Shown here piece by piece: positions 1 through 64,000 of a stretch of DNA of 64,000 nt (its first letter is position 1; each line of letters starts with the position of its first letter). The notes beneath the pieces were generated by a model. The model ran no database searches. It was not told where the DNA came from and saw only the letters and a list, made by a program, of their open reading frames with translations. Source of the stretch: Oscillospiraceae bacterium (GTDB taxonomy: Bacteria > Bacillota > Clostridia > Oscillospirales > Oscillospiraceae); assembly GCA_015067845.1 (NCBI GenBank), contig SVLT01000012.1:1-64000 (forward strand). The letters are read 5' to 3'. The position numbers were made by a program, and so were the translations under genes.

Positions 1-1491
1 TCTACGCAAGATACTCCTCAGACAGCCAACGAGAGGAAAGCATCGAGGGTCAGCTTCGAGAGTGCTACGCTTTTGCCGAAAAGCAAGGAATTTCAATTTT
101 CGATACCTATATTGACAGAGCATTATCAGCAAAGACAGATAATCGACCGGCATTCCAACAGATGATCAAAGACAGCTCCAAGCAGAAGTTCAATGTGATC
201 ATTGTCTGGAAGTTAGACCGATTCGCACGAAACCGATTTGATTCAGCCCATTACAAAAATGTGCTCAAAAAGAATAAGGTCAGAGTGATCTCGGCAACTG
301 AAAATATATCCGAGGGTTCGGAAGGTATCCTGCTCGAATCAGTGCTTGAAGGTATGGCAGAATACTACTCCGCAGAGCTTGCCGAAAAGGTCGGACGTGG
401 TATGACCGAGAATGCGCTGAAATGCAAGTTCAACGGCGGTACAGTCCCCATAGGATATACCATCAACAAAGATCAATTCTTCGAGGTGGATCCCGTTAAA
501 GCACCTTACGTGGTACAAGCTTTTGAAGCATACGCCAACGGCAAGACAATCAAAGAGATCGTGGATATGCTCAACACTAAAGGGCTGACCACTTCTCTCG
601 GTTCGAAAATCACCATCAACATCGTCACGGACATGTTAAAGAATCGACGGTATATTGGTGAATATAGGTTCCGGGATATTATCCAAAAGGATGGCATACC
701 GAGGATCGTACCACAAGCATTATTTGATAAGGTGCAAATTGAGCGTGAAAAGAACAAGAGAGCCACAGCAAGGCATAAAGCCGAGGATGACTACTTACTG
801 ACTACCAAGCTGTTCTGCGGCAAATGCGGTGCTTATATGGCCGGCGAGAGCGGCACAGGCCGAAGCGGAGCAGTGCATCGCTACTACAAATGCAACGGTG
901 CCAAATACAAGCACACCTGCGATAAAAAGACAGTTAAAAAGGACTGGATCGAGGACATCGTTATCAAGTACACCCGTGAAATGATGATGAACGATAATGT
1001 GCTTGAGGATATCGCCGGTATCGTATTCGAAACTTTCAAAAAGAGAACCCTGTCATTCAGTTATTAAAGCAAAGGCTCAGCGAAACGGAAACAGCATTAA
1101 ACAATCTACTCAAGGCAATAGAAGAAGGAATTATTACTTCAACAACGAAACAGAGAATGCTCGAACTGGAGAAGACAAGAGATGAGATAAATTTGAAGCT
1201 CATCAAGGAAGAGATGAAGAAGCCCACCATTACAAAAGAGGGCTTAATACTATGGTTGAAGCAAATTCAGGCCATGAACTTGGAAAGAAGGAACACAAAC
1301 AAAGACTGATTGACATATTTGTAAACGCTGTATATCTTTACGATGACAAATTAGTCATAGCGTTTAATTATAAGGAAGCAACTAAAACTGTAAGCCTCAA
1401 AGAGGTAAACGGTTCGATTATAGAATGCTCTGGTGCACCAATAAAAAAGCACCCCACATGGGGTGCTTTTTCTGTTTTAAACAGGGTCTAG
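1..1491 (+). pseudogene. Large serine recombinase (Tn/ICE type), 5' cut by window, two frameshifts
   Basis: Site-specific DNA recombinase of the large serine family, which integrates and excises mobile elements. The frame open from nt 3 begins YARYSSD, whose serine is the expected nucleophile, followed by VWKLDRFARNR of the resolvase fold, a recombinase domain (about nt 400-730) and a zinc ribbon (CGKCGAY...CNGAKYKHTC, nt 815-925). The first frame stops at 1067, but the coiled-coil continuation (NPVIQLLKQRLSETET) is in the -1 frame from about 1046. A second -1 shift near 1285-1295 is needed to reach the family-typical QRLIDIFVNAVYLYDD tail, which ends at 1491. Each shift is what loss of a single base from a short A- or AG-rich run would give. 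So this is a decayed gene or a run of sequencing errors. It is probably the right-hand edge of an element lying left of the window. Confidence 0.85.
1444..1471 (+). terminator. Bidirectional rho-independent terminator
   Basis: A 12-base stem (AAAAAGCACCCC / GGGGTGCTTTTT) with loop ACAT, giving a T-run on both strands. It lies between the convergent recombinase (plus) and hydrolase (minus) genes and can serve both. It falls inside the end of the frameshifted recombinase reading frame, so the last residues of that frame are not meaningful. Confidence 0.85.
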
Positions 1492-2471
1492 CAGAGCATT
1501 CCACCATCAAAATCCGCCCAGAAAGCTTGCACTGCGTTCTCGTACCCTTGGGGATCGGTGAGGTAACTCATGCCGTGCTCTGCCCCGGGGACGACGAAGA
1601 GCCGTTTTGGTGACGCGCAGGCTTTGTAATTCTCATAGGTCATTTCCACAGGGACAAAATGGTCCTCCGTTCCGTGGACGAACAGAACCGGTACCTGGCA
1701 TCGGGCCAGGGACTGGGGGCAGGAATCCGCATCCACAGCCATGCTCAGCCGCTTTTCCGCCAATTTTCCGGCTGTGCCGCCGTATACCGGGTAGGCCAGC
1801 CGCGCCTGCTTGGCTACATGCTTCCAAATATCTGTGGTGGATGTGAAGCCGCAATCGGCCAGGATCCCCCGTACATTTTGGGGCAGCTCCAGTCCGCCGG
1901 CCATCAGCACGGTGGATGCACCCATGGAAATGCCGCACAGATATATGGGTATCGTTCCGCCAAATTTCTGATTCACCCAGTTTGCCCAGTCCAGGCAGTC
2001 GTAGCGTTCGGTCAAGCCAAACCCCATATGCTCACCGCCGCTTTTGCCCTGTCCACGTTGCTCTGCGTAGAGGACGCTGCAGCCGTTCTTCCGAAAGAAA
2101 TCCGACACCATTCCGAAATCGTGATCCCATGCGGAACGCCATCCGTGCATGGCGATGACAACTCGCTTTGGAGCAGAAACGCTCATCCAATGCCCCAAAA
2201 GGGGAGTGCCGTCCCGGCTTTGAATTTGGATGATTTCGTGGGGCCGTGCGGCCAGATCTTTTCCGGCATCGGCCACCTTTTGCAAAAGCGCGCGGTCGAT
2301 GGTGCTGCCGGACAGCCGTCGCTCCGCACCGGGCGGATGGGGCGGCTTGTCCCGATCCAACGCCAGCCGCACCAGATAATCTGCCGTCCGGTACCGTGCA
2401 GACTCCGCAAGTGCCATCACGGCGGCGGTGATACCCGAGCCGATGAGCATGATTTTTTCTCTTTTGTTCAT
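1488..2471 (-). CDS. Alpha/beta hydrolase with N-terminal membrane segment
   Basis: 327-aa serine hydrolase of the alpha/beta fold (S33 aminopeptidase/acyl-esterase-like, similar in type to Bacillus YqkD). Nucleophile Ser182 sits in GISMGAS, with Asp270 (HGTED) and His299 (AEHGMSY) completing a triad. An oxyanion-type HGWRS lies at about 109. Residues 5-25 are hydrophobic and could be an uncleaved membrane anchor. I chose the ATG at 2471, not an in-frame ATG 36 nt upstream, because GGGGG precedes it at good spacing. It follows the acyltransferase gene by 66 nt and is probably cotranscribed. The substrate is unknown; an ester or lipid fits the neighbourhood. Confidence 0.85.
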   Translation of the reverse strand: MNKREKIMLIGSGITAAVMALAESARYRTADYLVRLALDRDKPPHPPGAERRLSGSTIDRALLQKVADAGKDLAARPHEIIQIQSRDGTPLLGHWMSVSAPKRVVIAMHGWRSAWDHDFGMVSDFFRKNGCSVLYAEQRGQGKSGGEHMGFGLTERYDCLDWANWVNQKFGGTIPIYLCGISMGASTVLMAGGLELPQNVRGILADCGFTSTTDIWKHVAKQARLAYPVYGGTAGKLAEKRLSMAVDADSCPQSLARCQVPVLFVHGTEDHFVPVEMTYENYKACASPKRLFVVPGAEHGMSYLTDPQGYENAVQAFWADFDGGMLC

Positions 2472-2537
2472 CCTATCGCCCCCGAAAAACGGTTTTGTAT
2501 GTATCATACCGTTTTTTTGGGGCGTTTATTCTGAAAT

Positions 2538-3251
2538 TCAGGAGAGTCCTTTCTCTATGGCCCGGGCGATTCGTCCCTTGACCAAATCCGCCAGTTCCAC
2601 AGTTTTCAAAGAGGCGTACTCCTCGTAGCGGATGGGCTCCAAGTAGTACATTTTCACCGTTACCGGGGCAGAGCCTTTTTGATCCAGCACCTTGAAGCTG
2701 TCGATAAATGCCACGGGAATGATGGGGCATTTTGCCTTGGCCGCCGCACGGAAACTGCCACCGTGGAATTCTCCCATCACGTTGCCGTTTTTGCTTCGTG
2801 TTCCCTCGGGGAAAATCAGATAGTTCCGCCCGGACTGCACTTCCTTGATCACATTTTGGATGACGGTCAGAGACTGGCGCACATCTTCCCGATCCATGTC
2901 GAAGGAAAGGGTACTCTCCAAAATCTGCTTCAATACAGGAACATTTTTCAGCTCCTTTTTGTACACCGCACCCAAGGGCCGGTCACAGGTGGCGGCAAGG
3001 GCCACCACATCAAACATGCCCTGGTGGTTGGCGTAGAGCATGAAGCTGCCGTCTTGGGGGATGTTCTCTTTTCCGCAGACTTGCAGATCGACATTGCCCG
3101 TCTGCACCACCCAGCTCATGATTTTTTGCACATGGGCCCATCTTTCCGCTTCCGGATAGCGTTCCGGATACTTGGCATATCGGCACAGCTTCAGGTATGC
3201 GCCCGGCAGCCGCCAAATATTTCTCAATACGATCAAAGCCAAACGATTCAT
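2538..3251 (-). CDS. plsC: 1-acyl-sn-glycerol-3-phosphate acyltransferase (PlsC-like)
   Basis: 237-aa membrane-associated acyltransferase predicted to acylate lysophosphatidic acid to phosphatidic acid in phospholipid synthesis. The two signature blocks are present: NHQGMFD (residues 75-81, the NH(x4)D catalytic motif) and FPEGTRS (147-153, substrate binding). The N-terminal 25 residues are hydrophobic and basic, as in the family. The start at 3251 (MNRLALIV) is chosen over an upstream in-frame ATG that would overlap the previous gene. It lies 13 nt after the DUF6320-type gene in the same operon. The specific acyl acceptor could be a non-phospholipid alcohol, given the neighbouring fusion protein. 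Confidence 0.85.
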   Translation of the reverse strand: MNRLALIVLRNIWRLPGAYLKLCRYAKYPERYPEAERWAHVQKIMSWVVQTGNVDLQVCGKENIPQDGSFMLYANHQGMFDVVALAATCDRPLGAVYKKELKNVPVLKQILESTLSFDMDREDVRQSLTVIQNVIKEVQSGRNYLIFPEGTRSKNGNVMGEFHGGSFRAAAKAKCPIIPVAFIDSFKVLDQKGSAPVTVKMYYLEPIRYEEYASLKTVELADLVKGRIARAIEKGLS

Positions 3252-3264
3252 ATGCGTTACCTTT

Positions 3265-3960
3265 TCAAATAAAGAATTTCCGGGCCATGCTGTGCCGGGC
3301 AGGACGGCAGATCGCCAAGAACAGCAGCAGTCCGCCCAAAAGGCCCAGCGCAATCAGAGGGTACAGGTACCAACCGATGAATCCCACCGAGGGGAAGGTG
3401 ATGGAAAGCAACAATTCCAGCACCGGCATGAAAGCGGCCAGCGCCAGGATGGCACCGCCGAAGACATACAGCCGTCCCCGGCTGATATAGCGGCGCAATA
3501 CGATGACTGTTGTGATCAGAAGCCCGATAAAGCCGGTGACCGGGAATGCAAAGCTGAGAAACCATCTGCCGCCGGTGGCCAGGTTGATATAGAGCAGATA
3601 CAGTCCTGCCGCGGCGAAATCACAGGGCACGAATATCACCGGATTGGGCTTGGGAAACCATAGGGGCAGTATGATCACCACATAGCTCAGAAGCAAGCCG
3701 CCGATAACATAACCGGCCCAGGTGATGCCGCCGCCGATTTGCAGATCACACACCAGACTGACGCTGATGGCCAGCAGATAGGCTGTGGTGATGATGAACT
3801 GCATCATCAGGGAATTCAGCTGAGGGCCGGGGCCCAGACCTTCCGGGTAGAGGGGCTCCGCAGTGCGGGGAGGGAAGTCCGGATGACAGACGACCGTCTG
3901 GCATAAGGGACAGCGTTTTTCGGTGTCGGAAAGCTTGACACCACAATTCACACAGTACAT
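3265..3960 (-). CDS. Zinc-ribbon membrane protein (DUF6320 type)
   Basis: 231-aa protein that opens with a zinc ribbon (MYCVNCGVKL...RCPLCQT, four cysteines in two CxxC pairs) followed by a proline-rich linker and about six hydrophobic membrane segments (residues 52-220). I recognise this as the DUF6320 type; its function is unknown. The start at 3960 is supported by AAAGGAG eight bases upstream; an upstream in-frame extension lies inside the preceding gene and lacks family character. It is sandwiched between the hydrolase-acyltransferase fusion and PlsC with 10-13 nt gaps, so it probably works with them at the membrane. Confidence 0.75.
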   Translation of the reverse strand: MYCVNCGVKLSDTEKRCPLCQTVVCHPDFPPRTAEPLYPEGLGPGPQLNSLMMQFIITTAYLLAISVSLVCDLQIGGGITWAGYVIGGLLLSYVVIILPLWFPKPNPVIFVPCDFAAAGLYLLYINLATGGRWFLSFAFPVTGFIGLLITTVIVLRRYISRGRLYVFGGAILALAAFMPVLELLLSITFPSVGFIGWYLYPLIALGLLGGLLLFLAICRPARHSMARKFFI

Positions 3961-3970
3961 AGTAACTCCT

Positions 3971-6136
3971 TTACAGTTGGTCGCCGTTGCTTTCCACCTG
4001 TACCGGCAGACCCAGATCCCGCAGGACCTGGCAGAAACGGGCTTCCAATTCACTTTCTCGTACATTGCGGATGAAGTTGATATACAGGGTATCCCCAAAG
4101 GACAGCACACCGCAGTTGTGTGGCGCGGTGGCCTGAACGCCAAGGATGAAGTCCATGCGCTCCACATAGGGCATCATTTCCTCAGGGAGTGTGACCTTGC
4201 CCAGATTGGAAAGGCTCAGACAGGACTTGCGCTCGCCCACGGCATTGAATACCGCTTTCATCACAATATTTTTGATGAACAGCGGCATGAGCTTCACAGC
4301 CAGTATCCGTTCGCTGGCCACATTGGTGGCAATTTTGGTACTCATATATTTAGGCGTGATCTCCAAGCCCATGCGGTGATGGATGGCTTTGCAGATCTCT
4401 CCAAATGTGAATTCTCCCAGCCGGGGATCGATCTCCGGCGTGACATAAAGGGCGAAATTCCGCAGTGACCGGCTGGGGAAGACGGAGCGCAGATTCACAG
4501 GCAGCAGCACCCGTATGGGCTTGCGCCACCGCGCATCCGGCTGACGGGACAACTGCATCTGCTGAATGGCCTGCATCATGACCGCACCCAAAAACACCGT
4601 CAGACTGACACCGTATTCATGGGCTTTTTCCAAGGCCTGCGCCACGGGAACGCGAATGCAGGTCAAATGGAGAAAACCGTCCGGCTCCGGAGTGCCCCGC
4701 AGCCGCCAGGAATCGTTTTCTTTCCGGCTGGCCTGCACCCGTCCGGCATATTTCTGGAAGCTGTCCTCCAATTCTGCCTGAGAGGGCTCTTCCAGCCGAC
4801 CCAAAACACCCTGCTGTGCAGGAATATGAATTCCGTGCTTTTGCTGGAGATACTCCGCCAAAAGGGTTTTCAGGAAGATCATGGCACCGGAGCCGTCCGT
4901 CAGGGAATGGAAGACCTCAATGGCGATCCGACGGCGGAATACCACGACCCGCAGGGCGCATTTGCTGATTTCTTTTTTGGACATCCGGGGCAGGGGATAG
5001 CTCAGCTCCTCCCGGATCTGGGGCGGGGTCTTCACCTGTTGCAGATAGTACCAGAATGCGCCACGGCGAAGCCGGGCGGCGATGGAGGGAAAACGGCGCA
5101 CCGTTACATCCAGGGCCGATTGCAATACTTCCGTATCCACAGTCTCTTTCAAGGTGGCGGAGAGACGGAAAACATTGCTCCAATTCTCGTTCCGGGCGGC
5201 GGGGTAGATCTTTGCCGCATTGTCCAGAGGCATCCACCGCAGCTTTCGTTCCTCTGCCAGGGTGCGGCTGAGAAAACGGTTCAGAGTGACAAAATCTGTC
5301 CGGTCTTCCTCCAAACCGTACAGAAGATACCCGTGCCAACGCTCCGGTGTGACCACCAGATGGCTTTTACACCCGGCGGCAAGGAGCTTTTTGTGCAGGT
5401 TCTGTGAATCGCTGAGCAGAATCTCATCCCCACCTGCGAAGATCAGAGAGGGGGGTAAACCCTCCAATTCTCCCAGCAGGGGAGAGACGAAGGGATCTTG
5501 GGGATTGGTAGTGTAATTCTTTGTAAAAGAGTCCAAAAGGGCGGCGTTCATGGATGGGTCGGACTCCCGGTTGGTCTCATAGGAGTCCCCGGAGGCGGTC
5601 AGATCCACCCAGGGGGAAATGGCCACAATGGATGCCGGCTGGGCCATGCCCAGCTCTTTCAGCTTCAAGCACAGGGCGTAGCAAAGACCGCCGCCGGCAC
5701 TTTCGCCGCACAGGGTGATATGCTTGGGGGAATATCCCTTGGACAGGAGATATTCATAGGCCGCCAGCGAATCTTCCAGCGCGGCGGGATAGGGATGCTC
5801 CGGTGCAAGGCGGTAGCCGATGCAAAGTACCCGAACGCCGCACTCCACCGCCAGGGTAGAAGCAAATCCCCGGGCATATTCCAGATCACCGCAGGTATAG
5901 CCGCCGCCGTGAAGATACAGGATAACGCCCTGACGGCGTTCGTCCTTGGGAAGCACCCAGGCGGCTTCAAAGTTTTCAAAGGGATGGTCGTGGATCAACA
6001 CATTGTTGCGATGATGGAAAGTCATCAGTTCGCCGATCAGGTTCTGTCCCTTGCGGATGGTCTCCAAAGAACAGCCATTGACAAAGGGCTGTAGTTTGCT
6101 GATTTGATTGCGTACGGTTTTTGCGGATAACGGCAT
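3971..6136 (-). CDS. Fusion: HSL-type alpha/beta hydrolase plus alcohol acyltransferase-like domain
   Basis: 721-aa two-domain enzyme. Residues 1-300 are a hormone-sensitive-lipase-family hydrolase: HGGGY oxyanion loop (76-80), Ser146 in GESAG, Asp237 (GGDE) and His268 (RWHGY). Residues 305-720 resemble alcohol acetyltransferase/condensation-type enzymes, with HSLTDG (410-415) matching the HxxxD catalytic motif and a conserved SNLGKV stretch near the end. One chain could thus both hydrolyse and form ester bonds. RBS AAAGGAGGG lies 6 nt before the ATG. It heads a minus-strand operon with the DUF6320-type and PlsC genes. The substrate is unknown; a lipid or wax-type ester is inference. Confidence 0.8.
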   Translation of the reverse strand: MPLSAKTVRNQISKLQPFVNGCSLETIRKGQNLIGELMTFHHRNNVLIHDHPFENFEAAWVLPKDERRQGVILYLHGGGYTCGDLEYARGFASTLAVECGVRVLCIGYRLAPEHPYPAALEDSLAAYEYLLSKGYSPKHITLCGESAGGGLCYALCLKLKELGMAQPASIVAISPWVDLTASGDSYETNRESDPSMNAALLDSFTKNYTTNPQDPFVSPLLGELEGLPPSLIFAGGDEILLSDSQNLHKKLLAAGCKSHLVVTPERWHGYLLYGLEEDRTDFVTLNRFLSRTLAEERKLRWMPLDNAAKIYPAARNENWSNVFRLSATLKETVDTEVLQSALDVTVRRFPSIAARLRRGAFWYYLQQVKTPPQIREELSYPLPRMSKKEISKCALRVVVFRRRIAIEVFHSLTDGSGAMIFLKTLLAEYLQQKHGIHIPAQQGVLGRLEEPSQAELEDSFQKYAGRVQASRKENDSWRLRGTPEPDGFLHLTCIRVPVAQALEKAHEYGVSLTVFLGAVMMQAIQQMQLSRQPDARWRKPIRVLLPVNLRSVFPSRSLRNFALYVTPEIDPRLGEFTFGEICKAIHHRMGLEITPKYMSTKIATNVASERILAVKLMPLFIKNIVMKAVFNAVGERKSCLSLSNLGKVTLPEEMMPYVERMDFILGVQATAPHNCGVLSFGDTLYINFIRNVRESELEARFCQVLRDLGLPVQVESNGDQL

Positions 6137-6167
6137 GGAAACCCTCCTTTCGTGGATCGATACTATT

Positions 6168-6197
6168 ATTTTACCACAGAAATGGAAAAAAGTACAA
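6168..6197 (-). promoter_or_regulatory. SigA-type promoter for the lipid/ester operon
   Basis: Read on the minus strand: TTGTAC, an 18-nt spacer, then TAAAAT, about 32 nt before the ATG at 6136. The 152-nt gap 6137-6288 is divergent and must also hold the promoter for the DUF3343 gene; a weak TTGCTT-19-TAGAAT (6205-6235, plus) is the best candidate there. Confidence 0.6.
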
Positions 6198-6288
6198 TCT
6201 ACTTTTGCTTTTTTTAACCCTACCGGCAGTAGAATTCCTGTAACCGCGACAAAATTCGCCGCATAGGCTGTGCAGGGAGGGATGGAAT

Positions 6289-6546
6289 ATGAAAAATGAA
6301 TGGCTGATTACCTTTCGTTCGGTGACCTTTGCGCAACGGGGGGAGCGGGTGCTTCGAAATAATCGCATTGCCTGCCGGATGCAGCGCACGCCCAAGCATT
6401 TGACGGAGCGTGGATGCGGATATTGCCTGCGGCTTCCCGGCGTAGACGTTTCCGCGGCTTTGGAGCTCCTGCGCCGGGAAAAGCTGCTGTATGAAAAGGT
6501 ATATGCGGTAAAAGAAGACGGCAGTACCCAGGAGAGAATGCCATGA
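6289..6546 (+). CDS. DUF3343 family protein (putative Se/S carrier-like)
   Basis: 85-aa small protein of the DUF3343 family, which commonly accompanies selenium- or sulfur-handling genes and class V aminotransferases. Three cysteines are visible (29, 43, 46), the last two in a GCGYC context that could carry a thiol or selenol adduct. The C-terminal segment (LELLRREKLLYEKVYAV) is typical of the family. Good ribosome binding site (GGGAGGG). Its stop overlaps the start of the next gene (ATGA at 6543), so the two are translationally coupled. The carrier role is inference from family context. Confidence 0.75.
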   Translation: MKNEWLITFRSVTFAQRGERVLRNNRIACRMQRTPKHLTERGCGYCLRLPGVDVSAALELLRREKLLYEKVYAVKEDGSTQERMP

Positions 6547-7643
6547 TCTATCTGGACAACGGCGCGACTTCTTTTCACAAACCGCCCCAGGTGTTGCAGG
6601 CGGTGTGCCGGGCGATGCGCACCTGCGCCAATCCCGGCCGGGGCGGTTACGGTGCTGCCATGGAGGCCGGACGGGTGGTGTACCAATGCCGGGAAGAAGC
6701 GGCCGCCCTTTTTGACTGTCTGCCGGAGCAGGTGGTGTTCACCGGAAGCTGTACCCAGGGGCTGAACATGGGCATCCGTACTCTGGTAAAGCCCGGTGCA
6801 AGGGTGCTCATTTCCGGATTCGAGCATAATGCGGTGACCCGGCCTCTGCATCTGCTGGGGGCGGATGTCCGGGTGGCCGGGAGAAAACTGTTTGACCCGG
6901 ACGATACACTGGAAGCCTTTGAACGGGAATTGCGCAAGGGCGTGGATGCGGCGGTGTTTACCCATGTGTCCAATGTGTTCGGCTATATTCTCCCGGTGGA
7001 GAAAATGGCAGAGCTCTGCCGGCAGCACCATGTGCCGTTTATTATCGATGCGGCCCAGTCCGCCGGGATGTTCCCAGTTTCATTGAAAGAACTGGGGGCG
7101 GATTTCATTGCCATGCCGGGACACAAGGGCCTTCTGGGCCCTCAGGGGACGGGGATCTTGCTGTGCGGCCGCCTGCCGGATGTATTCTTGGCCGGGGGAA
7201 CGGGAAGTGAGTCTTTGCAACAGGAAATGCCGGAATACCTCCCGGACCGGGCGGAAGCGGGTACACTGAATGTGCCCGGCATCAGCGGTCTTGCCGCAGG
7301 CATCCGCTATATTCGTCGACAGGGTACGGATGCCATATTACAACGGGAGCAGCAGATGGCACAAAAGTGCATCCGCCTTTTGAGGAAATGGGACTATCAG
7401 GTATTTTCCGGGGAGCATCAAAGCGGAACGGTCTCTTTCGTGCCGAAGGGGGACTGCGAGGAGTTGGCGGAACAATTAGGGTCGTTTGGGATTGCTGTCC
7501 GGGCGGGACTGCATTGCGCGCCCCTTGCCCACGAAAGCGCCGGGACGCTGGAAACGGGAACGGTGCGTATCAGTTTTGGCCATGACGCAGATTTTCGTCA
7601 AATATTGGCGCTTACAGAAGCATTTGGAAGAATAAATGACTGA
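6543..7643 (+). CDS. Class V aminotransferase, cysteine desulfurase-like
   Basis: 366-aa PLP enzyme of the NifS/SufS/CsdA type, predicted to remove sulfur or selenium from cysteine or selenocysteine. It shows the N-terminal YLDNGATS, Asp169 in FIIDAAQSAG (PLP pyridine contact), Lys195 in MPGHKG (Schiff-base lysine), and Cys325 in RAGLHCAPLAH where the family's persulfide cysteine sits. It is shorter than IscS (about 400 aa), like the stand-alone desulfurases paired with DUF3343. Overlapped by and coupled to the DUF3343 gene, which may accept the sulfur or selenium. No selD or selA gene lies nearby, so the final product is uncertain. Confidence 0.85.
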   Translation: MIYLDNGATSFHKPPQVLQAVCRAMRTCANPGRGGYGAAMEAGRVVYQCREEAAALFDCLPEQVVFTGSCTQGLNMGIRTLVKPGARVLISGFEHNAVTRPLHLLGADVRVAGRKLFDPDDTLEAFERELRKGVDAAVFTHVSNVFGYILPVEKMAELCRQHHVPFIIDAAQSAGMFPVSLKELGADFIAMPGHKGLLGPQGTGILLCGRLPDVFLAGGTGSESLQQEMPEYLPDRAEAGTLNVPGISGLAAGIRYIRRQGTDAILQREQQMAQKCIRLLRKWDYQVFSGEHQSGTVSFVPKGDCEELAEQLGSFGIAVRAGLHCAPLAHESAGTLETGTVRISFGHDADFRQILALTEAFGRIND

Positions 7644-7670
7644 GAATTAAAAAATTTTTGCGAAACAGTA

Positions 7671-7699
7671 TTGCTATCACAGGCCAAATCCGCTATAAT
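7671..7699 (+). promoter_or_regulatory. SigA promoter for the cdaA housekeeping operon
   Basis: TTGCTA (7671-7676), 17-nt spacer, perfect TATAAT (7694-7699), leaving a leader of about 68 nt before cdaA. From here to the terminator at 21893-21920 all genes are on the plus strand with short gaps or overlaps. Confidence 0.8.
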
Positions 7700-7773
7700 A
7701 GAACGGATAATAGGCTTGGTATAAAGTTTTTTAGAAAAAGTGGATTACAAGGGCAGAAAAGAGGAGATGCGGG

Positions 7774-8637
7774 ATGATGAATACAATCGAAACATTGTTC
7801 CAACAACTGACCAAAATGCAATGGTCGGACTATCTGGATATCGCCATTGTGGCATACCTGGTGTACCGGCTGTTTCCGTTGGTTCGGGATACGGGCACAA
7901 AGCAGATCGCAAAGGCGATCGTGGCGATTTTGCTGGTTGCATGGTTGACGGATCTGATGAATCTGTACACGCTCAGCTTTATTCTGGAGCAGTTCTTACA
8001 GATCGGATTGATCGCATTGGTTGTTTTGTTCCAGCCGGAGCTTCGCCGGATGTTGGACCATCTGGGCAACATGAAATTTCACAAGTTTTTCGGCGTGGAA
8101 AAGACCGGCCCGGAAATGGCACCCATCGTCGCCCAGACCGTGGCGGCCTGTGAAGTGCTGAGCCGTGAAAGAGTTGGCGCGCTGATCGTATTTGCCCGGG
8201 ATAACCGGTTGGACGAATACATCAAGACCGGCACCAAAATCGACGGTCAGGTATCTGACCAGCTGTTGCGGAACATTTTCTTCCCCAAGGCATCTCTGCA
8301 TGACGGCGCGGTGATCATCCGCGACGGTCGCATCACAGCCGCAGGCTGTGTGCTGCCCCTGTCTTCCAGCAACCGGCTGAATGCGGATCTGGGTACACGG
8401 CACCGTGCCGGTGTGGGCATGAGCGAAGCATCGGATGCGGTGGTGGTGATCGTCTCGGAGGAGACGGGTACCATTTCTGTGGCGGTGGGCGGCATGCTGA
8501 AACGGCATCTGGCCTCCCAGACCCTGGAACGCCTGCTGACCAATGAGCTGTGCCCGGAGGAAAATACCGATCAGGACAACCCCGTGCAGCGCCTGAAACA
8601 GAAATTCCGCAAAACCGGCAAGGAGGAGCGCAAATGA
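7774..8637 (+). CDS. cdaA: Diadenylate cyclase CdaA
   Basis: 287-aa membrane enzyme that makes c-di-AMP from two ATP. Three hydrophobic segments (about 20-37, 45-63, 68-86) precede a cytosolic DAC domain containing DGA (177-179) and RHR (209-211), the two catalytic motifs. Length and layout match the CdaA/YbbP class rather than DisA. GAGGAG sits 7 nt before the ATG at 7774. It overlaps cdaR (ATGA), the usual partner. c-di-AMP controls potassium and osmotic balance and cell wall homeostasis in Firmicutes. The usual third gene of the Bacillus operon, glmM, is absent here. Confidence 0.97.
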   Translation: MMNTIETLFQQLTKMQWSDYLDIAIVAYLVYRLFPLVRDTGTKQIAKAIVAILLVAWLTDLMNLYTLSFILEQFLQIGLIALVVLFQPELRRMLDHLGNMKFHKFFGVEKTGPEMAPIVAQTVAACEVLSRERVGALIVFARDNRLDEYIKTGTKIDGQVSDQLLRNIFFPKASLHDGAVIIRDGRITAAGCVLPLSSSNRLNADLGTRHRAGVGMSEASDAVVVIVSEETGTISVAVGGMLKRHLASQTLERLLTNELCPEENTDQDNPVQRLKQKFRKTGKEERK

Positions 8638-9938
8638 AAAGAAAAATCGTTTATGGCCTCCTTGCGGTACTGATCTCCTTCGGCCTTTGGATGTATGTGG
8701 TCACCGTGGTCAACCCCGAGTGGGAGGATACCTTCTACAACATCCCCGTGGTTCTGGAAAATGAGGAGATCCTCAACGAGCGCGGTCTGATGCTGGTGTC
8801 TGAGGATACCCCGAAGGTGACACTGCGACTGTCCGGTAACCGTGCGGACATGATCAACCTGAATTCTTCCAATATCACTCTCCGGGCAGACCTTTCCCGG
8901 ATCTACAGCGCCGGCGAGCAGACCCTGACATACAGCATCGTCTATCCCGGTGATGTTCCCAGTAATGCCTTTAAGATCATCAGTCAGACACCCCAGCAGA
9001 TCACCTTGAAGGTGGTGGAGCGCAAGTCCGTTGCCGTGGATGTGATCCCGGTCATCAGCGAGACGGATGCAGGCTATGTGGCGCTGGAAGATGAAATTGA
9101 ACTGAGTCATGAGAAGATCACCGTTGCCGGACCTGCGGATGTGATCGATCGCATCGCCAATGCAGAGATCAATATCGACCTGACCGGCCAGCAGGGTACG
9201 GTCAAACAGCAGTTTGATGTGATTCTCCGGGATGTGGACGGCAATGTTGTGGAGAACAAGTGGGTCAAGGCAACGCCTGAGACCATTGAATGTACTCTGA
9301 AAATTCAAAAAATCCAAGAGGTTGAAATTGCCGTAGAGGTTCTGGAAGGTGCCGGATTGACCGGTGATCAATATACCGTGACTTACTATGACCAGGAAAC
9401 CGGTGAGGAGATCAGCGGACCGATTGGGATTTCCGGCAGTGAGACCCAGCTGACGGTTGCCCAGGGCGCAGGCATTTTGCGCGACAATAAGCTGTTCTTT
9501 GATACCAAGATCGACCTTGGTCTGACTGCGGGCACGCAGACGGAAAACGGTCTGGAAATCGTGATCAGTGACCTGAATATCGGAGATCTGCTGACACCCT
9601 ATGAATTGGTCAATCATTCGGAGATCAATGTGGTTCAGGTGGTCGTCAGGATCCCCAAATTGGCCACCAGAAGCATCCGAATCACCAATATCGAACAGCT
9701 CAATGTTCCCCAGGGTCTGAAAGTGGAACTGAAAACAAAGTTCCTGGAAGTGATCATGAGAGGGCCGGATTACCAGTTGCAGTATATCAAGGAAGCGGAT
9801 ATTACCGCCCAGGTTGATTTTTCCGATGCAACTGTGGACGGCGACGGTAAGTTTGTGGCAACTGTGATTTTTACCCGGTATAATCAGAGTTTTGTGGTGG
9901 GCAGCTATGTTGTGAATGCAACAGTGACCCCGGCATAA
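8634..9938 (+). CDS. cdaR: CdaA regulator, YbbR-domain protein
   Basis: 434-aa membrane-anchored regulator of CdaA. One N-terminal membrane helix (residues 5-23) is followed by an extracytoplasmic chain of YbbR-type beta domains (about 35-430, apparently four). The start at 8634 overlaps the cdaA stop and has AAGGAGG upstream; an earlier in-frame ATG inside cdaA is not used. In related bacteria CdaR binds CdaA and changes c-di-AMP output in response to envelope signals. Confidence 0.95.
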   Translation: MKRKIVYGLLAVLISFGLWMYVVTVVNPEWEDTFYNIPVVLENEEILNERGLMLVSEDTPKVTLRLSGNRADMINLNSSNITLRADLSRIYSAGEQTLTYSIVYPGDVPSNAFKIISQTPQQITLKVVERKSVAVDVIPVISETDAGYVALEDEIELSHEKITVAGPADVIDRIANAEINIDLTGQQGTVKQQFDVILRDVDGNVVENKWVKATPETIECTLKIQKIQEVEIAVEVLEGAGLTGDQYTVTYYDQETGEEISGPIGISGSETQLTVAQGAGILRDNKLFFDTKIDLGLTAGTQTENGLEIVISDLNIGDLLTPYELVNHSEINVVQVVVRIPKLATRSIRITNIEQLNVPQGLKVELKTKFLEVIMRGPDYQLQYIKEADITAQVDFSDATVDGDGKFVATVIFTRYNQSFVVGSYVVNATVTPA

Positions 9939-9956
9939 GTACAGGAGGACAGAGGT

Positions 9957-10835
9957 TTGATCAAGAGTATGACCGGTTACGGCCGGGCGGTTGCCACTGT
10001 GGGTGGCAGAGAATTTACAGTGGAATTGCGTTCCGTGAACAATCGCTATCTGGATTGCACGGTGAAGCTGCCCCGGGCACTCTCCTTTGCGGAGGATGCC
10101 GTAAAGCAGGCGGTGAAGGCATCGGTTTCCAGAGGTAAGGTGGATGTTTTCGTCACCATGAAATCGGAAAATGCCGATGATACCACCATCACATTAAACA
10201 AGACCGTTTTGGAAGGCTACCTCACCGCTATGCGCCAGATGGTTGCAGAGTATGAGGTGCATGACGACATCAGCGTGTCCACAGTGTCCCGACTGCCGGA
10301 GGTCTTCTCGGTGGAGAAGCCCCAGGTGGACGAGGAACAGCTGCAAAAGGATCTGATGGATGTGGTCGCTCAGGCCCTGGCGGGATATGATGCAATGCGC
10401 TGCACGGAAGGACAGGCGTTGGATGCTGACCTGCGCAGCCGTGGCGAGACCATTTTGGAGCTGGTAGCCCAGGTGGAAGCCGGCAATGCCCAAACGGTGA
10501 TCGATTACCGGACCCGTCTGGAAAATAAGCTGAAAGAAGTGCTTGCTGCCACCAATATCGACGAAAGCCGGATCCTGACCGAAGCGGCTATCTTTGCTGA
10601 CAAAGTGGCGGTGGATGAGGAAACGGTGCGTCTGCGCAGCCATCTGGCACAGATGAACGAGATGCTCACCTCCGGCGGCGCGGTGGGACGGAAATTGGAC
10701 TTCCTGCTGCAAGAGATGAACCGGGAAGCCAACACCATCGGCTCCAAGTGTACGGATGTGCGCCTTGCCCGTATCGTGGTGGACATTAAGGCGGAGCTGG
10801 AAAAGATCCGGGAACAGACCCAGAACATTGAGTAA
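9957..10835 (+). CDS. yicC: YicC family endoribonuclease
   Basis: 292-aa YicC/YloC-type protein, a family with demonstrated endoribonuclease activity in Escherichia coli and Bacillus. The family N-terminus IKSMTGYGRA and the C-terminal DUF1732 block (REANTIGSK near 257) are clear. It starts with TTG at 9957, preceded by CAGGAGG; the next ATG would remove the conserved N-terminal residues. It stands just before remA and gmk, the conserved Firmicutes order. Confidence 0.93.
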   Translation: MIKSMTGYGRAVATVGGREFTVELRSVNNRYLDCTVKLPRALSFAEDAVKQAVKASVSRGKVDVFVTMKSENADDTTITLNKTVLEGYLTAMRQMVAEYEVHDDISVSTVSRLPEVFSVEKPQVDEEQLQKDLMDVVAQALAGYDAMRCTEGQALDADLRSRGETILELVAQVEAGNAQTVIDYRTRLENKLKEVLAATNIDESRILTEAAIFADKVAVDEETVRLRSHLAQMNEMLTSGGAVGRKLDFLLQEMNREANTIGSKCTDVRLARIVVDIKAELEKIREQTQNIE

Positions 10836-10844
10836 GAGGTTACT

Positions 10845-11105
10845 ATGAAGCTGATGAACATTGGTTTTGGAAGCATGATCGCCGCATCCCGATTGCTCGC
10901 CATCGTCACACCGGATTCCGCGCCCATCAAGCGGCTCGTCCAGGAGGCAAGAGACCGGGGTATGCTGATCGACGCATCCTACGGACACAAAACAAAAACC
11001 GTCCTGCTCATGGACACGGATCATGTAATACTGTCTGCGGTAGAACCGGAGACCCTTTCAAAACGCTGGACAGAAAAATGTGACGAGCAAGGGGAGAAAT
11101 CATGA
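10845..11105 (+). CDS. remA: RemA/DUF370 DNA-binding regulator
   Basis: 86-aa homologue of RemA, a small DNA-binding protein that activates extracellular matrix genes and osmoprotection in Bacillus subtilis. Family features are [12 protein letters not shown] at the start, [13 protein letters not shown], and a central [10 protein letters not shown]. The stop overlaps the gmk start (ATGA at 11102). In Clostridia the targets are not established. Confidence 0.92.
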
Positions 11106-11665
11106 TGGCAAAGGGAAAACTGTTTATTATTTCCGGTGCGTCCGGTGTGGGCAAAAGCACCGTGCTGAAAAAGGTCATGGAGGGTCGGAAGGATCTGCAA
11201 TTTTCCGTTTCCGCCACCACCCGTGCTGCCCGTCCCGGTGAACAGGATGGTGTGCATTACTACTTCGTCACCCACGAGCAGTTTGAGAAAATGATCGCAG
11301 AGGATGCGTTTTTGGAGTACGATGCCCATAATAATAACTATTACGGCACCCCTGCCCAGCAGGTGGAGGACAAGCTGCAAAACGGCCATGTGATCTTGGA
11401 TATTGAGCCCGTTGGGGCATTCAATGTGCAGAAAAAGCGGCCGGATGCCACGCTGATCTTTATTGAAGCTCCCTCGTGGGAAGAATTGGAGCGCCGGCTG
11501 CGTGGCCGGGGCGACACCTCGGAGGATCAGATCGCCATGCGGCTGGAACGGGCCAAATGGGAATTGGAGCAAAAGCCCAAATATCATCACATAGTTGTCA
11601 ACGACGAGGCTCAGGCCTGCGCCGATCAAATTTTACATATCATCGCTGAGGCGGATATGAAGTAA
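11102..11665 (+). CDS. gmk: Guanylate kinase
   Basis: 187-aa enzyme phosphorylating GMP to GDP with ATP. The P-loop GASGVGKST lies at 12-20, the GMP-binding region [19 protein letters not shown] at about 37-55, and the lid [11 protein letters not shown] at about 133-143. The stretch that normally reads DIDVQGA is here DIEPVGAF (about 100-107), an unusual substitution next to the active site, but the rest of the family pattern is kept. The start could be either of two adjacent ATG codons. Confidence 0.95.
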
Positions 11666-11680
11666 TTGGAGGAAAAGAAT

Positions 11681-11887
11681 ATGTTGTACCCCCCCGTAGC
11701 AGATTTGCTGAAAGATGTAAAAAGCCGTTACCTTCTGGTGAATGTGGTTGCCCAGCGGGCACGCCAGATCGCGGAAGAGGCTGAGGAATTTGGCGAGGAA
11801 CTGACTGAAAAGCCTGTGACCCTGGCCATTCGTGAAGTGGCTGAGGGCAAGCTCACCGCCACATTGAAGGAAGAATACGCAGGATAA
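11681..11887 (+). CDS. rpoZ: RNA polymerase omega subunit
   Basis: 68-aa omega subunit that helps assemble RNA polymerase. MLYPPVADLL, YLLVNVVAQRARQIAEEA and the KPVTLAIREVAEGKL block match Firmicutes omega. The start at 11681 is chosen because GGAGG lies 8 nt upstream; a TTG at 11666 would place the ribosome binding site inside the coding region. The coaBC gene that often follows rpoZ is missing here. Confidence 0.93.
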   Translation: MLYPPVADLLKDVKSRYLLVNVVAQRARQIAEEAEEFGEELTEKPVTLAIREVAEGKLTATLKEEYAG

Positions 11888-11905
11888 CAAAAGGAGGAAA
11901 GGGCC

Positions 11906-14356
11906 ATGATCGGGAAAATTGCTGTTTCTGCGGCGACTTTTGCCATCGATAAGCCCTATTCCTATGCCATTCCCGTGGGAATGGAATTACAGCCCGGTCA
12001 GCGGGTGATGGTGCCCTTTGGACGGGGCAACCGCCGATGCGAAGGCGTGGTGCTTGCCGTGGAAGAAGGAAGCAGCCAGGGGCTAAAGTGCGTTGAGCAG
12101 GTTCTGGATGAGGTGTCTTTGCTTTCAGGCACCATGCTCCGCTTAGCGGCCTTTCTTCGGGAACGGTACTTCTGTACCTTTTACGAGGCCGTCCGGGTCA
12201 TGCTCCCGGCTGGCTTGTGGTTCAAGGAAAAGAACACCTACCGGCTGACGGAGGATCTGTCCTGGAAGGACAATCCGCCCCACCGGGAGCATGCTCAGGA
12301 ATTTCTGGTCTGTATGGAAGACCTGGGCGGACAAGCGGATGAATCGCTGCTCAGAACGCTGGTTTCCGAGGATGAGGAATTCCGGGGCGTTTTGCAGTAT
12401 CTGCTGAGAAAAAAATGGATCGCCGGCAAGACAAGCCTTTTGCGTCAGACCCGGGATAAGACGGAGAAAATCGCCACATTGGCATCTTCTGCGGAAGAAG
12501 CCATGGAATTTGCGTCCCACCGCCCCAAGTCTGCGGCCATGCAGAAAAGCGTGCTGGAACTGATGTGCGGCTTGGGAAGCGTGTCCGTCAAGGAGCTTTG
12601 CTACTACACCGGCGCCAACACCGCCACGGTCAACCGTCTGGTGGAGCTGGGCTATCTGGTGCTCACGGAGAAGCCGGTTTTGCGATGCAAGGAAATTCGC
12701 CCTGCGGTTCTGGACGGCCCGTTGGTGCTCAGCAATGAGCAGCAGCAAGTGTTTGACGGCCTGAATGAGCAAATGCACCAGGGGAAGCCGGGAATTGCCC
12801 TGCTTCACGGTGTTACCGGTTCCGGCAAGACGGCCATTTATCTGAAACTGATCAGCCGTTGCCTGGATGAAGGGAAAAGTGCCTTGCTTTTGGTTCCGGA
12901 GATCGGTTTGACCCCTCAACTGCTCAGCTTGGTGGCGGCGCATTTCGGGAATCAGGTGGCAGTTCAGCATAGCAGTCTTTCTGCCGGTGAGCGGAACGAC
13001 CAATGGAAACGCATCGCCGCCGGAGAAGCAAAAGTGGTGGTGGGAACTCGCAGCGCGGTGTTTGCACCCAGTTCACAATTCGGCGTTATCATCATGGACG
13101 AGGAGCAGGAACACTCCTACAAGTCCGAAAATGCCCCCAGATATTCCGCCAAAGAGGTGGCTATCTGGCGTGGCGCATATGAAAATGCCCTGGTGGTGCT
13201 TGGTTCTGCCACACCGTCCGTGGAGAGTATGTTCCGTGCCAAAAACGGCGATTATCAACTATATACATTAAAGAGCCGCTTCGGCGGACGGGCACTTCCC
13301 AAGGTGCGCATCGTGGATATGCGGGAAGAACTGAAAAACGGAAACGACTCCGTTTTCAGCTATGACCTGAGGGAAGCCATCGACAAGACCCGCAGGGCAG
13401 GGAAGCAGAGCATTCTGTTTCTGAACCGCCGGGGCAACAGCCGCGCGGTGGTATGCGTGGAGTGCGGCGAAGCACCCGAGTGCCCTCGTTGCAGTTCCAG
13501 GCTAACCTATCACAGCGCGAATGAACGGCTGATGTGCCATTATTGCGGTCATTCCACGCCTGCTCCGGATCGTTGTCCCGGTTGCTCCGGCCCTCTGAAA
13601 CGGGTAGGCACCGGCACACAAAAGGCACAGCAGGAATTGCAGGCGCTGTTTCCGGATATGGAGATTGCCCGTATGGATGCGGATACGGTCAACGCCGTGA
13701 ATACCCACGAAAAAATGCTGGATCATTTTCGGGACGACGGCGTTCCGGTGCTGATCGGCACGCAGATGGTTGCAAAAGGACTGAATTTCCCGGATGTGAC
13801 CCTGGTGGGCGTACTGGATGCGGACCGGGAGCTGTATTCCGGTTCTTACCGGGCGGCGGAAAATACCTTTAACATGCTGACCCAGGTGGTGGGTCGTGCC
13901 GGACGGGGCGATGCCCCGGGCGAGGCGCTGATCCAGACGGTGGTGCCCAACCATAAGGTGATCGAGCTGGCGGCCAAACAGGATTACGACGGCTTTTTTG
14001 AATTGGAGCAGGAAATGCGCCGTATTCAGGAATGTCCGCCCTTTGGCGATCTGGCAACCATTACATTTTTGGGGCAGGAGGAAGCAAGAGTGCTCCGGGG
14101 CGCGGCAAAATTCCGGGACAGCTTGCTCTCTTGTCTGAAACAGCCGGCATATTCCGGTGAAAACTGCCGTACATTGGGCCCTGCGCCCTGCGCGGTACCA
14201 AAGATCAATTATAATTTCCGTTACAGACTGACCCTGCGGTGCGGGATGACAAAGCCTTTGCGTCAGCTGATCGCCCATCTGCTCCGGCAGTTTATGCTGG
14301 ATAAGGAGAACCGGGGCATCAGCGCCTTTGCGGATGTGAACGGATTGGATGAATAG
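11906..14356 (+). CDS. priA: Primosomal protein N' (replication restart helicase)
   Basis: 816-aa 3'-5' helicase that reloads the replisome at stalled forks. It has an N-terminal 3'-DNA-binding domain (1-105), a winged helix (about 205-260), Walker A GVTGSGKT (302-309), a DEEQ Walker B (about 397), a zinc region with paired cysteines (CVECGEAPECPRC...CHYCG...CPGC, about 515-560) and the C-terminal helicase lobe with GRAGRGD. Good ribosome binding site (AAGGAGG). Full family length. Confidence 0.97.
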   Translation: MIGKIAVSAATFAIDKPYSYAIPVGMELQPGQRVMVPFGRGNRRCEGVVLAVEEGSSQGLKCVEQVLDEVSLLSGTMLRLAAFLRERYFCTFYEAVRVMLPAGLWFKEKNTYRLTEDLSWKDNPPHREHAQEFLVCMEDLGGQADESLLRTLVSEDEEFRGVLQYLLRKKWIAGKTSLLRQTRDKTEKIATLASSAEEAMEFASHRPKSAAMQKSVLELMCGLGSVSVKELCYYTGANTATVNRLVELGYLVLTEKPVLRCKEIRPAVLDGPLVLSNEQQQVFDGLNEQMHQGKPGIALLHGVTGSGKTAIYLKLISRCLDEGKSALLLVPEIGLTPQLLSLVAAHFGNQVAVQHSSLSAGERNDQWKRIAAGEAKVVVGTRSAVFAPSSQFGVIIMDEEQEHSYKSENAPRYSAKEVAIWRGAYENALVVLGSATPSVESMFRAKNGDYQLYTLKSRFGGRALPKVRIVDMREELKNGNDSVFSYDLREAIDKTRRAGKQSILFLNRRGNSRAVVCVECGEAPECPRCSSRLTYHSANERLMCHYCGHSTPAPDRCPGCSGPLKRVGTGTQKAQQELQALFPDMEIARMDADTVNAVNTHEKMLDHFRDDGVPVLIGTQMVAKGLNFPDVTLVGVLDADRELYSGSYRAAENTFNMLTQVVGRAGRGDAPGEALIQTVVPNHKVIELAAKQDYDGFFELEQEMRRIQECPPFGDLATITFLGQEEARVLRGAAKFRDSLLSCLKQPAYSGENCRTLGPAPCAVPKINYNFRYRLTLRCGMTKPLRQLIAHLLRQFMLDKENRGISAFADVNGLDE

Positions 14357-14367
14357 AAAGGAAAGTC

Positions 14368-14841
14368 ATGGGTATACGAAAGATTTTGGATGACAAGGAT
14401 CCGGCCCTGCACAAGGTTTGCAAGCCGGTTGAAAAGTTTGATGCAAAACTGCATAAACTGTTGGATGATATGGCGGAAACCCTGGAAGAAGCCAACGGCG
14501 TGGGTCTGGCGGCTCCGCAGGTGGGTATTCTCAGACGGGTGGTCATCGTGGACACCGGGGAGGAGATCCTGGAACTGGTGAATCCGGAACTGGTTGAGAC
14601 CGATGGCGAGCAGGAGGGTCCGGAGGGCTGTCTCAGCGTGCCCGGGAAGTACGGCCTGGTGAAGCGGCCCTACTACGCAAAGGTGCGGGCCCAGGACCGC
14701 AGCGGCAACTGGTTTGAAGCTGAGGGCGAGGAGCTCATCGGCCGCTGCTTCTGCCATGAGCTGGATCATCTGGACGGCATCCTGTATACCCAGGTCATGG
14801 AGCGTTTCCTGACCGAGGAGGAGCTGGAAGCCGACGAATAA
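14368..14841 (+). CDS. def: Peptide deformylase
   Basis: 157-aa metalloenzyme removing the N-formyl group from nascent proteins. All three signature motifs are present: GVGLAAPQVG, EGCLSVPG (the cysteine is a metal ligand) and HELDHLDG (two histidine ligands and the catalytic glutamate). It is 11 nt after priA and 20 nt before fmt, whose product adds the same formyl group. Confidence 0.97.
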   Translation: MGIRKILDDKDPALHKVCKPVEKFDAKLHKLLDDMAETLEEANGVGLAAPQVGILRRVVIVDTGEEILELVNPELVETDGEQEGPEGCLSVPGKYGLVKRPYYAKVRAQDRSGNWFEAEGEELIGRCFCHELDHLDGILYTQVMERFLTEEELEADE

Positions 14842-14861
14842 TTCCTTTTGGAGGAAGCAAA

Positions 14862-15770
14862 ATGCGCGTTGTTTTTATGGGTACGCCGGACATTGCGGCT
14901 ACCTGTTTGAAGCAGATCCTGGCTGATGGATTCCAGGTGGTTGGTGTGTATACCCAACCGGACCGTCCCAAAGGCCGGGGCATGAAAATGGTATATTCCC
15001 CGGTAAAAGAGGTGGCGTTGGCCCACGAGATTCCGGTGTTTCAGCCGGAAAACTTCCGGGAGGATGAGACCGTTGAGCAGTTGAAGGCATTGCAGCCGGA
15101 TGTGGTGGCGGTGGTGGCCTATGGCCGGATTTTGCCCCAACGGGTGCTGGATATTGCGCCCAAGGGATTTATCAACATCCATGCAAGCATCCTGCCTCAG
15201 TACCGGGGTTCTGCACCCTATCAATGGGCGGTGCTGGACGGTTTGACGGAAACCGGCGTGACCGCTATGTATCTGTGCCGGGAGATGGATGCCGGGGATA
15301 TGATCGATGTGGCAAAGACACCCATCGGACCGGACGAAACTGCCGGAGAGCTTTTGGACCGCCTGGCAGTATTGGGCGCAGAGCTTTTGAGCAAGACCCT
15401 TTCCAAGGTGGAAAAGGGCGAAGCGAAGGGCATTCCCCAGGACGGCAGCAAAGCCACCTATGCGCCTATGCTGGATAAAACCATGTGCCCCATCGACTGG
15501 ACGAAGACGGCACAGCAAATTCACAACCACGTTCGGGGTCTGCACCCCTGGCCGGTGGCCACGGCGGAACTGGCCGGTACGAAGTTTAAGATCCATGCCA
15601 CGGCTGTGGCAGAGGGAAGCGGTACGCCCGGCACGATTTTGGGCTTGACCAAAACAGGTTTGAAAGTAGCTTGCGGAGAGGGCGCAATTGAAATCCGTTC
15701 CTTGCAGGCCGAGGGCGGCAAACGGATGGCCGCACCGGATTATTTTAGAGGACACCCATTGGAGGGATAA
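14862..15770 (+). CDS. fmt: Methionyl-tRNA formyltransferase
   Basis: 302-aa enzyme that formylates initiator Met-tRNA using 10-formyltetrahydrofolate. It shows the N-terminal RVVFMGTPDIA, the catalytic region INIHASILPQYRGSAPYQWAV (about 102-122; Asn and His of the HxSLLP motif, with ILP in place of LLP) and the C-terminal OB-fold part (about 205-302). It sits 2 nt before rsmB. Confidence 0.97.
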   Translation: MRVVFMGTPDIAATCLKQILADGFQVVGVYTQPDRPKGRGMKMVYSPVKEVALAHEIPVFQPENFREDETVEQLKALQPDVVAVVAYGRILPQRVLDIAPKGFINIHASILPQYRGSAPYQWAVLDGLTETGVTAMYLCREMDAGDMIDVAKTPIGPDETAGELLDRLAVLGAELLSKTLSKVEKGEAKGIPQDGSKATYAPMLDKTMCPIDWTKTAQQIHNHVRGLHPWPVATAELAGTKFKIHATAVAEGSGTPGTILGLTKTGLKVACGEGAIEIRSLQAEGGKRMAAPDYFRGHPLEG

Positions 15771-15772
15771 AC

Positions 15773-17092
15773 ATGTCAGCAAGAAAGACAGCATTAGATG
15801 CGTTGATCGCCTGCCGCAAGCGTGCGGCCTGGTCCAACGGCGTATTAAAAGATTATATTGCCCGTGACCGGCTGGACAGACGGGATGCCGCGTTGGCTAC
15901 CCGGCTGTGCTACGGCGTGCTGCAGCACAGAGGTATGCTGGATTTCTTTTTGCAGCAGTTGCTGACTGGAAAGGTCAAGGATCTGCATCCCGTGGTGCGG
16001 GATATTCTGCACATGGGACTGTATCAGATCTATGAATTGGACAAGATCCCGGAATCCGCCGCGGTCAACGAGTCGGTGGATCTGGTGAAAAAATATTGCC
16101 GCACCCAGCGGTTTGCGCCGGGCCTTGTGAATGGGGTTCTGCGCAATGCAGTCCGCACCAAGGGCACATTGGAGCAACCCACCACATTGGAAGACCGTTA
16201 CAGCCATCCGCAAAAACTTATCGAGTTGCTGGAAGGGTATGTGGGTAAAGAGCGGTTGGAACCCATGCTGGCGGCAAACAACGACACACCCCAGACGGTG
16301 GTGCAGGTCAACACCCTGCGCATCACCACCGCAGAGCTGGTAGAAAAGCTGAAGCAGGAAGAGGTTACGGCATTTCCTCATCCCTGGATGCCGGACTGCC
16401 TGATTTTGAGCAATACCGGCAGTTTGGAAAAACTGCAAGCTTTCAAAGATGGCCTGTTCTATGTGCAGGATGCGGCAAGTAAGCTGGCAGTGCTGTGCGC
16501 CGGGATCCCGGTGGGGGAGAGCGTCCGGATTTTGGACTGCTGCGCCGCCCCCGGCGGCAAGACCTTTGCGGCGGCCATCGCCATGGAAAACAAAGGTCAT
16601 ATCCGTTCCTGTGACATTCACCGTCACAAAACCACCCTCATTCAGCATGGCGCGGACCGCCTGGGTCTGGACTGCGTGCTGGTCCGGGAGCAGGACGCCA
16701 CGGAAAACCACGCAAGCTGGTTTGAAAAGATGGATGTGGTACTGACGGATGTACCCTGTTCCGGCTATGGCATCATCCGCAAAAAGCCAGACATCCGCTA
16801 CAAGGATCCGGATGAGATGGCAAGACTTCCCCAAATCCAATTGCGAATTTTGGATAAGCAGGCGGAGTATGTGAAAAAGGGCGGTGTCCTGATGTATTCT
16901 ACCTGCACCTTGCTCCGTCGGGAGAATGAAGCGGTTGTGGAAGCATTTTTGAAGCACCGGAAGGATTTTGAACTGGAAGCGCTGGATCTGCCGGATGTAT
17001 TCCCCAAAAACACCACCGGTATGTTGACATTGGTTCCCGGCCAGTATGATACGGATGGCTTCTTCATTGCAAAGCTGCGGAGGAAGGCATGA
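15773..17092 (+). CDS. rsmB: 16S rRNA (cytosine-967-C5)-methyltransferase
   Basis: 439-aa SAM-dependent methyltransferase. An N-terminal NusB-like RNA-binding domain (1-140) is followed by the catalytic domain with CCAAPGGKT (SAM binding, about 258-266), DVPCSGYG (catalytic cysteine of motif IV, about 326-333) and YSTCTL (second cysteine, motif VI, about 374-379). The ATGA overlap with rlmN at 17089 couples the two rRNA-modifying enzymes. Confidence 0.96.
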   Translation: MSARKTALDALIACRKRAAWSNGVLKDYIARDRLDRRDAALATRLCYGVLQHRGMLDFFLQQLLTGKVKDLHPVVRDILHMGLYQIYELDKIPESAAVNESVDLVKKYCRTQRFAPGLVNGVLRNAVRTKGTLEQPTTLEDRYSHPQKLIELLEGYVGKERLEPMLAANNDTPQTVVQVNTLRITTAELVEKLKQEEVTAFPHPWMPDCLILSNTGSLEKLQAFKDGLFYVQDAASKLAVLCAGIPVGESVRILDCCAAPGGKTFAAAIAMENKGHIRSCDIHRHKTTLIQHGADRLGLDCVLVREQDATENHASWFEKMDVVLTDVPCSGYGIIRKKPDIRYKDPDEMARLPQIQLRILDKQAEYVKKGGVLMYSTCTLLRRENEAVVEAFLKHRKDFELEALDLPDVFPKNTTGMLTLVPGQYDTDGFFIAKLRRKA

Positions 17093-18138
17093 GCGCGAAT
17101 TTGAAATCCATGACCATCCCGGAGATCGGCGCTATCCTAAAACAGATGGGTCAGCCGGCGTTCCGGGCAAAGCAGGTCTTTACATGGCTCCACAAGGGCG
17201 TCAGAAGCTACGACGAGATGTCCAACCTGCCCCAAAATCTCCGGGCAGCGCTTGGGGAGCAATATCCCATCTGCGCCCCCGAGGTGGTGCGCAGCCAGGA
17301 ATCCAAAAAAGACGGCACCATCAAATATTTGTGGAGACTGTCTGACGGCAACTGTGTGGAAACGGTGCTGATGCGCTACCATTACGGCAACACGGTCTGT
17401 ATTTCCTCGGAAGTGGGATGCCGCATGGGCTGCGCCTTTTGCGCGTCCACTTTGGGCGGTCTCGTGCGAAAGCTGGAGCCCTACGAGATGCTGGATCAGG
17501 TGCTGTTCACCCAACTGGATTCCGGTTTACCCATTTCCCATATCGTGCTGATGGGCATCGGCGAGCCGCTGGACAATTTTGACAATGTGATGCGCTTTCT
17601 GGAGCTGGTGAACAGCCCCGACGGCATGAACATCTCTATGCGGCACATCAGCCTCAGCACCTGCGGCCTTGTGCCGAAGATCGACGAACTGGCAAAGCGA
17701 AAATTGCAGCTTACCCTGTCGATCTCGCTGCATGCACCCAACGATGAAGTGCGCAGCACCATTATGCCGGTGAACAAGGCATACCCCACAGAAGAATTAC
17801 TGACGGCCTGCCGTCGGTATTATCAGGAGACCTCCCGGCGCATTTCCTTTGAATACGCCATGATCAACGGGGTCAACGATTCAGTGGAGCACGCGAAAGA
17901 GCTGATCCGCAGGCTAAAAGGTCTGCCGGCCCATTTCAATCTGATCCCCTTGAATCATGTGGAAGAAAGTCCGCTGAAACCCAGCTCCCGCAATGCGGTG
18001 GCAAAATTCCAGAAAACCCTGGAAGATGCAGGCATCACCGCAACGGTTCGCAGAACCTTGGGCGGCGATATCGATGCCTCCTGCGGTCAGCTGAGAAGAA
18101 AATATACGAAAGAGCAAACGGAGCCGGAAACAAAATAA
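17089..18138 (+). CDS. rlmN: Dual-specificity RNA methyltransferase RlmN
   Basis: 349-aa radical-SAM enzyme that methylates C2 of A2503 in 23S rRNA (and A37 of some tRNAs). The iron-sulfur cluster motif is C111-x3-C115-x2-C118 (CRMGCAFC), GIGEPL is present for SAM contact, and Cys332 near the end (DASCGQLRRKY) is the resolving or methyl-accepting cysteine partner. Complete length; no Cfr-type changes noticed. Confidence 0.96.
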   Translation: MSANLKSMTIPEIGAILKQMGQPAFRAKQVFTWLHKGVRSYDEMSNLPQNLRAALGEQYPICAPEVVRSQESKKDGTIKYLWRLSDGNCVETVLMRYHYGNTVCISSEVGCRMGCAFCASTLGGLVRKLEPYEMLDQVLFTQLDSGLPISHIVLMGIGEPLDNFDNVMRFLELVNSPDGMNISMRHISLSTCGLVPKIDELAKRKLQLTLSISLHAPNDEVRSTIMPVNKAYPTEELLTACRRYYQETSRRISFEYAMINGVNDSVEHAKELIRRLKGLPAHFNLIPLNHVEESPLKPSSRNAVAKFQKTLEDAGITATVRRTLGGDIDASCGQLRRKYTKEQTEPETK

Positions 18139-18168
18139 GGCTCCCATCACCCGAAAGGAGTGAAAGAT

Positions 18169-18900
18169 ATGCAGTATTGGGCAATTACGGATGCCGGTTG
18201 CGTCCGTACACAGAACCAAGACACCTATCAAATTGAAAAACTGGATAAGAACTCCCTTTTGTGCCTGGTTTGCGACGGCATGGGCGGCGCAAAGTCCGGC
18301 AATGTAGCCAGCGCGCTGGCGGCAGAGGTTTTTGTGGACGATATCCGCAGAACCTGGAAAGAGGGAATGGAGCAGGCGCAGATCGACCAAATGCTGCAAG
18401 CCGCGGTCAAGCTGGCCAACTTCACTGTTTATGACCAGGGACAGCAGTTTGAAGAATTCTCCGGCATGGGCACCACCTTGGTGGCGATGCTGATCACGGA
18501 ACAGGAAGTCACTGTGGTGAATGTGGGCGACAGCCGCGCATACCGTATCAACGAGGGCGGCATTTCCAGGATCACGGTGGATCATTCTGTGGTTGAAATG
18601 ATGGTACAGCGGGGAGAATTGACCCGTGAAGAGGCCAGGACCTATCCCGGAAAGAATTACATCACCCGAGCCATCGGCACGGAGACCGTTGCGGAATCCG
18701 ATCTGTTCCATCTGGACATGGAACGGGGGGATTACCTGCTGCTGTGTTCTGACGGCTTGACCAACATCATGGACGAGCAGGAGATCCTGTTTGAGGTCGT
18801 CCACGGCGAGGAAAAGGACAAATGCTGTCAGCAATTGCTGGATATCGCCAAAAGCCGGGGCGCACCGGACAATGTGACCTGTGTGCTGGTTCAGCTCTGA
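18169..18900 (+). CDS. stp: PP2C-type Ser/Thr phosphatase (Stp/PrpC)
   Basis: 243-aa metal-dependent phosphatase that reverses phosphorylation by the adjacent PrkC-type kinase. PP2C motifs: TDAGCVRTQNQD near the start, CDGMGG (about 37-42), VNVGDSRAYR and SDGLTN (metal-binding aspartates). The start at 18169 has AAAGGAG 8 nt upstream; a GTG 9 nt earlier would overlap that site. 25 nt before the kinase gene, the standard Firmicutes pairing. Confidence 0.95.
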   Translation: MQYWAITDAGCVRTQNQDTYQIEKLDKNSLLCLVCDGMGGAKSGNVASALAAEVFVDDIRRTWKEGMEQAQIDQMLQAAVKLANFTVYDQGQQFEEFSGMGTTLVAMLITEQEVTVVNVGDSRAYRINEGGISRITVDHSVVEMMVQRGELTREEARTYPGKNYITRAIGTETVAESDLFHLDMERGDYLLLCSDGLTNIMDEQEILFEVVHGEEKDKCCQQLLDIAKSRGAPDNVTCVLVQL

Positions 18901-18925
18901 GCCGGTGTAGAGAGGAGATACTTAA

Positions 18926-20989
18926 ATGGATATGGATAAATATATCGGTCGGTTGCTGGACAACCGATATGAGATATTGGAAGTCATCGGCACAGGCGGT
19001 ATGGCGGTGGTATACAAAGCCCGTTGCCATCGGCTGAACCGTTTGGTGGCCATTAAGATTCTGCGGGCGGAGTACACACAGGACGAAGAATTCCGCCGCC
19101 GCTTCCATGCGGAGAGCCAGGCTGTTGCCATGCTCAGCCATCCCAATATTGTGTCGGTTTATGACGTTTCCACTACCGACGAGGCGGATTATATCGTCAT
19201 GGAGCTGATCGACGGCATCACCTTGAAGCAGTATATGGAGAAAAAGGGCACGCTTAACTGGAAAGAGACCCTGCATTTCGCCATTCAGATCGCCAAAGCG
19301 CTGGATCACGCCCACAGCCGGGGCATCATTCACCGGGACATCAAGCCCCACAATGTGATGGTGCTGAAAAACGGCTCTGTCAAGGTGACGGACTTCGGCA
19401 TCGCCCGGGTCATGTCCGAGAGCAACACCCTGACCAAGGAAGCTCTGGGCTCTGTGCATTATATTTCCCCCGAACAGGCCAAGGGCGGTCAGGTGGACAA
19501 TCGGTCCGACCTGTACTCCCTGGGTGTGGTGATGTATGAGATGACCGCCGGCCGGACGCCTTACGACGGAGAAACACCCGTGGCGGTTGCCATTCAGCAT
19601 ATCAACGGCAAGGCGATCATGCCTTCCATGCTCAATCCCAATGTTCCCGGCGGTTTGGAGCAGATCATCATTCGCTCCATGTCCCGCAATCCCAAGGAGC
19701 GATACCCCTCTGCCGGCGCATTGCTGACGGATCTGGACGAATTCCGCAAGAATCCCACGATCCTCTTTGATTACAACAATCCCAACACGGATATGGATGC
19801 GGCTACACGCCTGCAACCGCCCAAGCGGGATTTGGATGAGACCATGCCCCTGCCCAAGACTGTGGCAGAGCGTACCGCAGCCAGAGCTACACCCCCCAGA
19901 CAGCGGCCCGTTTCCGGCGGCGCAGCCCCTGCACCGGCGAAAAAACCCGCCCGTCGCAAGGAAGTGATCGTGGAGGAGAAGGAAGAACGGAGCAAGGTGG
20001 CCACGATCGCCATGATCGCCTGCGGCGCTGTGGCTCTGATCGCTATCGTGCTGCTGTGCATCGCCCTCTTCGGCGGCGGATCTTCCGAAGAACTGACCAA
20101 TGCGCCCAATCTGATAGGTCAAATGTACGACGAGAATAAGGATTACGGCGATGTGCTGGTGGAGATCAGCAACAAGCAGTACAGCGACGAATACGCAAAA
20201 GGCGTGATCATGGATCAGACACCCAAGGCAAACAAGCAGATGGCGAAGGGCGATACCGTTCGTGTGGTGGTCAGTCTTGGTCCGCAGCCTGAGGAAAAGG
20301 TGATGGTGGACCTGACCCGTGTACCCCAGCAGCAGGCGATTGATTTCCTGAACGCAATGGATATCGATCTGCAATTCCTGCCCAAGATGGAAAACAGCAG
20401 CGAAGTGGAAAAAGGCTGCGTGATCCGTACTGATCCCGTGGACGGCGAGCCTTTGGAAAAGGGCCAAACTGTTTATCTGTGGATCAGCACCGGCCCACTG
20501 AAACAGACGGCCAAGGTTCCCGGCGTTGTGGGCAGAAACCGCACTGTGGCGGAGCAGATCATGATCGGTTCCCAGTTTAACAATGTGACTTTTGAAGAGG
20601 TGGAAAGCGCAGAGCCCGTGGGCACTGTGGTGGAGCAGTCCATCAACGAAGGCATTGAAGTGGATATCAACACACCGATCACCTTGAAGGTCTCCAAGGG
20701 AATGCCTTCCACCGGCGGCGATTCCACCACACCTACGCCCGATCCCGATAATTCTGTGGCCATGGTGATCCCGGTGATCTTTGAAAATCCCCTGGATCGC
20801 ACCTGCGTGCTGTCTGTCTGGAAAGGCTCGGAGTTGGTGGTAGAGCAGACGGTGTACGCCGGCACAGTATCCGTGGAAGTGAAGCTCTACGGAGAAGGTG
20901 TGGAAACCTTTACCGCTCAGCTGGATAGAGATGTGTCCACAGCCTGGACCTTCCAGGTGGACTTCACCGATGACGATTTGGGTGTGTAA
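18926..20989 (+). CDS. prkC: PASTA-domain Ser/Thr protein kinase (PrkC/Stk1)
   Basis: 687-aa membrane receptor kinase. The cytosolic kinase domain (about 13-275) has the glycine loop GTGGMAVVY, VAIKIL lysine, HRDIKPHNV catalytic loop and DFGIARV. A proline- and arginine-rich linker leads to one membrane helix (about 354-377, VATIAMIACGAVALIAIVLL). Three extracellular PASTA repeats follow (about 390-590), which in this family sense peptidoglycan fragments or lipid II. After a TPTPDPD linker there is an extra C-terminal beta-type domain of about 90 residues. It is expected to tune growth, wall synthesis and dormancy, opposed by the upstream PP2C phosphatase. Confidence 0.95.
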   Translation: MDMDKYIGRLLDNRYEILEVIGTGGMAVVYKARCHRLNRLVAIKILRAEYTQDEEFRRRFHAESQAVAMLSHPNIVSVYDVSTTDEADYIVMELIDGITLKQYMEKKGTLNWKETLHFAIQIAKALDHAHSRGIIHRDIKPHNVMVLKNGSVKVTDFGIARVMSESNTLTKEALGSVHYISPEQAKGGQVDNRSDLYSLGVVMYEMTAGRTPYDGETPVAVAIQHINGKAIMPSMLNPNVPGGLEQIIIRSMSRNPKERYPSAGALLTDLDEFRKNPTILFDYNNPNTDMDAATRLQPPKRDLDETMPLPKTVAERTAARATPPRQRPVSGGAAPAPAKKPARRKEVIVEEKEERSKVATIAMIACGAVALIAIVLLCIALFGGGSSEELTNAPNLIGQMYDENKDYGDVLVEISNKQYSDEYAKGVIMDQTPKANKQMAKGDTVRVVVSLGPQPEEKVMVDLTRVPQQQAIDFLNAMDIDLQFLPKMENSSEVEKGCVIRTDPVDGEPLEKGQTVYLWISTGPLKQTAKVPGVVGRNRTVAEQIMIGSQFNNVTFEEVESAEPVGTVVEQSINEGIEVDINTPITLKVSKGMPSTGGDSTTPTPDPDNSVAMVIPVIFENPLDRTCVLSVWKGSELVVEQTVYAGTVSVEVKLYGEGVETFTAQLDRDVSTAWTFQVDFTDDDLGV

Positions 20990-20995
20990 TTGGGA

Positions 20996-21883
20996 ATGAA
21001 TGAACGAAAAACGGGCCGGATCGTCCGGTCTATCAGCGGATTTTACGATGTGCGTGCAGGCCAGCAGCTGATCACCTGCCGCGCCCGCGGCATCCTGCGC
21101 AAAGAGGGTAACAGCCCCCTGACCGGGGATCTGGTGGAAATATCCGTGGAAAATGGCAAGGGCATGGTGGAGAAGATCCTGCCCCGGCAAAACCATTTTG
21201 TCCGCCCGGCGGTGGCCAATGTGGATGCGCTGGTGGTGTTTGCCGCCAATGTCAACCCTGTAACGGAGCCCTTTCTCATCGACCGGGTTGCCGCCATTGC
21301 CGGTGACCAGGAAGTGCCGGTGTATCTTTGCATCAATAAGTGCGATCTGGATCCGGCCATGGATCTGGAACGGATTTACCGCAACGCCGGTTTTACCGTG
21401 ATCTGCACCAGCGCCGAGACCGGCGAGGGTGTGGAGCAGCTGTGGGAGCTGATCAAGGGCAAGCTCACCGCTTTTACCGGAAATTCCGGCGTAGGCAAGA
21501 GCAGTATCTTGAATCGGCTGTGCCCCCAGTTGGCCCTGGCTACCGGGGAAGTGTCCGAGAAGCTGGGCCGCGGACGGCATACGACGCGCCATGTGGAGCT
21601 GTATGATCTGGGGGAGGGGACCTATGTTGCGGATACCCCCGGCTTTTCCTCTTTCGATACGGACATGATGGAGATCATCCTGAAAGAGAATCTCCAATAT
21701 GCCTTCGCAGATTTCGCACCGTATATCGGCAAATGCCAGTTCCATGACTGCACCCACCGGAAAGAGCCGGGCTGCGCCGTGACTGCTGCGCTGGCGGCAG
21801 GGGAGATCGAGCCTACCCGGTATGACAGCTACCTGCGGCTTTACGAAAAAGCCAGCCAGATCAAACAGTGGGAACTGAAATAA
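20996..21883 (+). CDS. rsgA: Ribosome small-subunit biogenesis GTPase RsgA
   Basis: 295-aa circularly permuted GTPase acting late in 30S assembly. An N-terminal OB fold (1-70) is followed by G4 NKCD before G1 GNSGVGKSS, which is the permuted order, then DTPGFSSF, and a C-terminal zinc site (CQFHDCTHRKEPGC). The start is uncertain: TTG at 20990 and ATG at 20996 are both possible and the ribosome binding site is weak, suggesting coupling to the kinase stop just upstream. Last gene of the housekeeping operon; the rpe and thiN genes that often follow are absent. Confidence 0.95.
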   Translation: MNERKTGRIVRSISGFYDVRAGQQLITCRARGILRKEGNSPLTGDLVEISVENGKGMVEKILPRQNHFVRPAVANVDALVVFAANVNPVTEPFLIDRVAAIAGDQEVPVYLCINKCDLDPAMDLERIYRNAGFTVICTSAETGEGVEQLWELIKGKLTAFTGNSGVGKSSILNRLCPQLALATGEVSEKLGRGRHTTRHVELYDLGEGTYVADTPGFSSFDTDMMEIILKENLQYAFADFAPYIGKCQFHDCTHRKEPGCAVTAALAAGEIEPTRYDSYLRLYEKASQIKQWELK

Positions 21884-21892
21884 GGATAAATC

Positions 21893-21920
21893 AAAAGCCT
21901 CGCCATCCGGCGAGGCTTTT
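21893..21920 (+). terminator. Rho-independent terminator after rsgA
   Basis: Perfect 12-base stem (AAAAGCCTCGCC / GGCGAGGCTTTT) with a four-base loop, ten bases after the rsgA stop. It ends the housekeeping operon. Confidence 0.92.
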
Positions 21921-21942
21921 CAGCTTTCGGCAAGAAACATGG

Positions 21943-21971
21943 TAGACAATGAGGAAAATTCATGATAAAAT
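21943..21971 (+). promoter_or_regulatory. Extended -10 promoter for the DUF368 gene
   Basis: TAGACA (21943-21948), 17-nt spacer, TAAAAT (21966-21971) with TG one base before it. An in-frame ATG at 21949 lies inside this promoter, which argues for the later start at 22006. Confidence 0.65.
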
Positions 21972-22005
21972 GGGAAAAGATATGATGGAAGAAAGGGGGC
22001 AGTAT

Positions 22006-22854
22006 ATGACATTCTTGAAAAACTTCTTAAAGGGCATAGTTGCCGGCATTGGCGGCATTGCTCCGGGCCTCAGCGGCAGCGTTTTGCTGGTGATTCTGGG
22101 CCTTTACGAGCGAACCGTTAATGCAATCGGTACGCTATTCAAAAATTTCAAAAAGAATATCAAATTTCTGCTGCCTCTGGTGCTGGGCCTGGCCGTGGGC
22201 ATCCTGTTGTTTAGTAAAGTGGTGGATTTTTTGCTGACGACCTTCCCGTTCCAAACCCGGTACGCCTTTTTGGGTCTGATCCTGGGAACGATTCCGTTGT
22301 TCCACCGGGAAGTGCGGAAAAACGGCTTCCGGAAACGGTATTATCTGGTGATCGTGGGTGCGGCGGCATTGGGATTCTTCCTGTTCGGCTTCAACCGGCA
22401 TCTGTTTCCCACAGTCACAGAGCCGAATCTGCTCCAATCCGTTCTGCTGGGTGTGGCGGTGGCCGGATCGTCCATCGTTCCCGGTGTGGACAGCGCGGCG
22501 ATCATGTCCGCATTCGGACTTTACGAACTGTATGTCAGTTCTCTGGCAGATTTCAATTTGCAGATCCTCATTCCTGCCGCGGGCGGACTGATTGTGGGCG
22601 CTTTGGCGATATCCTTTGTGATGAACTTACTGATCAGGAAAGCCTATACCGGAACGTTTTCCGTTATTTTCGGAATGTTTTTGGCCATCGTTCCCACGGT
22701 GGTCATGGAGGAAAGCTGCACCATCACAACCCTGCCCATGGGCCTGATGGCCATCGGCTTTGCCTTGGCAGGTATGCTCCTGTCCCTGTACATGGGAGAC
22801 ATCCGGGGCAATAATGCGAAAATTTGCCGCCTGTTTGGCAAAAAGAATCGATGA
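22006..22854 (+). CDS. DUF368 integral membrane protein
   Basis: 282-aa polytopic membrane protein of the DUF368 family, with about eight or nine hydrophobic helices and the family N-terminus FLKGIVAGIGGIAPGLSGS, a conserved glycine/proline-rich pore-like motif that recurs as GSSIVPGVDSAAIMS in the second half. DUF368 members have been linked to undecaprenyl phosphate translocation in some bacteria; whether this one does so is inference. The start at 22006 has AGGGGG upstream. Monocistronic between two terminators. Confidence 0.85.
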   Translation: MTFLKNFLKGIVAGIGGIAPGLSGSVLLVILGLYERTVNAIGTLFKNFKKNIKFLLPLVLGLAVGILLFSKVVDFLLTTFPFQTRYAFLGLILGTIPLFHREVRKNGFRKRYYLVIVGAAALGFFLFGFNRHLFPTVTEPNLLQSVLLGVAVAGSSIVPGVDSAAIMSAFGLYELYVSSLADFNLQILIPAAGGLIVGALAISFVMNLLIRKAYTGTFSVIFGMFLAIVPTVVMEESCTITTLPMGLMAIGFALAGMLLSLYMGDIRGNNAKICRLFGKKNR

Positions 22855-22860
22855 TGAAAA

Positions 22861-22908
22861 GTAGGGGCGGCAACCTGCCGCCCGCGGGCGACGAATAGTC
22901 GCCCCTAC
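22861..22908. repeat. Short GTAGGGGC inverted-repeat element
   Basis: 48-bp element starting GTAGGGGCG and ending CGCCCCTAC, with further internal pairing (GGCGGCAACCTGCCGCC). Its ends match the two longer elements at 23011 and 28293. It lies in the 347-nt gap 22855-23201, which otherwise holds a terminator, a second repeat and the citrate-operon promoter. Confidence 0.75.
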
Positions 22909-22944
22909 ATATGTCAATGGACACTGCCTGCATTTTAACACTTT

Positions 22945-22969
22945 AAGCACCGCTGCGGCGGTGCTTTTT
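22945..22969 (+). terminator. Rho-independent terminator
   Basis: AAGCACCGC stem, three-base loop, GGCGGTGCTTTTT. It can end transcription from the DUF368 gene before the citrate operon. Confidence 0.85.
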
Positions 22970-23010
22970 CTCTTCCTCGGGGGAGAATGGTTTTAGGCTT
23001 TATAAGTATT

Positions 23011-23090
23011 GTAGGGGCTGGCGCCCACGACAGCCCGTCCTGCAAATTTGGAAGATCCCCATACGGGGCGTCGAAGGCGCCACCCCCTAC
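23011..23090. repeat. GTAGGGG element, 80-bp copy left of the citrate operon
   Basis: Terminal inverted repeat GTAGGGG...CCCCTAC with inner GGCGCC on both sides. It shares nearly its whole sequence with the copy at 28293-28371, in the same orientation (both contain GCTGGCGCCCACGACAGCCC and CCATACGGGGCGTCGA). No coding capacity. Likely a MITE- or REP-like mobile or dispersed element. Confidence 0.8.
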
Positions 23091-23133
23091 AATGGTGCAG
23101 GAAGTGCAAGGGAAATAAATTGTCTGTAAAGGG

Positions 23134-23161
23134 TTGACAAATGCACACACAGATGTATAAT
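23134..23161 (+). promoter_or_regulatory. Consensus SigA promoter of the citrate operon
   Basis: Perfect TTGACA (23134-23139), 16-nt spacer, perfect TATAAT (23156-23161), 41 nt before the citrate synthase ATG. Such a strong core promoter implies repression, in line with the operator overlapping its -10. Confidence 0.9.
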
Positions 23162-23177
23162 TGTATACAATTATACA
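23154..23177. promoter_or_regulatory. 24-bp perfect palindrome, likely GntR operator
   Basis: The core TATAATTGTATACAATTATA extends by TG on the left and CA on the right to a 24-bp perfect palindrome. It covers the -10 box and the expected transcription start. GntR/FadR-type proteins bind short AT-rich palindromes of this kind. The GntR gene is second in the operon, so autorepression is the simplest model (inference). Confidence 0.75.
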
Positions 23178-23201
23178 AGAAAACATAAAGGAGGACTTCC
23201 T

Positions 23202-24575
23202 ATGATTGAAATTTCCGGAAAAACCAACCTCTTGGAGCAGAAATCTTACAAATATTCCTTACAGGATGTGGCGGAGCCCAATCTGCACCGGGAGATCTAT
23301 GATTATGGCACCACCCCCAAGGTGACCTTCAACCATCGCCGGGTGCCCATGAATATGCCCGAGGAGATCTGGATCACCGATACTTCCCTGCGTGACGGTC
23401 AGCAGTCCGTTGAGCCCTACACTGTGGATCAGATCGTCAATATCTATAAGCTGTTGTCCAAACTGGGCGGCCCCTACGGCATCATTCGTCAGACGGAATT
23501 TTTCATTTACAGCAAGAAAGACCGCCAGGCAGTGGAGAAGTGCATGGAGCTGGGTCTGAAATTCCCGGAGATCACCAGCTGGATCCGCGCCAGCAAGGAG
23601 GATTTCCGTCTGGTTCGTGATCTGGGCATCAAGGAAACGGGCATTTTGGTCAGCTGCAGCGACTACCACATTTTCAAGAAGATGAAAATGACCCGTTCTC
23701 AGGTGCTGGATCATTATCTGGGTACCATCAAGGATGCTTTCGAGGCCGGCGTGGTGCCCCGCTGCCACCTGGAAGATATTACCCGGGCGGATTTCTACGG
23801 CTTTGTGGTGCCGTTTGTCAATGAGCTGCAGCGGCTGTCCCAGGAAGCCGGCATCCCTGTCAAGATCCGGGCCTGCGACACCATGGGCTACGGCGTCCCC
23901 TATACCGAGGCTGCCATGCCCCGCAGTGTTGCAGGTATCATTTATGGCCTGCAACACTACTCCGATGTGCCCAGCGAGTGTCTGGAATGGCACGGTCACA
24001 ATGATTTTTATAAAGCAGTTGCCAATGCTTCTACCGCATGGCTGTACGGTGCCTGTGCAGTCAACTGCTCTTTGCTGGGTATTGGCGAGCGTACCGGCAA
24101 TATTCCTTTGGAGGCCATGGTTTTTGAATACGCATCTTTGCGTGGTTCTATGGACGGCATGGATCCCACCGTCATTACGGAGATCGCCGAGTATTTCCAA
24201 AATGAGATCGGCTACGACATCCCGGTGATGACCCCCTTCGTGGGTCGGAACTTCAACTCCACCCGGGCAGGCATCCATGCGGACGGTCTGCTGAAGGACG
24301 CGGAGATCTACACCATTTTCGACACGGAAAAGCTTTTGAACCGGAAGGCTACGGTGGAGATCAGCAAGACTTCCGGTTTGGCCGGCATTGCCTACTGGAT
24401 CAACTGCAACTATCACCTGAGCGGCGAACAGGAGATCGCCAAAAACGATCCTTTGGTCATCGCCCTGAAGGCCTGGGTGGATGAGCAGTATGAGCAGGAA
24501 CGGCAGACCATGATGTCCAGACCCGAACTGGAAGAGAAGATCGAAGAATTGGCCCCCGGCCGTTTCAGCGTTTGA
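23202..24575 (+). CDS. Re-citrate synthase (homocitrate/isopropylmalate synthase family)
   Basis: 457-aa HMGL-like TIM-barrel enzyme. DTSLRDGQQS carries the metal-binding aspartate and catalytic arginine; EWHGHNDF supplies the two metal histidines; NCSLLGIGERTGN and GIHADG are further signatures. Sequence style (TSWIRASKEDF, LVSCSDYHIF, RCHLEDITRADFYGF) and length fit the Re-type citrate synthase of Clostridium kluyveri better than isopropylmalate synthase, and no LeuA-type allosteric domain is present. Aconitase and isocitrate dehydrogenase follow in the operon, so condensation of acetyl-CoA with oxaloacetate to citrate is the best call. Homocitrate synthase is the main alternative. Confidence 0.75.
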   Translation: MIEISGKTNLLEQKSYKYSLQDVAEPNLHREIYDYGTTPKVTFNHRRVPMNMPEEIWITDTSLRDGQQSVEPYTVDQIVNIYKLLSKLGGPYGIIRQTEFFIYSKKDRQAVEKCMELGLKFPEITSWIRASKEDFRLVRDLGIKETGILVSCSDYHIFKKMKMTRSQVLDHYLGTIKDAFEAGVVPRCHLEDITRADFYGFVVPFVNELQRLSQEAGIPVKIRACDTMGYGVPYTEAAMPRSVAGIIYGLQHYSDVPSECLEWHGHNDFYKAVANASTAWLYGACAVNCSLLGIGERTGNIPLEAMVFEYASLRGSMDGMDPTVITEIAEYFQNEIGYDIPVMTPFVGRNFNSTRAGIHADGLLKDAEIYTIFDTEKLLNRKATVEISKTSGLAGIAYWINCNYHLSGEQEIAKNDPLVIALKAWVDEQYEQERQTMMSRPELEEKIEELAPGRFSV

Positions 24576-24588
24576 CAGGAGGTACACA

Positions 24589-25242
24589 ATGGCGGAATTC
24601 AAATCTATTTCCCTGGCAACCCAGGTTTTTGAAAAACTGGAAGAAGACATCATCACCGGCGTATATCCCCGGGGAGAAATTCTGACGGAATTGAAGCTGG
24701 TGGAGCAGCTGGGCGTGAGCCGTACGCCCATCCGGGAGGCCCTGCGCCGTCTGGAGCAGGAACGGCTGATCAAGGAGACCGGCAAGGGTTCTTTGGTTTT
24801 GGGTATTACCATGGAAGACCTGGTAGACATTATGGAGATCCGTCAGCGGATCGAGGGATTGGCTGCCTACCATGCCACGAAAAACCTGACGGAAGAGGGC
24901 AGGGAAGCGCTGTTGCAGATCAGCCAGCTCCAGGACTTCTATTATGAGAAGAAGGATATCGACAATCTGAGAAAAATGGATGATCGGTTCCACGATGCCA
25001 TTTATCAGTTCTCCAAGCGTCCGGTTTTGCGGGATGCGCTGGTTCCTCTCCACAGAAAAACCCAGCGGTACCGCAGAATCTCCATGGAGGATAAGGAACG
25101 GCTGAATGGCTCCATTCAGGAGCACAAGGCAATTTGCAACGCAATTATTTCCGGAGACGCGGAGCTGGCAGAGCAGCTGATCACCCGGCACATTGAACTT
25201 GCGAAAAAGAGTATGATCGAGAGGTGCTATCACAATGGGTAA
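24589..25242 (+). CDS. GntR-family regulator with FCD domain
   Basis: 217-aa transcription factor. An N-terminal winged helix (about 8-72, LGVSRTPIREALRRLEQERLI recognition region) is followed by an all-helical FCD ligand-binding domain (about 78-210) with the histidines and aspartate that bind a metal and an organic acid (DDRFHDAIY). Its position inside the citrate operon suggests it senses citrate or a related carboxylate and represses the operon through the palindrome at 23154-23177. Its end overlaps the aconitase start by 8 nt. Confidence 0.88.
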   Translation: MAEFKSISLATQVFEKLEEDIITGVYPRGEILTELKLVEQLGVSRTPIREALRRLEQERLIKETGKGSLVLGITMEDLVDIMEIRQRIEGLAAYHATKNLTEEGREALLQISQLQDFYYEKKDIDNLRKMDDRFHDAIYQFSKRPVLRDALVPLHRKTQRYRRISMEDKERLNGSIQEHKAICNAIISGDAELAEQLITRHIELAKKSMIERCYHNG

Positions 25243-27160
25243 GACCATCGCACAAAAAATCATCGCGGCGCATTTGCTGTCCGGGGATATGACACCCGGA
25301 AGCGAGGTTGCCCTGCGCATTGACCAGACCCTGACACAGGATGCCACCGGCACCATGGCCTATCTGGCCCTGGAAGGTATGAATATCCCCCGTGTAAAGA
25401 CGGAGCTGAGCATTGCCTATGTTGACCACAACACGCTGCAATGCGGCTTTGAAAACGCCGACGATCATCAGTATTTGCAGACCGTAGCCGCCAAGTACGG
25501 CGTCCGGTTCTCCCGTCCCGGTAACGGCATCTGCCATCAGGTGCATCTGGAACGGTTCGGCAAGCCAGGCAAGACCCTGATCGGCTCTGACAGCCACACC
25601 CCCACCGCCGGTGGTTTGGGTATGCTGGCTTTCGGTGCCGGCGGTATGGACGTGGCGGCGGCCATGGGCGGCGGCGCGTACTATATCACCATGCCCAGGA
25701 TGTTCCGGGTAAACCTCACCGGCGCATTGCGCCCCGGTGTGACGGCAAAGGACATCAGTCTGGAAATTCTGCGTATCCTTAGCGTCAAGGGCGGCGTGGG
25801 CGCGATCATCGAATGGGGCGGCCCCGGTGTTGCCGCGCTGAGCGTTCCCGAGCGCGCTACCATTACCAACATGGGTGCGGAGTTGGGCGCAACCACCTCT
25901 GTTTTCCCGGCTGACGATGTGACCAAGGCATTTTTGGCTGCCCAGGGAAGAGAAGGGGACTACACCCCCATTTTTGCAGATGCAGATGCGGTCTACGATC
26001 GGGTCATTGACATCGACCTGTCTGCGTTGACACCCCGGATCGCATGCCCCCACAGCCCCGACAATGTAAAGACCGTGGCGGAGCTGAATGTGATCAAGGT
26101 GGATCAGGTGTGTATCGGCTCCTGCACCAATTCCTCTCTGGCTGACCTGTTGAAGGTGGCGGCAATTCTCAAGGGTAAGCGCATTGCACCCCATGTCAGT
26201 CTGTCCATTTCTCCCGGCTCCCGGCAGGTGCTGAGTATGCTCGCCAAATGCGGCGCACTGGAGGATATTCTGGCCAGCGGCGCACGGCTTCTGGAATGTG
26301 CCTGCGGCCCCTGTATCGGCATGGGCTTCTCTCCCAATTCCGGCGGCGTGAGCCTGCGTACCTTTAACCGAAACTTCCTTGGCCGTTCCGGCACCCGGGA
26401 CGGGCAGGTGTACTTAGTCTCTCCGGAGACGGCGGCGGCCTCCGCTTTGCGGGGCTACATCACCGACCCCATGACCTTAGATGCGCAGCCGGCCATCACC
26501 ATGCCGGAGCAGTTCGCTATCGACGATTCCGGTGTGCTGATGCCCCTGGATGAGGAAGCGGCAAAGTCCGCCCAGGTGCTGCGTGGGCCGAATATCAAGG
26601 AATTCCCCGTGGGCAAGACCATGGAAGACAGTATTGCCGGTCAAGTGGTGCTGAAGGTGGGCGACAACATCACCACCGACCACATCATGCCCGCCGGTGC
26701 GAAGATCCTGCCCTACCGTTCCAATATTCCCTTCCTGTCCAAATTCTGCTTTGAGGTCTGCGATCCTGCATTCCCGGAGCGTGCGAAGGCGACAGAAAAC
26801 GGCATCATTCTGGGCGGCGAAAACTACGGTCAGGGCTCGTCCCGGGAGCATGCGGCGTTGGTGCCCATGTATCTGGGTGTGCGCTGTGTCATCGCCAAGA
26901 GCTTCGCCAGAATTCATGTGGCGAACCTGATCAATGCCGGTATTTTGCCCTTGACCCTGGAAAATGCGGCGGATTATGACGCATTGGAGCAGGGCTGCGC
27001 CCTGACCTTGGAGAACATCCACAAGGGTATGGAAGAAGGTATCCTGACAGCCACGGCAGGCGGAAAGAAGATCACCCTGCGTTGTGATTTGACCAAGCGG
27101 CAGAGGGACATTCTGCTGGCCGGCGGTCTGCTGAAATACATCGGAGAGGGCGGATTATAA
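25235..27160 (+). CDS. Aconitate hydratase (short, Aquifex-type)
   Basis: 641-aa iron-sulfur enzyme interconverting citrate and isocitrate. Cluster ligands are Cys293 (CIGSCTNSS), Cys357 and Cys360 (CACGPC). GSDSHTPTAGG is in the N-terminal part, and the swivel domain (about 470-640) has GDNITTDHIMPAG and GSSREHAALVP. At about 640 residues it is the short single-chain type, which resembles LeuC plus LeuD fused, not the 850-900-residue AcnA or AcnB. Operon context (citrate synthase upstream, isocitrate dehydrogenase downstream) favours aconitase over isopropylmalate or homoaconitate isomerase. Confidence 0.88.
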   Translation: MGKTIAQKIIAAHLLSGDMTPGSEVALRIDQTLTQDATGTMAYLALEGMNIPRVKTELSIAYVDHNTLQCGFENADDHQYLQTVAAKYGVRFSRPGNGICHQVHLERFGKPGKTLIGSDSHTPTAGGLGMLAFGAGGMDVAAAMGGGAYYITMPRMFRVNLTGALRPGVTAKDISLEILRILSVKGGVGAIIEWGGPGVAALSVPERATITNMGAELGATTSVFPADDVTKAFLAAQGREGDYTPIFADADAVYDRVIDIDLSALTPRIACPHSPDNVKTVAELNVIKVDQVCIGSCTNSSLADLLKVAAILKGKRIAPHVSLSISPGSRQVLSMLAKCGALEDILASGARLLECACGPCIGMGFSPNSGGVSLRTFNRNFLGRSGTRDGQVYLVSPETAAASALRGYITDPMTLDAQPAITMPEQFAIDDSGVLMPLDEEAAKSAQVLRGPNIKEFPVGKTMEDSIAGQVVLKVGDNITTDHIMPAGAKILPYRSNIPFLSKFCFEVCDPAFPERAKATENGIILGGENYGQGSSREHAALVPMYLGVRCVIAKSFARIHVANLINAGILPLTLENAADYDALEQGCALTLENIHKGMEEGILTATAGGKKITLRCDLTKRQRDILLAGGLLKYIGEGGL

Positions 27161-28269
27161 TGGACATTCAACAAGCCTGCGAGGCGTTTCGCGTCCTTTT
27201 GGAGGAACAGCAGCAGCGTATTGCCAACGCGGATGCAACCAAAAAGGACTTTTCCAATATGGAAACAATCATTGTCGGTCTCATCGACGGCGACGGTATC
27301 GGCCCGCTGATCATGGCTCAGGCGGAGCAGGTTTTGCGCACGCTTCTGGCGGATGAGCTGGCAAGCGGCAAGATCATTCTGAAAAAGATCGAGGGCCTAA
27401 CCATCGAGAACCGGCTGGCCTTGGGCAAGTCCGTTCCCGAGGATGTGCTCTCAGCGATCAAATCCTGCGATGTGCTGCTGAAAGGCCCCACCACCACCCC
27501 CATGGGCGGTACCATGGAGAGCGCCAACGTGACCCTTCGCCGGGAGCTGGATCTGTACGCCAATGTGCGTCCGGTGTCCATTCCGGAAGAGGGGATCGAC
27601 TGGATCTTCTATCGGGAAAATACCGAGGGCGAGTATGTGTTGGGCAGCCGGGGCGTTGCCCTGCCCGGTATGGCGGTGGATTTCAAGGTGACCACGGATT
27701 TTGGCACACGCCGGATCGCTAAGGCGGCCTTTGACTACGCCAAGCACAATGGCAAGACCCGGGTGAGCATCGTCACCAAGGCCAACATTATGAAGAAGAC
27801 CGACGGCAAATTCACGGAGATCTGTCATCAGGTGGCAGAAGAGTATCCCGGCATTACCGCCGATGACTGGTATATCGACATCATGACGGCAAATCTGGTG
27901 AATCCTGCCATTCGCAGCGGTTTCCAGGTGGTGGTTCTGCCCAATCTGTACGGCGACATTATCACCGACGAAGCAGCGCAGCTGCAGGGCGGCGTTGGCA
28001 GCGCAGGCAGCGCCAATATCGGCGACCGCTATGCCATGTTCGAGGCAATTCACGGTTCTGCCCCCCGTATGATCGCGGAGGGATTGCAGGATTATGTAAA
28101 CCCTACCAGCATCCTCAGAGCCACGGTGATGCTCCTGCGGCACATCTGCCGCCAGGATGCGGCGCAGCGTTTGGAAAAAGCACTGGACAGCTGCACGGTC
28201 AATGTTACCGGCGATGCCACCGGCGCAACCTGCGCAGAGTTTATGCAGGAACTCAGCAGGTTGGTGTAA
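27160..28269 (+). CDS. Isocitrate dehydrogenase (isocitrate/isopropylmalate dehydrogenase family)
   Basis: 369-aa beta-decarboxylating dehydrogenase predicted to turn isocitrate into 2-oxoglutarate. It shows GLIDGDGIGP (about 46-55), LLKGPTTTPMGG, the substrate-binding block SANVTLRRELDLYANVRPV, FYRENTEGEY, the catalytic lysine region, NLYGDIITDEAAQL and GSAGSANIG. A 38-residue helical N-terminal extension precedes the dehydrogenase fold, which is unusual; a second in-frame ATG begins the canonical part (METIIVGLIDGDG). It shares one base with the aconitase stop. Isopropylmalate dehydrogenase is less likely given the neighbours. Confidence 0.83.
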   Translation: MDIQQACEAFRVLLEEQQQRIANADATKKDFSNMETIIVGLIDGDGIGPLIMAQAEQVLRTLLADELASGKIILKKIEGLTIENRLALGKSVPEDVLSAIKSCDVLLKGPTTTPMGGTMESANVTLRRELDLYANVRPVSIPEEGIDWIFYRENTEGEYVLGSRGVALPGMAVDFKVTTDFGTRRIAKAAFDYAKHNGKTRVSIVTKANIMKKTDGKFTEICHQVAEEYPGITADDWYIDIMTANLVNPAIRSGFQVVVLPNLYGDIITDEAAQLQGGVGSAGSANIGDRYAMFEAIHGSAPRMIAEGLQDYVNPTSILRATVMLLRHICRQDAAQRLEKALDSCTVNVTGDATGATCAEFMQELSRLV

Positions 28270-28292
28270 AACGGAGATATTCTATAGAATTC

Positions 28293-28371
28293 GTAGGGGC
28301 TGGCGCCCACGACAGCCCGTTGTGGGTTTACAGAAGATGTCCATACGGGGCGTCGAGGCGCCGCCCCCTAC
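28293..28371. repeat. GTAGGGG element, 79-bp copy right of the citrate operon
   Basis: Second long copy of the element at 23011-23090, same orientation, with matching ends (GTAGGGGCTGGCGCC ... CCCCCTAC) and a shared interior (CCATACGGGGCGTCGA). It sits between the last citrate-operon gene and its terminator, so it would be part of the transcript and could fold into a long hairpin. Confidence 0.8.
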
Positions 28372-28391
28372 ATCCTTGGAATGTATAGTCC

Positions 28392-28429
28392 AAGAGCGTG
28401 TTGCAGTTACCTTGCAGCACGCTCTTTTT
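28392..28429 (+). terminator. Rho-independent terminator of the citrate operon
   Basis: 14-base stem (AAGAGCGTGTTGCA / TGCAGCACGCTCTT with one G-T pair), 7-base loop, then a T-rich tail. Confidence 0.88.
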
Positions 28430-28463
28430 ATACTACAATTTCCTGCAAAAACAGCACAATGTA

Positions 28464-28492
28464 TTGAAATTTTTGGTCGGTTGGACTATAAT
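28464..28492 (+). promoter_or_regulatory. SigA promoter of the amidohydrolase/phosphoesterase operon
   Basis: TTGAAA (28464-28469), 17-nt spacer, perfect TATAAT (28487-28492), about 60 nt before the ATG at 28554. Confidence 0.8.
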
Positions 28493-28553
28493 GAAAATGG
28501 TATAGAATGTAGTATAGGGTTATTGTGCACACAAACCATTTTGGGAGGTACAT

Positions 28554-29906
28554 ATGGAAGTGAAATTGCAGGCGTTATTGGACGCAGTGGAAAACAGCAA
28601 AGACCGTGTTCTCGCCGCTGAGCGGCAAATGTGGAACAATCCGGAACCCGGTTTTAAGGAATGGAAGACCCATGCCTTTTTGAAGCAGCAGTTTGAAGAA
28701 CTGGGCTATCAGGTCACCGAGGCCGGAAATATCCCCGGTATGTATGTGGAAGCGGATTCCGGACGGCCCGGCCCCAAACTGGCCATTTTCGGCGAAATGG
28801 ATTCTCTGGTTATTCCGACCCACCCGGAGTGTGACCCGGAGACCGGCGCGGTACACGCCTGCGGTCATCATGCCCAGTGCGCAGCCTTGTTGGGAATTGC
28901 CGCGGCGTTGAAAACTCCCGGCGCGATGGACGGCCTTTCCGGCAGCGTCCGGCTGATCGCTGTCCCTGCAGAGGAGGGCATCGAGCTGGAATTCCGGCAG
29001 AGCCTGCGTGAGCAGGGCATCATCCGTTATCTGGGCGGCAAACTGGAATTTATGAGCAGAGGAATTCTGGATGATGTGGATCTGGCAACCATGGTACATA
29101 CTGCCGGGGGGGAAGGTATCAATTGTATCGGCGGCTCCAACGGCTGCATTGTGAAGACGGCCACCTTCTTGGGCAAGAGCTCCCATGCGGCTTCCGCCAG
29201 CAACGGCATCAACGCCCTTTACGCCGCGAATCTTGCTATGCAGGCGGCAAACTCCCTGCGGGAAACCTTCAAAGAAAGCGAGACCATCCGTTTTCACCCC
29301 ATCATCACCAATGGCGGCACAGTCGTCAACGCCATTCCGGATACCGTTTCTGTGGAGAGTTATCTCCGCGGCGGCACCATGGAAGCCATTGACCGGGAAA
29401 ATAAAAAGGTCAATCGGGCATTTGCAGGTGCGGCGGCGGCTATGGGCTGCAATCTGGTACTGAAAGACCTCCACGGTTATGCGCCTCAGTATTTCTCACC
29501 CGTTTTCAAGCAAGCGGCCAAGGATGTGGCGCTGACCATGTTCCCCCCGGAAAATGTGAATTTCACGGAAAACCGGGGTGTAGGATGCACGGATATGGGT
29601 GATGTCAGCTGCATCATGCCCATCGTCCAGACCAGCATCTGCGGTGCGGAAGGTGCCGGACACGGAATCACCTATCGCATCAAAGATCCGTACAATGCCT
29701 GCGTCCTGAGTGCAAAATATCAAGTGCGCTTGCTTGTGCATCTGCTGTGTGAGGATGCTGCTGTTGCCAGACAGATCGTAGCCGAAGAACCGGAGCGTTA
29801 CATGACGGTGGCCGAGTATCTGGCTAAGGTGGATCAGACGGAATTTGACGATCAGACGGTTACCTACAACGAGGACGGAACCGTTGCACTTCATTTTGTT
29901 AAGTAA
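28554..29906 (+). CDS. M20-family amidohydrolase/peptidase
   Basis: 450-aa metal-dependent hydrolase of the M20D aminoacylase/AbgB type. Metal-site motifs: GEMD (80-83), HACGHHA (101-107), AEEG (139-142) and a later GHG histidine block. A lid/dimerisation domain is inserted in the middle (about 205-330, with SSHAASASNGINAL). Full family length. Likely cleaves an N-acyl amino acid, aminobenzoyl-glutamate or small peptide amide in the cytosol. RBS GGGAGG. First gene of a four-gene run that otherwise encodes phosphoesterases; the shared substrate is not evident. Confidence 0.87.
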   Translation: MEVKLQALLDAVENSKDRVLAAERQMWNNPEPGFKEWKTHAFLKQQFEELGYQVTEAGNIPGMYVEADSGRPGPKLAIFGEMDSLVIPTHPECDPETGAVHACGHHAQCAALLGIAAALKTPGAMDGLSGSVRLIAVPAEEGIELEFRQSLREQGIIRYLGGKLEFMSRGILDDVDLATMVHTAGGEGINCIGGSNGCIVKTATFLGKSSHAASASNGINALYAANLAMQAANSLRETFKESETIRFHPIITNGGTVVNAIPDTVSVESYLRGGTMEAIDRENKKVNRAFAGAAAAMGCNLVLKDLHGYAPQYFSPVFKQAAKDVALTMFPPENVNFTENRGVGCTDMGDVSCIMPIVQTSICGAEGAGHGITYRIKDPYNACVLSAKYQVRLLVHLLCEDAAVARQIVAEEPERYMTVAEYLAKVDQTEFDDQTVTYNEDGTVALHFVK

Positions 29907-29914
29907 GGTAAAAC

Positions 29915-30637
29915 ATGAACATAAAACATTTGAAAGAAACCCTGGCGGCGGAGTATCCGTATCGGATCGAACTCCATGCCCATACCCATCCTGCCAGCAA
30001 ATGTAGTGAGATCCCGCCGCAACTCATGGCAGAGACCTACAAAAACCTGGGCTTTGACGGCCTTGTGCTGACCAACCATTTTCTTCGGAAAGAGGATATG
30101 TTCAAGGCAGAATATATGGATTTCTACATGGCCGATTATGAAAAAACCCGGGAAGCGGGCGAACGGCTGGGGTTAAAAGTCTACCTGGGGACGGAGATCC
30201 GCTTTACGGAAAACTACAACGAGTTCTTGATTTTCGGCGTGACCCGTTCCATGCTGGAGGACATCTATGATTACCTGCCCTATGGCGTTGAGAATTTCAG
30301 AGCGCATTATAAAATGCCGGACAGCGTGTTCGTCCAGGCCCATCCCATGCGCAAGAACGCAACACCGGTTTCGCCGGAGCTTTTGGACGGTGTGGAGGTG
30401 TTTAATACCCATCCGTTTCATGATGGAAGAATCGGCTTGACGGCTCTTTTCGCCCAGGAAAACAAGATGGAGATCATCACCGCCGGTTCGGATTTTCATC
30501 ATCCAAATCTCAACCATGAGGGCTTGTCCGCAATGAGGACCCAGTCTCTGCCGGAGGATTCCTTCGGCCTGGCGGCAATATTCAAAGAGAAAAATTATCT
30601 GCTGGAAGTGGGCAGGGGAACGATCATCATCCCGTAA
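29915..30637 (+). CDS. PHP-domain phosphoesterase/metallohydrolase
   Basis: 240-aa protein with a PHP fold. His21, His23 and His25 (ELHAHTHPAS) begin the metal site; LVLTNH (about 50-55), QAHPMR (about 142-147), NTHPFHDGR and the closing AGSDFHHP carry the rest. Compact single-domain size, so probably a small phosphate ester or cyclic phosphate is the substrate. Weak ribosome binding site (AAGGT) and only 8 nt after the M20 stop, so translation may be coupled. Confidence 0.82.
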   Translation: MNIKHLKETLAAEYPYRIELHAHTHPASKCSEIPPQLMAETYKNLGFDGLVLTNHFLRKEDMFKAEYMDFYMADYEKTREAGERLGLKVYLGTEIRFTENYNEFLIFGVTRSMLEDIYDYLPYGVENFRAHYKMPDSVFVQAHPMRKNATPVSPELLDGVEVFNTHPFHDGRIGLTALFAQENKMEIITAGSDFHHPNLNHEGLSAMRTQSLPEDSFGLAAIFKEKNYLLEVGRGTIIIP

Positions 30638-30652
30638 GAAAGGAGGCTGCAT

Positions 30653-32335
30653 ATGCAGAAAGAACGATATACCTATCATCCAATGCATATGCACCTGCAT
30701 GCGGCCTGCGATTATGGCGCATCCATGGCGATGCACATGTACAATGCCCAAAAGCTGGGGATGCGGTATCTCTGGTTTACCGATCACGACACGAGAACCG
30801 GAACGAAGAAAAACGCAGTCACCGGCTTCCGATTTGACGGCCCGGAGCTCCTGAAAGAAGAACCGGACGGCAGCTTTTACGGCTTCAAGACCACGGACGA
30901 TGCCTTGCAGTACGAAATTGACCCGAAGAGACAGACCCTCCGGCTGACCTTGCAGGCTTCTGAGGATTCCGCATGGCAAAAAAGCGGTATTTTCTTCGTG
31001 TCCAAGGGAACGCGGCACACAAGCTCCCTGGCGGCGGATGTTACGCTGTCCATGGATGTGCAAGAACTGAACATTACGGAAAACAGCCGGCTGATTTTTG
31101 ATGTGCAGCTGTCCCAGCGCCCCCCGGAATTGAAAAATGCCCATTTGCTGTATGTTCTGGGCAGTACGGAGGGGTTGGAAGCGCCCCATACCCAGATCAT
31201 TCCTTTGGAAATTTGCGAGGGAAGGATCGTTATGCCCATTTCTGAGGATGTTTCCGAAGAGCCTGCCATCGGCGGCAAGGACAATGTCTTCGACACCCTC
31301 ACCGTTTGGCTGCAAGCAAGAGCCGGTGAAAAAATGACGGCAGCCATCCGGGATTTTCAGATCCGGGTGGAGAAAAGCTATGAACAGGTACATAAGGCAC
31401 TGAAAATTGCGGCGGAAAAGGCCGGAAAGCGCTACGATGTCACGCCCTTTGTGTCCTTTGAGATCTCCGGGGCAGGGGAGCATAAAAACTGTTACAGCAC
31501 AGCTGTTCCCACCATCGATTATCAGGCGCACAACTACAAGGTTTCGGTGTGGGAAGCGGTAAAACATGTGAAAGAACATGGCGGCATTTTTTCCATCAAC
31601 CACCCCTTTGCTATCAGCGTTCTGAAAAGAAAAGTCTTTTCGGATGTGGAGCGCATGCAGATTTTGGCGAAAATGGCGGCGGAACTGATCGCCTGCAAGG
31701 CCTACGGCGCGGATCTGATAGAAGTTGGCTTCCCGGAGGGCAGAAACGGATTTTCGCTGGAAGAATATACCCGCCTGTGGGATATGCTGACGGTTTCCGG
31801 ACTGTTTTTGACCGGTTACGGCTGTAGCGACAGCCACCGGGACAATGTGGGTTGGTTCGAGGGCAATGATTTTGCGTCCTTTGTGGGCGTGCCGTCTGAG
31901 CTGACCCATCCCATTGCAGAAGAAGCCTTCACGGATGCTATGAAAAAAGGCCGTATCTATACCGGCGACCCGGTAAAATTGCAGGGCCCGATGGAATTCC
32001 GGACGGAAAGCGGAGACCCGATGGGCTCGGTATTTCTGTCGAAAGATACCCAAGAAGTACCCCTCCTGTTTACCGCGGAGCAGACCCGTCCCGGCTGGCA
32101 GTTCCGGCTGATAGAAAACGGAAATGTTGTGGAAACGGTGGACATCAAGGAAACACGGTTTTTGTACAAGTCTGTCCTGAAAACCAAAAAAACAACGGTC
32201 AATTTCCAACGGGCGGAGCTGTGGGATGAAAACGGAAGGTGCATTTTGCTGACCAACCCCATTTACCTCATGAACACCAATCTGTTTGCGGGGGAAATCC
32301 CGGCGCATCGTCTGGCGAAGGAGAACAGAGAATGA
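30653..32335 (+). CDS. CehA/McbA-type PHP metallohydrolase
   Basis: 560-aa protein. An N-terminal PHP metal motif (HMHLHAA, residues 12-18, then WFTDHD) is interrupted by a roughly 190-residue beta-rich insert (about 60-255), and the fold resumes with VSFEISGAGEH, INHPF and GYGCSDSHRD. A beta-sandwich tail (about 440-560) follows. The split layout fits the CehA/McbA family, which includes phosphoesterases and carbaryl-type hydrolases. Its stop overlaps the next start (ATGA at 32332). No signal peptide seen, so probably cytosolic. Substrate unknown. Confidence 0.78.
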   Translation: MQKERYTYHPMHMHLHAACDYGASMAMHMYNAQKLGMRYLWFTDHDTRTGTKKNAVTGFRFDGPELLKEEPDGSFYGFKTTDDALQYEIDPKRQTLRLTLQASEDSAWQKSGIFFVSKGTRHTSSLAADVTLSMDVQELNITENSRLIFDVQLSQRPPELKNAHLLYVLGSTEGLEAPHTQIIPLEICEGRIVMPISEDVSEEPAIGGKDNVFDTLTVWLQARAGEKMTAAIRDFQIRVEKSYEQVHKALKIAAEKAGKRYDVTPFVSFEISGAGEHKNCYSTAVPTIDYQAHNYKVSVWEAVKHVKEHGGIFSINHPFAISVLKRKVFSDVERMQILAKMAAELIACKAYGADLIEVGFPEGRNGFSLEEYTRLWDMLTVSGLFLTGYGCSDSHRDNVGWFEGNDFASFVGVPSELTHPIAEEAFTDAMKKGRIYTGDPVKLQGPMEFRTESGDPMGSVFLSKDTQEVPLLFTAEQTRPGWQFRLIENGNVVETVDIKETRFLYKSVLKTKKTTVNFQRAELWDENGRCILLTNPIYLMNTNLFAGEIPAHRLAKENRE

Positions 32336-33573
32336 AGATATATTTGACACGGCACGGACAAGTGCTGCCCAAAGCATTCTACGGAAATGTGCAATACCCG
32401 TCGGGGGATATGCCCCTGTCGGAGCTGGGCAGGGAACAGGCCGCTTATCTGGGTGCGTACATGAAGCATCTGGGCTTTACGGGGAAGATCTATTCCTCTC
32501 CCTATGCAAGAGCGTTGGAAACCGCCCAGGTCATTGCGGATCATACCGGCTCCGTGATCATTCCCTGGGCACCTATGCGGGAAATTGTGCGAAATAAAGA
32601 GCATATGGAAGAATTTGTGGGCATGACCCCGGAGCAGATCAAGGAACGATACCCCAACGTGGATCCGGATGCGGAGCTTGCCTATCCCTGGTGGACAACC
32701 GAACTGGAATCCAACGATGATATGGTTGTCCGTGTTGGTAAGGGCATCCGGGAGTTGGATCCCCAGGAGGATGTGATGCTGGTGGGTCACGGCGCAAGCG
32801 TGTACTGCGGCTGTGAGGCGCTGGGCATCCCCCACAAGGGCGGTGACGGCTACAACTGCTCCTTTTCCATGTATGATTCCGAAGATCCTACCAATTTCAA
32901 ATGGTTGGACGGCGCCCATATGCCCTATGAAAAGCTGACATTTAACTCCATCGTCCAGGCTGATGAGGACAAAAAATTGCTGGATGCCTTTCTGGCGGAG
33001 GGTGTGGAGATCCTGGAGGAAGTGAAGAACGCCAAAACCGGAAAAATTCTGCATATCAGCGATACCCGTTCTAGCGCATACCCGTATATTGAAAAACTGA
33101 TTCAGGAAATCAAACCGAATATTATCATCCATACCGGCGACTTTGTAGATGAGGTCAAAGCCGGGCGGATGTTCAATGCCGAACCGGAATACACCCGGGG
33201 GGTAAAACGTATGGCACAGATTTTGAAAAACTCCGGCGCGGAGAAGATCTACGCAGTGCCCGGAAATAACGACATAGAAAGCGTTTTGCGCCGGGAGTTG
33301 GATTTTGCCGAGGTGGTGAAGCCCAACACGGTGGTGGAGATCGGCGGAATTTCCTGCGCGTTGGGCCATATCTGCTATGAAACCACCGCCCCGGCCCAGT
33401 GGAGCTTTTACGGCCACGGCCTGACAGGCGAAACATGGAGCCCGGACAAAAACGATCTGCAAAAGGGCACTTGCCGATTCAATATCTGCTGGGGTATCTC
33501 CGTGATTCTGCTGCCGGAAAGAAAACAGTTCCGTTTCTCTAGTCCGAAAGCATACCATTGGGGAAGAATTTGA
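32332..33573 (+). CDS. Histidine phosphatase fused to a metallophosphoesterase-like domain
   Basis: 413-aa fusion. Residues 1-225: phosphoglycerate-mutase-like histidine phosphatase with the phosphoacceptor LTRHGQ (His8) and VGHGASVYCG (second His153). Residues 235-413: calcineurin-like phosphoesterase of the YfcE type with HISD (Asp244), HTGD (Asp270), GNND (312-315), GHIC and YGHG. The first metal motif normally reads DxH, but here it is D-T-R, so one metal histidine is missing and this domain may be altered or inactive. Coupled to the CehA-like gene by ATGA. It is the last gene before a 223-nt gap. Confidence 0.82.
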   Translation: MKIYLTRHGQVLPKAFYGNVQYPSGDMPLSELGREQAAYLGAYMKHLGFTGKIYSSPYARALETAQVIADHTGSVIIPWAPMREIVRNKEHMEEFVGMTPEQIKERYPNVDPDAELAYPWWTTELESNDDMVVRVGKGIRELDPQEDVMLVGHGASVYCGCEALGIPHKGGDGYNCSFSMYDSEDPTNFKWLDGAHMPYEKLTFNSIVQADEDKKLLDAFLAEGVEILEEVKNAKTGKILHISDTRSSAYPYIEKLIQEIKPNIIIHTGDFVDEVKAGRMFNAEPEYTRGVKRMAQILKNSGAEKIYAVPGNNDIESVLRRELDFAEVVKPNTVVEIGGISCALGHICYETTAPAQWSFYGHGLTGETWSPDKNDLQKGTCRFNICWGISVILLPERKQFRFSSPKAYHWGRI

Positions 33574-33724
33574 GAGCCCAATGACGGCGATGTTTTTTCG
33601 TGTTAAAGCGATAAAATGCTGTAAAAATCGCGGTTTGGCAGAAATGCACAAAACCAGCATACCGGTTAACAGCACATTGACCAAAACTGCAAAAATAATA
33701 GTGGTAAAAAGCAAAAAAAATATC

Positions 33725-33753
33725 TTGCTAGATTTAGAAAAAACTGCTATAAT
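33725..33753 (+). promoter_or_regulatory. SigA promoter of the carbohydrate ABC transporter operon
   Basis: TTGCTA (33725-33730), 17-nt spacer, perfect TATAAT (33748-33753), 43 nt before the first permease. A-rich GCAAAAA motifs at 33689 and 33711 (22 nt apart) just upstream loosely resemble the AraC-type boxes before the giant lyase genes, but the match is weak. Confidence 0.75.
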
Positions 33754-33796
33754 GGCAAAGGATATTTGAATTCCTTAGAAAGGGAGATATGCAAAG

Positions 33797-34786
33797 ATGG
33801 ATCAAATCAGTACAAAGCAAAAGAAAAAAGCCTGTAAAGCTGTGCAAGGGGAGCGTTTGGAGCCCGCTGTAAACAAGACTTTCGGGCACCGGTTGGCTCA
33901 GTGTATCAAGCGGTACTACTGGCTGTACATCTTCATCATCCCGATGTTGGTGTGGTACATCATCTTCCACTATGTTCCTATGGGCGGTATCGTCATCGCG
34001 TTTAAGCGGTACAACGGTATCAAGTCCGTGTGGGACAGTAAGTGGGTCGGTATGAAGTGGTTTATCAAGTTCTTCGAATCGCCGTACTTCTGGCGGTTGA
34101 TCCGCAATACCTTGTCAATTTCGCTCTATACCTTGGCAACTTTCCCGCTGCCCATCATCGTGGCCTTGTTCTTTAACGAGCTGCGCAGTGCAAAGTTCAA
34201 GAAATTTGCTCAAACGATCATGTATGCCCCCCACTTTGTCTCCGTCGTGGTTTTGATCAGTATGCTGTCTCTGTTCTTCTCCGCACAGTACGGTATGGTG
34301 AACCACGTGATCAAAGCACTGGGCGGTGAGGCCTATTCGTTCCTGATTGAGGAAGACGCTTTTATACATATGTATGTCTGGTCCGGTGTATGGCAAGGTC
34401 TGGGCTGGAACTGTATTATTTACATAGCGGCTTTGTCCAGTGTTGACCCCGGCCTGCATGAGGCTGCAAAGCTGGACGGCGCATCCCGTCTGCAGCGTAT
34501 CTGGCACATTAATCTGCCCACCATCCTGCCCACCGTCGTCATTACCTTTATTATGAAGGTCGGTCAGATCATGACTGTTGGTGCAGATAAGGTGCTGCTG
34601 ATGCGTAACGACCTTAACGTTGCAAAAGCAGAAGTTATTTCCACTTACGTGTACTATAATGGCTTGCTTTCCGGCGACTATGGTTACGGCGCTGCCGTTG
34701 GTCTGTTCACCAACGTCATCAACCTGATCATGCTGCTGATCGTCAACTACGTTTCCGGCAAGCTTTCTGATACCAGTCTGTTCTAA
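33797..34786 (+). CDS. Sugar ABC transporter permease, LplB type
   Basis: 329-aa inner-membrane permease. A basic N-terminal tail of about 35 residues precedes six membrane helices, and the cytosolic EAA loop (EAAKLDGASRLQRIWHINLP, about 218-237) is where the shared ATPase docks. The FHYVPMGGIVIAFKRY segment near the start is typical of the oligosaccharide/uronate transporters of the Bacillus LplB/YtcP group. No ATPase gene is nearby, as is common for this group, which uses an unlinked MsmX-like ATPase. Confidence 0.92.
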   Translation: MDQISTKQKKKACKAVQGERLEPAVNKTFGHRLAQCIKRYYWLYIFIIPMLVWYIIFHYVPMGGIVIAFKRYNGIKSVWDSKWVGMKWFIKFFESPYFWRLIRNTLSISLYTLATFPLPIIVALFFNELRSAKFKKFAQTIMYAPHFVSVVVLISMLSLFFSAQYGMVNHVIKALGGEAYSFLIEEDAFIHMYVWSGVWQGLGWNCIIYIAALSSVDPGLHEAAKLDGASRLQRIWHINLPTILPTVVITFIMKVGQIMTVGADKVLLMRNDLNVAKAEVISTYVYYNGLLSGDYGYGAAVGLFTNVINLIMLLIVNYVSGKLSDTSLF

Positions 34787-34797
34787 GGAGGATCTTT

Positions 34798-35694
34798 ATG
34801 AAAAAGAATATGAGAGTCAAAGAGTCCCTTACCGACGGTATCTTTGAAACGATTGTCCATGCGATTATCATTCTGTGCGTCCTGATTTGCGCATACCCCC
34901 TTTATTTGGTCGTCATCAACTCCTTCTCTGACCCGAATCTGGTTGCAATGGGTAAGGTATGGCTCATCCCTCTGGGTCCTACTCTCGATGCCTATAAGAT
35001 GGTGTTCGACAACGATTCCATTATGACCGGCTACTGGAACACCCTGTGTTACACCGTTGTGGGTCTGGCACTGAATATGCTGTTGACGATTCCTGCAGCG
35101 TATGCTCTGTCTAAAAAGGATCTGATGGGCGGCAGCATCGTAATGAAGCTGATCGTTGTCAGTATGTACTTCACCGGCGGTCTGATCCCCTTCTATACAT
35201 TGATGAAGGATTTGAATCTGATCAATAACTGGTGGGTCATGCCCCTGAACGGTGCGGTAACAGCCTCTAACCTGATCATTTCCCGTACCTTCTTTGCCAG
35301 CGGTGTGCCCCGTGAGCTGGAAGAAGCCGCGGAAATTGACGGCTGCAGCGTTATCCAAACCTTCCTGAAGATCGTCCTGCCCCTGTCCAAGGCAATGCTC
35401 AGCGTTATCATGCTGTACTATGCAGTTGCACGCTGGAATGCATTTACTCCCGCACTGTACTACATGCCCAGAGTAAAAGATCTGTGGCCCCTGCAGATGG
35501 TGCTGCGTCAGATATTGCTGGAAGCTCAGAGAAATATGATCGACAATACGGAAATGGCGGATTACTACGCAAAGATCGCCAACCAGATGAAGTATGCGGT
35601 CATCGTTGTGGCATCCGCACCCCTGCTCATCATTTATCCCTTCATTCAAAAATACTTTGAGAAGGGTGTTATGCTCGGTTCCGTTAAGGGTTAA
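34798..35694 (+). CDS. Carbohydrate ABC transporter permease, LplC/YtcP type
   Basis: 298-aa second permease subunit with six membrane helices and the EAA loop EEAAEIDGCSVIQTFLKIVLP (about 180-200). Pairs with the upstream permease (11-nt gap, AAGGAGG ribosome binding site). Ends ...EKGVMLGSVKG, the conserved tail of this family. Confidence 0.92.
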   Translation: MKKNMRVKESLTDGIFETIVHAIIILCVLICAYPLYLVVINSFSDPNLVAMGKVWLIPLGPTLDAYKMVFDNDSIMTGYWNTLCYTVVGLALNMLLTIPAAYALSKKDLMGGSIVMKLIVVSMYFTGGLIPFYTLMKDLNLINNWWVMPLNGAVTASNLIISRTFFASGVPRELEEAAEIDGCSVIQTFLKIVLPLSKAMLSVIMLYYAVARWNAFTPALYYMPRVKDLWPLQMVLRQILLEAQRNMIDNTEMADYYAKIANQMKYAVIVVASAPLLIIYPFIQKYFEKGVMLGSVKG

Positions 35695-35749
35695 GCCCCC
35701 GGCGGTATCGGCAGAATAAAAAATGAACAAAAAACTAGGAGGAAACAAA

Positions 35750-37414
35750 ATGAAAAATCAGATCAAAAAGATCTTGGCTCTGACCCTCGCCGTGATCATG
35801 TGCATGGGCGTTATGTCCGGTTGTGTCGTGGATGATGAAGATTCCGAGATCATCAAGGCAACCCTGCCTGTCGTTCAAACCAATGTTAAGAACAGCGAAA
35901 TTTACCCCCTGGATTCCGACAAGGTCTTCAACATCGCCTGCGGCGGTACCGACGATGTCGGCGCCCGCGACTGCTTCCCCCGTTGGGAAGAGGTTACCGG
36001 CGTGGAAGTTGAAGTCACTTCTATGGCTGCTGACGCTCTCAAGCTGAGCATTACCACCGGCGACTACGGCGATGCCGTCTTCTATTCCGGCGCTCTTTCC
36101 AAGGACAAGTGGAACGAGCTGGGCATGGCCGGCCGTTTCGTCAACTTCCTGGACTACATCGAGTATATGCCCAACTTTGCCCGCGCTCTGAATACCTATC
36201 CCGAGGCTCTGGACGTTGTTGCTGCTCCTGACGGCGGCATCTACTCTCTGCCCCGTATCGGTATGACCTCCACCACTCACTCTGCTCTGTATGTCCGTAC
36301 CGACTACCTGAAGGCTGCTGGTTGGGATAAGGTTCCTGAGACCACCGATGAGCTGATGCAGTGCCTGTTCGACCTGAAGACTGCCTTCAACGATGTGGAA
36401 GACTTCTACCCCATCACTGCCCACAGCGCCACCTATATGGGCTGGGCGAACAAGCAGTCTCTGCTGGGCTTCCTGTTCCCCTCCTTCGGCGATCTGGTCA
36501 GCACCAGCTATGTTGTCAACAAGGAGACCGGTAAGGTCGAGTTCGGTGCCGGCAGCGAGCAGTACAAGCGTCTGCTGTCCTATCTGAACGAGATCATGAG
36601 CAAGGGCTACATGGAGTTCGGCGCTGATGTTTACAGTGAAGACGGCACCAACGCCACCGCCAGCAACCTGGCCGGCAACATCGCCATCTCCCCCTACGCT
36701 TCCTATATGACCACCGCACAGTTCGCAAGCGGCGAGCTGGACATGACCCTGTTCTCCCCCCTGACCTCTCAGTGGCAGTCCGAAAAGCGTTTCAACGCCA
36801 ACACTACTGTTAACTGGCAGAACAACGGCATCAATGCCTATCTGCCCGAGGAAGACATCATCACTCTGGTTCGTTGGTTCGACTCTATGTACGCTTTCTC
36901 CGATAACCCCCTGAACGAGGAAGGCACCATCTACGGTATCTCCTTCTGGCTGGGCGAAGAGGGCAAGGATTTTGTGCTGGATGAAGAAGCAAAGACCTAC
37001 ACCATTCTGCCTCACGAGGGCTACGAGACCGGTTCTCTGTGGCTGAACGACAACTCTATGTCCGGTGCTCTGGCTCTGTACGGCACCGAGGACTGGATGT
37101 ATGTTCAGGACTCCAACACCGGTATGGAAGTCAAGGGCCGTGACACTCTGGCCAACACCCTGCCTTACACCGTGGATACCTTCGATGTTTCCAGACTGAT
37201 CCTGACCGAGAGCGAATCCGAGGTTTACTCCGACACCTGGGTCAACCTGGATACCTATATTGACGAATGGACTGCTAAGTTCATCGTCGGTGACTACGAT
37301 CTGGATACTCAGTGGGATGAGTATGTTGCAGGTCTGGAGACCATGGGCATGAGCGAGCTGGCTGCTGCTTATCAGTCCGCTTACGACCGCCACATCGCAA
37401 CCCCCGAAGAATAA
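35750..37414 (+). CDS. Extracellular solute-binding lipoprotein of the ABC transporter
   Basis: 554-aa lipoprotein. The signal peptide ends in VMSGC, so Cys25 is lipidated. The rest is a type 1 solute-binding fold of the large LplA/LipO kind that binds oligosaccharides. The start at 35750 has AGGAGG upstream; an earlier ATG at 35723 would cover that site. Codon choice is strongly biased (AAG, GGC, CTG, TTC), unlike the phosphoesterase genes before it, suggesting high expression. It delivers saccharides released by the surface lyases downstream (inference). Confidence 0.93.
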   Translation: MKNQIKKILALTLAVIMCMGVMSGCVVDDEDSEIIKATLPVVQTNVKNSEIYPLDSDKVFNIACGGTDDVGARDCFPRWEEVTGVEVEVTSMAADALKLSITTGDYGDAVFYSGALSKDKWNELGMAGRFVNFLDYIEYMPNFARALNTYPEALDVVAAPDGGIYSLPRIGMTSTTHSALYVRTDYLKAAGWDKVPETTDELMQCLFDLKTAFNDVEDFYPITAHSATYMGWANKQSLLGFLFPSFGDLVSTSYVVNKETGKVEFGAGSEQYKRLLSYLNEIMSKGYMEFGADVYSEDGTNATASNLAGNIAISPYASYMTTAQFASGELDMTLFSPLTSQWQSEKRFNANTTVNWQNNGINAYLPEEDIITLVRWFDSMYAFSDNPLNEEGTIYGISFWLGEEGKDFVLDEEAKTYTILPHEGYETGSLWLNDNSMSGALALYGTEDWMYVQDSNTGMEVKGRDTLANTLPYTVDTFDVSRLILTESESEVYSDTWVNLDTYIDEWTAKFIVGDYDLDTQWDEYVAGLETMGMSELAAAYQSAYDRHIATPEE

Positions 37415-37428
37415 TTTCTCATGTAAAA

Positions 37429-37459
37429 CAGGGGCGGGAATTGTTTATTCCCGCCCCTG
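37429..37459 (+). terminator. GC-rich hairpin after the binding-protein gene
   Basis: 13-base perfect stem (CAGGGGCGGGAAT / ATTCCCGCCCCTG) with a five-base loop and no clear T-run. It is placed to stabilise the highly expressed binding-protein mRNA or to limit read-through into the regulator gene. Confidence 0.7.
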
Positions 37460-37564
37460 CTATGTATAAATGATGTCACAAAATTGTGAAATGCGGGTTT
37501 GCGCGGCAAAGCCTTATTTCAGAATTTTGCGAAAATCAAATATAAACGAGGGAGGAACAGGAAT

Positions 37565-39727
37565 ATGAAAAGAAAACGCCGTTCAAGAAACAGTTTTCTG
37601 AAGAAAATGCTGTTCTCAATCGTTGGCTTGATCTGTATCCCCATGCTTTGTATTCAGCTTTACATGATCGTGAATACCAATCAGGAATTCCGTCAGGAAA
37701 ATACAGCCTACTATCAGCGCGCTGTACAGTCCTTGGCCCTGTCCTTTGATAAACAGCTAAGCTCCCTGTCGGGCAGTGCCTACCGTATGCAGACGGATAA
37801 GGAGATCCTGCGGCCCTTGACAGAGGATGTTAAGGGTTATGATTTGCGTATGTTGGCCATGAAAATCGATGATTATGCCCTGGACAGCCCTATGGTGGAT
37901 GTGGTTGGCGTATATTATGCCGGAATGGATATGGTGCTCTATAAAGGCACCAGGCATACCCTTCAGGAAGTTTGCGACAAAATTTTTCCTGCTGACTCGC
38001 AAAGCAGCGAAGATCTGGCGGCCTTGCTGAGCGGGGGATCTGATACGGACATCCTGTACTCCGGGGCATATGCCGATGCGGGGATCAAGCAGATGATCGT
38101 GGCAAAGAAACTGGAAACCGGCGGAGGAAAAGACAGACAAATTACCGCCTTTTTCTTGATCCGGGACAATGTCTTTGAAAGATGGTGCGATGTCTTTGTG
38201 CCCAATGGGCAGTGCTTTGCGATCTTCGATGAAGAGGGTGACCACATTCTGGGAAACTACGACTTTTTCTCGGAAATCAGTCAGGATCCCTCGTTTCAGG
38301 CGTTTGTACAGGGGCGCGACCTTGTATATACAGAAAACAAGGATGTGCTGATTTACAAGTGTCAGGAAGTGGAAACCGGCTACACCTACATGGCCTGCGT
38401 CAGCAGAGATACCGTTGAGGAGCAGCTGAACCGGTACACCGCACAGGCTGCGAGAAGCATAGTGGTTACGGTGATTCTGTCGGCTGTTTTGCTGTCGGTG
38501 ACGCTGTACATCAACTATATGCCGGTGCGCCGGATCGTGAAAAAGCACATTGGTCTGAATTCCGGGGAGGCAAATGTTTCGGAGCTGGAATTGATCAATA
38601 CCCACCTGTTTGCCCAGGACGAGCGGATCACCAATCAGAATCAGTTACTGGAATCCTTTATTGTGGGTGACCTGCTGTCCGGTAATGGGGCAGATGCAGA
38701 AGATATCGAAAAGCATTTCCCGGCAAATGCATATGTAAACTTTGCGGTGGCTCTGTCGTTGTTGCCGATGACAACCACGCAGTCTGCTCAGGTGTGCAAG
38801 ACCTTTGCCAAGCAGGCAAAGGGCAAATTGGTGATCACCACGGTACCCTACCGGACAGAAATAATATGCGTCTATGCCTGTGAAGAGACGATCGATAGCG
38901 AGATATTCCAAGGTCAACTGGAAAAGGCCGTAGCAGACGAAATGGGGCAGATGCCGGTTATTCGCTGTGGCAAAGTGGTGGAAAACATACTGGATATTCA
39001 AAGCTCCTATACGGATGTGTTGCTGACGAACCGGGGCGGGGAAGAGTCTGCGGACCTGCAACCGGAGGGATATCCCCAAACTTTGGTGGCAGATTTTGCA
39101 TTCTATCTTGGCAACGGAGACTGGGATAAGGCAATCGTCAGCCTGAACAATCTGGAGCGCATCAACCGGGATATGAAGCCGACATTAAAGCGGTTTGTAC
39201 ACTTAAAGGTACTGAACCTCTTCCTGACGACCGCTCCCAAATACGGACAAGTACTTTCCAACGCGCAGGTCAATCAGCTGCTGGCATATACCAACGGTCA
39301 GCACTTGTATAACATGATGCGCGTGATGATCGTGGGCATCAAGGAAGCGAAGGGCAACGCAGCGGAGGAAAGCGCCGGTCAGATCCGTAAAAAATTGCTG
39401 GCCTATGTGGATCAGAATTTTGCCAGCGGCGAGCTGTGCCTCAGCTCTGCGGCTGACTACCTTCATACATCCATCTATACCGTCAGCAGGATTTTTAAAG
39501 AGATCACAGGCTGCGGATTCAAGGAATATATCACAGAAAAGCGGCTGCAATATGCGTGTGTGCTGCTGAAACAATCCGGTATGCCCATTTCGGAAGTGGG
39601 CGCTGCCTGCGGATTTGACAATGCGGAATACTTCACCGTGATCTTCCGTAACCGTTTTGGCATAGCACCGTCCAAATTCAGAAAAGAAGCCGCGATGCAC
39701 AATGAGGATTTGGAGCAGAATCCGTAA
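37565..39727 (+). CDS. Membrane-bound AraC-family regulator with extracellular sensor
   Basis: 720-aa transcription factor. Two membrane helices (about 14-35 and 298-318) flank an extracellular region of about 260 residues that resembles a dCache-type sensor; the C-terminal 95 residues (about 623-718) carry the two helix-turn-helix units of AraC/XylS (LSSAADYLHTSIYTVSRIF and ISEVGAACGFDNAEYFTVIF). The layout resembles Bacillus one-component regulators of polysaccharide operons next to lpl/yes transporters. The start at 37565 has GGGAGG upstream. It likely senses extracellular saccharide and controls this locus, with direct repeats at 42619, 57382 and 63421 as candidate targets. Confidence 0.9.
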   Translation: MKRKRRSRNSFLKKMLFSIVGLICIPMLCIQLYMIVNTNQEFRQENTAYYQRAVQSLALSFDKQLSSLSGSAYRMQTDKEILRPLTEDVKGYDLRMLAMKIDDYALDSPMVDVVGVYYAGMDMVLYKGTRHTLQEVCDKIFPADSQSSEDLAALLSGGSDTDILYSGAYADAGIKQMIVAKKLETGGGKDRQITAFFLIRDNVFERWCDVFVPNGQCFAIFDEEGDHILGNYDFFSEISQDPSFQAFVQGRDLVYTENKDVLIYKCQEVETGYTYMACVSRDTVEEQLNRYTAQAARSIVVTVILSAVLLSVTLYINYMPVRRIVKKHIGLNSGEANVSELELINTHLFAQDERITNQNQLLESFIVGDLLSGNGADAEDIEKHFPANAYVNFAVALSLLPMTTTQSAQVCKTFAKQAKGKLVITTVPYRTEIICVYACEETIDSEIFQGQLEKAVADEMGQMPVIRCGKVVENILDIQSSYTDVLLTNRGGEESADLQPEGYPQTLVADFAFYLGNGDWDKAIVSLNNLERINRDMKPTLKRFVHLKVLNLFLTTAPKYGQVLSNAQVNQLLAYTNGQHLYNMMRVMIVGIKEAKGNAAEESAGQIRKKLLAYVDQNFASGELCLSSAADYLHTSIYTVSRIFKEITGCGFKEYITEKRLQYACVLLKQSGMPISEVGAACGFDNAEYFTVIFRNRFGIAPSKFRKEAAMHNEDLEQNP

Positions 39728-39745
39728 ACCCTTGGAGGAATCAAA

Positions 39746-40399
39746 ATGAATAAAATTTTTAGTATAGAGTCCAAGTTTGTTCAGTTTTTGGCCACAGTAT
39801 TCAATTTGGTTATTTTGAATTTTCTTTGGATCATCACCTCCGTGCCCATCATTACCATCGGCGCATCCACGACGGCCATGTACAGTGTGGCTTTCAAGTA
39901 CGCCGATGGCACCGACGATGCGGTGATCAAACCCTTTTTCAAGGCATTTATATCCAATTTCAAGCAAAGCACCCTTATTTGGCTCCCTATGTGCCTGGTG
40001 AGCGCGCTTTTGGTGATCGATGCATATTACCTGTTGGGCCATGCAAATGATGGGGCTACACCGTTTTTGTGGATCCCGTTCTTTGTGGTTTTACTGGTGC
40101 TTATGGTTACCACCGCCCATGTGTTCCCTCAGATCGCCAGATACAATGTGGATACCCGGACGGCGTTGCACAACACCCTGCTGATGTCCCTGCTGCATCT
40201 GTTTTCAACAGTGAGTGTAGTTGCGTTGAATGCGCTGCCCTGGATCCTGATGGCACTGTTGCCGGAAATCGTTGCCTATACCGGCATTTTTTGGGTTATG
40301 TTCGGGGCTTCTGCGATTGCTTATTTCAATGCAAGGCTTCTCTTGAAAATGTACAAAAAACACGAGCCTGATCCGGAAGAGGATGGAGAAGAACAGTAA
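39746..40399 (+). CDS. YesL-like DUF624 membrane protein
   Basis: 217-aa integral membrane protein of the DUF624/YesL family, with about five helices and the family signature WIITSVPIITIGASTTAMYSV (about 31-51). These proteins accompany polysaccharide-uptake ABC operons and AraC-type regulators in Firmicutes; no biochemical role is established. It ends in an acidic tail. RBS TTGGAGGAA. Confidence 0.87.
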   Translation: MNKIFSIESKFVQFLATVFNLVILNFLWIITSVPIITIGASTTAMYSVAFKYADGTDDAVIKPFFKAFISNFKQSTLIWLPMCLVSALLVIDAYYLLGHANDGATPFLWIPFFVVLLVLMVTTAHVFPQIARYNVDTRTALHNTLLMSLLHLFSTVSVVALNALPWILMALLPEIVAYTGIFWVMFGASAIAYFNARLLLKMYKKHEPDPEEDGEEQ

Positions 40400-40412
40400 G
40401 GAGTGTGTCGAT

Positions 40413-42554
40413 ATGGAACGCAATTACGATTTTCGTCAGGAAATGCTGCAATTTCACAGACCCGGTCTGCGCCACGAGAACCGTATTCCCATGAAAAACG
40501 AGTTACAGATAGACGATGGTTTTTCCATCGTCTATTTGTCCTGTTGCGATGAGGTGCTGGAAACGGCAGTAAAGGATCTGCAAGACTATCTTCGCATTTC
40601 CATGGATGTTTCCGTTGCCCTTTGTCCGGTTCCGGCTGTGCCGAATGAATTAAATAATTGCATTCTGGTCGGCACAAAAGAGCAGCTGCAAAGCAAGTGG
40701 GAGCATGATGAAATTCCGGCGTCCTATGAGATCAAAGTATCGGAAAATGCCGTGATCGTTTGTGGCTTTGACGCCCGGGGCTGTGCCCAGGGTATCTACC
40801 GTCTGGAAGATCAGATGACCTCCATTCATGCTCCGTACATCAAAAAAGAAACCGTTCACTATGCCCCGGCATTTTCTCCCCGGATGGTACACTCCGGCTT
40901 TGGGGAAGAGGATTACCCGGATGCCCATTTGTCAGCCATTGCCCATGCGGGCATGGACGCCATTTTGCTGATGGTGACAGGCTTGAACCGGACAATTATC
41001 GGCGAACACGATTTTAACGAGCTCATCCGCCGCGCGGCGAAATACGGCCTGGATGTTTATATTTACAGCAAAATCGACACCTGGAAGCATCCCGATGACG
41101 AAGATGCGCCGGAATTTTACGAGAATGCGTTTGGCGAAATATTTAGGCAGTGTCCGGGCTTTAAGGGCATTATTTTGGTGGGCGAGTCCGTAGAATTTCC
41201 CAGCAAAGACCCCAGAGTTGCGCCGTTTAAGCACAGCCAGAACAAAATCGACGGCATTCCTACCGGAAAGCACTCTCCCGGTTGGTATCCCTGCTGCGAT
41301 TATCCCCAGTGGCTTCGGATGCTGCAACGGGTCATCTATCCCCATAACCCGGATGCAGACATTGTGCTCTGGACCTACAACTGGGGTGGTCAGCCGGAAG
41401 AAGCCCGGCTGGCATTGATCGATTCCTTGCCCGAAGGGATCACCCTGATGGCAACCTTCGAAATGTTTAATATCCGCCAGTTGGATGATATTCTCACCAG
41501 ACCGGTTGACTACACCATCTCATTCCCGGAGGCAGGACCTTATTTCATCAGCGAAGCAAAGCGTGCCAAGGAACGGGGCATCCGCCTGTATACCCAGGCC
41601 AACAGCGCAGGCAAGACCTGGGACTATGGCGTGATTCCTTTTGAACCTTTCCCGGAAAAGTGGATCAAGCGTTATGAATCCATGCTGGAAGCCAGAGAAA
41701 AATACGGTCTGTGCGGTGTGATGGAGTCTCATCACTTCGGATTCTACCCCTCCTTTATCAGTAAGATCGAGAAAATGATGTTCACACAGCCCCGTCCTTC
41801 GTCGGATGAGGTGCTGCGGACGGTGGCAACCGAGATGTACGGCCCGGAAAATGCAGAGGATGCCTTGGAAGCCTGGCACATTCTCAGCGAGGCCCACAGC
41901 TATTACCCCTGTGTCAACGAGGACCAGTACGGCCCGTTCCGTATCGGTCCGGCCTATCCGCTGGTGCTGGAACTGGATGCTGCGCTGCCCTCTGACCCCA
42001 ATGCCATGTTCGGCAGCAGAATTTGCGCAACCAATTACGCCCTGAGCAGCGCCTATCGGGTGGGCTGGCTCAGCACCCAGGCGGTTGGTCTGCGGCAGCT
42101 GCGGATCGACACGGAAATGCGCTGTCTGGAAAAAATGCGCGCCATGCAATCTCAGGCCCGTGAAAAGCTGGAGAAAATTGCGGAAAAGCTGGATGGTTTG
42201 CAGAAAAAAGACTGCTTGCGGCTGGTGAATATGATCCGATTTATGGAGAATACGGCCACCACAGCCATCCATGCAAAGCAGTGGGCGAAGTGCCGCTGGA
42301 AGCTGCTTTGTTCTACGGATGGCCGGGAGCTGCTCCAATGCGTTGAGGATATGACGCAGATCGCCGAAGCGGAGATCGAGAATGCCCGGACGACCATTCC
42401 TGTTGTGGAAGCAGACTCCCGTCTGGGCTGGGAACCCAGCATGGAATATATGGGCGATGCGGAGCATATCCGGTGGAAGATCCGACAGGTTACCTATGTT
42501 CTGGAAAAGGAACTCCCGGACCATCGGCGTGTGATCGAAAAGTTTTGCAAATAA
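40413..42554 (+). CDS. Glycosidase-like protein (GH20/GH67-type zincin-like N-domain plus barrel)
   Basis: 713-aa cytosolic protein without a signal peptide. Residues about 25-140 resemble the zincin-like N-terminal domain found before the catalytic barrel of GH20 hexosaminidases and GH67 alpha-glucuronidases (VIVCGFDARGCAQGIYRLEDQM). A barrel-like region follows (about 150-460), with candidate acids in ILVGESVEF and TYNWGGQPEE, then a helical C-terminal third. The family could not be fixed by eye, and the catalytic pair is unproven. Position after the importer and regulator suggests it acts on imported oligosaccharides, perhaps uronic-acid-containing. The start at 40413 has AAGGAG upstream and lies inside the sequence following the yesL-like stop. 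Confidence 0.65.
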   Translation: MERNYDFRQEMLQFHRPGLRHENRIPMKNELQIDDGFSIVYLSCCDEVLETAVKDLQDYLRISMDVSVALCPVPAVPNELNNCILVGTKEQLQSKWEHDEIPASYEIKVSENAVIVCGFDARGCAQGIYRLEDQMTSIHAPYIKKETVHYAPAFSPRMVHSGFGEEDYPDAHLSAIAHAGMDAILLMVTGLNRTIIGEHDFNELIRRAAKYGLDVYIYSKIDTWKHPDDEDAPEFYENAFGEIFRQCPGFKGIILVGESVEFPSKDPRVAPFKHSQNKIDGIPTGKHSPGWYPCCDYPQWLRMLQRVIYPHNPDADIVLWTYNWGGQPEEARLALIDSLPEGITLMATFEMFNIRQLDDILTRPVDYTISFPEAGPYFISEAKRAKERGIRLYTQANSAGKTWDYGVIPFEPFPEKWIKRYESMLEAREKYGLCGVMESHHFGFYPSFISKIEKMMFTQPRPSSDEVLRTVATEMYGPENAEDALEAWHILSEAHSYYPCVNEDQYGPFRIGPAYPLVLELDAALPSDPNAMFGSRICATNYALSSAYRVGWLSTQAVGLRQLRIDTEMRCLEKMRAMQSQAREKLEKIAEKLDGLQKKDCLRLVNMIRFMENTATTAIHAKQWAKCRWKLLCSTDGRELLQCVEDMTQIAEAEIENARTTIPVVEADSRLGWEPSMEYMGDAEHIRWKIRQVTYVLEKELPDHRRVIEKFCK

Positions 42555-42618
42555 TGGTAAAAATGAATAATCTTGGTCGGTATTACCGTTTTTGCAAGGC
42601 GGCGTTCAAGATAAAAGA

Positions 42619-42651
42619 GCAAAATTGTCCTGTCCCATAGCAATTTTGTCC
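42619..42651 (+). promoter_or_regulatory. AraC-type direct repeat upstream of giant lyase gene 1
   Basis: GCAAAATTGTCC (42619-42630) and GCAATTTTGTCC (42640-42651) start exactly 21 nt apart, two helical turns. The same pair occurs before giant genes 3 and 4. It lies in the 506-nt gap 42555-43060; the stretch 42555-42618 holds nothing I recognise. Confidence 0.65.
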
Positions 42652-42686
42652 ATTGCCTTAGAAGGCTTGGGATGGTATTTTAATGG

Positions 42687-42728
42687 TAGTGGACTGGAGC
42701 CCTGCTGGCTGCGGGCTCCAGTCCACTA
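42687..42728 (+). terminator. Long perfect hairpin, terminator or relic leader
   Basis: 16-base perfect stem (TAGTGGACTGGAGCCC / GGGCTCCAGTCCACTA), ten-base loop, followed by TTTATT. It could terminate the upstream operon. Its start GACTGGAG and GGCTC end line up with the leader hairpin of giant gene 3, so it may derive from a leader copy. 42729-42865 holds nothing recognisable. Confidence 0.65.
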
Positions 42729-42888
42729 TTTATTGCAGCGGTAATGATACCCGGATTGCGAATGCAAAGGGCCCCAAAGTCCATAAATAGGACGATTCTT
42801 GCAGGCTTTTGACATTTCGTTTTGCGTTTTGGGAACATGTTGAAAAAACAAGGGAAAAACCCTACTGTTCTATTCCTTGGAAATCCGT

Positions 42889-43060
42889 TACAATAAAAGA
42901 CAACGTAGTATTCAAAATGGAACGAGGTCCGGATGGCTGCCGGCCTCCCATTTGAAATTTTTCAAAGAAAGGAACCCTGATAAGTGAAAAATGACATAGC
43001 TTCCGCAGCTTGTAATGAGCAGGGAACTGTTGCGTATTTTTCGGCAGGGGGGGAAGCAAA
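42889..43060 (+). promoter_or_regulatory. Promoter -10 and structured leader of giant lyase gene 1
   Basis: TACAAT (42889-42894) is a good -10, though no strong -35 is seen. The leader contains hairpin I (42924-42947: GAGG/CCTC and CCGG/CCGG around a bulged T, 7-base loop), an AAAGGAA ribosome-binding-like motif (42967-42973), and hairpin II (43008-43020: GCTT/GAGC, loop GTAAT, with flanking TTCC/GGAA). Equivalent hairpins precede genes 3 and 4. Confidence 0.6.
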
Positions 43061-43064
43061 ATGA
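42984..43064 (+). CDS. Possible 26-codon upstream ORF coupled to giant gene 1
   Basis: GTG at 42984 with AAAGGAA about 10 nt upstream opens a frame that ends at TGA 43062-43064, overlapping the gene 1 ATG (ATGA). The product would be short and has no recognisable motif. The equivalent GTG before gene 4 (63562) runs in frame into the protein instead. The difference traces to a seven-G run at 43047-43053, so this could be a leader ORF or a frame-shifted N-terminal extension. Confidence 0.35.
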   Translation: MKNDIASAACNEQGTVAYFSAGGEAK

Positions 43065-46000
43065 ACAAGTTTTGGAAACGCGGTATTTGTTTGCTTTTGG
43101 TCGTATGCACCCTGGCGGGCTATATTGTCCTGCCCGATGTGCCCGCGGCGAAGGCCGACACGGCAACAACAGACGCAAGCGTTGCGTTGGGGCCCAACCT
43201 GATTGCCAACAGTACGTTTGGCGAAATCAAATCCGTTACCACTTATCCTCAGTGCGCCATGCCGGCGAACTGGGCATTTGGCGGCGGAAAGGTTGCCGAC
43301 AAAGTATATCTGGCGGTTACCAATGAGTACGCCTACGATGGCGAGTACTCCATGAAGCTGAGCGATACGCTGACCAGTGCTGCGATCAGTGCATATCAGA
43401 ATGTTACAGATCTGACACCTGAGGACGCAGGCTTCAGCATCGTGCCTTCCTTCTTTGCAAGGGGTGAGGGTTCCGTTACTCTGACTTTGGAGTTCTATAA
43501 CAGCGATACCTCCTTTGTCACTTCCGGTGCCTCCAAGACCTTTATCAAGTCCCATTCGGACACCTTTACCATGAGCAATGATTGGAAGGAGTATTCCATT
43601 TCCAATGCAGTGATTCCCGAGGGTACGGAATCCGTCCGGTACAAGATCACCACCAAATCTGCCGATGTTTCGGAATTCTACTTCGACAGCGTTGCTCTGC
43701 ACGTAGCCGGTGAGGAGAGAAACCGTCTCGTCAACAACTCTTTCGAGACCCTGCCCTCCAAGACTCCCACCACTCAGAATATTGGCGGCATGGATACAAC
43801 CGGTTGGGGCAACTTGGACAGCTCCGCCATGTTCTCCGTCATTGCGGATGACCGTGACGAGAACGGCTTTGTTCTGCAGCTGGCAGACAACAGTGCTTCT
43901 GCCGGTGATTATGTCTATTATCAGGTGAAAGCCACCTCCGGCAAGTATACCCTGAAACTGGAATACAATACGGAAAATGCCCCCCAGATCATTGTGCGCT
44001 CCGGCGCTCATGACAGCACCGGCACACAGCTCCTCAGCCAGAAGCTGTCTGCTACAAACGGCACATGGAAATCCTACGAAACCACTTTGCAGGTTTCCGC
44101 GGATGCTCCACTGTTTGTGCTGATCAGCTCCGGCGCAGGCGAGAAGAATGAGGCTCTCTTCGATAATGTGTCCCTGCAAAAGCAGGGTGCATCCGACGAT
44201 GATGACATCTATGTCCCCGAGGGCAACCTGCTCACCAACGGTACCTTCGAAAAAGAGGTCTCCGGTGAGGTCGTTGAAAACAAAGACGGCTGGAAGGGCT
44301 GGAAAGAACCCTTCTCTTCTCTCGTTCCGGAGGAAGGTAAGGAAGGGAACTTTGTCGTAAAATGCGACGACCAGTCGACCACCGGCGGCGTCAATGTGTA
44401 TTACACAATGACCATTCCAAAGGCCGGTAAGTATACCATTAAGTTCGATTACAAGGGTGCGTTTTCTTACAGCGAGGTTAAGCTGATCCTGCGTCAGGGA
44501 TCCCTGTACGGCAATGAGAATAATGTGGAGCAAAACGTAATCAGCAAAACCTCCTGGCCCACGGATACCTGGAAGACTTATGAGTCGACTTTCGAAATCA
44601 TGGATGCCGGCGTAACTGTCTACATCATTATCAGCACAGGCAGTGGCACGTTGGGCACAGCCTACCTGGATAACTTCTACTTCTCCAAGATCGCAGACGA
44701 TGTTGAGGAGGAAGAAGGCGGTACGGTTGCTCCCGAGGATGTGATCAAGGTCCCCGAGGAAAACCTGGTTCACAACCCCAAGTTTGAGATGACCGTTTAC
44801 AGCTACCGCACACCGGTGGCTGCTGATCAAGCACCCAATGGCTGGACTCTGGAAACCAAGGACACCGGCGCGCAGCTGTTCAAGACCAATGTTGAGAAAT
44901 ACAAGGGTCAATGGACTGCACAGTTCGTTGATAATTCCAACAAGGGAAGCGTCAAGCTGTCCACCAAGGTGGATAACATCCAGGCAGGGGAGAAGTATAC
45001 CTACAGCTATGCCCGTATCGGCTCCGGCAAGCTTGCAATGGTCATTCGCTTCTACAATGAAGCAGGCAGACTGCTGCAGGAAGTGTCCGATGCTCAGGCC
45101 GGCTTCAGCACCTGGAGAGAAAAGCAGACAACCATCGCAGCACCTGCCGGCGCATCCTATGCCGTGGTGTCTCTGGAAACAAAGGCGACGGACAAGTGCG
45201 ACATGTATGTGGACGCGCTGACCTTCTTCCTGACTGACGATGAAAGCAAGACCAACCTGCTGCCCAATGCATCCTTCGAGGAGTACCCCGAGACAGTTGA
45301 CGATATCCTGATCTCCGTGAATAACACCTCCACTATGGAAGGGTGGACCATCAGCGGCACAAAGTATGTTTCTATGGTGCAAACCGAAACCGCAATGGAT
45401 AAAGCTGCTGTGGGTAATTACATGATCAAAATCGACGACGATACTGACCAGGGTGGCGGCTCGGTATACTATAACGTAAAGGTTCAACCCGGCAAGAGAT
45501 ATACATTCAGCGCGATGGTCAAGGGCAAATTTGAAGCCGGTGCGCCTTCCATCCGTATGAACTATTACCAGGATGCGGATTGCACGATTCCGGCGTATAG
45601 CGGAAAATATTCGTACAAGGCCACCACTGCGACTTCTTCCGATGCCTATTGGAGCCGCGTCAGCGTGGGTGTTGTGGTTCCTGAAAACTGCACAACAGTC
45701 CGCGTGATGCTGAATACTTCCAATGCCGCCGTGGGTTGCGCATACTACGGTAATGTCAGCCTGGTGGAGGGCATCGATACCAAATTCCACAACCTGGACA
45801 TGGAAGATCTGGACGAGTCCGGCGCAGTGCAGAGCTGGGATTCCTACGAAGGCGGCAAGCTGTCTGCCTACACCAAGGATCCCATTGCCGGTAAGGTCTC
45901 TCTGGCAGTCAAGGACAACAGCCAGGCTGTTCAGCAGGGCGCCATCAGCAAGCTGACCGACCTGAGTGGCTATCAGATCGTGGGCTTCGACACCACCGGT

Positions 46001-49000
46001 CTGGTATATACCATCACTGCCAGAGTCAAGGACGCCAAGAACGTGAAAGCACAGTTTGAGGTGGTCTTCTACGGCAATGACTTCCAGCCCGTGCATACGG
46101 AAACCATTACCACCGACGGCAGCGGCAAGTGGCAGTTCCTGGTGGCGGTTGTGGATTTCCCGGCTAACTCTGCCTATGTAACCGTTGGCGTGAAGGTGGG
46201 TACGAACGCATCCGCTACCGGTACCGTCTATCTGGACGATGTCACCATGGTGGACGAATACACCCAGCTCATGGATGAAGCCTACGACTGGGATATCAAG
46301 TACAGCGAAGGCAACCGTCTGTTCTACAATGCTGAGGAGCTGGAGCAGATCAAAAAGTTTGCTTTCGATGACACCATCAACACCCTGGGCGTTTCCGGTG
46401 CAAACGCATACAGAAAACTGATCAAGAAGGCTGATCAATATATTGCGGAAAAGGGCTACTATGCCACATGGTCCGCCAGTGCCGATAACGACCGTGTGAC
46501 CAAATACTACGTCAACATGGAGCACATCCAGGACATCAGTGCTGATCCGCTGTTGGCCGATGTCCCCGGCGGCCGTAACTGGCCCTATCTGGAATCGATC
46601 GCAGGCACTCTGTGCGATAAGTTCCAGGCTGTGTCCCTGGCCTATGCCATCACCGGCGACACCAAGTATGCCGACAGAGCCATCGGCTGGATCATGGATC
46701 TGTGCGAATGGGAATACTGGGATGAAACCAAGTACTCCTGGCCCTGGGGCTATATCACCGGCATGGGCACTTCCCGTATGCTGATCGGTATCGCTACGGT
46801 CTATGACATGTGCTATGACCGCATGACTCAGGAGCAACGGGATATCGTTGCACAAAACATTATTTACAAGGGCCTGAAGCCTCTGTACCGTGAACTGAAC
46901 GGCACACACAGACTGGACCCCGACAACAAGTACATGACCCGTGCTGCCGCATGTATCCTCGGCGCTCTGGCAATCATCAACGAGGACAACAAGGATGAAG
47001 TGGGCAAGTACCTGGATCGCGGTTACGAGTTTACCAAGCTGTGCTTCGACAGAGGATACTACACCGCATACAATGAAGGCTATTCCTACGCAAGAGTTAC
47101 CTACGAAGAAACATTGGTTGCTCTGAACTGTGCTGCCCGTGTTACCGGCAGAAAGGGCATGATCGACCATCCCTACTTCACCGAAGTGTTTATTGACTGG
47201 GTCGCGGACTTCATGGGCCCCGGCAGCTCTCAGCTTCCTGTCATCAGTGACAGCTATCCCAACGTTTTGGCATCCACCATGCTGATCCTCAGCAGTGAGC
47301 TGGGAAGCGGCGAGGCTGCCTACTTCGTGCGGGAGACCGGTCTGGACGATGACCCGTTCATGACTCTGCTCTTTGCTAACAACAACCCGGAGATCGTCGA
47401 ACCGGACGAAAATGACTATGTGGTATATTCCGAACGGGTTGGTTACGGCGGTCTGCGTACCGGCTGGGACGATGGCGACCTGATGCTATACATCATCGGC
47501 AGCACCAGTGACAATGGCCACATCCAGTACGACCAGCTCAGCTTCTGTCTGTTCACCAACGGACGCTGGCCGGCAATGGATCCCGGCTACTCCAACCTGA
47601 CCGGCGACTTCCTGGAAGTGGAAGGCCACAGCACCATTGTTGTGGATGGCGTGGGTCAGAATGTGAGAGGCGTCGGCTCCCTGAGCCAGATCGTGGATTC
47701 TCAGCTGTACGGCCAGTTCTCCGGCAGTGCGCCCAATGCGTATATGGATGCTGACGAAGACGGAAAGCTGACAATTCCCAAGCTGACTCAGTTTGACCGC
47801 CATGCCATCATGCTGAACCATGGCGACAGACCCTACTACATCATCATCGACGAGCTGGCTTCCAATGAGGAGCACACGTTCGACTTCAACCTGAACACCG
47901 GTGGCTGGACGGATATTACCGTTGACGGCAAGCCCATGGCTGCCGGAGAGGTCGTCCAGGGCAATCGGGTTTCCATCCAGGGCTCTCAGGGTCTGATCTT
48001 TGCAGAGTTTGTCTCCAAGGATAAGATGAACATCGAGGGCAAGATGTACGATGAGAACGGCCCCCTGTTGCAGGCTGACAGCGGCAGCGGCAAGTCCAAG
48101 CAGTTCATGACCATCATCTCCAAGGAATACGGTCTGGAAACGGACGAGGAATACTCCTTCCTGCCTCTGCTGAAGACCCCCGACCTGTACACCTACAAGA
48201 CATCCTCCAAGGATAACGAGATCACCAAGTCCGTTAGCGCCAGCGGTAACGCACTGTTCTTCTTCCGCGGACACGCGGTGGGTGACTGGATCGAGCTGCC
48301 CTTCACTCTGAGCGAAAGCGGCACCTACAATCTGACCCTGAAAACCGCAAAGTCCTATAACTACGGCGTTTACAAGATCTACATTGACGGCGAGTATGTC
48401 AGCACCTATGACGGTGCCAACCCCAAGGTCTTCCTGTACTACCATGAGATGGGTGAAAAGACTCTGGAAGCCGGTGAACACACCCTGAAATTGGAGCTGG
48501 TTGGCTGCAATTCCATCACCGGAGATAAGCTGATCTCCTTTGCATCTCTCATCTTCGGCGAGGACCGTGAGCTGGCAGCAAGCCCCATCTACACCCAGCA
48601 GGTTTACGACACTGACAAGGTTCTGGGCGCAAAGATTTACCACAGCGAGAACAATTCCGACATCGTTCTGCTGAACAGAACCACCGGCAAGATCTCTGCC
48701 GGCGGCGTGACCACCAACGGCGAACAGGCTGTGATCATCGGCCTGATGGAAGACGGCTACATGGAAGGCTACACCGTGATCGCAGGCACATCCCTGGCGC
48801 TCAACGGCACGACTCTGATGAAGTCCTCCAGCGCGGCAACCGTTTCTGCGGATTACCGCGGCAAGGCAAAGTACGCCGTTACCACCGAAAAGAAGCAGAC
48901 CATCTCCTTCTACGCACCTTACGAGATCGTGGGCGCGTCCGTTGACGGTAAGGATGTGGAATGCAAGATCTCCGGCAATGTGGCATCCCTGACCGTTCCC

Positions 49001-49909
49001 GCCGGCACCCATACCGTGGCGCTGAAAGTAAAGGACGCCGTCGAGTACATGTGGGGCCACGAAAGCGGCTCCGGCAAGGCGATCTACAACGAGAACGGCG
49101 AGCTCACCTACAAGTACTGGAAGGACGTCGACGGTACCGAGTACCTGTTTGAGGACGGCCAGCTGAAGATCGACGCTTACTATGATCCGCTGACCAAGCT
49201 GCTGGTTCGTGAAGAGCTGTTGGAGAACGGCGATTGGCAGATCACCTACTACGATGCCGCCCGGTATGTCACCAAGATCGAGATCGAGCATACCAACGGC
49301 AACCTGACCACCATCGCCTATCAGAAGGACGGCAGCATTTCCACGACCATCACCGACAAGCGTGGCGACTACCTGGAAATGACCATGGATTACCCCGACG
49401 GCTCCAAGACCGTCGCTGAGTACCTGGATGACAAGACCGTCACCACCAAGTACGGCGCAAACGGCAATGCACTTTCCATTACCACCATGTACAACGACGG
49501 CAAGCGCATTGAGGAGACCTACGACGCAAGCGGTAAGCTGCTGAGCAAGATCACCCGCTACAAGGGCGGCAGCCGTGAAGAGACGGTCTACAATGCCGAT
49601 GGCAGCAGCGTTACTTCCATCTACACCGCAAACAAGCTGACGGGCCTCAAGACTGTCAATGCCGACGGCACCGCAGTTCTGGAAGAGTATTTGGAAAACG
49701 GTTCTGTCCGTGTGACCAAGTACGATGCCAGCGGCAATGTGACCGAAGTGACTGTTGACGGCGTGCTGGTCGTTGAAGAAGAGCCTGATGACAATACCTG
49801 GATCATCATTGTCATCGTGGCAGTCGCAGTCGTTGCTGTGGCAGTTCTCGTGATCGTCCTGGTGAAGATCAAGAAGAGAAACGCAAAAGAATCTGCAAGC
49901 GCAGAATGA
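43061..49909 (+). CDS. Giant surface-anchored heparinase II/III-like polysaccharide lyase 1
   Basis: 2282-aa secreted, membrane-anchored protein. Signal peptide 1-32 (cleavage after AKA). Six beta-sandwich, CBM-like modules begin N-L-(I/V/L)-x-N-x-(T/S)-F: about 46-216, 221-375, 388-545, 568-725, 732-905, 910-1068. A helical lyase domain (about 1075-1440) has candidate catalytic Asn1289 (DNKYMTR) and Tyr1341 (NEGYSY). The heparinase II/III beta domain (about 1452-1705) has GGLRTGW and His1487 in GHIQYDQLSF. Then a CBM6/35-like sandwich (about 1720-1835), a linker domain, YD-like repeats (about 2000-2235), one membrane helix (about 2246-2269) and a KIKKRNAK tail. It probably cleaves a uronic-acid polysaccharide at the cell surface; the substrate is unknown. 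Confidence 0.8.
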   Translation: MNKFWKRGICLLLVVCTLAGYIVLPDVPAAKADTATTDASVALGPNLIANSTFGEIKSVTTYPQCAMPANWAFGGGKVADKVYLAVTNEYAYDGEYSMKLSDTLTSAAISAYQNVTDLTPEDAGFSIVPSFFARGEGSVTLTLEFYNSDTSFVTSGASKTFIKSHSDTFTMSNDWKEYSISNAVIPEGTESVRYKITTKSADVSEFYFDSVALHVAGEERNRLVNNSFETLPSKTPTTQNIGGMDTTGWGNLDSSAMFSVIADDRDENGFVLQLADNSASAGDYVYYQVKATSGKYTLKLEYNTENAPQIIVRSGAHDSTGTQLLSQKLSATNGTWKSYETTLQVSADAPLFVLISSGAGEKNEALFDNVSLQKQGASDDDDIYVPEGNLLTNGTFEKEVSGEVVENKDGWKGWKEPFSSLVPEEGKEGNFVVKCDDQSTTGGVNVYYTMTIPKAGKYTIKFDYKGAFSYSEVKLILRQGSLYGNENNVEQNVISKTSWPTDTWKTYESTFEIMDAGVTVYIIISTGSGTLGTAYLDNFYFSKIADDVEEEEGGTVAPEDVIKVPEENLVHNPKFEMTVYSYRTPVAADQAPNGWTLETKDTGAQLFKTNVEKYKGQWTAQFVDNSNKGSVKLSTKVDNIQAGEKYTYSYARIGSGKLAMVIRFYNEAGRLLQEVSDAQAGFSTWREKQTTIAAPAGASYAVVSLETKATDKCDMYVDALTFFLTDDESKTNLLPNASFEEYPETVDDILISVNNTSTMEGWTISGTKYVSMVQTETAMDKAAVGNYMIKIDDDTDQGGGSVYYNVKVQPGKRYTFSAMVKGKFEAGAPSIRMNYYQDADCTIPAYSGKYSYKATTATSSDAYWSRVSVGVVVPENCTTVRVMLNTSNAAVGCAYYGNVSLVEGIDTKFHNLDMEDLDESGAVQSWDSYEGGKLSAYTKDPIAGKVSLAVKDNSQAVQQGAISKLTDLSGYQIVGFDTTGLVYTITARVKDAKNVKAQFEVVFYGNDFQPVHTETITTDGSGKWQFLVAVVDFPANSAYVTVGVKVGTNASATGTVYLDDVTMVDEYTQLMDEAYDWDIKYSEGNRLFYNAEELEQIKKFAFDDTINTLGVSGANAYRKLIKKADQYIAEKGYYATWSASADNDRVTKYYVNMEHIQDISADPLLADVPGGRNWPYLESIAGTLCDKFQAVSLAYAITGDTKYADRAIGWIMDLCEWEYWDETKYSWPWGYITGMGTSRMLIGIATVYDMCYDRMTQEQRDIVAQNIIYKGLKPLYRELNGTHRLDPDNKYMTRAAACILGALAIINEDNKDEVGKYLDRGYEFTKLCFDRGYYTAYNEGYSYARVTYEETLVALNCAARVTGRKGMIDHPYFTEVFIDWVADFMGPGSSQLPVISDSYPNVLASTMLILSSELGSGEAAYFVRETGLDDDPFMTLLFANNNPEIVEPDENDYVVYSERVGYGGLRTGWDDGDLMLYIIGSTSDNGHIQYDQLSFCLFTNGRWPAMDPGYSNLTGDFLEVEGHSTIVVDGVGQNVRGVGSLSQIVDSQLYGQFSGSAPNAYMDADEDGKLTIPKLTQFDRHAIMLNHGDRPYYIIIDELASNEEHTFDFNLNTGGWTDITVDGKPMAAGEVVQGNRVSIQGSQGLIFAEFVSKDKMNIEGKMYDENGPLLQADSGSGKSKQFMTIISKEYGLETDEEYSFLPLLKTPDLYTYKTSSKDNEITKSVSASGNALFFFRGHAVGDWIELPFTLSESGTYNLTLKTAKSYNYGVYKIYIDGEYVSTYDGANPKVFLYYHEMGEKTLEAGEHTLKLELVGCNSITGDKLISFASLIFGEDRELAASPIYTQQVYDTDKVLGAKIYHSENNSDIVLLNRTTGKISAGGVTTNGEQAVIIGLMEDGYMEGYTVIAGTSLALNGTTLMKSSSAATVSADYRGKAKYAVTTEKKQTISFYAPYEIVGASVDGKDVECKISGNVASLTVPAGTHTVALKVKDAVEYMWGHESGSGKAIYNENGELTYKYWKDVDGTEYLFEDGQLKIDAYYDPLTKLLVREELLENGDWQITYYDAARYVTKIEIEHTNGNLTTIAYQKDGSISTTITDKRGDYLEMTMDYPDGSKTVAEYLDDKTVTTKYGANGNALSITTMYNDGKRIEETYDASGKLLSKITRYKGGSREETVYNADGSSVTSIYTANKLTGLKTVNADGTAVLEEYLENGSVRVTKYDASGNVTEVTVDGVLVVEEEPDDNTWIIIVIVAVAVVAVAVLVIVLVKIKKRNAKESASAE

Positions 49910-49925
49910 TTCGAAGACCTAATTT

Positions 49926-49963
49926 AAAAAATCCCTGCCCCCATTATGGGGCAGGGATTTTTG
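49926..49963 (+). terminator. Rho-independent terminator after giant gene 1
   Basis: Stem AATCCCTGCCCC / GGGGCAGGGATT with a six-base loop and T-run, about 17 nt after the stop. It means gene 2 has its own promoter. Confidence 0.9.
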
Positions 49964-50038
49964 TTGTTGTATAGTAAAAAGGTTGACAAAAAAACAATAA
50001 TTAACTGCAATAATTTAATTGTTTTGTGCAAAAAATGC

Positions 50039-50067
50039 TTGCATACAGATTACAGGTATGGTACAAT
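50039..50067 (+). promoter_or_regulatory. Extended -10 promoter of giant lyase gene 2
   Basis: TTGCAT (50039-50044), 17-nt spacer, TACAAT (50062-50067) with TG one base before it. A TTGACA at 49983 lacks a good partner -10. A-rich GCAATAAT (50007) and GCAAAAAA (50028) start 21 nt apart, a poor match to the AraC boxes of the other genes. 50075-50292 is a long untranslated leader. Confidence 0.7.
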
Positions 50068-50074
50068 ATACGAG

Positions 50075-50292
50075 AATATGGGAAAATGTACATATCCTGG
50101 AATAACGGTTTGCCAAATTACTGCTTTTGTTTGCCTGTCACCCGGGTCAGAACAGGTAAATACCAAAAATTTCCAGCGGGGGTAAACACAGCAGAGAAAT
50201 CTGCGAGCAGACCATGGTCGTATATTTTCTGTGCTCCGTAATGGGGCAAATAGCGCACTTTCCTAAAAAATCCTTGAAAAGGAGAGAAAACG
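50075..50292 (+). ncRNA. Long 5' leader of giant gene 2 with conserved hairpin II
   Basis: About 218 nt of untranslated leader. Hairpin II (50233-50247: GCTCC/GGGGC, loop GTAAT) aligns with the hairpins before genes 1 and 4, including the preceding TTTTCTGT. An upstream CCTGT...ACAGG pairing (about 50134-50157) is gene-2-specific. Hairpin I of the other leaders was not found here. AAAAGGAGAG at about 50276 is a strong ribosome binding site for the ATG at 50293. No known riboswitch consensus was recognised. Confidence 0.5.
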
Positions 50293-53200
50293 ATGAAAAA
50301 ACTGTCAATCCGCGCAATTTCCCTCGTGCTGTGCGTGGCCATGCTGGTGGGCTACATTGTCCTGCCGGATATGCCCGCGGCCCAGGCTGAGACTGAGGTT
50401 ACCACAACCGTCGGCCCCAACCTGATCGCAAACGGCACATTTGGTGGACAGGGTTCCTCTGTCACCACTTATCCGAAAATGGCAATGCCTGCTGGCTGGG
50501 CCATCGGCGGTAACACCAATGTTACAGATGTTGCATATCTGCAGGTTACCAATGCCTATGTCCAAAACGGCCAGTATGCCATGAAGCTTGTTGACGATTC
50601 TGCTGAGAAAGCGATCAGCGGATTCCAAAACATCACTGCCATCACACCCGATGATGCCGGTACGGGCTTTACTGCTTCCGTCTACCTTAAGGGTACCGGA
50701 AGCCTCCAGCTGGTAATGGAGTGTTACAGCAGTGACACGACCCTTACAACGGCAACCCTTATCAAATCCATTTCCAAGGCCATCACCCTGACCGACGAGT
50801 GGACGCAGTATACCCTTACCAAAGATATCCTCGATGGTACGGAAACTGTGCGGTTTAAGATCACCACCAAGAAGGCCGACATCACTGAGATGTACATCGA
50901 CAATGCATGGTTCTCTTTGGACGGTGTGAATACCAACATGCTCACCAACGAGTCCTTCGAGACTCTGCCTGATGCAACTCCTGAAATCTCCGGCTCCGCC
51001 GGCGGCGCAGATGCAACCGGCTGGGGCGGTCTGGCACCGGAGGATACCCAGATCTTCTCCATCGTTGCAGACGACCGTGATGCATCCAACATGGTTTTGA
51101 AGATGGTGGATGAGAGCACAGCTGCCGGCGATTATGTCTATTACAAGGTGCAGGCAACTGCCGGTACATACACCTTGAAGATGGACTACAATACCGCCAA
51201 TGCGCCTCAGATCATTGTGCGCTCCGGTGCATATGACAGCACCGGCACACAGCTGTTGCAGCAGAATCTGACCAGCACCAACGGTGCTTGGGGCTCCGGT
51301 GAACTGACTGTGGAAGTTCCCCAGGATGGCGATGTCTACATTCTGATCAACTCCACCAAGAGCACCACCAACACTGCTTACTTCGATAACATCTTCTTCG
51401 CAAAGGTTACCACCACCGGTGGCAACCAGGGCGGCAGCGAAGGCGGCAATGAGGGTGGCAGCACCACACCTGTCACCGGCAACCTGATCCCCAATGGTAC
51501 CTTCGGCACCACCGAGGCCGATACCTCCGGCTGGAACGGTCTGTCCGGATCCAAGGTGTTCTCTGTTATTGCTGACCCCGACAAGGCTGAAAACTTCATC
51601 CTGAAGATGGTGGATGAAAGCACAACCTCCGGCGGCTACATCTATCCCACTATTGAGGCGGCAGTGGGTGTCTACAAGCTGAAGCTGGAGTACAAGACTG
51701 ACGATGCACCTCAGGTTCTTGTGCGCGCCAATGCTGCCACAAGTGCAGGCGAACAGCTGTTGAAATACAACCTTCCTGCTACAAACGGCGCGTGGGCAAC
51801 CTACGAAACCACAATCACAGTAACCGAGGATATGGCCAACATCAATATCCTGCTGGTTGCCGGTGGTGCTACCGTATGTACCGCATACTTTGACAATATT
51901 TCCTTTGAGTTTGTCTCCGCCGGCGGCAACGAAGGCGGCGAAGGCGGCGAAGGCGGCGAAGGCGAAGGCGGCACTGTTGCTCCGGAAGACGTCATCAAGA
52001 TTCCCGAGCAGAACCTGCTGGGCAACCCCTTCTTCGAGCTGACCATGTACACCTATGTCACACCTCTGACTCCTGAGACTGCCCCCAACGGCTGGACTTT
52101 GGAAGTCGTGGGCACCGGTGTACAGGTGTTCAAGACCAATAAATCTGCCCATAAGGGCGAATGGTCCATCCAGGCTGTGGATACTTCCGCTACCGGATAC
52201 TTCAAGCTGTCCTACAAGGTGGAAAACATCGTAGCCGGTCAGGAATACCAGTACATTTACGCCCGTCAGGGCGAAGGCAGCCCCGGAATGTTCATTCGGT
52301 ACTACGATGCCGAGGGCAATCTGCTGCAGGAGTACAACAACTGTCAGTCCGGTTACAGCAACTGGCGTGAAAGCCGCAAGCTGGCTCTGGCACCGGAAGG
52401 CACTTCCTACGCAATCGTCTCTCTGGAGAGCAACGCAGCCAAGAAGTGCAACATGTATCTGGATCAGGTTTCCTTCTACTCCTCCGAAGATACTTTGACC
52501 AACCTGCTGACCAACCGTTCCTTCGAGGAATATCCCGAGGGCTTTGAGGATATCCTGGTCTCTGCCAAGAATGAGTCTACCCTGAAGGGTTGGACCATTG
52601 GCGCCGGCGCCGACCGGATCTCTCTGATCGCCACCGAGACCGAGCTGGATAAGTCCTCCGTCGGCAACTACATGATCAAGATAGAAGATGAGCTGGCCAC
52701 CAGCGGCGCGAACATGTACTATACCATGGATATTGAGCCCGGCAAGACCTATTCATACAGCGCAATGGTCCGGGGCGAATACACCGTCAACAGCCCCAGT
52801 ATCCGTCTTGCTTTCTATTACGACGAAGACTGCAAGCAGCCCGCATATATCGGCTCTAAGCAGTACAAGTCCCAGTCCATTTCTTGTTCCAACGAATTCT
52901 GGACCCGTGGTACTGTCTCCGCGACAGCACCTGAGGGTGCGGTCAAGGCCCGTCTTTACCTGATCTCCGCCAATGCCGCTGTGGGTACTGCTTATTTTGG
53001 CAACCTGGCTCTGGTTGAGGGTGTTCCCACCAAGTTCGCCAACCTGGACTTTGAAGATCTGAATGAAAGCGGCGCAATGCTGAAGTGGAACTCCTATGAA
53101 GATGCCAAGATCGCTCCTTACACCAAGGATTCCTTTGCCGGCAAGATGTCCCTGCAGATCAAGGACAACAGCGAAGCTGCTCAGCAGGGCGCTGTGAGCT

Positions 53201-56200
53201 TGATGACAGACCTGACCGGTTATCAGAAGAGCGGTCTTTCCGTGGCGCAACTGATGTACTATCTGACCGCAAGAATCAAGGATGCAAAGAATGTGAAGGC
53301 GCAGCTGAGCATCGTCTACTATGACAACGGCTTCAAGGAAGTGCACAGAGATACTGTCACCAGTGCCGGTACCGGCAAGTGGCAGTTCCTGCGTCTGGAC
53401 AGCCAGCACGCTGCGAATGCTGCCTATGCCCAGATCCTGGTGACCGTGGGCGAGAACGCATCTGCCAAGGGCACGATCTATGTGGATGACATCACCATTG
53501 GCGGCGAATACGCTGACCTGCGTGAAGAGGCCTACGACTGGCAGATCAAGGAGGACGAGGGCAACCGCCTGTACTTCACCGATGAGGAACTGGCGGCTAT
53601 CCGCGAATTCGCCAAGGACGATACCCTCAATGCCTTCGGTGCTTCCGGCGCAAATGCGTACAGAGGCCTGATCAAAGAGGCAGACGGTTACATGATCGCA
53701 ACCCATTACTACGCAAGCTGGGATGCCAGCCCCGATGGCGACCGTGTGACCCTGTATAAGGTCAACCTGGATCACATTCAGGACTACAGTACCGACCCGT
53801 TGCTGGCTGACGTGCCCGGCGGCCGTAACTGGCCTTACGGTGAAGGTATTTCCAACGGTATTTACACCCGTGTCAGCACAGTGGCTATGGCCTACGCTTT
53901 GACCGGCGATGCCAGGTATGCCCAAAAGGCCATCGGCTGGGCAATGGATATCTGCGGATGGGAATACTGGTGCGATACCAAGTATTGTTGGGCTTCCAAC
54001 TACAACGGCACTCTGGGTGCACCCCGTATCATGAGATCTGTTGCTGTCGTTTACGATATGTGTTACGACCAGCTGACTGAGGAACAGAAGGATATCATGA
54101 TCCAGAACATCATCCACAAGGGTATGATCCCCCTGAGCCAGGACCTGGATATTCCCAGCAGAACCTTCCACAACAAGTACATGGCCCGCTGTGTCGGTAT
54201 CATCACCGCCGGTGCCGCCATTATCAACAAGGAAAACAAGGAAGAAGTGGGCAGATACATGGATAAGGCCTACGCCTTCTGTACTGCCTTTATCGACAAC
54301 CGTTACGAAACCGACGATAACGAAGGCTATTCCTACACCAGAATGTCCACCGACGATATGCTGGTTGCTATGGACTGCGCAAGACGCGCCACCGGTCGGA
54401 ACGGTCTGTTGGAGCACCCCTACTTCACCGAAGTCTTGATTGACTGGGTGTGTGACTTCGTTGCTCCTATCACCCATGAATGGCCCGTGTTCGGCGACAG
54501 CTATGCATCCGGCTTCTTCAAGCCCACTATGCTGATCCTGAACAGAACCTTCGGCATCGGCGAGGCAGGCTACTTCCTGCAGACTGTGGGTATGGGTAAC
54601 GAAAACTTCAATACCCTGATCTACGGCGCTTATGACCCCGTGATCACCCCCCCCGATGAAAACGACTATGTTGTTTATGCCGAGCGTGTGGGCTACGGCG
54701 GCCTGCGTACCGGCTGGGAAGACGACGATCTGGTGTTCTACATCATCGGTAACAACTCCAAGCTCGGCCACGGTCACTACGATCAGCTCAGCTTCATGAT
54801 GACCACCGACGGTTTCTGGCCCGCACTTGACCCCGGTTACTCCAACTCTAACGTTGGCTGCTTTGACGAGCAGCAAGGTCACAACATCATGCTGGTCGAC
54901 GGCCAGTGGCAGACTCTCCGCGGTGAGGGTAAGTTGTCTCCCATCGTTGACGGCCAGCTGTACGGTCAGTTCGAGGGCAGCGCCCCCGGCGCATACCTGG
55001 GTGCTGACGAGAACGGTAAATATACCGTGCCTCTGCTGACCCAGTGGGATCGTAATGCCATCATGATCAACCATGGTGACAGACCCTACTACATCGTGAT
55101 CGATGAAATTGCTGACGAAAACGAGCACGTTTACGACTTCAACCTGAACACCGGCGGCTGGACGGATATTACCGTTGACGGCAAGCCCATGACTGAGGGC
55201 GTCAACAAGGGTAACAAGGTTGCGGTTTACGGCAACCAGGGCTACCTGTTCGTGGAATACGTCAGCAAGGAAAAGATGAACATCGAGGCTGTTACCTATG
55301 AGGACGGCGGCCCCGTCATCCAGGCTGACAGCGGCAGTAAGAAGTCCGCACAGTACATGACCATTCTGACCAAGCCCTACGGCATTGAGATGGATGAAAA
55401 GTACTCCTTCCTGCCTCTGCTGAACACCCCCGAGCTGGTTTCCTACAAGACATCTTCTTACGATGCAACCATCATCAAGTCCGTTAACGGCGGCGGCACA
55501 CCTCTGTTCTTCTTCCGTGGCGAAAAGGCAGGCGACTGGATCGAGCTGCCCTTCACTGTGGAAACGGCCGGCAACTACGAGCTGATCCTGAAGACCTGTA
55601 AGTCCTATAACTATGGTAAGTACAAGATCTTCATTGACGGTGAAGAAGTTGGCGAGTATGACGGCTACGATATCAAGGTCTATGCTTTGGATCTGAGCCT
55701 GGGTAAGCGTGATATCGAGGCAGGCGACCACGTTCTGAGACTGGAACTGGTTGGTGTCAATCCCAAGAGTATCGGCGCCCTGATCTCTGTGGCATCCATT
55801 ACCTTTGCCACCGAGCGTGAGATGCCCGATGCCCCCATCTACACCCAGGAAGTTTACGACACCGACAAGGTTCTGGGCGCAAAGATCTACCACACCGAGA
55901 ACAACTACGACATCGTTCTGCACAACCGCACTACCGGTAAGATCACCGCCGGCGGCGTGACCACCAACGGCCAGCAGGCTGTTATCATCGGTCAGATGGC
56001 TGACGGCTACCTGGAAGGCTTCACTGTGGTTTCCGGTACGACATTGACCTTCAACGGCAAGACCCTGGTGAAGGCATCCTCTGCGGCAACTGTTTCTGCG
56101 GACTTCCGCGGCAAGGCACAGTACGCTGTCACCACGGAGAAGGATCAGTCCATCTCCCTGTATGTGCCTTACGAGGTCGTTGGCGCAACTGTGGACGGCA

Positions 56201-57150
56201 AGAGCGTCAAGTACAGCGTTGACGGCAACATTGCCAAGGTCTCCGTTCCCGCCGGCACCCACACTGTGGCTCTGCAGGTCAAGGAAGCTGTTGAGTATCT
56301 GTGGGGTCACGAAAGCGGCGAAGGCAAGGCTCTGTACAACGAGAACGGCGAGATGATCTACAAGTACTGGAAGGACATCGACGGTACTGAGTACCTGTTC
56401 GAAGACGGCCAGGTCAAGATCAACGCCTACTACGATGCCAAGACCAAGGTTCTGATCCGTGAGGAACTGTTGGAAGACGGCGCATGGCAGGTTACTACCT
56501 ACGACCTGATCGGCAACATCGCTAAGATCGAGATCCAACACACCAACGGCAATGTGACCCTGATCAAGTATCAGACCGACGGCAGCATCTCCACCACCGT
56601 CACCGACAGCAAGGGCGACAATCTGGAAATGATCATGGAATACAAGGACGGCTCCAAGACTGTTGCTCAGTATCTGGACGACAAGACTGTTACCACCAAG
56701 TACGGTGCAAACGGCAATGTGCTGAGTGTTACCACAATGTACAACGATGGCAGACGTGTGGAAGAGACCTACGACGAAAACGGCAAGTTGCTGAGCAAGA
56801 TCACTCGCTCCAAGGGCGGCAACCGTGAAGAAGTGGTTTACAATGCCGACGGCAGTGTGGTGACTACCATCTACACCGCCAACAAGCTGAGCTCCATTCA
56901 GACGGTCAACGCTGACGGCACTTCTGTCCTGGAAGAGCATCTGGAAGACGGCTCTGTCCGTGTGACCAAGTACGACAAGGACGGCAATGTGACCGAAGTG
57001 ACCATCGACGGCAAGCTGGTGGAAGAGGAGAAGGCTGACAACTCCTGGATCATCATTGTCATCGTGGCTGTGGCTGTTGTTGCCGCGGCAGCTCTCGTGA
57101 TCGTCCTGGTGAAGATCAAGAAGAAAAACGGCGCAGCATCTGCTGAATAA
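50293..57150 (+). CDS. Giant surface-anchored heparinase II/III-like polysaccharide lyase 2
   Basis: 2285-aa paralogue of gene 1 with the same order of parts. Signal peptide 1-32 (cleavage after AQA). Six CBM-like modules: about 43-210, 216-372, 397-541, 573-730, 737-912, 917-1070; the second and third look like a recent duplication and are separated by a glycine/serine-rich linker (375-391), with a Gly-Glu linker at 543-560. Lyase core about 1080-1445 with His1293-Asn1294 (HNKYMAR) and Tyr1346 (NEGYSY); beta domain with His1493 and His1495 (HGHYDQLSF), the only complete HxH in the array. CBM6/35-like domain about 1725-1840, YD-like repeats about 2005-2240, membrane helix about 2251-2273, KIKKKNG tail. 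It is the best candidate for a fully active lyase. Confidence 0.82.
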   Translation: MKKLSIRAISLVLCVAMLVGYIVLPDMPAAQAETEVTTTVGPNLIANGTFGGQGSSVTTYPKMAMPAGWAIGGNTNVTDVAYLQVTNAYVQNGQYAMKLVDDSAEKAISGFQNITAITPDDAGTGFTASVYLKGTGSLQLVMECYSSDTTLTTATLIKSISKAITLTDEWTQYTLTKDILDGTETVRFKITTKKADITEMYIDNAWFSLDGVNTNMLTNESFETLPDATPEISGSAGGADATGWGGLAPEDTQIFSIVADDRDASNMVLKMVDESTAAGDYVYYKVQATAGTYTLKMDYNTANAPQIIVRSGAYDSTGTQLLQQNLTSTNGAWGSGELTVEVPQDGDVYILINSTKSTTNTAYFDNIFFAKVTTTGGNQGGSEGGNEGGSTTPVTGNLIPNGTFGTTEADTSGWNGLSGSKVFSVIADPDKAENFILKMVDESTTSGGYIYPTIEAAVGVYKLKLEYKTDDAPQVLVRANAATSAGEQLLKYNLPATNGAWATYETTITVTEDMANINILLVAGGATVCTAYFDNISFEFVSAGGNEGGEGGEGGEGEGGTVAPEDVIKIPEQNLLGNPFFELTMYTYVTPLTPETAPNGWTLEVVGTGVQVFKTNKSAHKGEWSIQAVDTSATGYFKLSYKVENIVAGQEYQYIYARQGEGSPGMFIRYYDAEGNLLQEYNNCQSGYSNWRESRKLALAPEGTSYAIVSLESNAAKKCNMYLDQVSFYSSEDTLTNLLTNRSFEEYPEGFEDILVSAKNESTLKGWTIGAGADRISLIATETELDKSSVGNYMIKIEDELATSGANMYYTMDIEPGKTYSYSAMVRGEYTVNSPSIRLAFYYDEDCKQPAYIGSKQYKSQSISCSNEFWTRGTVSATAPEGAVKARLYLISANAAVGTAYFGNLALVEGVPTKFANLDFEDLNESGAMLKWNSYEDAKIAPYTKDSFAGKMSLQIKDNSEAAQQGAVSLMTDLTGYQKSGLSVAQLMYYLTARIKDAKNVKAQLSIVYYDNGFKEVHRDTVTSAGTGKWQFLRLDSQHAANAAYAQILVTVGENASAKGTIYVDDITIGGEYADLREEAYDWQIKEDEGNRLYFTDEELAAIREFAKDDTLNAFGASGANAYRGLIKEADGYMIATHYYASWDASPDGDRVTLYKVNLDHIQDYSTDPLLADVPGGRNWPYGEGISNGIYTRVSTVAMAYALTGDARYAQKAIGWAMDICGWEYWCDTKYCWASNYNGTLGAPRIMRSVAVVYDMCYDQLTEEQKDIMIQNIIHKGMIPLSQDLDIPSRTFHNKYMARCVGIITAGAAIINKENKEEVGRYMDKAYAFCTAFIDNRYETDDNEGYSYTRMSTDDMLVAMDCARRATGRNGLLEHPYFTEVLIDWVCDFVAPITHEWPVFGDSYASGFFKPTMLILNRTFGIGEAGYFLQTVGMGNENFNTLIYGAYDPVITPPDENDYVVYAERVGYGGLRTGWEDDDLVFYIIGNNSKLGHGHYDQLSFMMTTDGFWPALDPGYSNSNVGCFDEQQGHNIMLVDGQWQTLRGEGKLSPIVDGQLYGQFEGSAPGAYLGADENGKYTVPLLTQWDRNAIMINHGDRPYYIVIDEIADENEHVYDFNLNTGGWTDITVDGKPMTEGVNKGNKVAVYGNQGYLFVEYVSKEKMNIEAVTYEDGGPVIQADSGSKKSAQYMTILTKPYGIEMDEKYSFLPLLNTPELVSYKTSSYDATIIKSVNGGGTPLFFFRGEKAGDWIELPFTVETAGNYELILKTCKSYNYGKYKIFIDGEEVGEYDGYDIKVYALDLSLGKRDIEAGDHVLRLELVGVNPKSIGALISVASITFATEREMPDAPIYTQEVYDTDKVLGAKIYHTENNYDIVLHNRTTGKITAGGVTTNGQQAVIIGQMADGYLEGFTVVSGTTLTFNGKTLVKASSAATVSADFRGKAQYAVTTEKDQSISLYVPYEVVGATVDGKSVKYSVDGNIAKVSVPAGTHTVALQVKEAVEYLWGHESGEGKALYNENGEMIYKYWKDIDGTEYLFEDGQVKINAYYDAKTKVLIREELLEDGAWQVTTYDLIGNIAKIEIQHTNGNVTLIKYQTDGSISTTVTDSKGDNLEMIMEYKDGSKTVAQYLDDKTVTTKYGANGNVLSVTTMYNDGRRVEETYDENGKLLSKITRSKGGNREEVVYNADGSVVTTIYTANKLSSIQTVNADGTSVLEEHLEDGSVRVTKYDKDGNVTEVTIDGKLVEEEKADNSWIIIVIVAVAVVAAAALVIVLVKIKKKNGAASAE
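51921..51972 (+). repeat. In-frame 9-bp tandem repeat coding a Gly-Glu linker
   Basis: Repeats of GGCGGCGAA encode GGE units in the linker between modules 3 and 4 of giant protein 2. Copy number can change without breaking the frame, so linker length may vary between strains. A related but less regular Gly/Ser/Asn linker is coded at about 51417-51465. Confidence 0.8.
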
Positions 57151-57173
57151 TCTGAAAACATATCTAAGTACAG

Positions 57174-57202
57174 TACCCCCACGCTCCCGGAGTGTGGGGG
57201 TA
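57174..57202 (+). terminator. Rho-independent terminator after giant gene 2
   Basis: Stem TACCCCCACGCTC / GAGTGTGGGGGTA with G-T pairing and a short loop, followed by TTTCTT. In the gap 57151-57604 the part 57203-57381 shows nothing I recognise; the rest is the control region of gene 3. Confidence 0.82.
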
Positions 57203-57381
57203 TTTCTTGTATAGGGGATATTTTTGCATCAAAAATTTACCGGCACAACAGCGCCCAAGGCTCCCTTGTGCAAAGAGAACCCTCATGTTTAATCCCAATT
57301 TGCAAGATGGGAGTGACACTGGAAAAATGCGCGATATGTGTAATATTCGCTTTTTTGCGATGCTTCACACCGTGCGTAAGA

Positions 57382-57414
57382 GCAAAATTGTCCAAAAACA
57401 TAGCATTTTTGTCC
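57382..57414 (+). promoter_or_regulatory. AraC-type direct repeat upstream of giant gene 3
   Basis: GCAAAATTGTCC (57382-57393) and GCATTTTTGTCC (57403-57414), start-to-start 21 nt. The second half-site ends in the TTGTCC that serves as the -35 box, the usual position for an AraC-type activator touching RNA polymerase. Confidence 0.7.
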
Positions 57415-57449
57415 ATTGTTTTACCCCTGTTATGATGATATCATAATAA
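57409..57449 (+). promoter_or_regulatory. Promoter and palindrome of giant gene 3
   Basis: TTGTCC (57409-57414), 16-nt spacer, TATGAT (57431-57436) with an upstream TG. Overlapping it is TTATGATGATATCATAATAA (57430-57449), an inverted repeat with one mismatched pair. The core ATGATATCAT and following AATAA recur before gene 4 at the same distance from the AraC box. A shifted -10 (CATAAT, 57442) is an alternative. Confidence 0.6.
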
Positions 57450-57454
57450 CTGAA

Positions 57455-57604
57455 TTTGACTGGAGTTTGGTAGGCAACCGGCTCTGATTTCAAATGAATT
57501 GCAATAGAAAGGAACATCGTAACGAAAGATATAGCATAGTCCAGACTCCATAACTGGTGAAGGATTATACCGTTCTTCCGGCGAGTAGGGTGAAGCAAGT
57601 GAAG
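57455..57604 (+). ncRNA. Structured 5' leader of giant gene 3
   Basis: Hairpin I (57463-57484: GAG/CTC, bulged T, TTGG/CCGG, 7-base loop TAGGCAA) matches gene 1 in shape with G-T instead of G-C pairs. AGAAAGGAAC (57509-57518) is shared with the other leaders. Near 57541 CCAGACTCC can pair with GGAGTTTGG at 57462 as an alternative long-range stem, or CCAG with CTGG locally. Switching between these folds is possible but untested. Confidence 0.5.
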
Positions 57605-60600
57605 ATGATTTGGAAACGCAGTATCAGTTTGCTCTTGGTGTTGTGCACATTGGTGGGCTATATTGTCCTGCCGGAAGTGCCTTCGGCAAACGCTGAGACA
57701 GAATCTGTTTCGACTACCAGTCCGAACCTGGTTGCTAACGGCACATTTGAGGCTCAGTCCGGCGACACTGTCCAGGCCAATAAAGATGGCTGGGGCGGAT
57801 TGACCGATATCTGGTCCGTTGTACCCGAGGAAGGCAAGGAGAACAATTATGTTGCTCAGGTGGTGGACGGGAGTGCCACTGCCGGTAAATATATCTTTTA
57901 TAGCTTTCCGGTAGAGGCTGGCTGTGCCTATACCTTTAAGATTGACTACAAGGGTATGTATTCTGCCAAAAGCCCTGTTATTTATATTCGCAAGGATGCG
58001 GTAAACGGCACCAATTTTCACAAAAAGGTTCTTGATGCTGTTGCTGATTCCTGGCAGACCTATGAGACAACCGTAGAAGTGCCTGCGGATGCCGCGCAGG
58101 TGTTCATTTTGCTGGCATCCCCGTCGGATGGCGTGGGTACGGCCTGCTTTGACAATGTGTACTTCGCAAAATATGTCGAAACCGATGACGATGAAGAGGA
58201 TGAAGGCGGCGAAGGTGGAGAAGTGGTTGCGCCGGATAACGAAATTGTGATCCCTGAGGCAAATCTGCTTCGCAATCCCTTCTTTGAGCTGACCCTATAC
58301 AAATACTGCACACCGCTGGATGCTGCGGTTGCTCCTGACGGCTGGACTGTGGAAGCCACCGGCTCCAATGCTAAGGTATTCAAGTCCAGTGTGGCTCTGT
58401 ACGAAGGGGAATGGAGTGTCCGGCTTATGGACAACTCCACCACGGGAAGCTTAAAGCTCTCCACCAAGATCGAGAACATCCAACCCGGAACGGAGTACAT
58501 CTTCGGCTATTACCGCTACGGTGAGGGCGCACCCAAGTACTATGTGCGCTACTACGATGCGGACGGTAAGTTGTTGGAGGAATACTACAACGGCCAGAGC
58601 GGTTACGATTACTGGCGTTGGAGCTGGAAGGCAGCCTTGGCGCCGGAGGGTGCCACCTATGCCATCGTGTCCTTTGAGACTACGGCAGCCCAGAAATGCG
58701 ACATGCATGTGGACAGCCTTCGTTTCTATGCCAACGACGATGAGACAAAGACCAACCTGCTGACCAACGCTTCCTTTGAAAAATATCCGGAAGGTATGCA
58801 GGATATATGCGTCGCCATAGAGAATGAGGCTACCACCAAGGGGTGGAAAATGTCCAACACTGTTACTCTGGTGGAAACCGAAACCGAGATGGACAAGGCT
58901 GTTGCCGGCAACTACATGCTGTATCTGAACGATGATTCCACAAAAACGGGCCTGAATGCTTACTATACCCTGGATGTGGAACCGGGAAAAACCTACGCAT
59001 TCAGCGGTATGTTCCGGGGTGAATACACGGAGGGCAACGCAAACATCCGGATGTCCTTTTATCAGGATGAGGATTGCCAGGTTCCGGCAATGATCGGTAC
59101 TACAAACTACAAAGCGTGGACGATTGGCTGTTCTCCCGAGCACTGGTCCCGTGCAAGCGGCTCCGCAACAGCGCCTGAAAGCGCGACCAAACTTCGGGTT
59201 TACATTGTCAGCAACGCGGCTGCCAATGGTTGGACCTATTTTAGCGATTTGTCCGTGGTCGAGGATGTTACAACTAAGTTTGCAAACCTGGACTTTGAAG
59301 ATCTGGATGAGTCCGGTGCGATGGATAAGTGGTTTGCCTATGAAAACGGAACACTGTCCGCCAATGACAAGAATGTGTTCGCAGGCAAGCTGTCCCTGCA
59401 AGTCAAGGATAACAGCGAGGCCGTCCAGCAGGGCGCCATCAGCAAGCTGACGGACCTGGGCGGTTATCAGGTCGAGGGTTATTCCTCAGAAAACATGATA
59501 CACAGCCTCGCTGCCAGAGTTAAAGACAGCAAAACTGCCAAGGCACAGATTACCATGGTCTACTATGACAGTAGCTTTGAAGAGGTAGGCAGACAGTCCC
59601 TGACCTCCGCAGGGACCGGCAAGTGGCAGTTTCTGGAACTGTATGCCGATGTGCCGGCCAGTGCGGCCTATGCCAAGATCCTGCTGACCGTGGGCGAGGA
59701 TGCCGCCGCCAAGGGTACTGTCTACTTTGACGATATCACCCTCAGCAGCGAATACTGCCAGTACCTTGACGAAGCCTACGACTGGGAAATCAAGCTTGAC
59801 GAGGGCAACCGCCTGTACTTCACCGAGGAGGAACTGGCTGGCATCAAGGAATTCGCCAAGGACGATACCGTTAATATCTTCGGTGTCTCCGGTGCGGATG
59901 CATACAGAGATATCATTAAACAGGCCAATGTTTATTTGAACGAGAAGGTTTTTCATATCCGATTCAGCGATACAACCGGAACCCGTAAGGAATACTTTAA
60001 TGTTAATATGGAGCATATTCAGGACTGTAGTGCTGACCCACTGCTGATCGACGCTCCCGATGTCCGGAACTGGCCTTATCTGGAAGGCATCTCGGACGGC
60101 TTGCGCGATCGTTTCCAGACCGTGGCTATGGCCTATGCCCTTACCGGTGACACCAGATATGCTGATAAGTGTATCAGCTGGGCTATGGATATGTGTGAAT
60201 GGGAATACTGGTGTGAAACCAAGTACTCATGGGCTATGGGCAATGTGAATTCCACCCTGTGCGTGCCCCGTATCGTCATCGGTATGGCTACCATCTACGA
60301 TATGTGCTATGACCGGATGACCCCGGAACAGCGTACACTTATTGTGCAGAACATGATCCACAAGGGCTTGAAGCCCCTGTACATAGAAACGACCGGCCCC
60401 AACAGACTGTTATTCCACAATAAGGGTATGATGCGCTGTACTGCCTTGCTGATCGGTGCATTGGCCATCATCAATGAAGACAACAAGGCAGAGGTGGGCA
60501 AGTATCTGGATCGGGCCTATGCTTATGGCAAGGCATTCCTGGATGCGCGGTATACTTCTGCCGATAATGAGGGCTACTCCTACACCAATGTGTCCGTTGA

Positions 60601-63361
60601 AGACTTGCTCATTGGTATGGATTGCTCCACCCGCGTTACCGGCCGCGAAGGCTTGCTGAATCACCCCTATTTCAGCGAAGTTCTGGTGGACTGGGTGGTG
60701 GACTTCCTGGCACCCGGTCAATACGACCTGCCGTCCTTCTCGGACTGCCACGGCAGCCTTGCTATGTTCAAGAGCACCATGATGATCCTGAACAAGACCA
60801 AGGGAAATGGCAAGGCAGGTTACTACCTGCTGAAAACGGGTCTGGATCAGGATCCCTTCAAGGTGCTGCTCTACGCCAACTACGAACCTGTGATTACCGA
60901 ACCCACCGAGAATGACTATGTTGTTTTCATGGAGCAGGTAGGTTACGGCGGTTTGCGTACCGGTTGGGAGGACGGCGAACTGATGTTCTACATCATGGGC
61001 AACAAAAACGAATCCAGCCACAGTAACTATGACCAGCTCAGCTTCATGATTTCTACTGACAGACAGTGGGTAGCAGTCGACCCCGGTTATTCCAACCTGT
61101 GGGAAGGCTTTGCCGAGCAGGAGGGCCACAACACCCTGATCGTGGATGGGGAAGGCCAGAGCGTGAAGGGTACAGCGTCCCTGACACCCGTTGTGGATTC
61201 CCAGTTGTACGGCCAGTTCTCCGGCAGCGCACCCGGTGCTTACGGCGAAGGGGTGCTGACCCAGTTCGACCGCCATGCCATCATGATCAATCACAATGAC
61301 AGACCCTACTACATCGTCATTGACGAAGTGGCTTCCGATGAGGAGCGTGTTTTCGACTTCAACCTGAATACCGGCGGTTGGTCGGCTGTTGCAGTCGACG
61401 GAAAGCCTTTGGGCGACGAGGTCGTCCAGGGCAACAAGGTTTCCATCTACGGCAACAATGGCTACTTCCTGGTGGAATTTGTCAGCAAGAGCAAGCTCAA
61501 TATCGAGGCCAAGATGTATGAGGACGGCGGCCCCGTGCTGCAAGCAGACAACGGCAGCCAGAAGTCCACGCAGTTTATGACCATCCTGAACAAGCCCTAC
61601 GGCGTGGAAACGGATGAAACCTATTACTTCCTGCGTCTGCTGAAAACACCGGAATTGGTCGCCTATAAGACCTCTTCCATGGATTCCGTCATCACCAAAT
61701 CCGCCAATGCGCAGGGCACGCCCGTGTACTTCTTCCGCGGACAGAGCGAGGGTGACTGGATCGAGCTGCCCTTCACCGTTTCGGAGACCGGTACCTATGA
61801 TCTGGTTCTGAAAATGGCCAAGTCCTATAACTACGGTATTTATAAGATCTACATCGACGGTGAATACCAGCTCACCTATGACGGCTACAATGAAAAGGTT
61901 TTTGCCTATGATATCAACCTGGGTAAGCAGGAAGTCGCCGCCGGTGAGCATATTCTGAGACTGGAACTGGTGGGCATGAATCCCAAAAGTATCGGTGTGC
62001 TGATCTCCGTAGCTTCCATTGCCTTCGGTACAGACCGTGGTCTGCCTGAGAACTCCATCTACACCGAGGAAGTTTACGACACCGACAAGGTTCTGGGCGC
62101 GAAGATCCACCACAGCGATAACAATGTGGACATCGTTCTGCACAACAGAGGAACCGGCAAGATCACCGCAGGCGGTGTGACCACCAACGGTGAACAAACC
62201 ACCATTATTGGTTTGATGGAAGACGGTTACATGGAAGGCTTTACCCTGGTCGCAGGCACATCCCTGGTGTTCAACGGAAAGACTTTGATGAAGTCTTCCT
62301 CTGCCGCAACCGTTTCTGCGGACTTCCGTGGCAAGGCGAAGTATGCGGTCACCACAGAGAAGGCGCAGTCCATCTCCCTGTACGCTCCCTACGAGATCGT
62401 GGGTGCAACTGTGGACGGTGAGAGCGTCAAGTACAGCGTTGATGGCAATGTGGCCAAGATTTCTGTGCCTGCCGGTACCCACACTGTTGAGTTGAAGGTC
62501 ATCGGCGCGGTTGAGTATCTCTGGGGCGATGAAAGCGGCTCCGGCAAGGCTCTGTACGACGAAAACGGTGAGATGATCTACAAGTACTGGAAGGACATCG
62601 ACGGTACCGAGTACCTGTACGAGGACGGCCAGCTGAAGATCAACGCCTATTACGATGTGAAGACCAAGCTGCTGGTTCGTGAGGAGCTGTTGGACGACGA
62701 TTCCTGGCAGATCACCTACTACAACATTTTGGGCGATGTGAACAAGATCGAGATCCAGCATCCCAACGGCAACCTGACCACCGTCCAGTATCAGACTGAC
62801 GGCAGTATTTCCACTCTGGTTACTGACAAGCGGGGCGAGTATCTGGAAATGACCATGGAATACCAGGACGGTTCCAAGACCGTTGCCCAGTATCTGGACG
62901 ACAAGACTGTCACCACCAAGTATGGCGCAAACGGCAATGTGCTGGCGGTTACCACCATGTACAACGATGGCAGACGCATTGAGGAAACTTACGATGAAAA
63001 CGGTAAGCTGCTCAGTAAGATCACCCGCCTGAAAGGCGGCAACAGGGAAGAAGTGGTCTACAATGCCGACGGCAGCGTGGTTACTTCTGCATACACCGCG
63101 GGTAAGCTGACCTCTGTGCAGACGGTCAATGCTGACGGAACTTCTGTGCTGGAGGAGTATTTGGAAGATGGCTCTGTTCGCGTGACCAAGTACGACAAAG
63201 ACGGCAATGTGACCGAGATCACCATCGACGGCAAGCTGGTGGAAGAGGAGAAGGCTGACAACTCCTGGATCATCATTGTTGTAATCGTTGCAGTCGCAGT
63301 GATCGGTGCAGCAGCCCTCGTGATCGTTCTGGTGAAGATCAAGAAAAGAAACGCAAAATAA
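57605..63361 (+). CDS. Giant surface-anchored heparinase II/III-like polysaccharide lyase 3
   Basis: 1918-aa paralogue counted from ATG 57605; GTG starts at 57599 and 57557 are in frame and possible. Signal peptide 1-30 (cleavage after ANA). Only four CBM-like modules (about 40-190, 221-376, 384-555, 560-716): the first two modules of genes 1 and 2 are absent. An acidic linker follows the first module. Lyase core about 722-1080 with His938-Asn939 (HNKGMMR) and Tyr991 (NEGYSY); beta domain with His1139 in SSHSNYDQLSF, the second histidine replaced by Asn. CBM6/35-like, YD-like repeats, membrane helix (about 1888-1912) and KIKKRNAK tail as in the others. Confidence 0.82.
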   Translation: MIWKRSISLLLVLCTLVGYIVLPEVPSANAETESVSTTSPNLVANGTFEAQSGDTVQANKDGWGGLTDIWSVVPEEGKENNYVAQVVDGSATAGKYIFYSFPVEAGCAYTFKIDYKGMYSAKSPVIYIRKDAVNGTNFHKKVLDAVADSWQTYETTVEVPADAAQVFILLASPSDGVGTACFDNVYFAKYVETDDDEEDEGGEGGEVVAPDNEIVIPEANLLRNPFFELTLYKYCTPLDAAVAPDGWTVEATGSNAKVFKSSVALYEGEWSVRLMDNSTTGSLKLSTKIENIQPGTEYIFGYYRYGEGAPKYYVRYYDADGKLLEEYYNGQSGYDYWRWSWKAALAPEGATYAIVSFETTAAQKCDMHVDSLRFYANDDETKTNLLTNASFEKYPEGMQDICVAIENEATTKGWKMSNTVTLVETETEMDKAVAGNYMLYLNDDSTKTGLNAYYTLDVEPGKTYAFSGMFRGEYTEGNANIRMSFYQDEDCQVPAMIGTTNYKAWTIGCSPEHWSRASGSATAPESATKLRVYIVSNAAANGWTYFSDLSVVEDVTTKFANLDFEDLDESGAMDKWFAYENGTLSANDKNVFAGKLSLQVKDNSEAVQQGAISKLTDLGGYQVEGYSSENMIHSLAARVKDSKTAKAQITMVYYDSSFEEVGRQSLTSAGTGKWQFLELYADVPASAAYAKILLTVGEDAAAKGTVYFDDITLSSEYCQYLDEAYDWEIKLDEGNRLYFTEEELAGIKEFAKDDTVNIFGVSGADAYRDIIKQANVYLNEKVFHIRFSDTTGTRKEYFNVNMEHIQDCSADPLLIDAPDVRNWPYLEGISDGLRDRFQTVAMAYALTGDTRYADKCISWAMDMCEWEYWCETKYSWAMGNVNSTLCVPRIVIGMATIYDMCYDRMTPEQRTLIVQNMIHKGLKPLYIETTGPNRLLFHNKGMMRCTALLIGALAIINEDNKAEVGKYLDRAYAYGKAFLDARYTSADNEGYSYTNVSVEDLLIGMDCSTRVTGREGLLNHPYFSEVLVDWVVDFLAPGQYDLPSFSDCHGSLAMFKSTMMILNKTKGNGKAGYYLLKTGLDQDPFKVLLYANYEPVITEPTENDYVVFMEQVGYGGLRTGWEDGELMFYIMGNKNESSHSNYDQLSFMISTDRQWVAVDPGYSNLWEGFAEQEGHNTLIVDGEGQSVKGTASLTPVVDSQLYGQFSGSAPGAYGEGVLTQFDRHAIMINHNDRPYYIVIDEVASDEERVFDFNLNTGGWSAVAVDGKPLGDEVVQGNKVSIYGNNGYFLVEFVSKSKLNIEAKMYEDGGPVLQADNGSQKSTQFMTILNKPYGVETDETYYFLRLLKTPELVAYKTSSMDSVITKSANAQGTPVYFFRGQSEGDWIELPFTVSETGTYDLVLKMAKSYNYGIYKIYIDGEYQLTYDGYNEKVFAYDINLGKQEVAAGEHILRLELVGMNPKSIGVLISVASIAFGTDRGLPENSIYTEEVYDTDKVLGAKIHHSDNNVDIVLHNRGTGKITAGGVTTNGEQTTIIGLMEDGYMEGFTLVAGTSLVFNGKTLMKSSSAATVSADFRGKAKYAVTTEKAQSISLYAPYEIVGATVDGESVKYSVDGNVAKISVPAGTHTVELKVIGAVEYLWGDESGSGKALYDENGEMIYKYWKDIDGTEYLYEDGQLKINAYYDVKTKLLVREELLDDDSWQITYYNILGDVNKIEIQHPNGNLTTVQYQTDGSISTLVTDKRGEYLEMTMEYQDGSKTVAQYLDDKTVTTKYGANGNVLAVTTMYNDGRRIEETYDENGKLLSKITRLKGGNREEVVYNADGSVVTSAYTAGKLTSVQTVNADGTSVLEEYLEDGSVRVTKYDKDGNVTEITIDGKLVEEEKADNSWIIIVVIVAVAVIGAAALVIVLVKIKKRNAK

Positions 63362-63372
63362 TCCATTTAGAG

Positions 63373-63405
63373 TATCCCTGTCCCATCCCGGGACAGGGAT
63401 ATTTT
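63373..63405 (+). terminator. Rho-independent terminator after giant gene 3
   Basis: 12-base perfect stem (TATCCCTGTCCC / GGGACAGGGATA), five-base loop, TTTTG tail, 12 nt after the stop. Confidence 0.9.
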
Positions 63406-63420
63406 GTCTTCTGTGAGGGT

Positions 63421-63476
63421 GCAAAAATCGTCCCTAAATACAGCATTTTTGGTTATTGCTTTTCGATTTTTTTGAT
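63421..63476 (+). promoter_or_regulatory. AraC-type repeat and promoter of giant gene 4
   Basis: GCAAAAATCGTCC (63421-63433) and GCATTTTTGGTT (63443-63454); the GTCC/GGTT ends are 21 nt apart. The second half-site overlaps TTGGTT as -35, followed after 16 nt by TTTGAT (63471-63476). ATGATATCAT and AATAA follow, as before gene 3. Confidence 0.6.
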
Positions 63477-63496
63477 GATATCATAATAATCAGAAT

Positions 63497-63633
63497 GGAA
63501 TGAGTTTCGGTTGACTGCCGGGCTACGGTTTCAAAATTGCAACAGAAAGGAATCCCGATAAGTGAAAATGCGTGGTTTCTGCGCTCTGCAAGGGGCAGGG
63601 AACAGCTCCATTTTTCACCGGGTTGGACGCAAT
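63497..63633 (+). ncRNA. Structured 5' leader of giant gene 4
   Basis: Hairpin I (63503-63524: AG/CT, bulged T, TTCGG/CCGGG, 7-base loop TTGACTG), AGAAAGGAATCCCGATAAGTG-like start region (GTG at 63562), and hairpin II (63583-63596: GCTCT/GGGGC, loop GCAA, flanked by GTTTC/GGGAAC). Stem bases differ from gene 1 while pairing is kept. Confidence 0.5.
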
Positions 63634-64000
63634 ATGAACAGAATTTGGAAACGCGGTATTAGTTTGCTTTTGGTCGTGTGCACATTGGTGGGGTATATTG
63701 TCCTGCCGGAGGTACCTGCGGCCAAGGCCGAGGTGCAAAGCCAGGAAGTGACCGCCACAAACGTCATCACGAACGGTACCTTTGAAAAACAACTTTCTGA
63801 CGGAACGGTTCAGGGAAATGTAGCGGGCTGGCAAGGCGTGGAAGACATCTGGACCATCGCAGCTGAAGAAGGCAACGAAAGCAATTATGTTGCCAAGGTG
63901 GATGATAACAGCTCTACCGGCGGTCGATATATCTATTACCGCACAACCGTAGAGCCGGGCTGCACCTATACCTTTTCCATCGACTATAAGGGTACATACA
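63634..64000 (+). CDS. Giant surface lyase 4, N-terminal fragment (runs off the window)
   Basis: The first 122 residues of a fourth paralogue. Signal peptide about 1-32 (MNRIWKRGISLLLVVCTLVG..., cleavage after AKA), then a CBM-like module beginning NVITNGTF, closest to the first module of protein 3 (shared DIW, EEG, NYVA and TF-IDYKG). This suggests a four-module layout, though the rest is outside the window. A GTG at 63562 gives a 24-residue in-frame extension with a better ribosome binding site (AAAGGAA) than the ATG at 63634, so the start is uncertain. Confidence 0.8.
   Translation, partial: MNRIWKRGISLLLVVCTLVGYIVLPEVPAAKAEVQSQEVTATNVITNGTFEKQLSDGTVQGNVAGWQGVEDIWTIAAEEGNESNYVAKVDDNSSTGGRYIYYRTTVEPGCTYTFSIDYKGTY

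What the first reader, a model, noticed from the sequence alone, without database searches (positions are those of the whole stretch)
43061..64000. Tandem array of four giant, membrane-anchored heparinase II/III-like proteins
Seen: three complete paralogues of 1918-2285 residues and a fourth starting at the right edge, all with signal peptide, module row, lyase-like core, YD-like stalk and C-terminal membrane helix, each with its own terminator and promoter. Known: heparinase II/III-type lyases are usually 600-900 residues, and Gram-positive loci rarely carry several full-length giant copies in a row. Inference: a surface battery for binding and cutting uronic-acid polysaccharides that feeds the LplB/LplC-type importer at 33797-37414. 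I know of no described system with this layout.
Basis: partly seen in the sequence, partly recalled or inferred. Interest (0 to 1): 0.85.

Follow-up and report, generated by a model that had tools for sequence, protein, structure and literature searches.

The report
Tandem battery of giant surface lyases
This DNA holds four giant sister genes in a row (the last cut off by the end of the sequence), whose proteins are predicted to be anchored on the outside of a bacterial cell and likely cut acidic, uronic-acid-rich sugar chains; the enzyme type is known, but a row of such giants that differ at their predicted active sites was not found described.

The parts
43061..49909 (+). Giant 1 (P0001, 2282 aa): signal peptide, binding modules, lyase-like core, CBM84/CBM35-like module, repeat stalk, membrane helix
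46256..48181 (+). Core of giant 1 (toroid + beta-sandwich); position 426 equivalent is Gln, residue before the Asn is Asp
50293..57150 (+). Giant 2 (P0002, 2285 aa); the only one of this genome's six aligned cores with the full His-x-His-x-Asp motif
53506..55431 (+). Core of giant 2
57605..63361 (+). Giant 3 (P0003; 1918 aa from the ATG; ORF open from GTG at 57557)
   Evidence: P0008 is 1918 aa
59750..61651 (+). Core of giant 3, modelled with AlphaFold2 together with the next part
61652..62035 (+). [not shown]
62477..63181 (+). Repeat stalk of giant 3 (YD-like repeats, weak)
63257..63358 (+). C-terminal hydrophobic (membrane) helix and basic tail of giant 3
   Evidence: sequence
63635..64000 (+). 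Start of giant 4 (P0006); runs on to the contig end at 67612; complete elsewhere as P0014, 2089 aa
42620..42655 (+). Direct repeat TTGTCC-15-TTGTCC before giant 1 (21-bp spacing; AraC-type operator candidate)
57383..57418 (+). Same direct repeat before giant 3
49927..49962 (+). Terminator-like hairpin after giant 1
57174..57202 (+). Terminator-like hairpin after giant 2
63373..63401 (+). Terminator-like hairpin after giant 3
33797..35694 (+).
35723..37414 (+). Likely lipoprotein binding protein of the importer (DUF3502 match below cut-off)
37499..39727 (+). AraC-type regulator, 742 aa, with a hydrophobic N-terminal stretch (likely membrane-bound)
39746..40399 (+). DUF624 (YesL-like) membrane protein
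40383..42554 (+). P0044, 723 aa, no Pfam or NCBIfam match; predicted fold of GH138/GH115/GH67 uronidases

Best explanation
The row encodes sister proteins that are predicted to be held on the outside of the cell by a C-terminal membrane helix and likely cut uronic-acid polysaccharides by beta-elimination, as PL35 lyases do. Shown here: the tandem row, the shared plan, the predicted fold and the conserved Tyr and His. Inferred steps: N-terminal CBM4/9-type modules and a CBM84/CBM35-like module hold an acidic polysaccharide; the invariant Asn, perhaps with the residue before it, neutralises the uronate carboxylate; His takes the C5 proton and Tyr gives one to the leaving sugar. The copies likely share the work, since they differ in binding modules, in the residue before the Asn (His or Asp) and in one metal ligand (His, Asn or Gln). 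The adjacent AraC-type regulator likely switches on at least copies 1 and 3; the importer and the uronidase-like protein likely handle the products. The substrate is open; lightly or unsulfated uronate chains are favoured.
Confidence: 0.65

Rival explanations
1. Mostly binding proteins: the copies are surface glycan-capturing proteins that keep the lyase fold, and most have lost full catalysis.
For: Metal-ligand His is Asn or Gln in 5 of 6 copies of this genome; binding modules make up much of each chain; one outside relative (P0022) has Thr for the catalytic His.
Against: Tyr and Glu are kept in 57 of 57 rows and His424 in 56 of 57; a dead fold would be expected to lose them. Asn or Gln can still bind a metal (general knowledge).
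Confidence: 0.16
2. C5-epimerases of polymer uronates rather than lyases.
Confidence: 0.07
3. The rows are ordinary neutral tandem duplicates of no special joint function.
For: Tandem duplication is common; the copies of G011 and of G071 each form one clade.
Against: The five full copies are 53-73% identical in the toroid yet open, with active-site residues kept; copy 1 pairs with a protein of another assembly (N93k_c, 100/100), so it is older than that split; several lineages amplified separately.
Confidence: 0.1

Closest known systems
PL35 GAGases (GAGase II 8KHV, GAGase VII 8KHW) and PL35 chondroitinase 9O3Q
   Same: DUF4962 plus Hepar_II_III plan, best fold match, Tyr/His and most metal ligands
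   Different: GAGases I-VIII are 624-648 aa (PMC11262172 passages); here 1918-2285 aa with binding modules, stalk and membrane helix, in tandem; metal-ligand His replaced in 5 of 6 copies
Dp0100, multimodular PL39 alginate lyase of Defluviitalea phaphyphila
   Different: Other PL family; catalytic domain comes first, then FN3, CBM35, CBM32 and CBM96 modules; no tandem row in the passages read
Heparinase II (PL21), heparinase III (PL12), PL15 and PL17 alginate lyases
   Different: Weaker by sequence: heparinase II E 0.003 (core profile), PL15 3a0o E 0.011 (P0001 alone); PL12 and PL17 not listed
Human dermatan sulfate epimerase 1
   Same: Fold and DUF4962
   Different: Epimerase; no comparable modules or array
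yes-type rhamnogalacturonan operon of Bacillus subtilis (recalled, no call)
   Same: Permease pair, binding protein, AraC regulator and YesL/DUF624 side by side
   Different: Its lyases belong to PL11 and are not giant (recalled)

Membership tests
PL35 | DUF4962 and Hepar_II_III_C domains | tested here: met
   both over cut-off in P0003 (35.1 of 28.7; 34.4 of 24). In P0001 only Hepar passes (26.1; DUF4962 27.8), in P0002 only DUF4962 (32.9; Hepar 19.4)
PL35 | toroid plus antiparallel beta-sandwich, nearest to PL35 structures | tested here: met
   (model of copy 3)
PL35 | catalytic Tyr and His | tested here: met
   both in 6 of 6 copies of this genome
PL35 | catalytic Asn (carboxylate neutraliser) | tested here: inconclusive
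   An Asn in 6 of 6 copies, but the profile alignment sets it opposite Asn191, not Asn192
PL35 | Mn site His403, Asp405, Asp421, His457 | tested here: inconclusive
   the two Asp in 6 of 6; His457 equivalent in the 5 of 5 that reach it; His403 equivalent in 1 of 6 only
PL35 | assignment by CAZy's own models | not tested
   No CAZy library among the tools
PL35 | lyase activity on GAGs | not testable with these tools
   needs the bench
PL21 heparinase II (HepB) | NCBIfam equivalog cut-off | tested here: not met
   HepHepsulflyase 25.7 bits against 600, P0002 only
PL39 (Dp0100) | closest fold and sequence | tested here: inconclusive
   [not shown]
GH67/GH115/GH138 (P0044) | uronidase fold | tested here: inconclusive
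   [not shown]

The most novel reading that the evidence does not exclude
A lineage of gut Clostridia runs a surface rack of giant PL35-like lyases against acidic glycans: a row amplified several times over in separate species, in which one copy keeps the canonical metal site and the others carry Asn/Gln-metal and His/Asp subsite variants, so that one anchored array cuts different uronate linkages of one complex polysaccharide under one AraC-type switch. The Asn/Gln-metal copies would be a new catalytic type within the heparinase II/III clan.
Probability: 0.25. Interest if true: 0.7.

Novelty: new variant of a known kind. Interest (0 to 1): 0.55.

Why it matters
If the copies are active, the row is a natural test of how one lyase scaffold is retuned: six sister active sites in one genome, with swaps at or next to places (metal ligand, carboxylate neutraliser) where mutagenesis of PL35 enzymes abolished or changed activity. 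It also suggests a Gram-positive way of breaking acidic glycans on the cell surface with repeated giant enzymes.

Tried and rejected
Not supported: a phage or plasmid origin (no relative confirmed in the viral contigs; one place with 22% identity over 66% of the core in 72,556 plasmid records). Rejected: that the array ends at four copies. The stub of a giant's C terminus at the end of contig C13 agrees with P0014 in 42 of 43 places, and P0014 is 100% identical to copy 4 over its 1326 known residues. C1 and C13 are thus likely neighbours, giving five in a row; but the stub stops where P0014 runs on for seven more residues, so this is inference. Rejected: the C42 fragment as a real short gene; it shares an exact 127-base suffix with the end of C1, which looks like an assembly artefact, though its N-terminal part is a further copy. 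The assembly has 8% contamination, so copies on other contigs could belong to a close relative.

Weak or negative: GH88 only below cut-off; sulfatase only one partial match; GH123 in 3 of 6 genomes with a giant match, this one included (2 matches, not on the giants' contigs), and next to a giant pair only in G068; no Rfam match in 33000-64000; consensus promoter and terminator scan of 42500-43100 near shuffle level. The first genome-contig scan (P0003) found no relative, the second (alignment A3) gave 8 loci. The order scan scored at most 3 candidates a genome, so its copy counts are lower bounds. PL12, PL15, PL17 and PL39 are not among the PDB matches of the core profile, though PL15 matches P0001 at E 0.011; this does not exclude kinship. 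Gene conversion was not tested formally; third-position identity is somewhat higher in the stalk than in the core. One search stopped with a script error after printing the module identities; the rest ran.

Rows dropped: one search listed 62 rows, of which two fell out by coverage (60 kept); three more (a duplicate from G011, P0008 as duplicate of P0003, partial P0023) were left out of the 57-row tree. Two row pairs in it (P0014 and copy 4; P0016 and copy 2) are the same protein over their overlap, so counts of 57 include them twice. N93k, E25k and N61k name proteins that share a longest-contig length; that they sit on one contig is inferred from this.

Literature searches for the layout: (listings; nothing describing it; one search found no paper). 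The library lacks most subscription papers. Of PMC12088678, PMC11262172, PMC8006597, PMC10881899 and PMC9971899 I saw passages only.

Full report
What is there. The window's right third carries three complete paralogous genes and the start of a fourth on the + strand, with 383, 454 (to the ATG at 57605) and 273 bases between them. A terminator-like hairpin follows each of the first three. The genome (2.22 Mb, 52 contigs, 95% complete, 8% contamination) holds three more full or partial copies: one in C13, one alone in C2, and an N-terminal part at the end of C42, making seven. Contig C1 ends inside copy 4; contig C13 ends in the last 43 codons of a giant that lies just upstream of the C13 copy. 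Protein P0014 from another assembly (2089 aa) is identical to copy 4 over its known 1326 residues, and agrees with that stub in 42 of 43 places, after which the two differ. So the row likely has five members; this is inferred.

Relatives and evolution. The core region has 38 relatives among 4927 candidates in a 5.8-billion-protein set. In the genus, 6 of 136 genomes match at E 0.001 or better; one (G112) only weakly, and the others (G000, G011, G068, G070, G071) have 6 (without the C42 fragment), 4, 6, 2 and 4 cores. In four of these five there are same-strand rows, 13 of 22 cores. In the order, 4 of 394 sampled genomes match at 1e-20, this one included; the relatives in other families are open frames of 961-1174 aa. 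Contig lengths tie G011, G068, G070 and G071 to records titled Oscillospiraceae bacterium SIG509, SIG501, SIG493 and SIG486; two further loci come from deer cecum. The tree (40 of 53 inner branches starred) puts the four copies of G071 and the four of G011 each in one clade, while those of G068 fall in two places; in this lineage copy 1 pairs with a protein of another assembly (N93k_c, 100/100) and copies C2 and 2 share a supported group of five with N93k_b. So amplification happened separately in several lineages, and in this one before it parted from that relative.

How it likely works. A surface-tethered lyase binds an acidic polysaccharide with its outer modules, cuts it by beta-elimination and releases unsaturated oligosaccharides for import. 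Shown: row, modules, predicted fold, conserved residues. Inferred: surface display, activity, division of labour, control by the AraC protein, import. Not shown: the substrate. A single partial sulfatase match speaks against reliance on heavily sulfated chains; a GH88 step was found only below cut-off, which weakens the pathway.

Judgement. The enzyme kind is known; a giant multimodular lyase of this fold is known too (Dp0100). The tandem rows of giants, their repeated separate amplification and the swaps at a metal ligand were not found in my searches. New variant of a known kind.

Noticed in passing
window 40383-42554: P0044: 723-aa protein without Pfam or NCBIfam match but with at least 2114 relatives; GH138/GH115/GH67-like predicted fold with several invariant Glu. 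A candidate unnamed glycosidase family.
   Followed up: partly
L004:9889-11508 (end of G000 C42): Giant N terminus fused in frame to a 127-base exact copy of the end of contig C1: likely an assembly artefact of the repeats.
   Followed up: yes
L007 (C49), L006 (C41), L005 (C12): Other long frames of this genome (2203, 2076, 1057 and a 164-aa piece at a contig end), three of the four contigs' frames matching the giants' N-terminal stretches at 27-40%; the two in C49 are neighbours with near-identical starts.
   Followed up: no
window 42687-42728: Perfect 16-nt inverted repeat between the putative operator and giant 1; possible attenuator or leader terminator.
   Followed up: no
window 23202-28269: Neighbouring HMGL-like, GntR/FCD, aconitase-type and isocitrate/isopropylmalate dehydrogenase-type genes: an unassigned operon that looks like 2-oxoacid chain elongation.
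   Followed up: no
window 3-1067: Serine recombinase with resolvase, recombinase and zinc-ribbon domains at the left edge.
   Followed up: no
G112: A genome of the same genus with 16 GH123-type matches, 14 of them partial, in open frames of 579 to 3134 aa.
   Followed up: no
P0022: A 2464-aa relative with Thr in place of the catalytic His: a likely inactive member.
   Followed up: no
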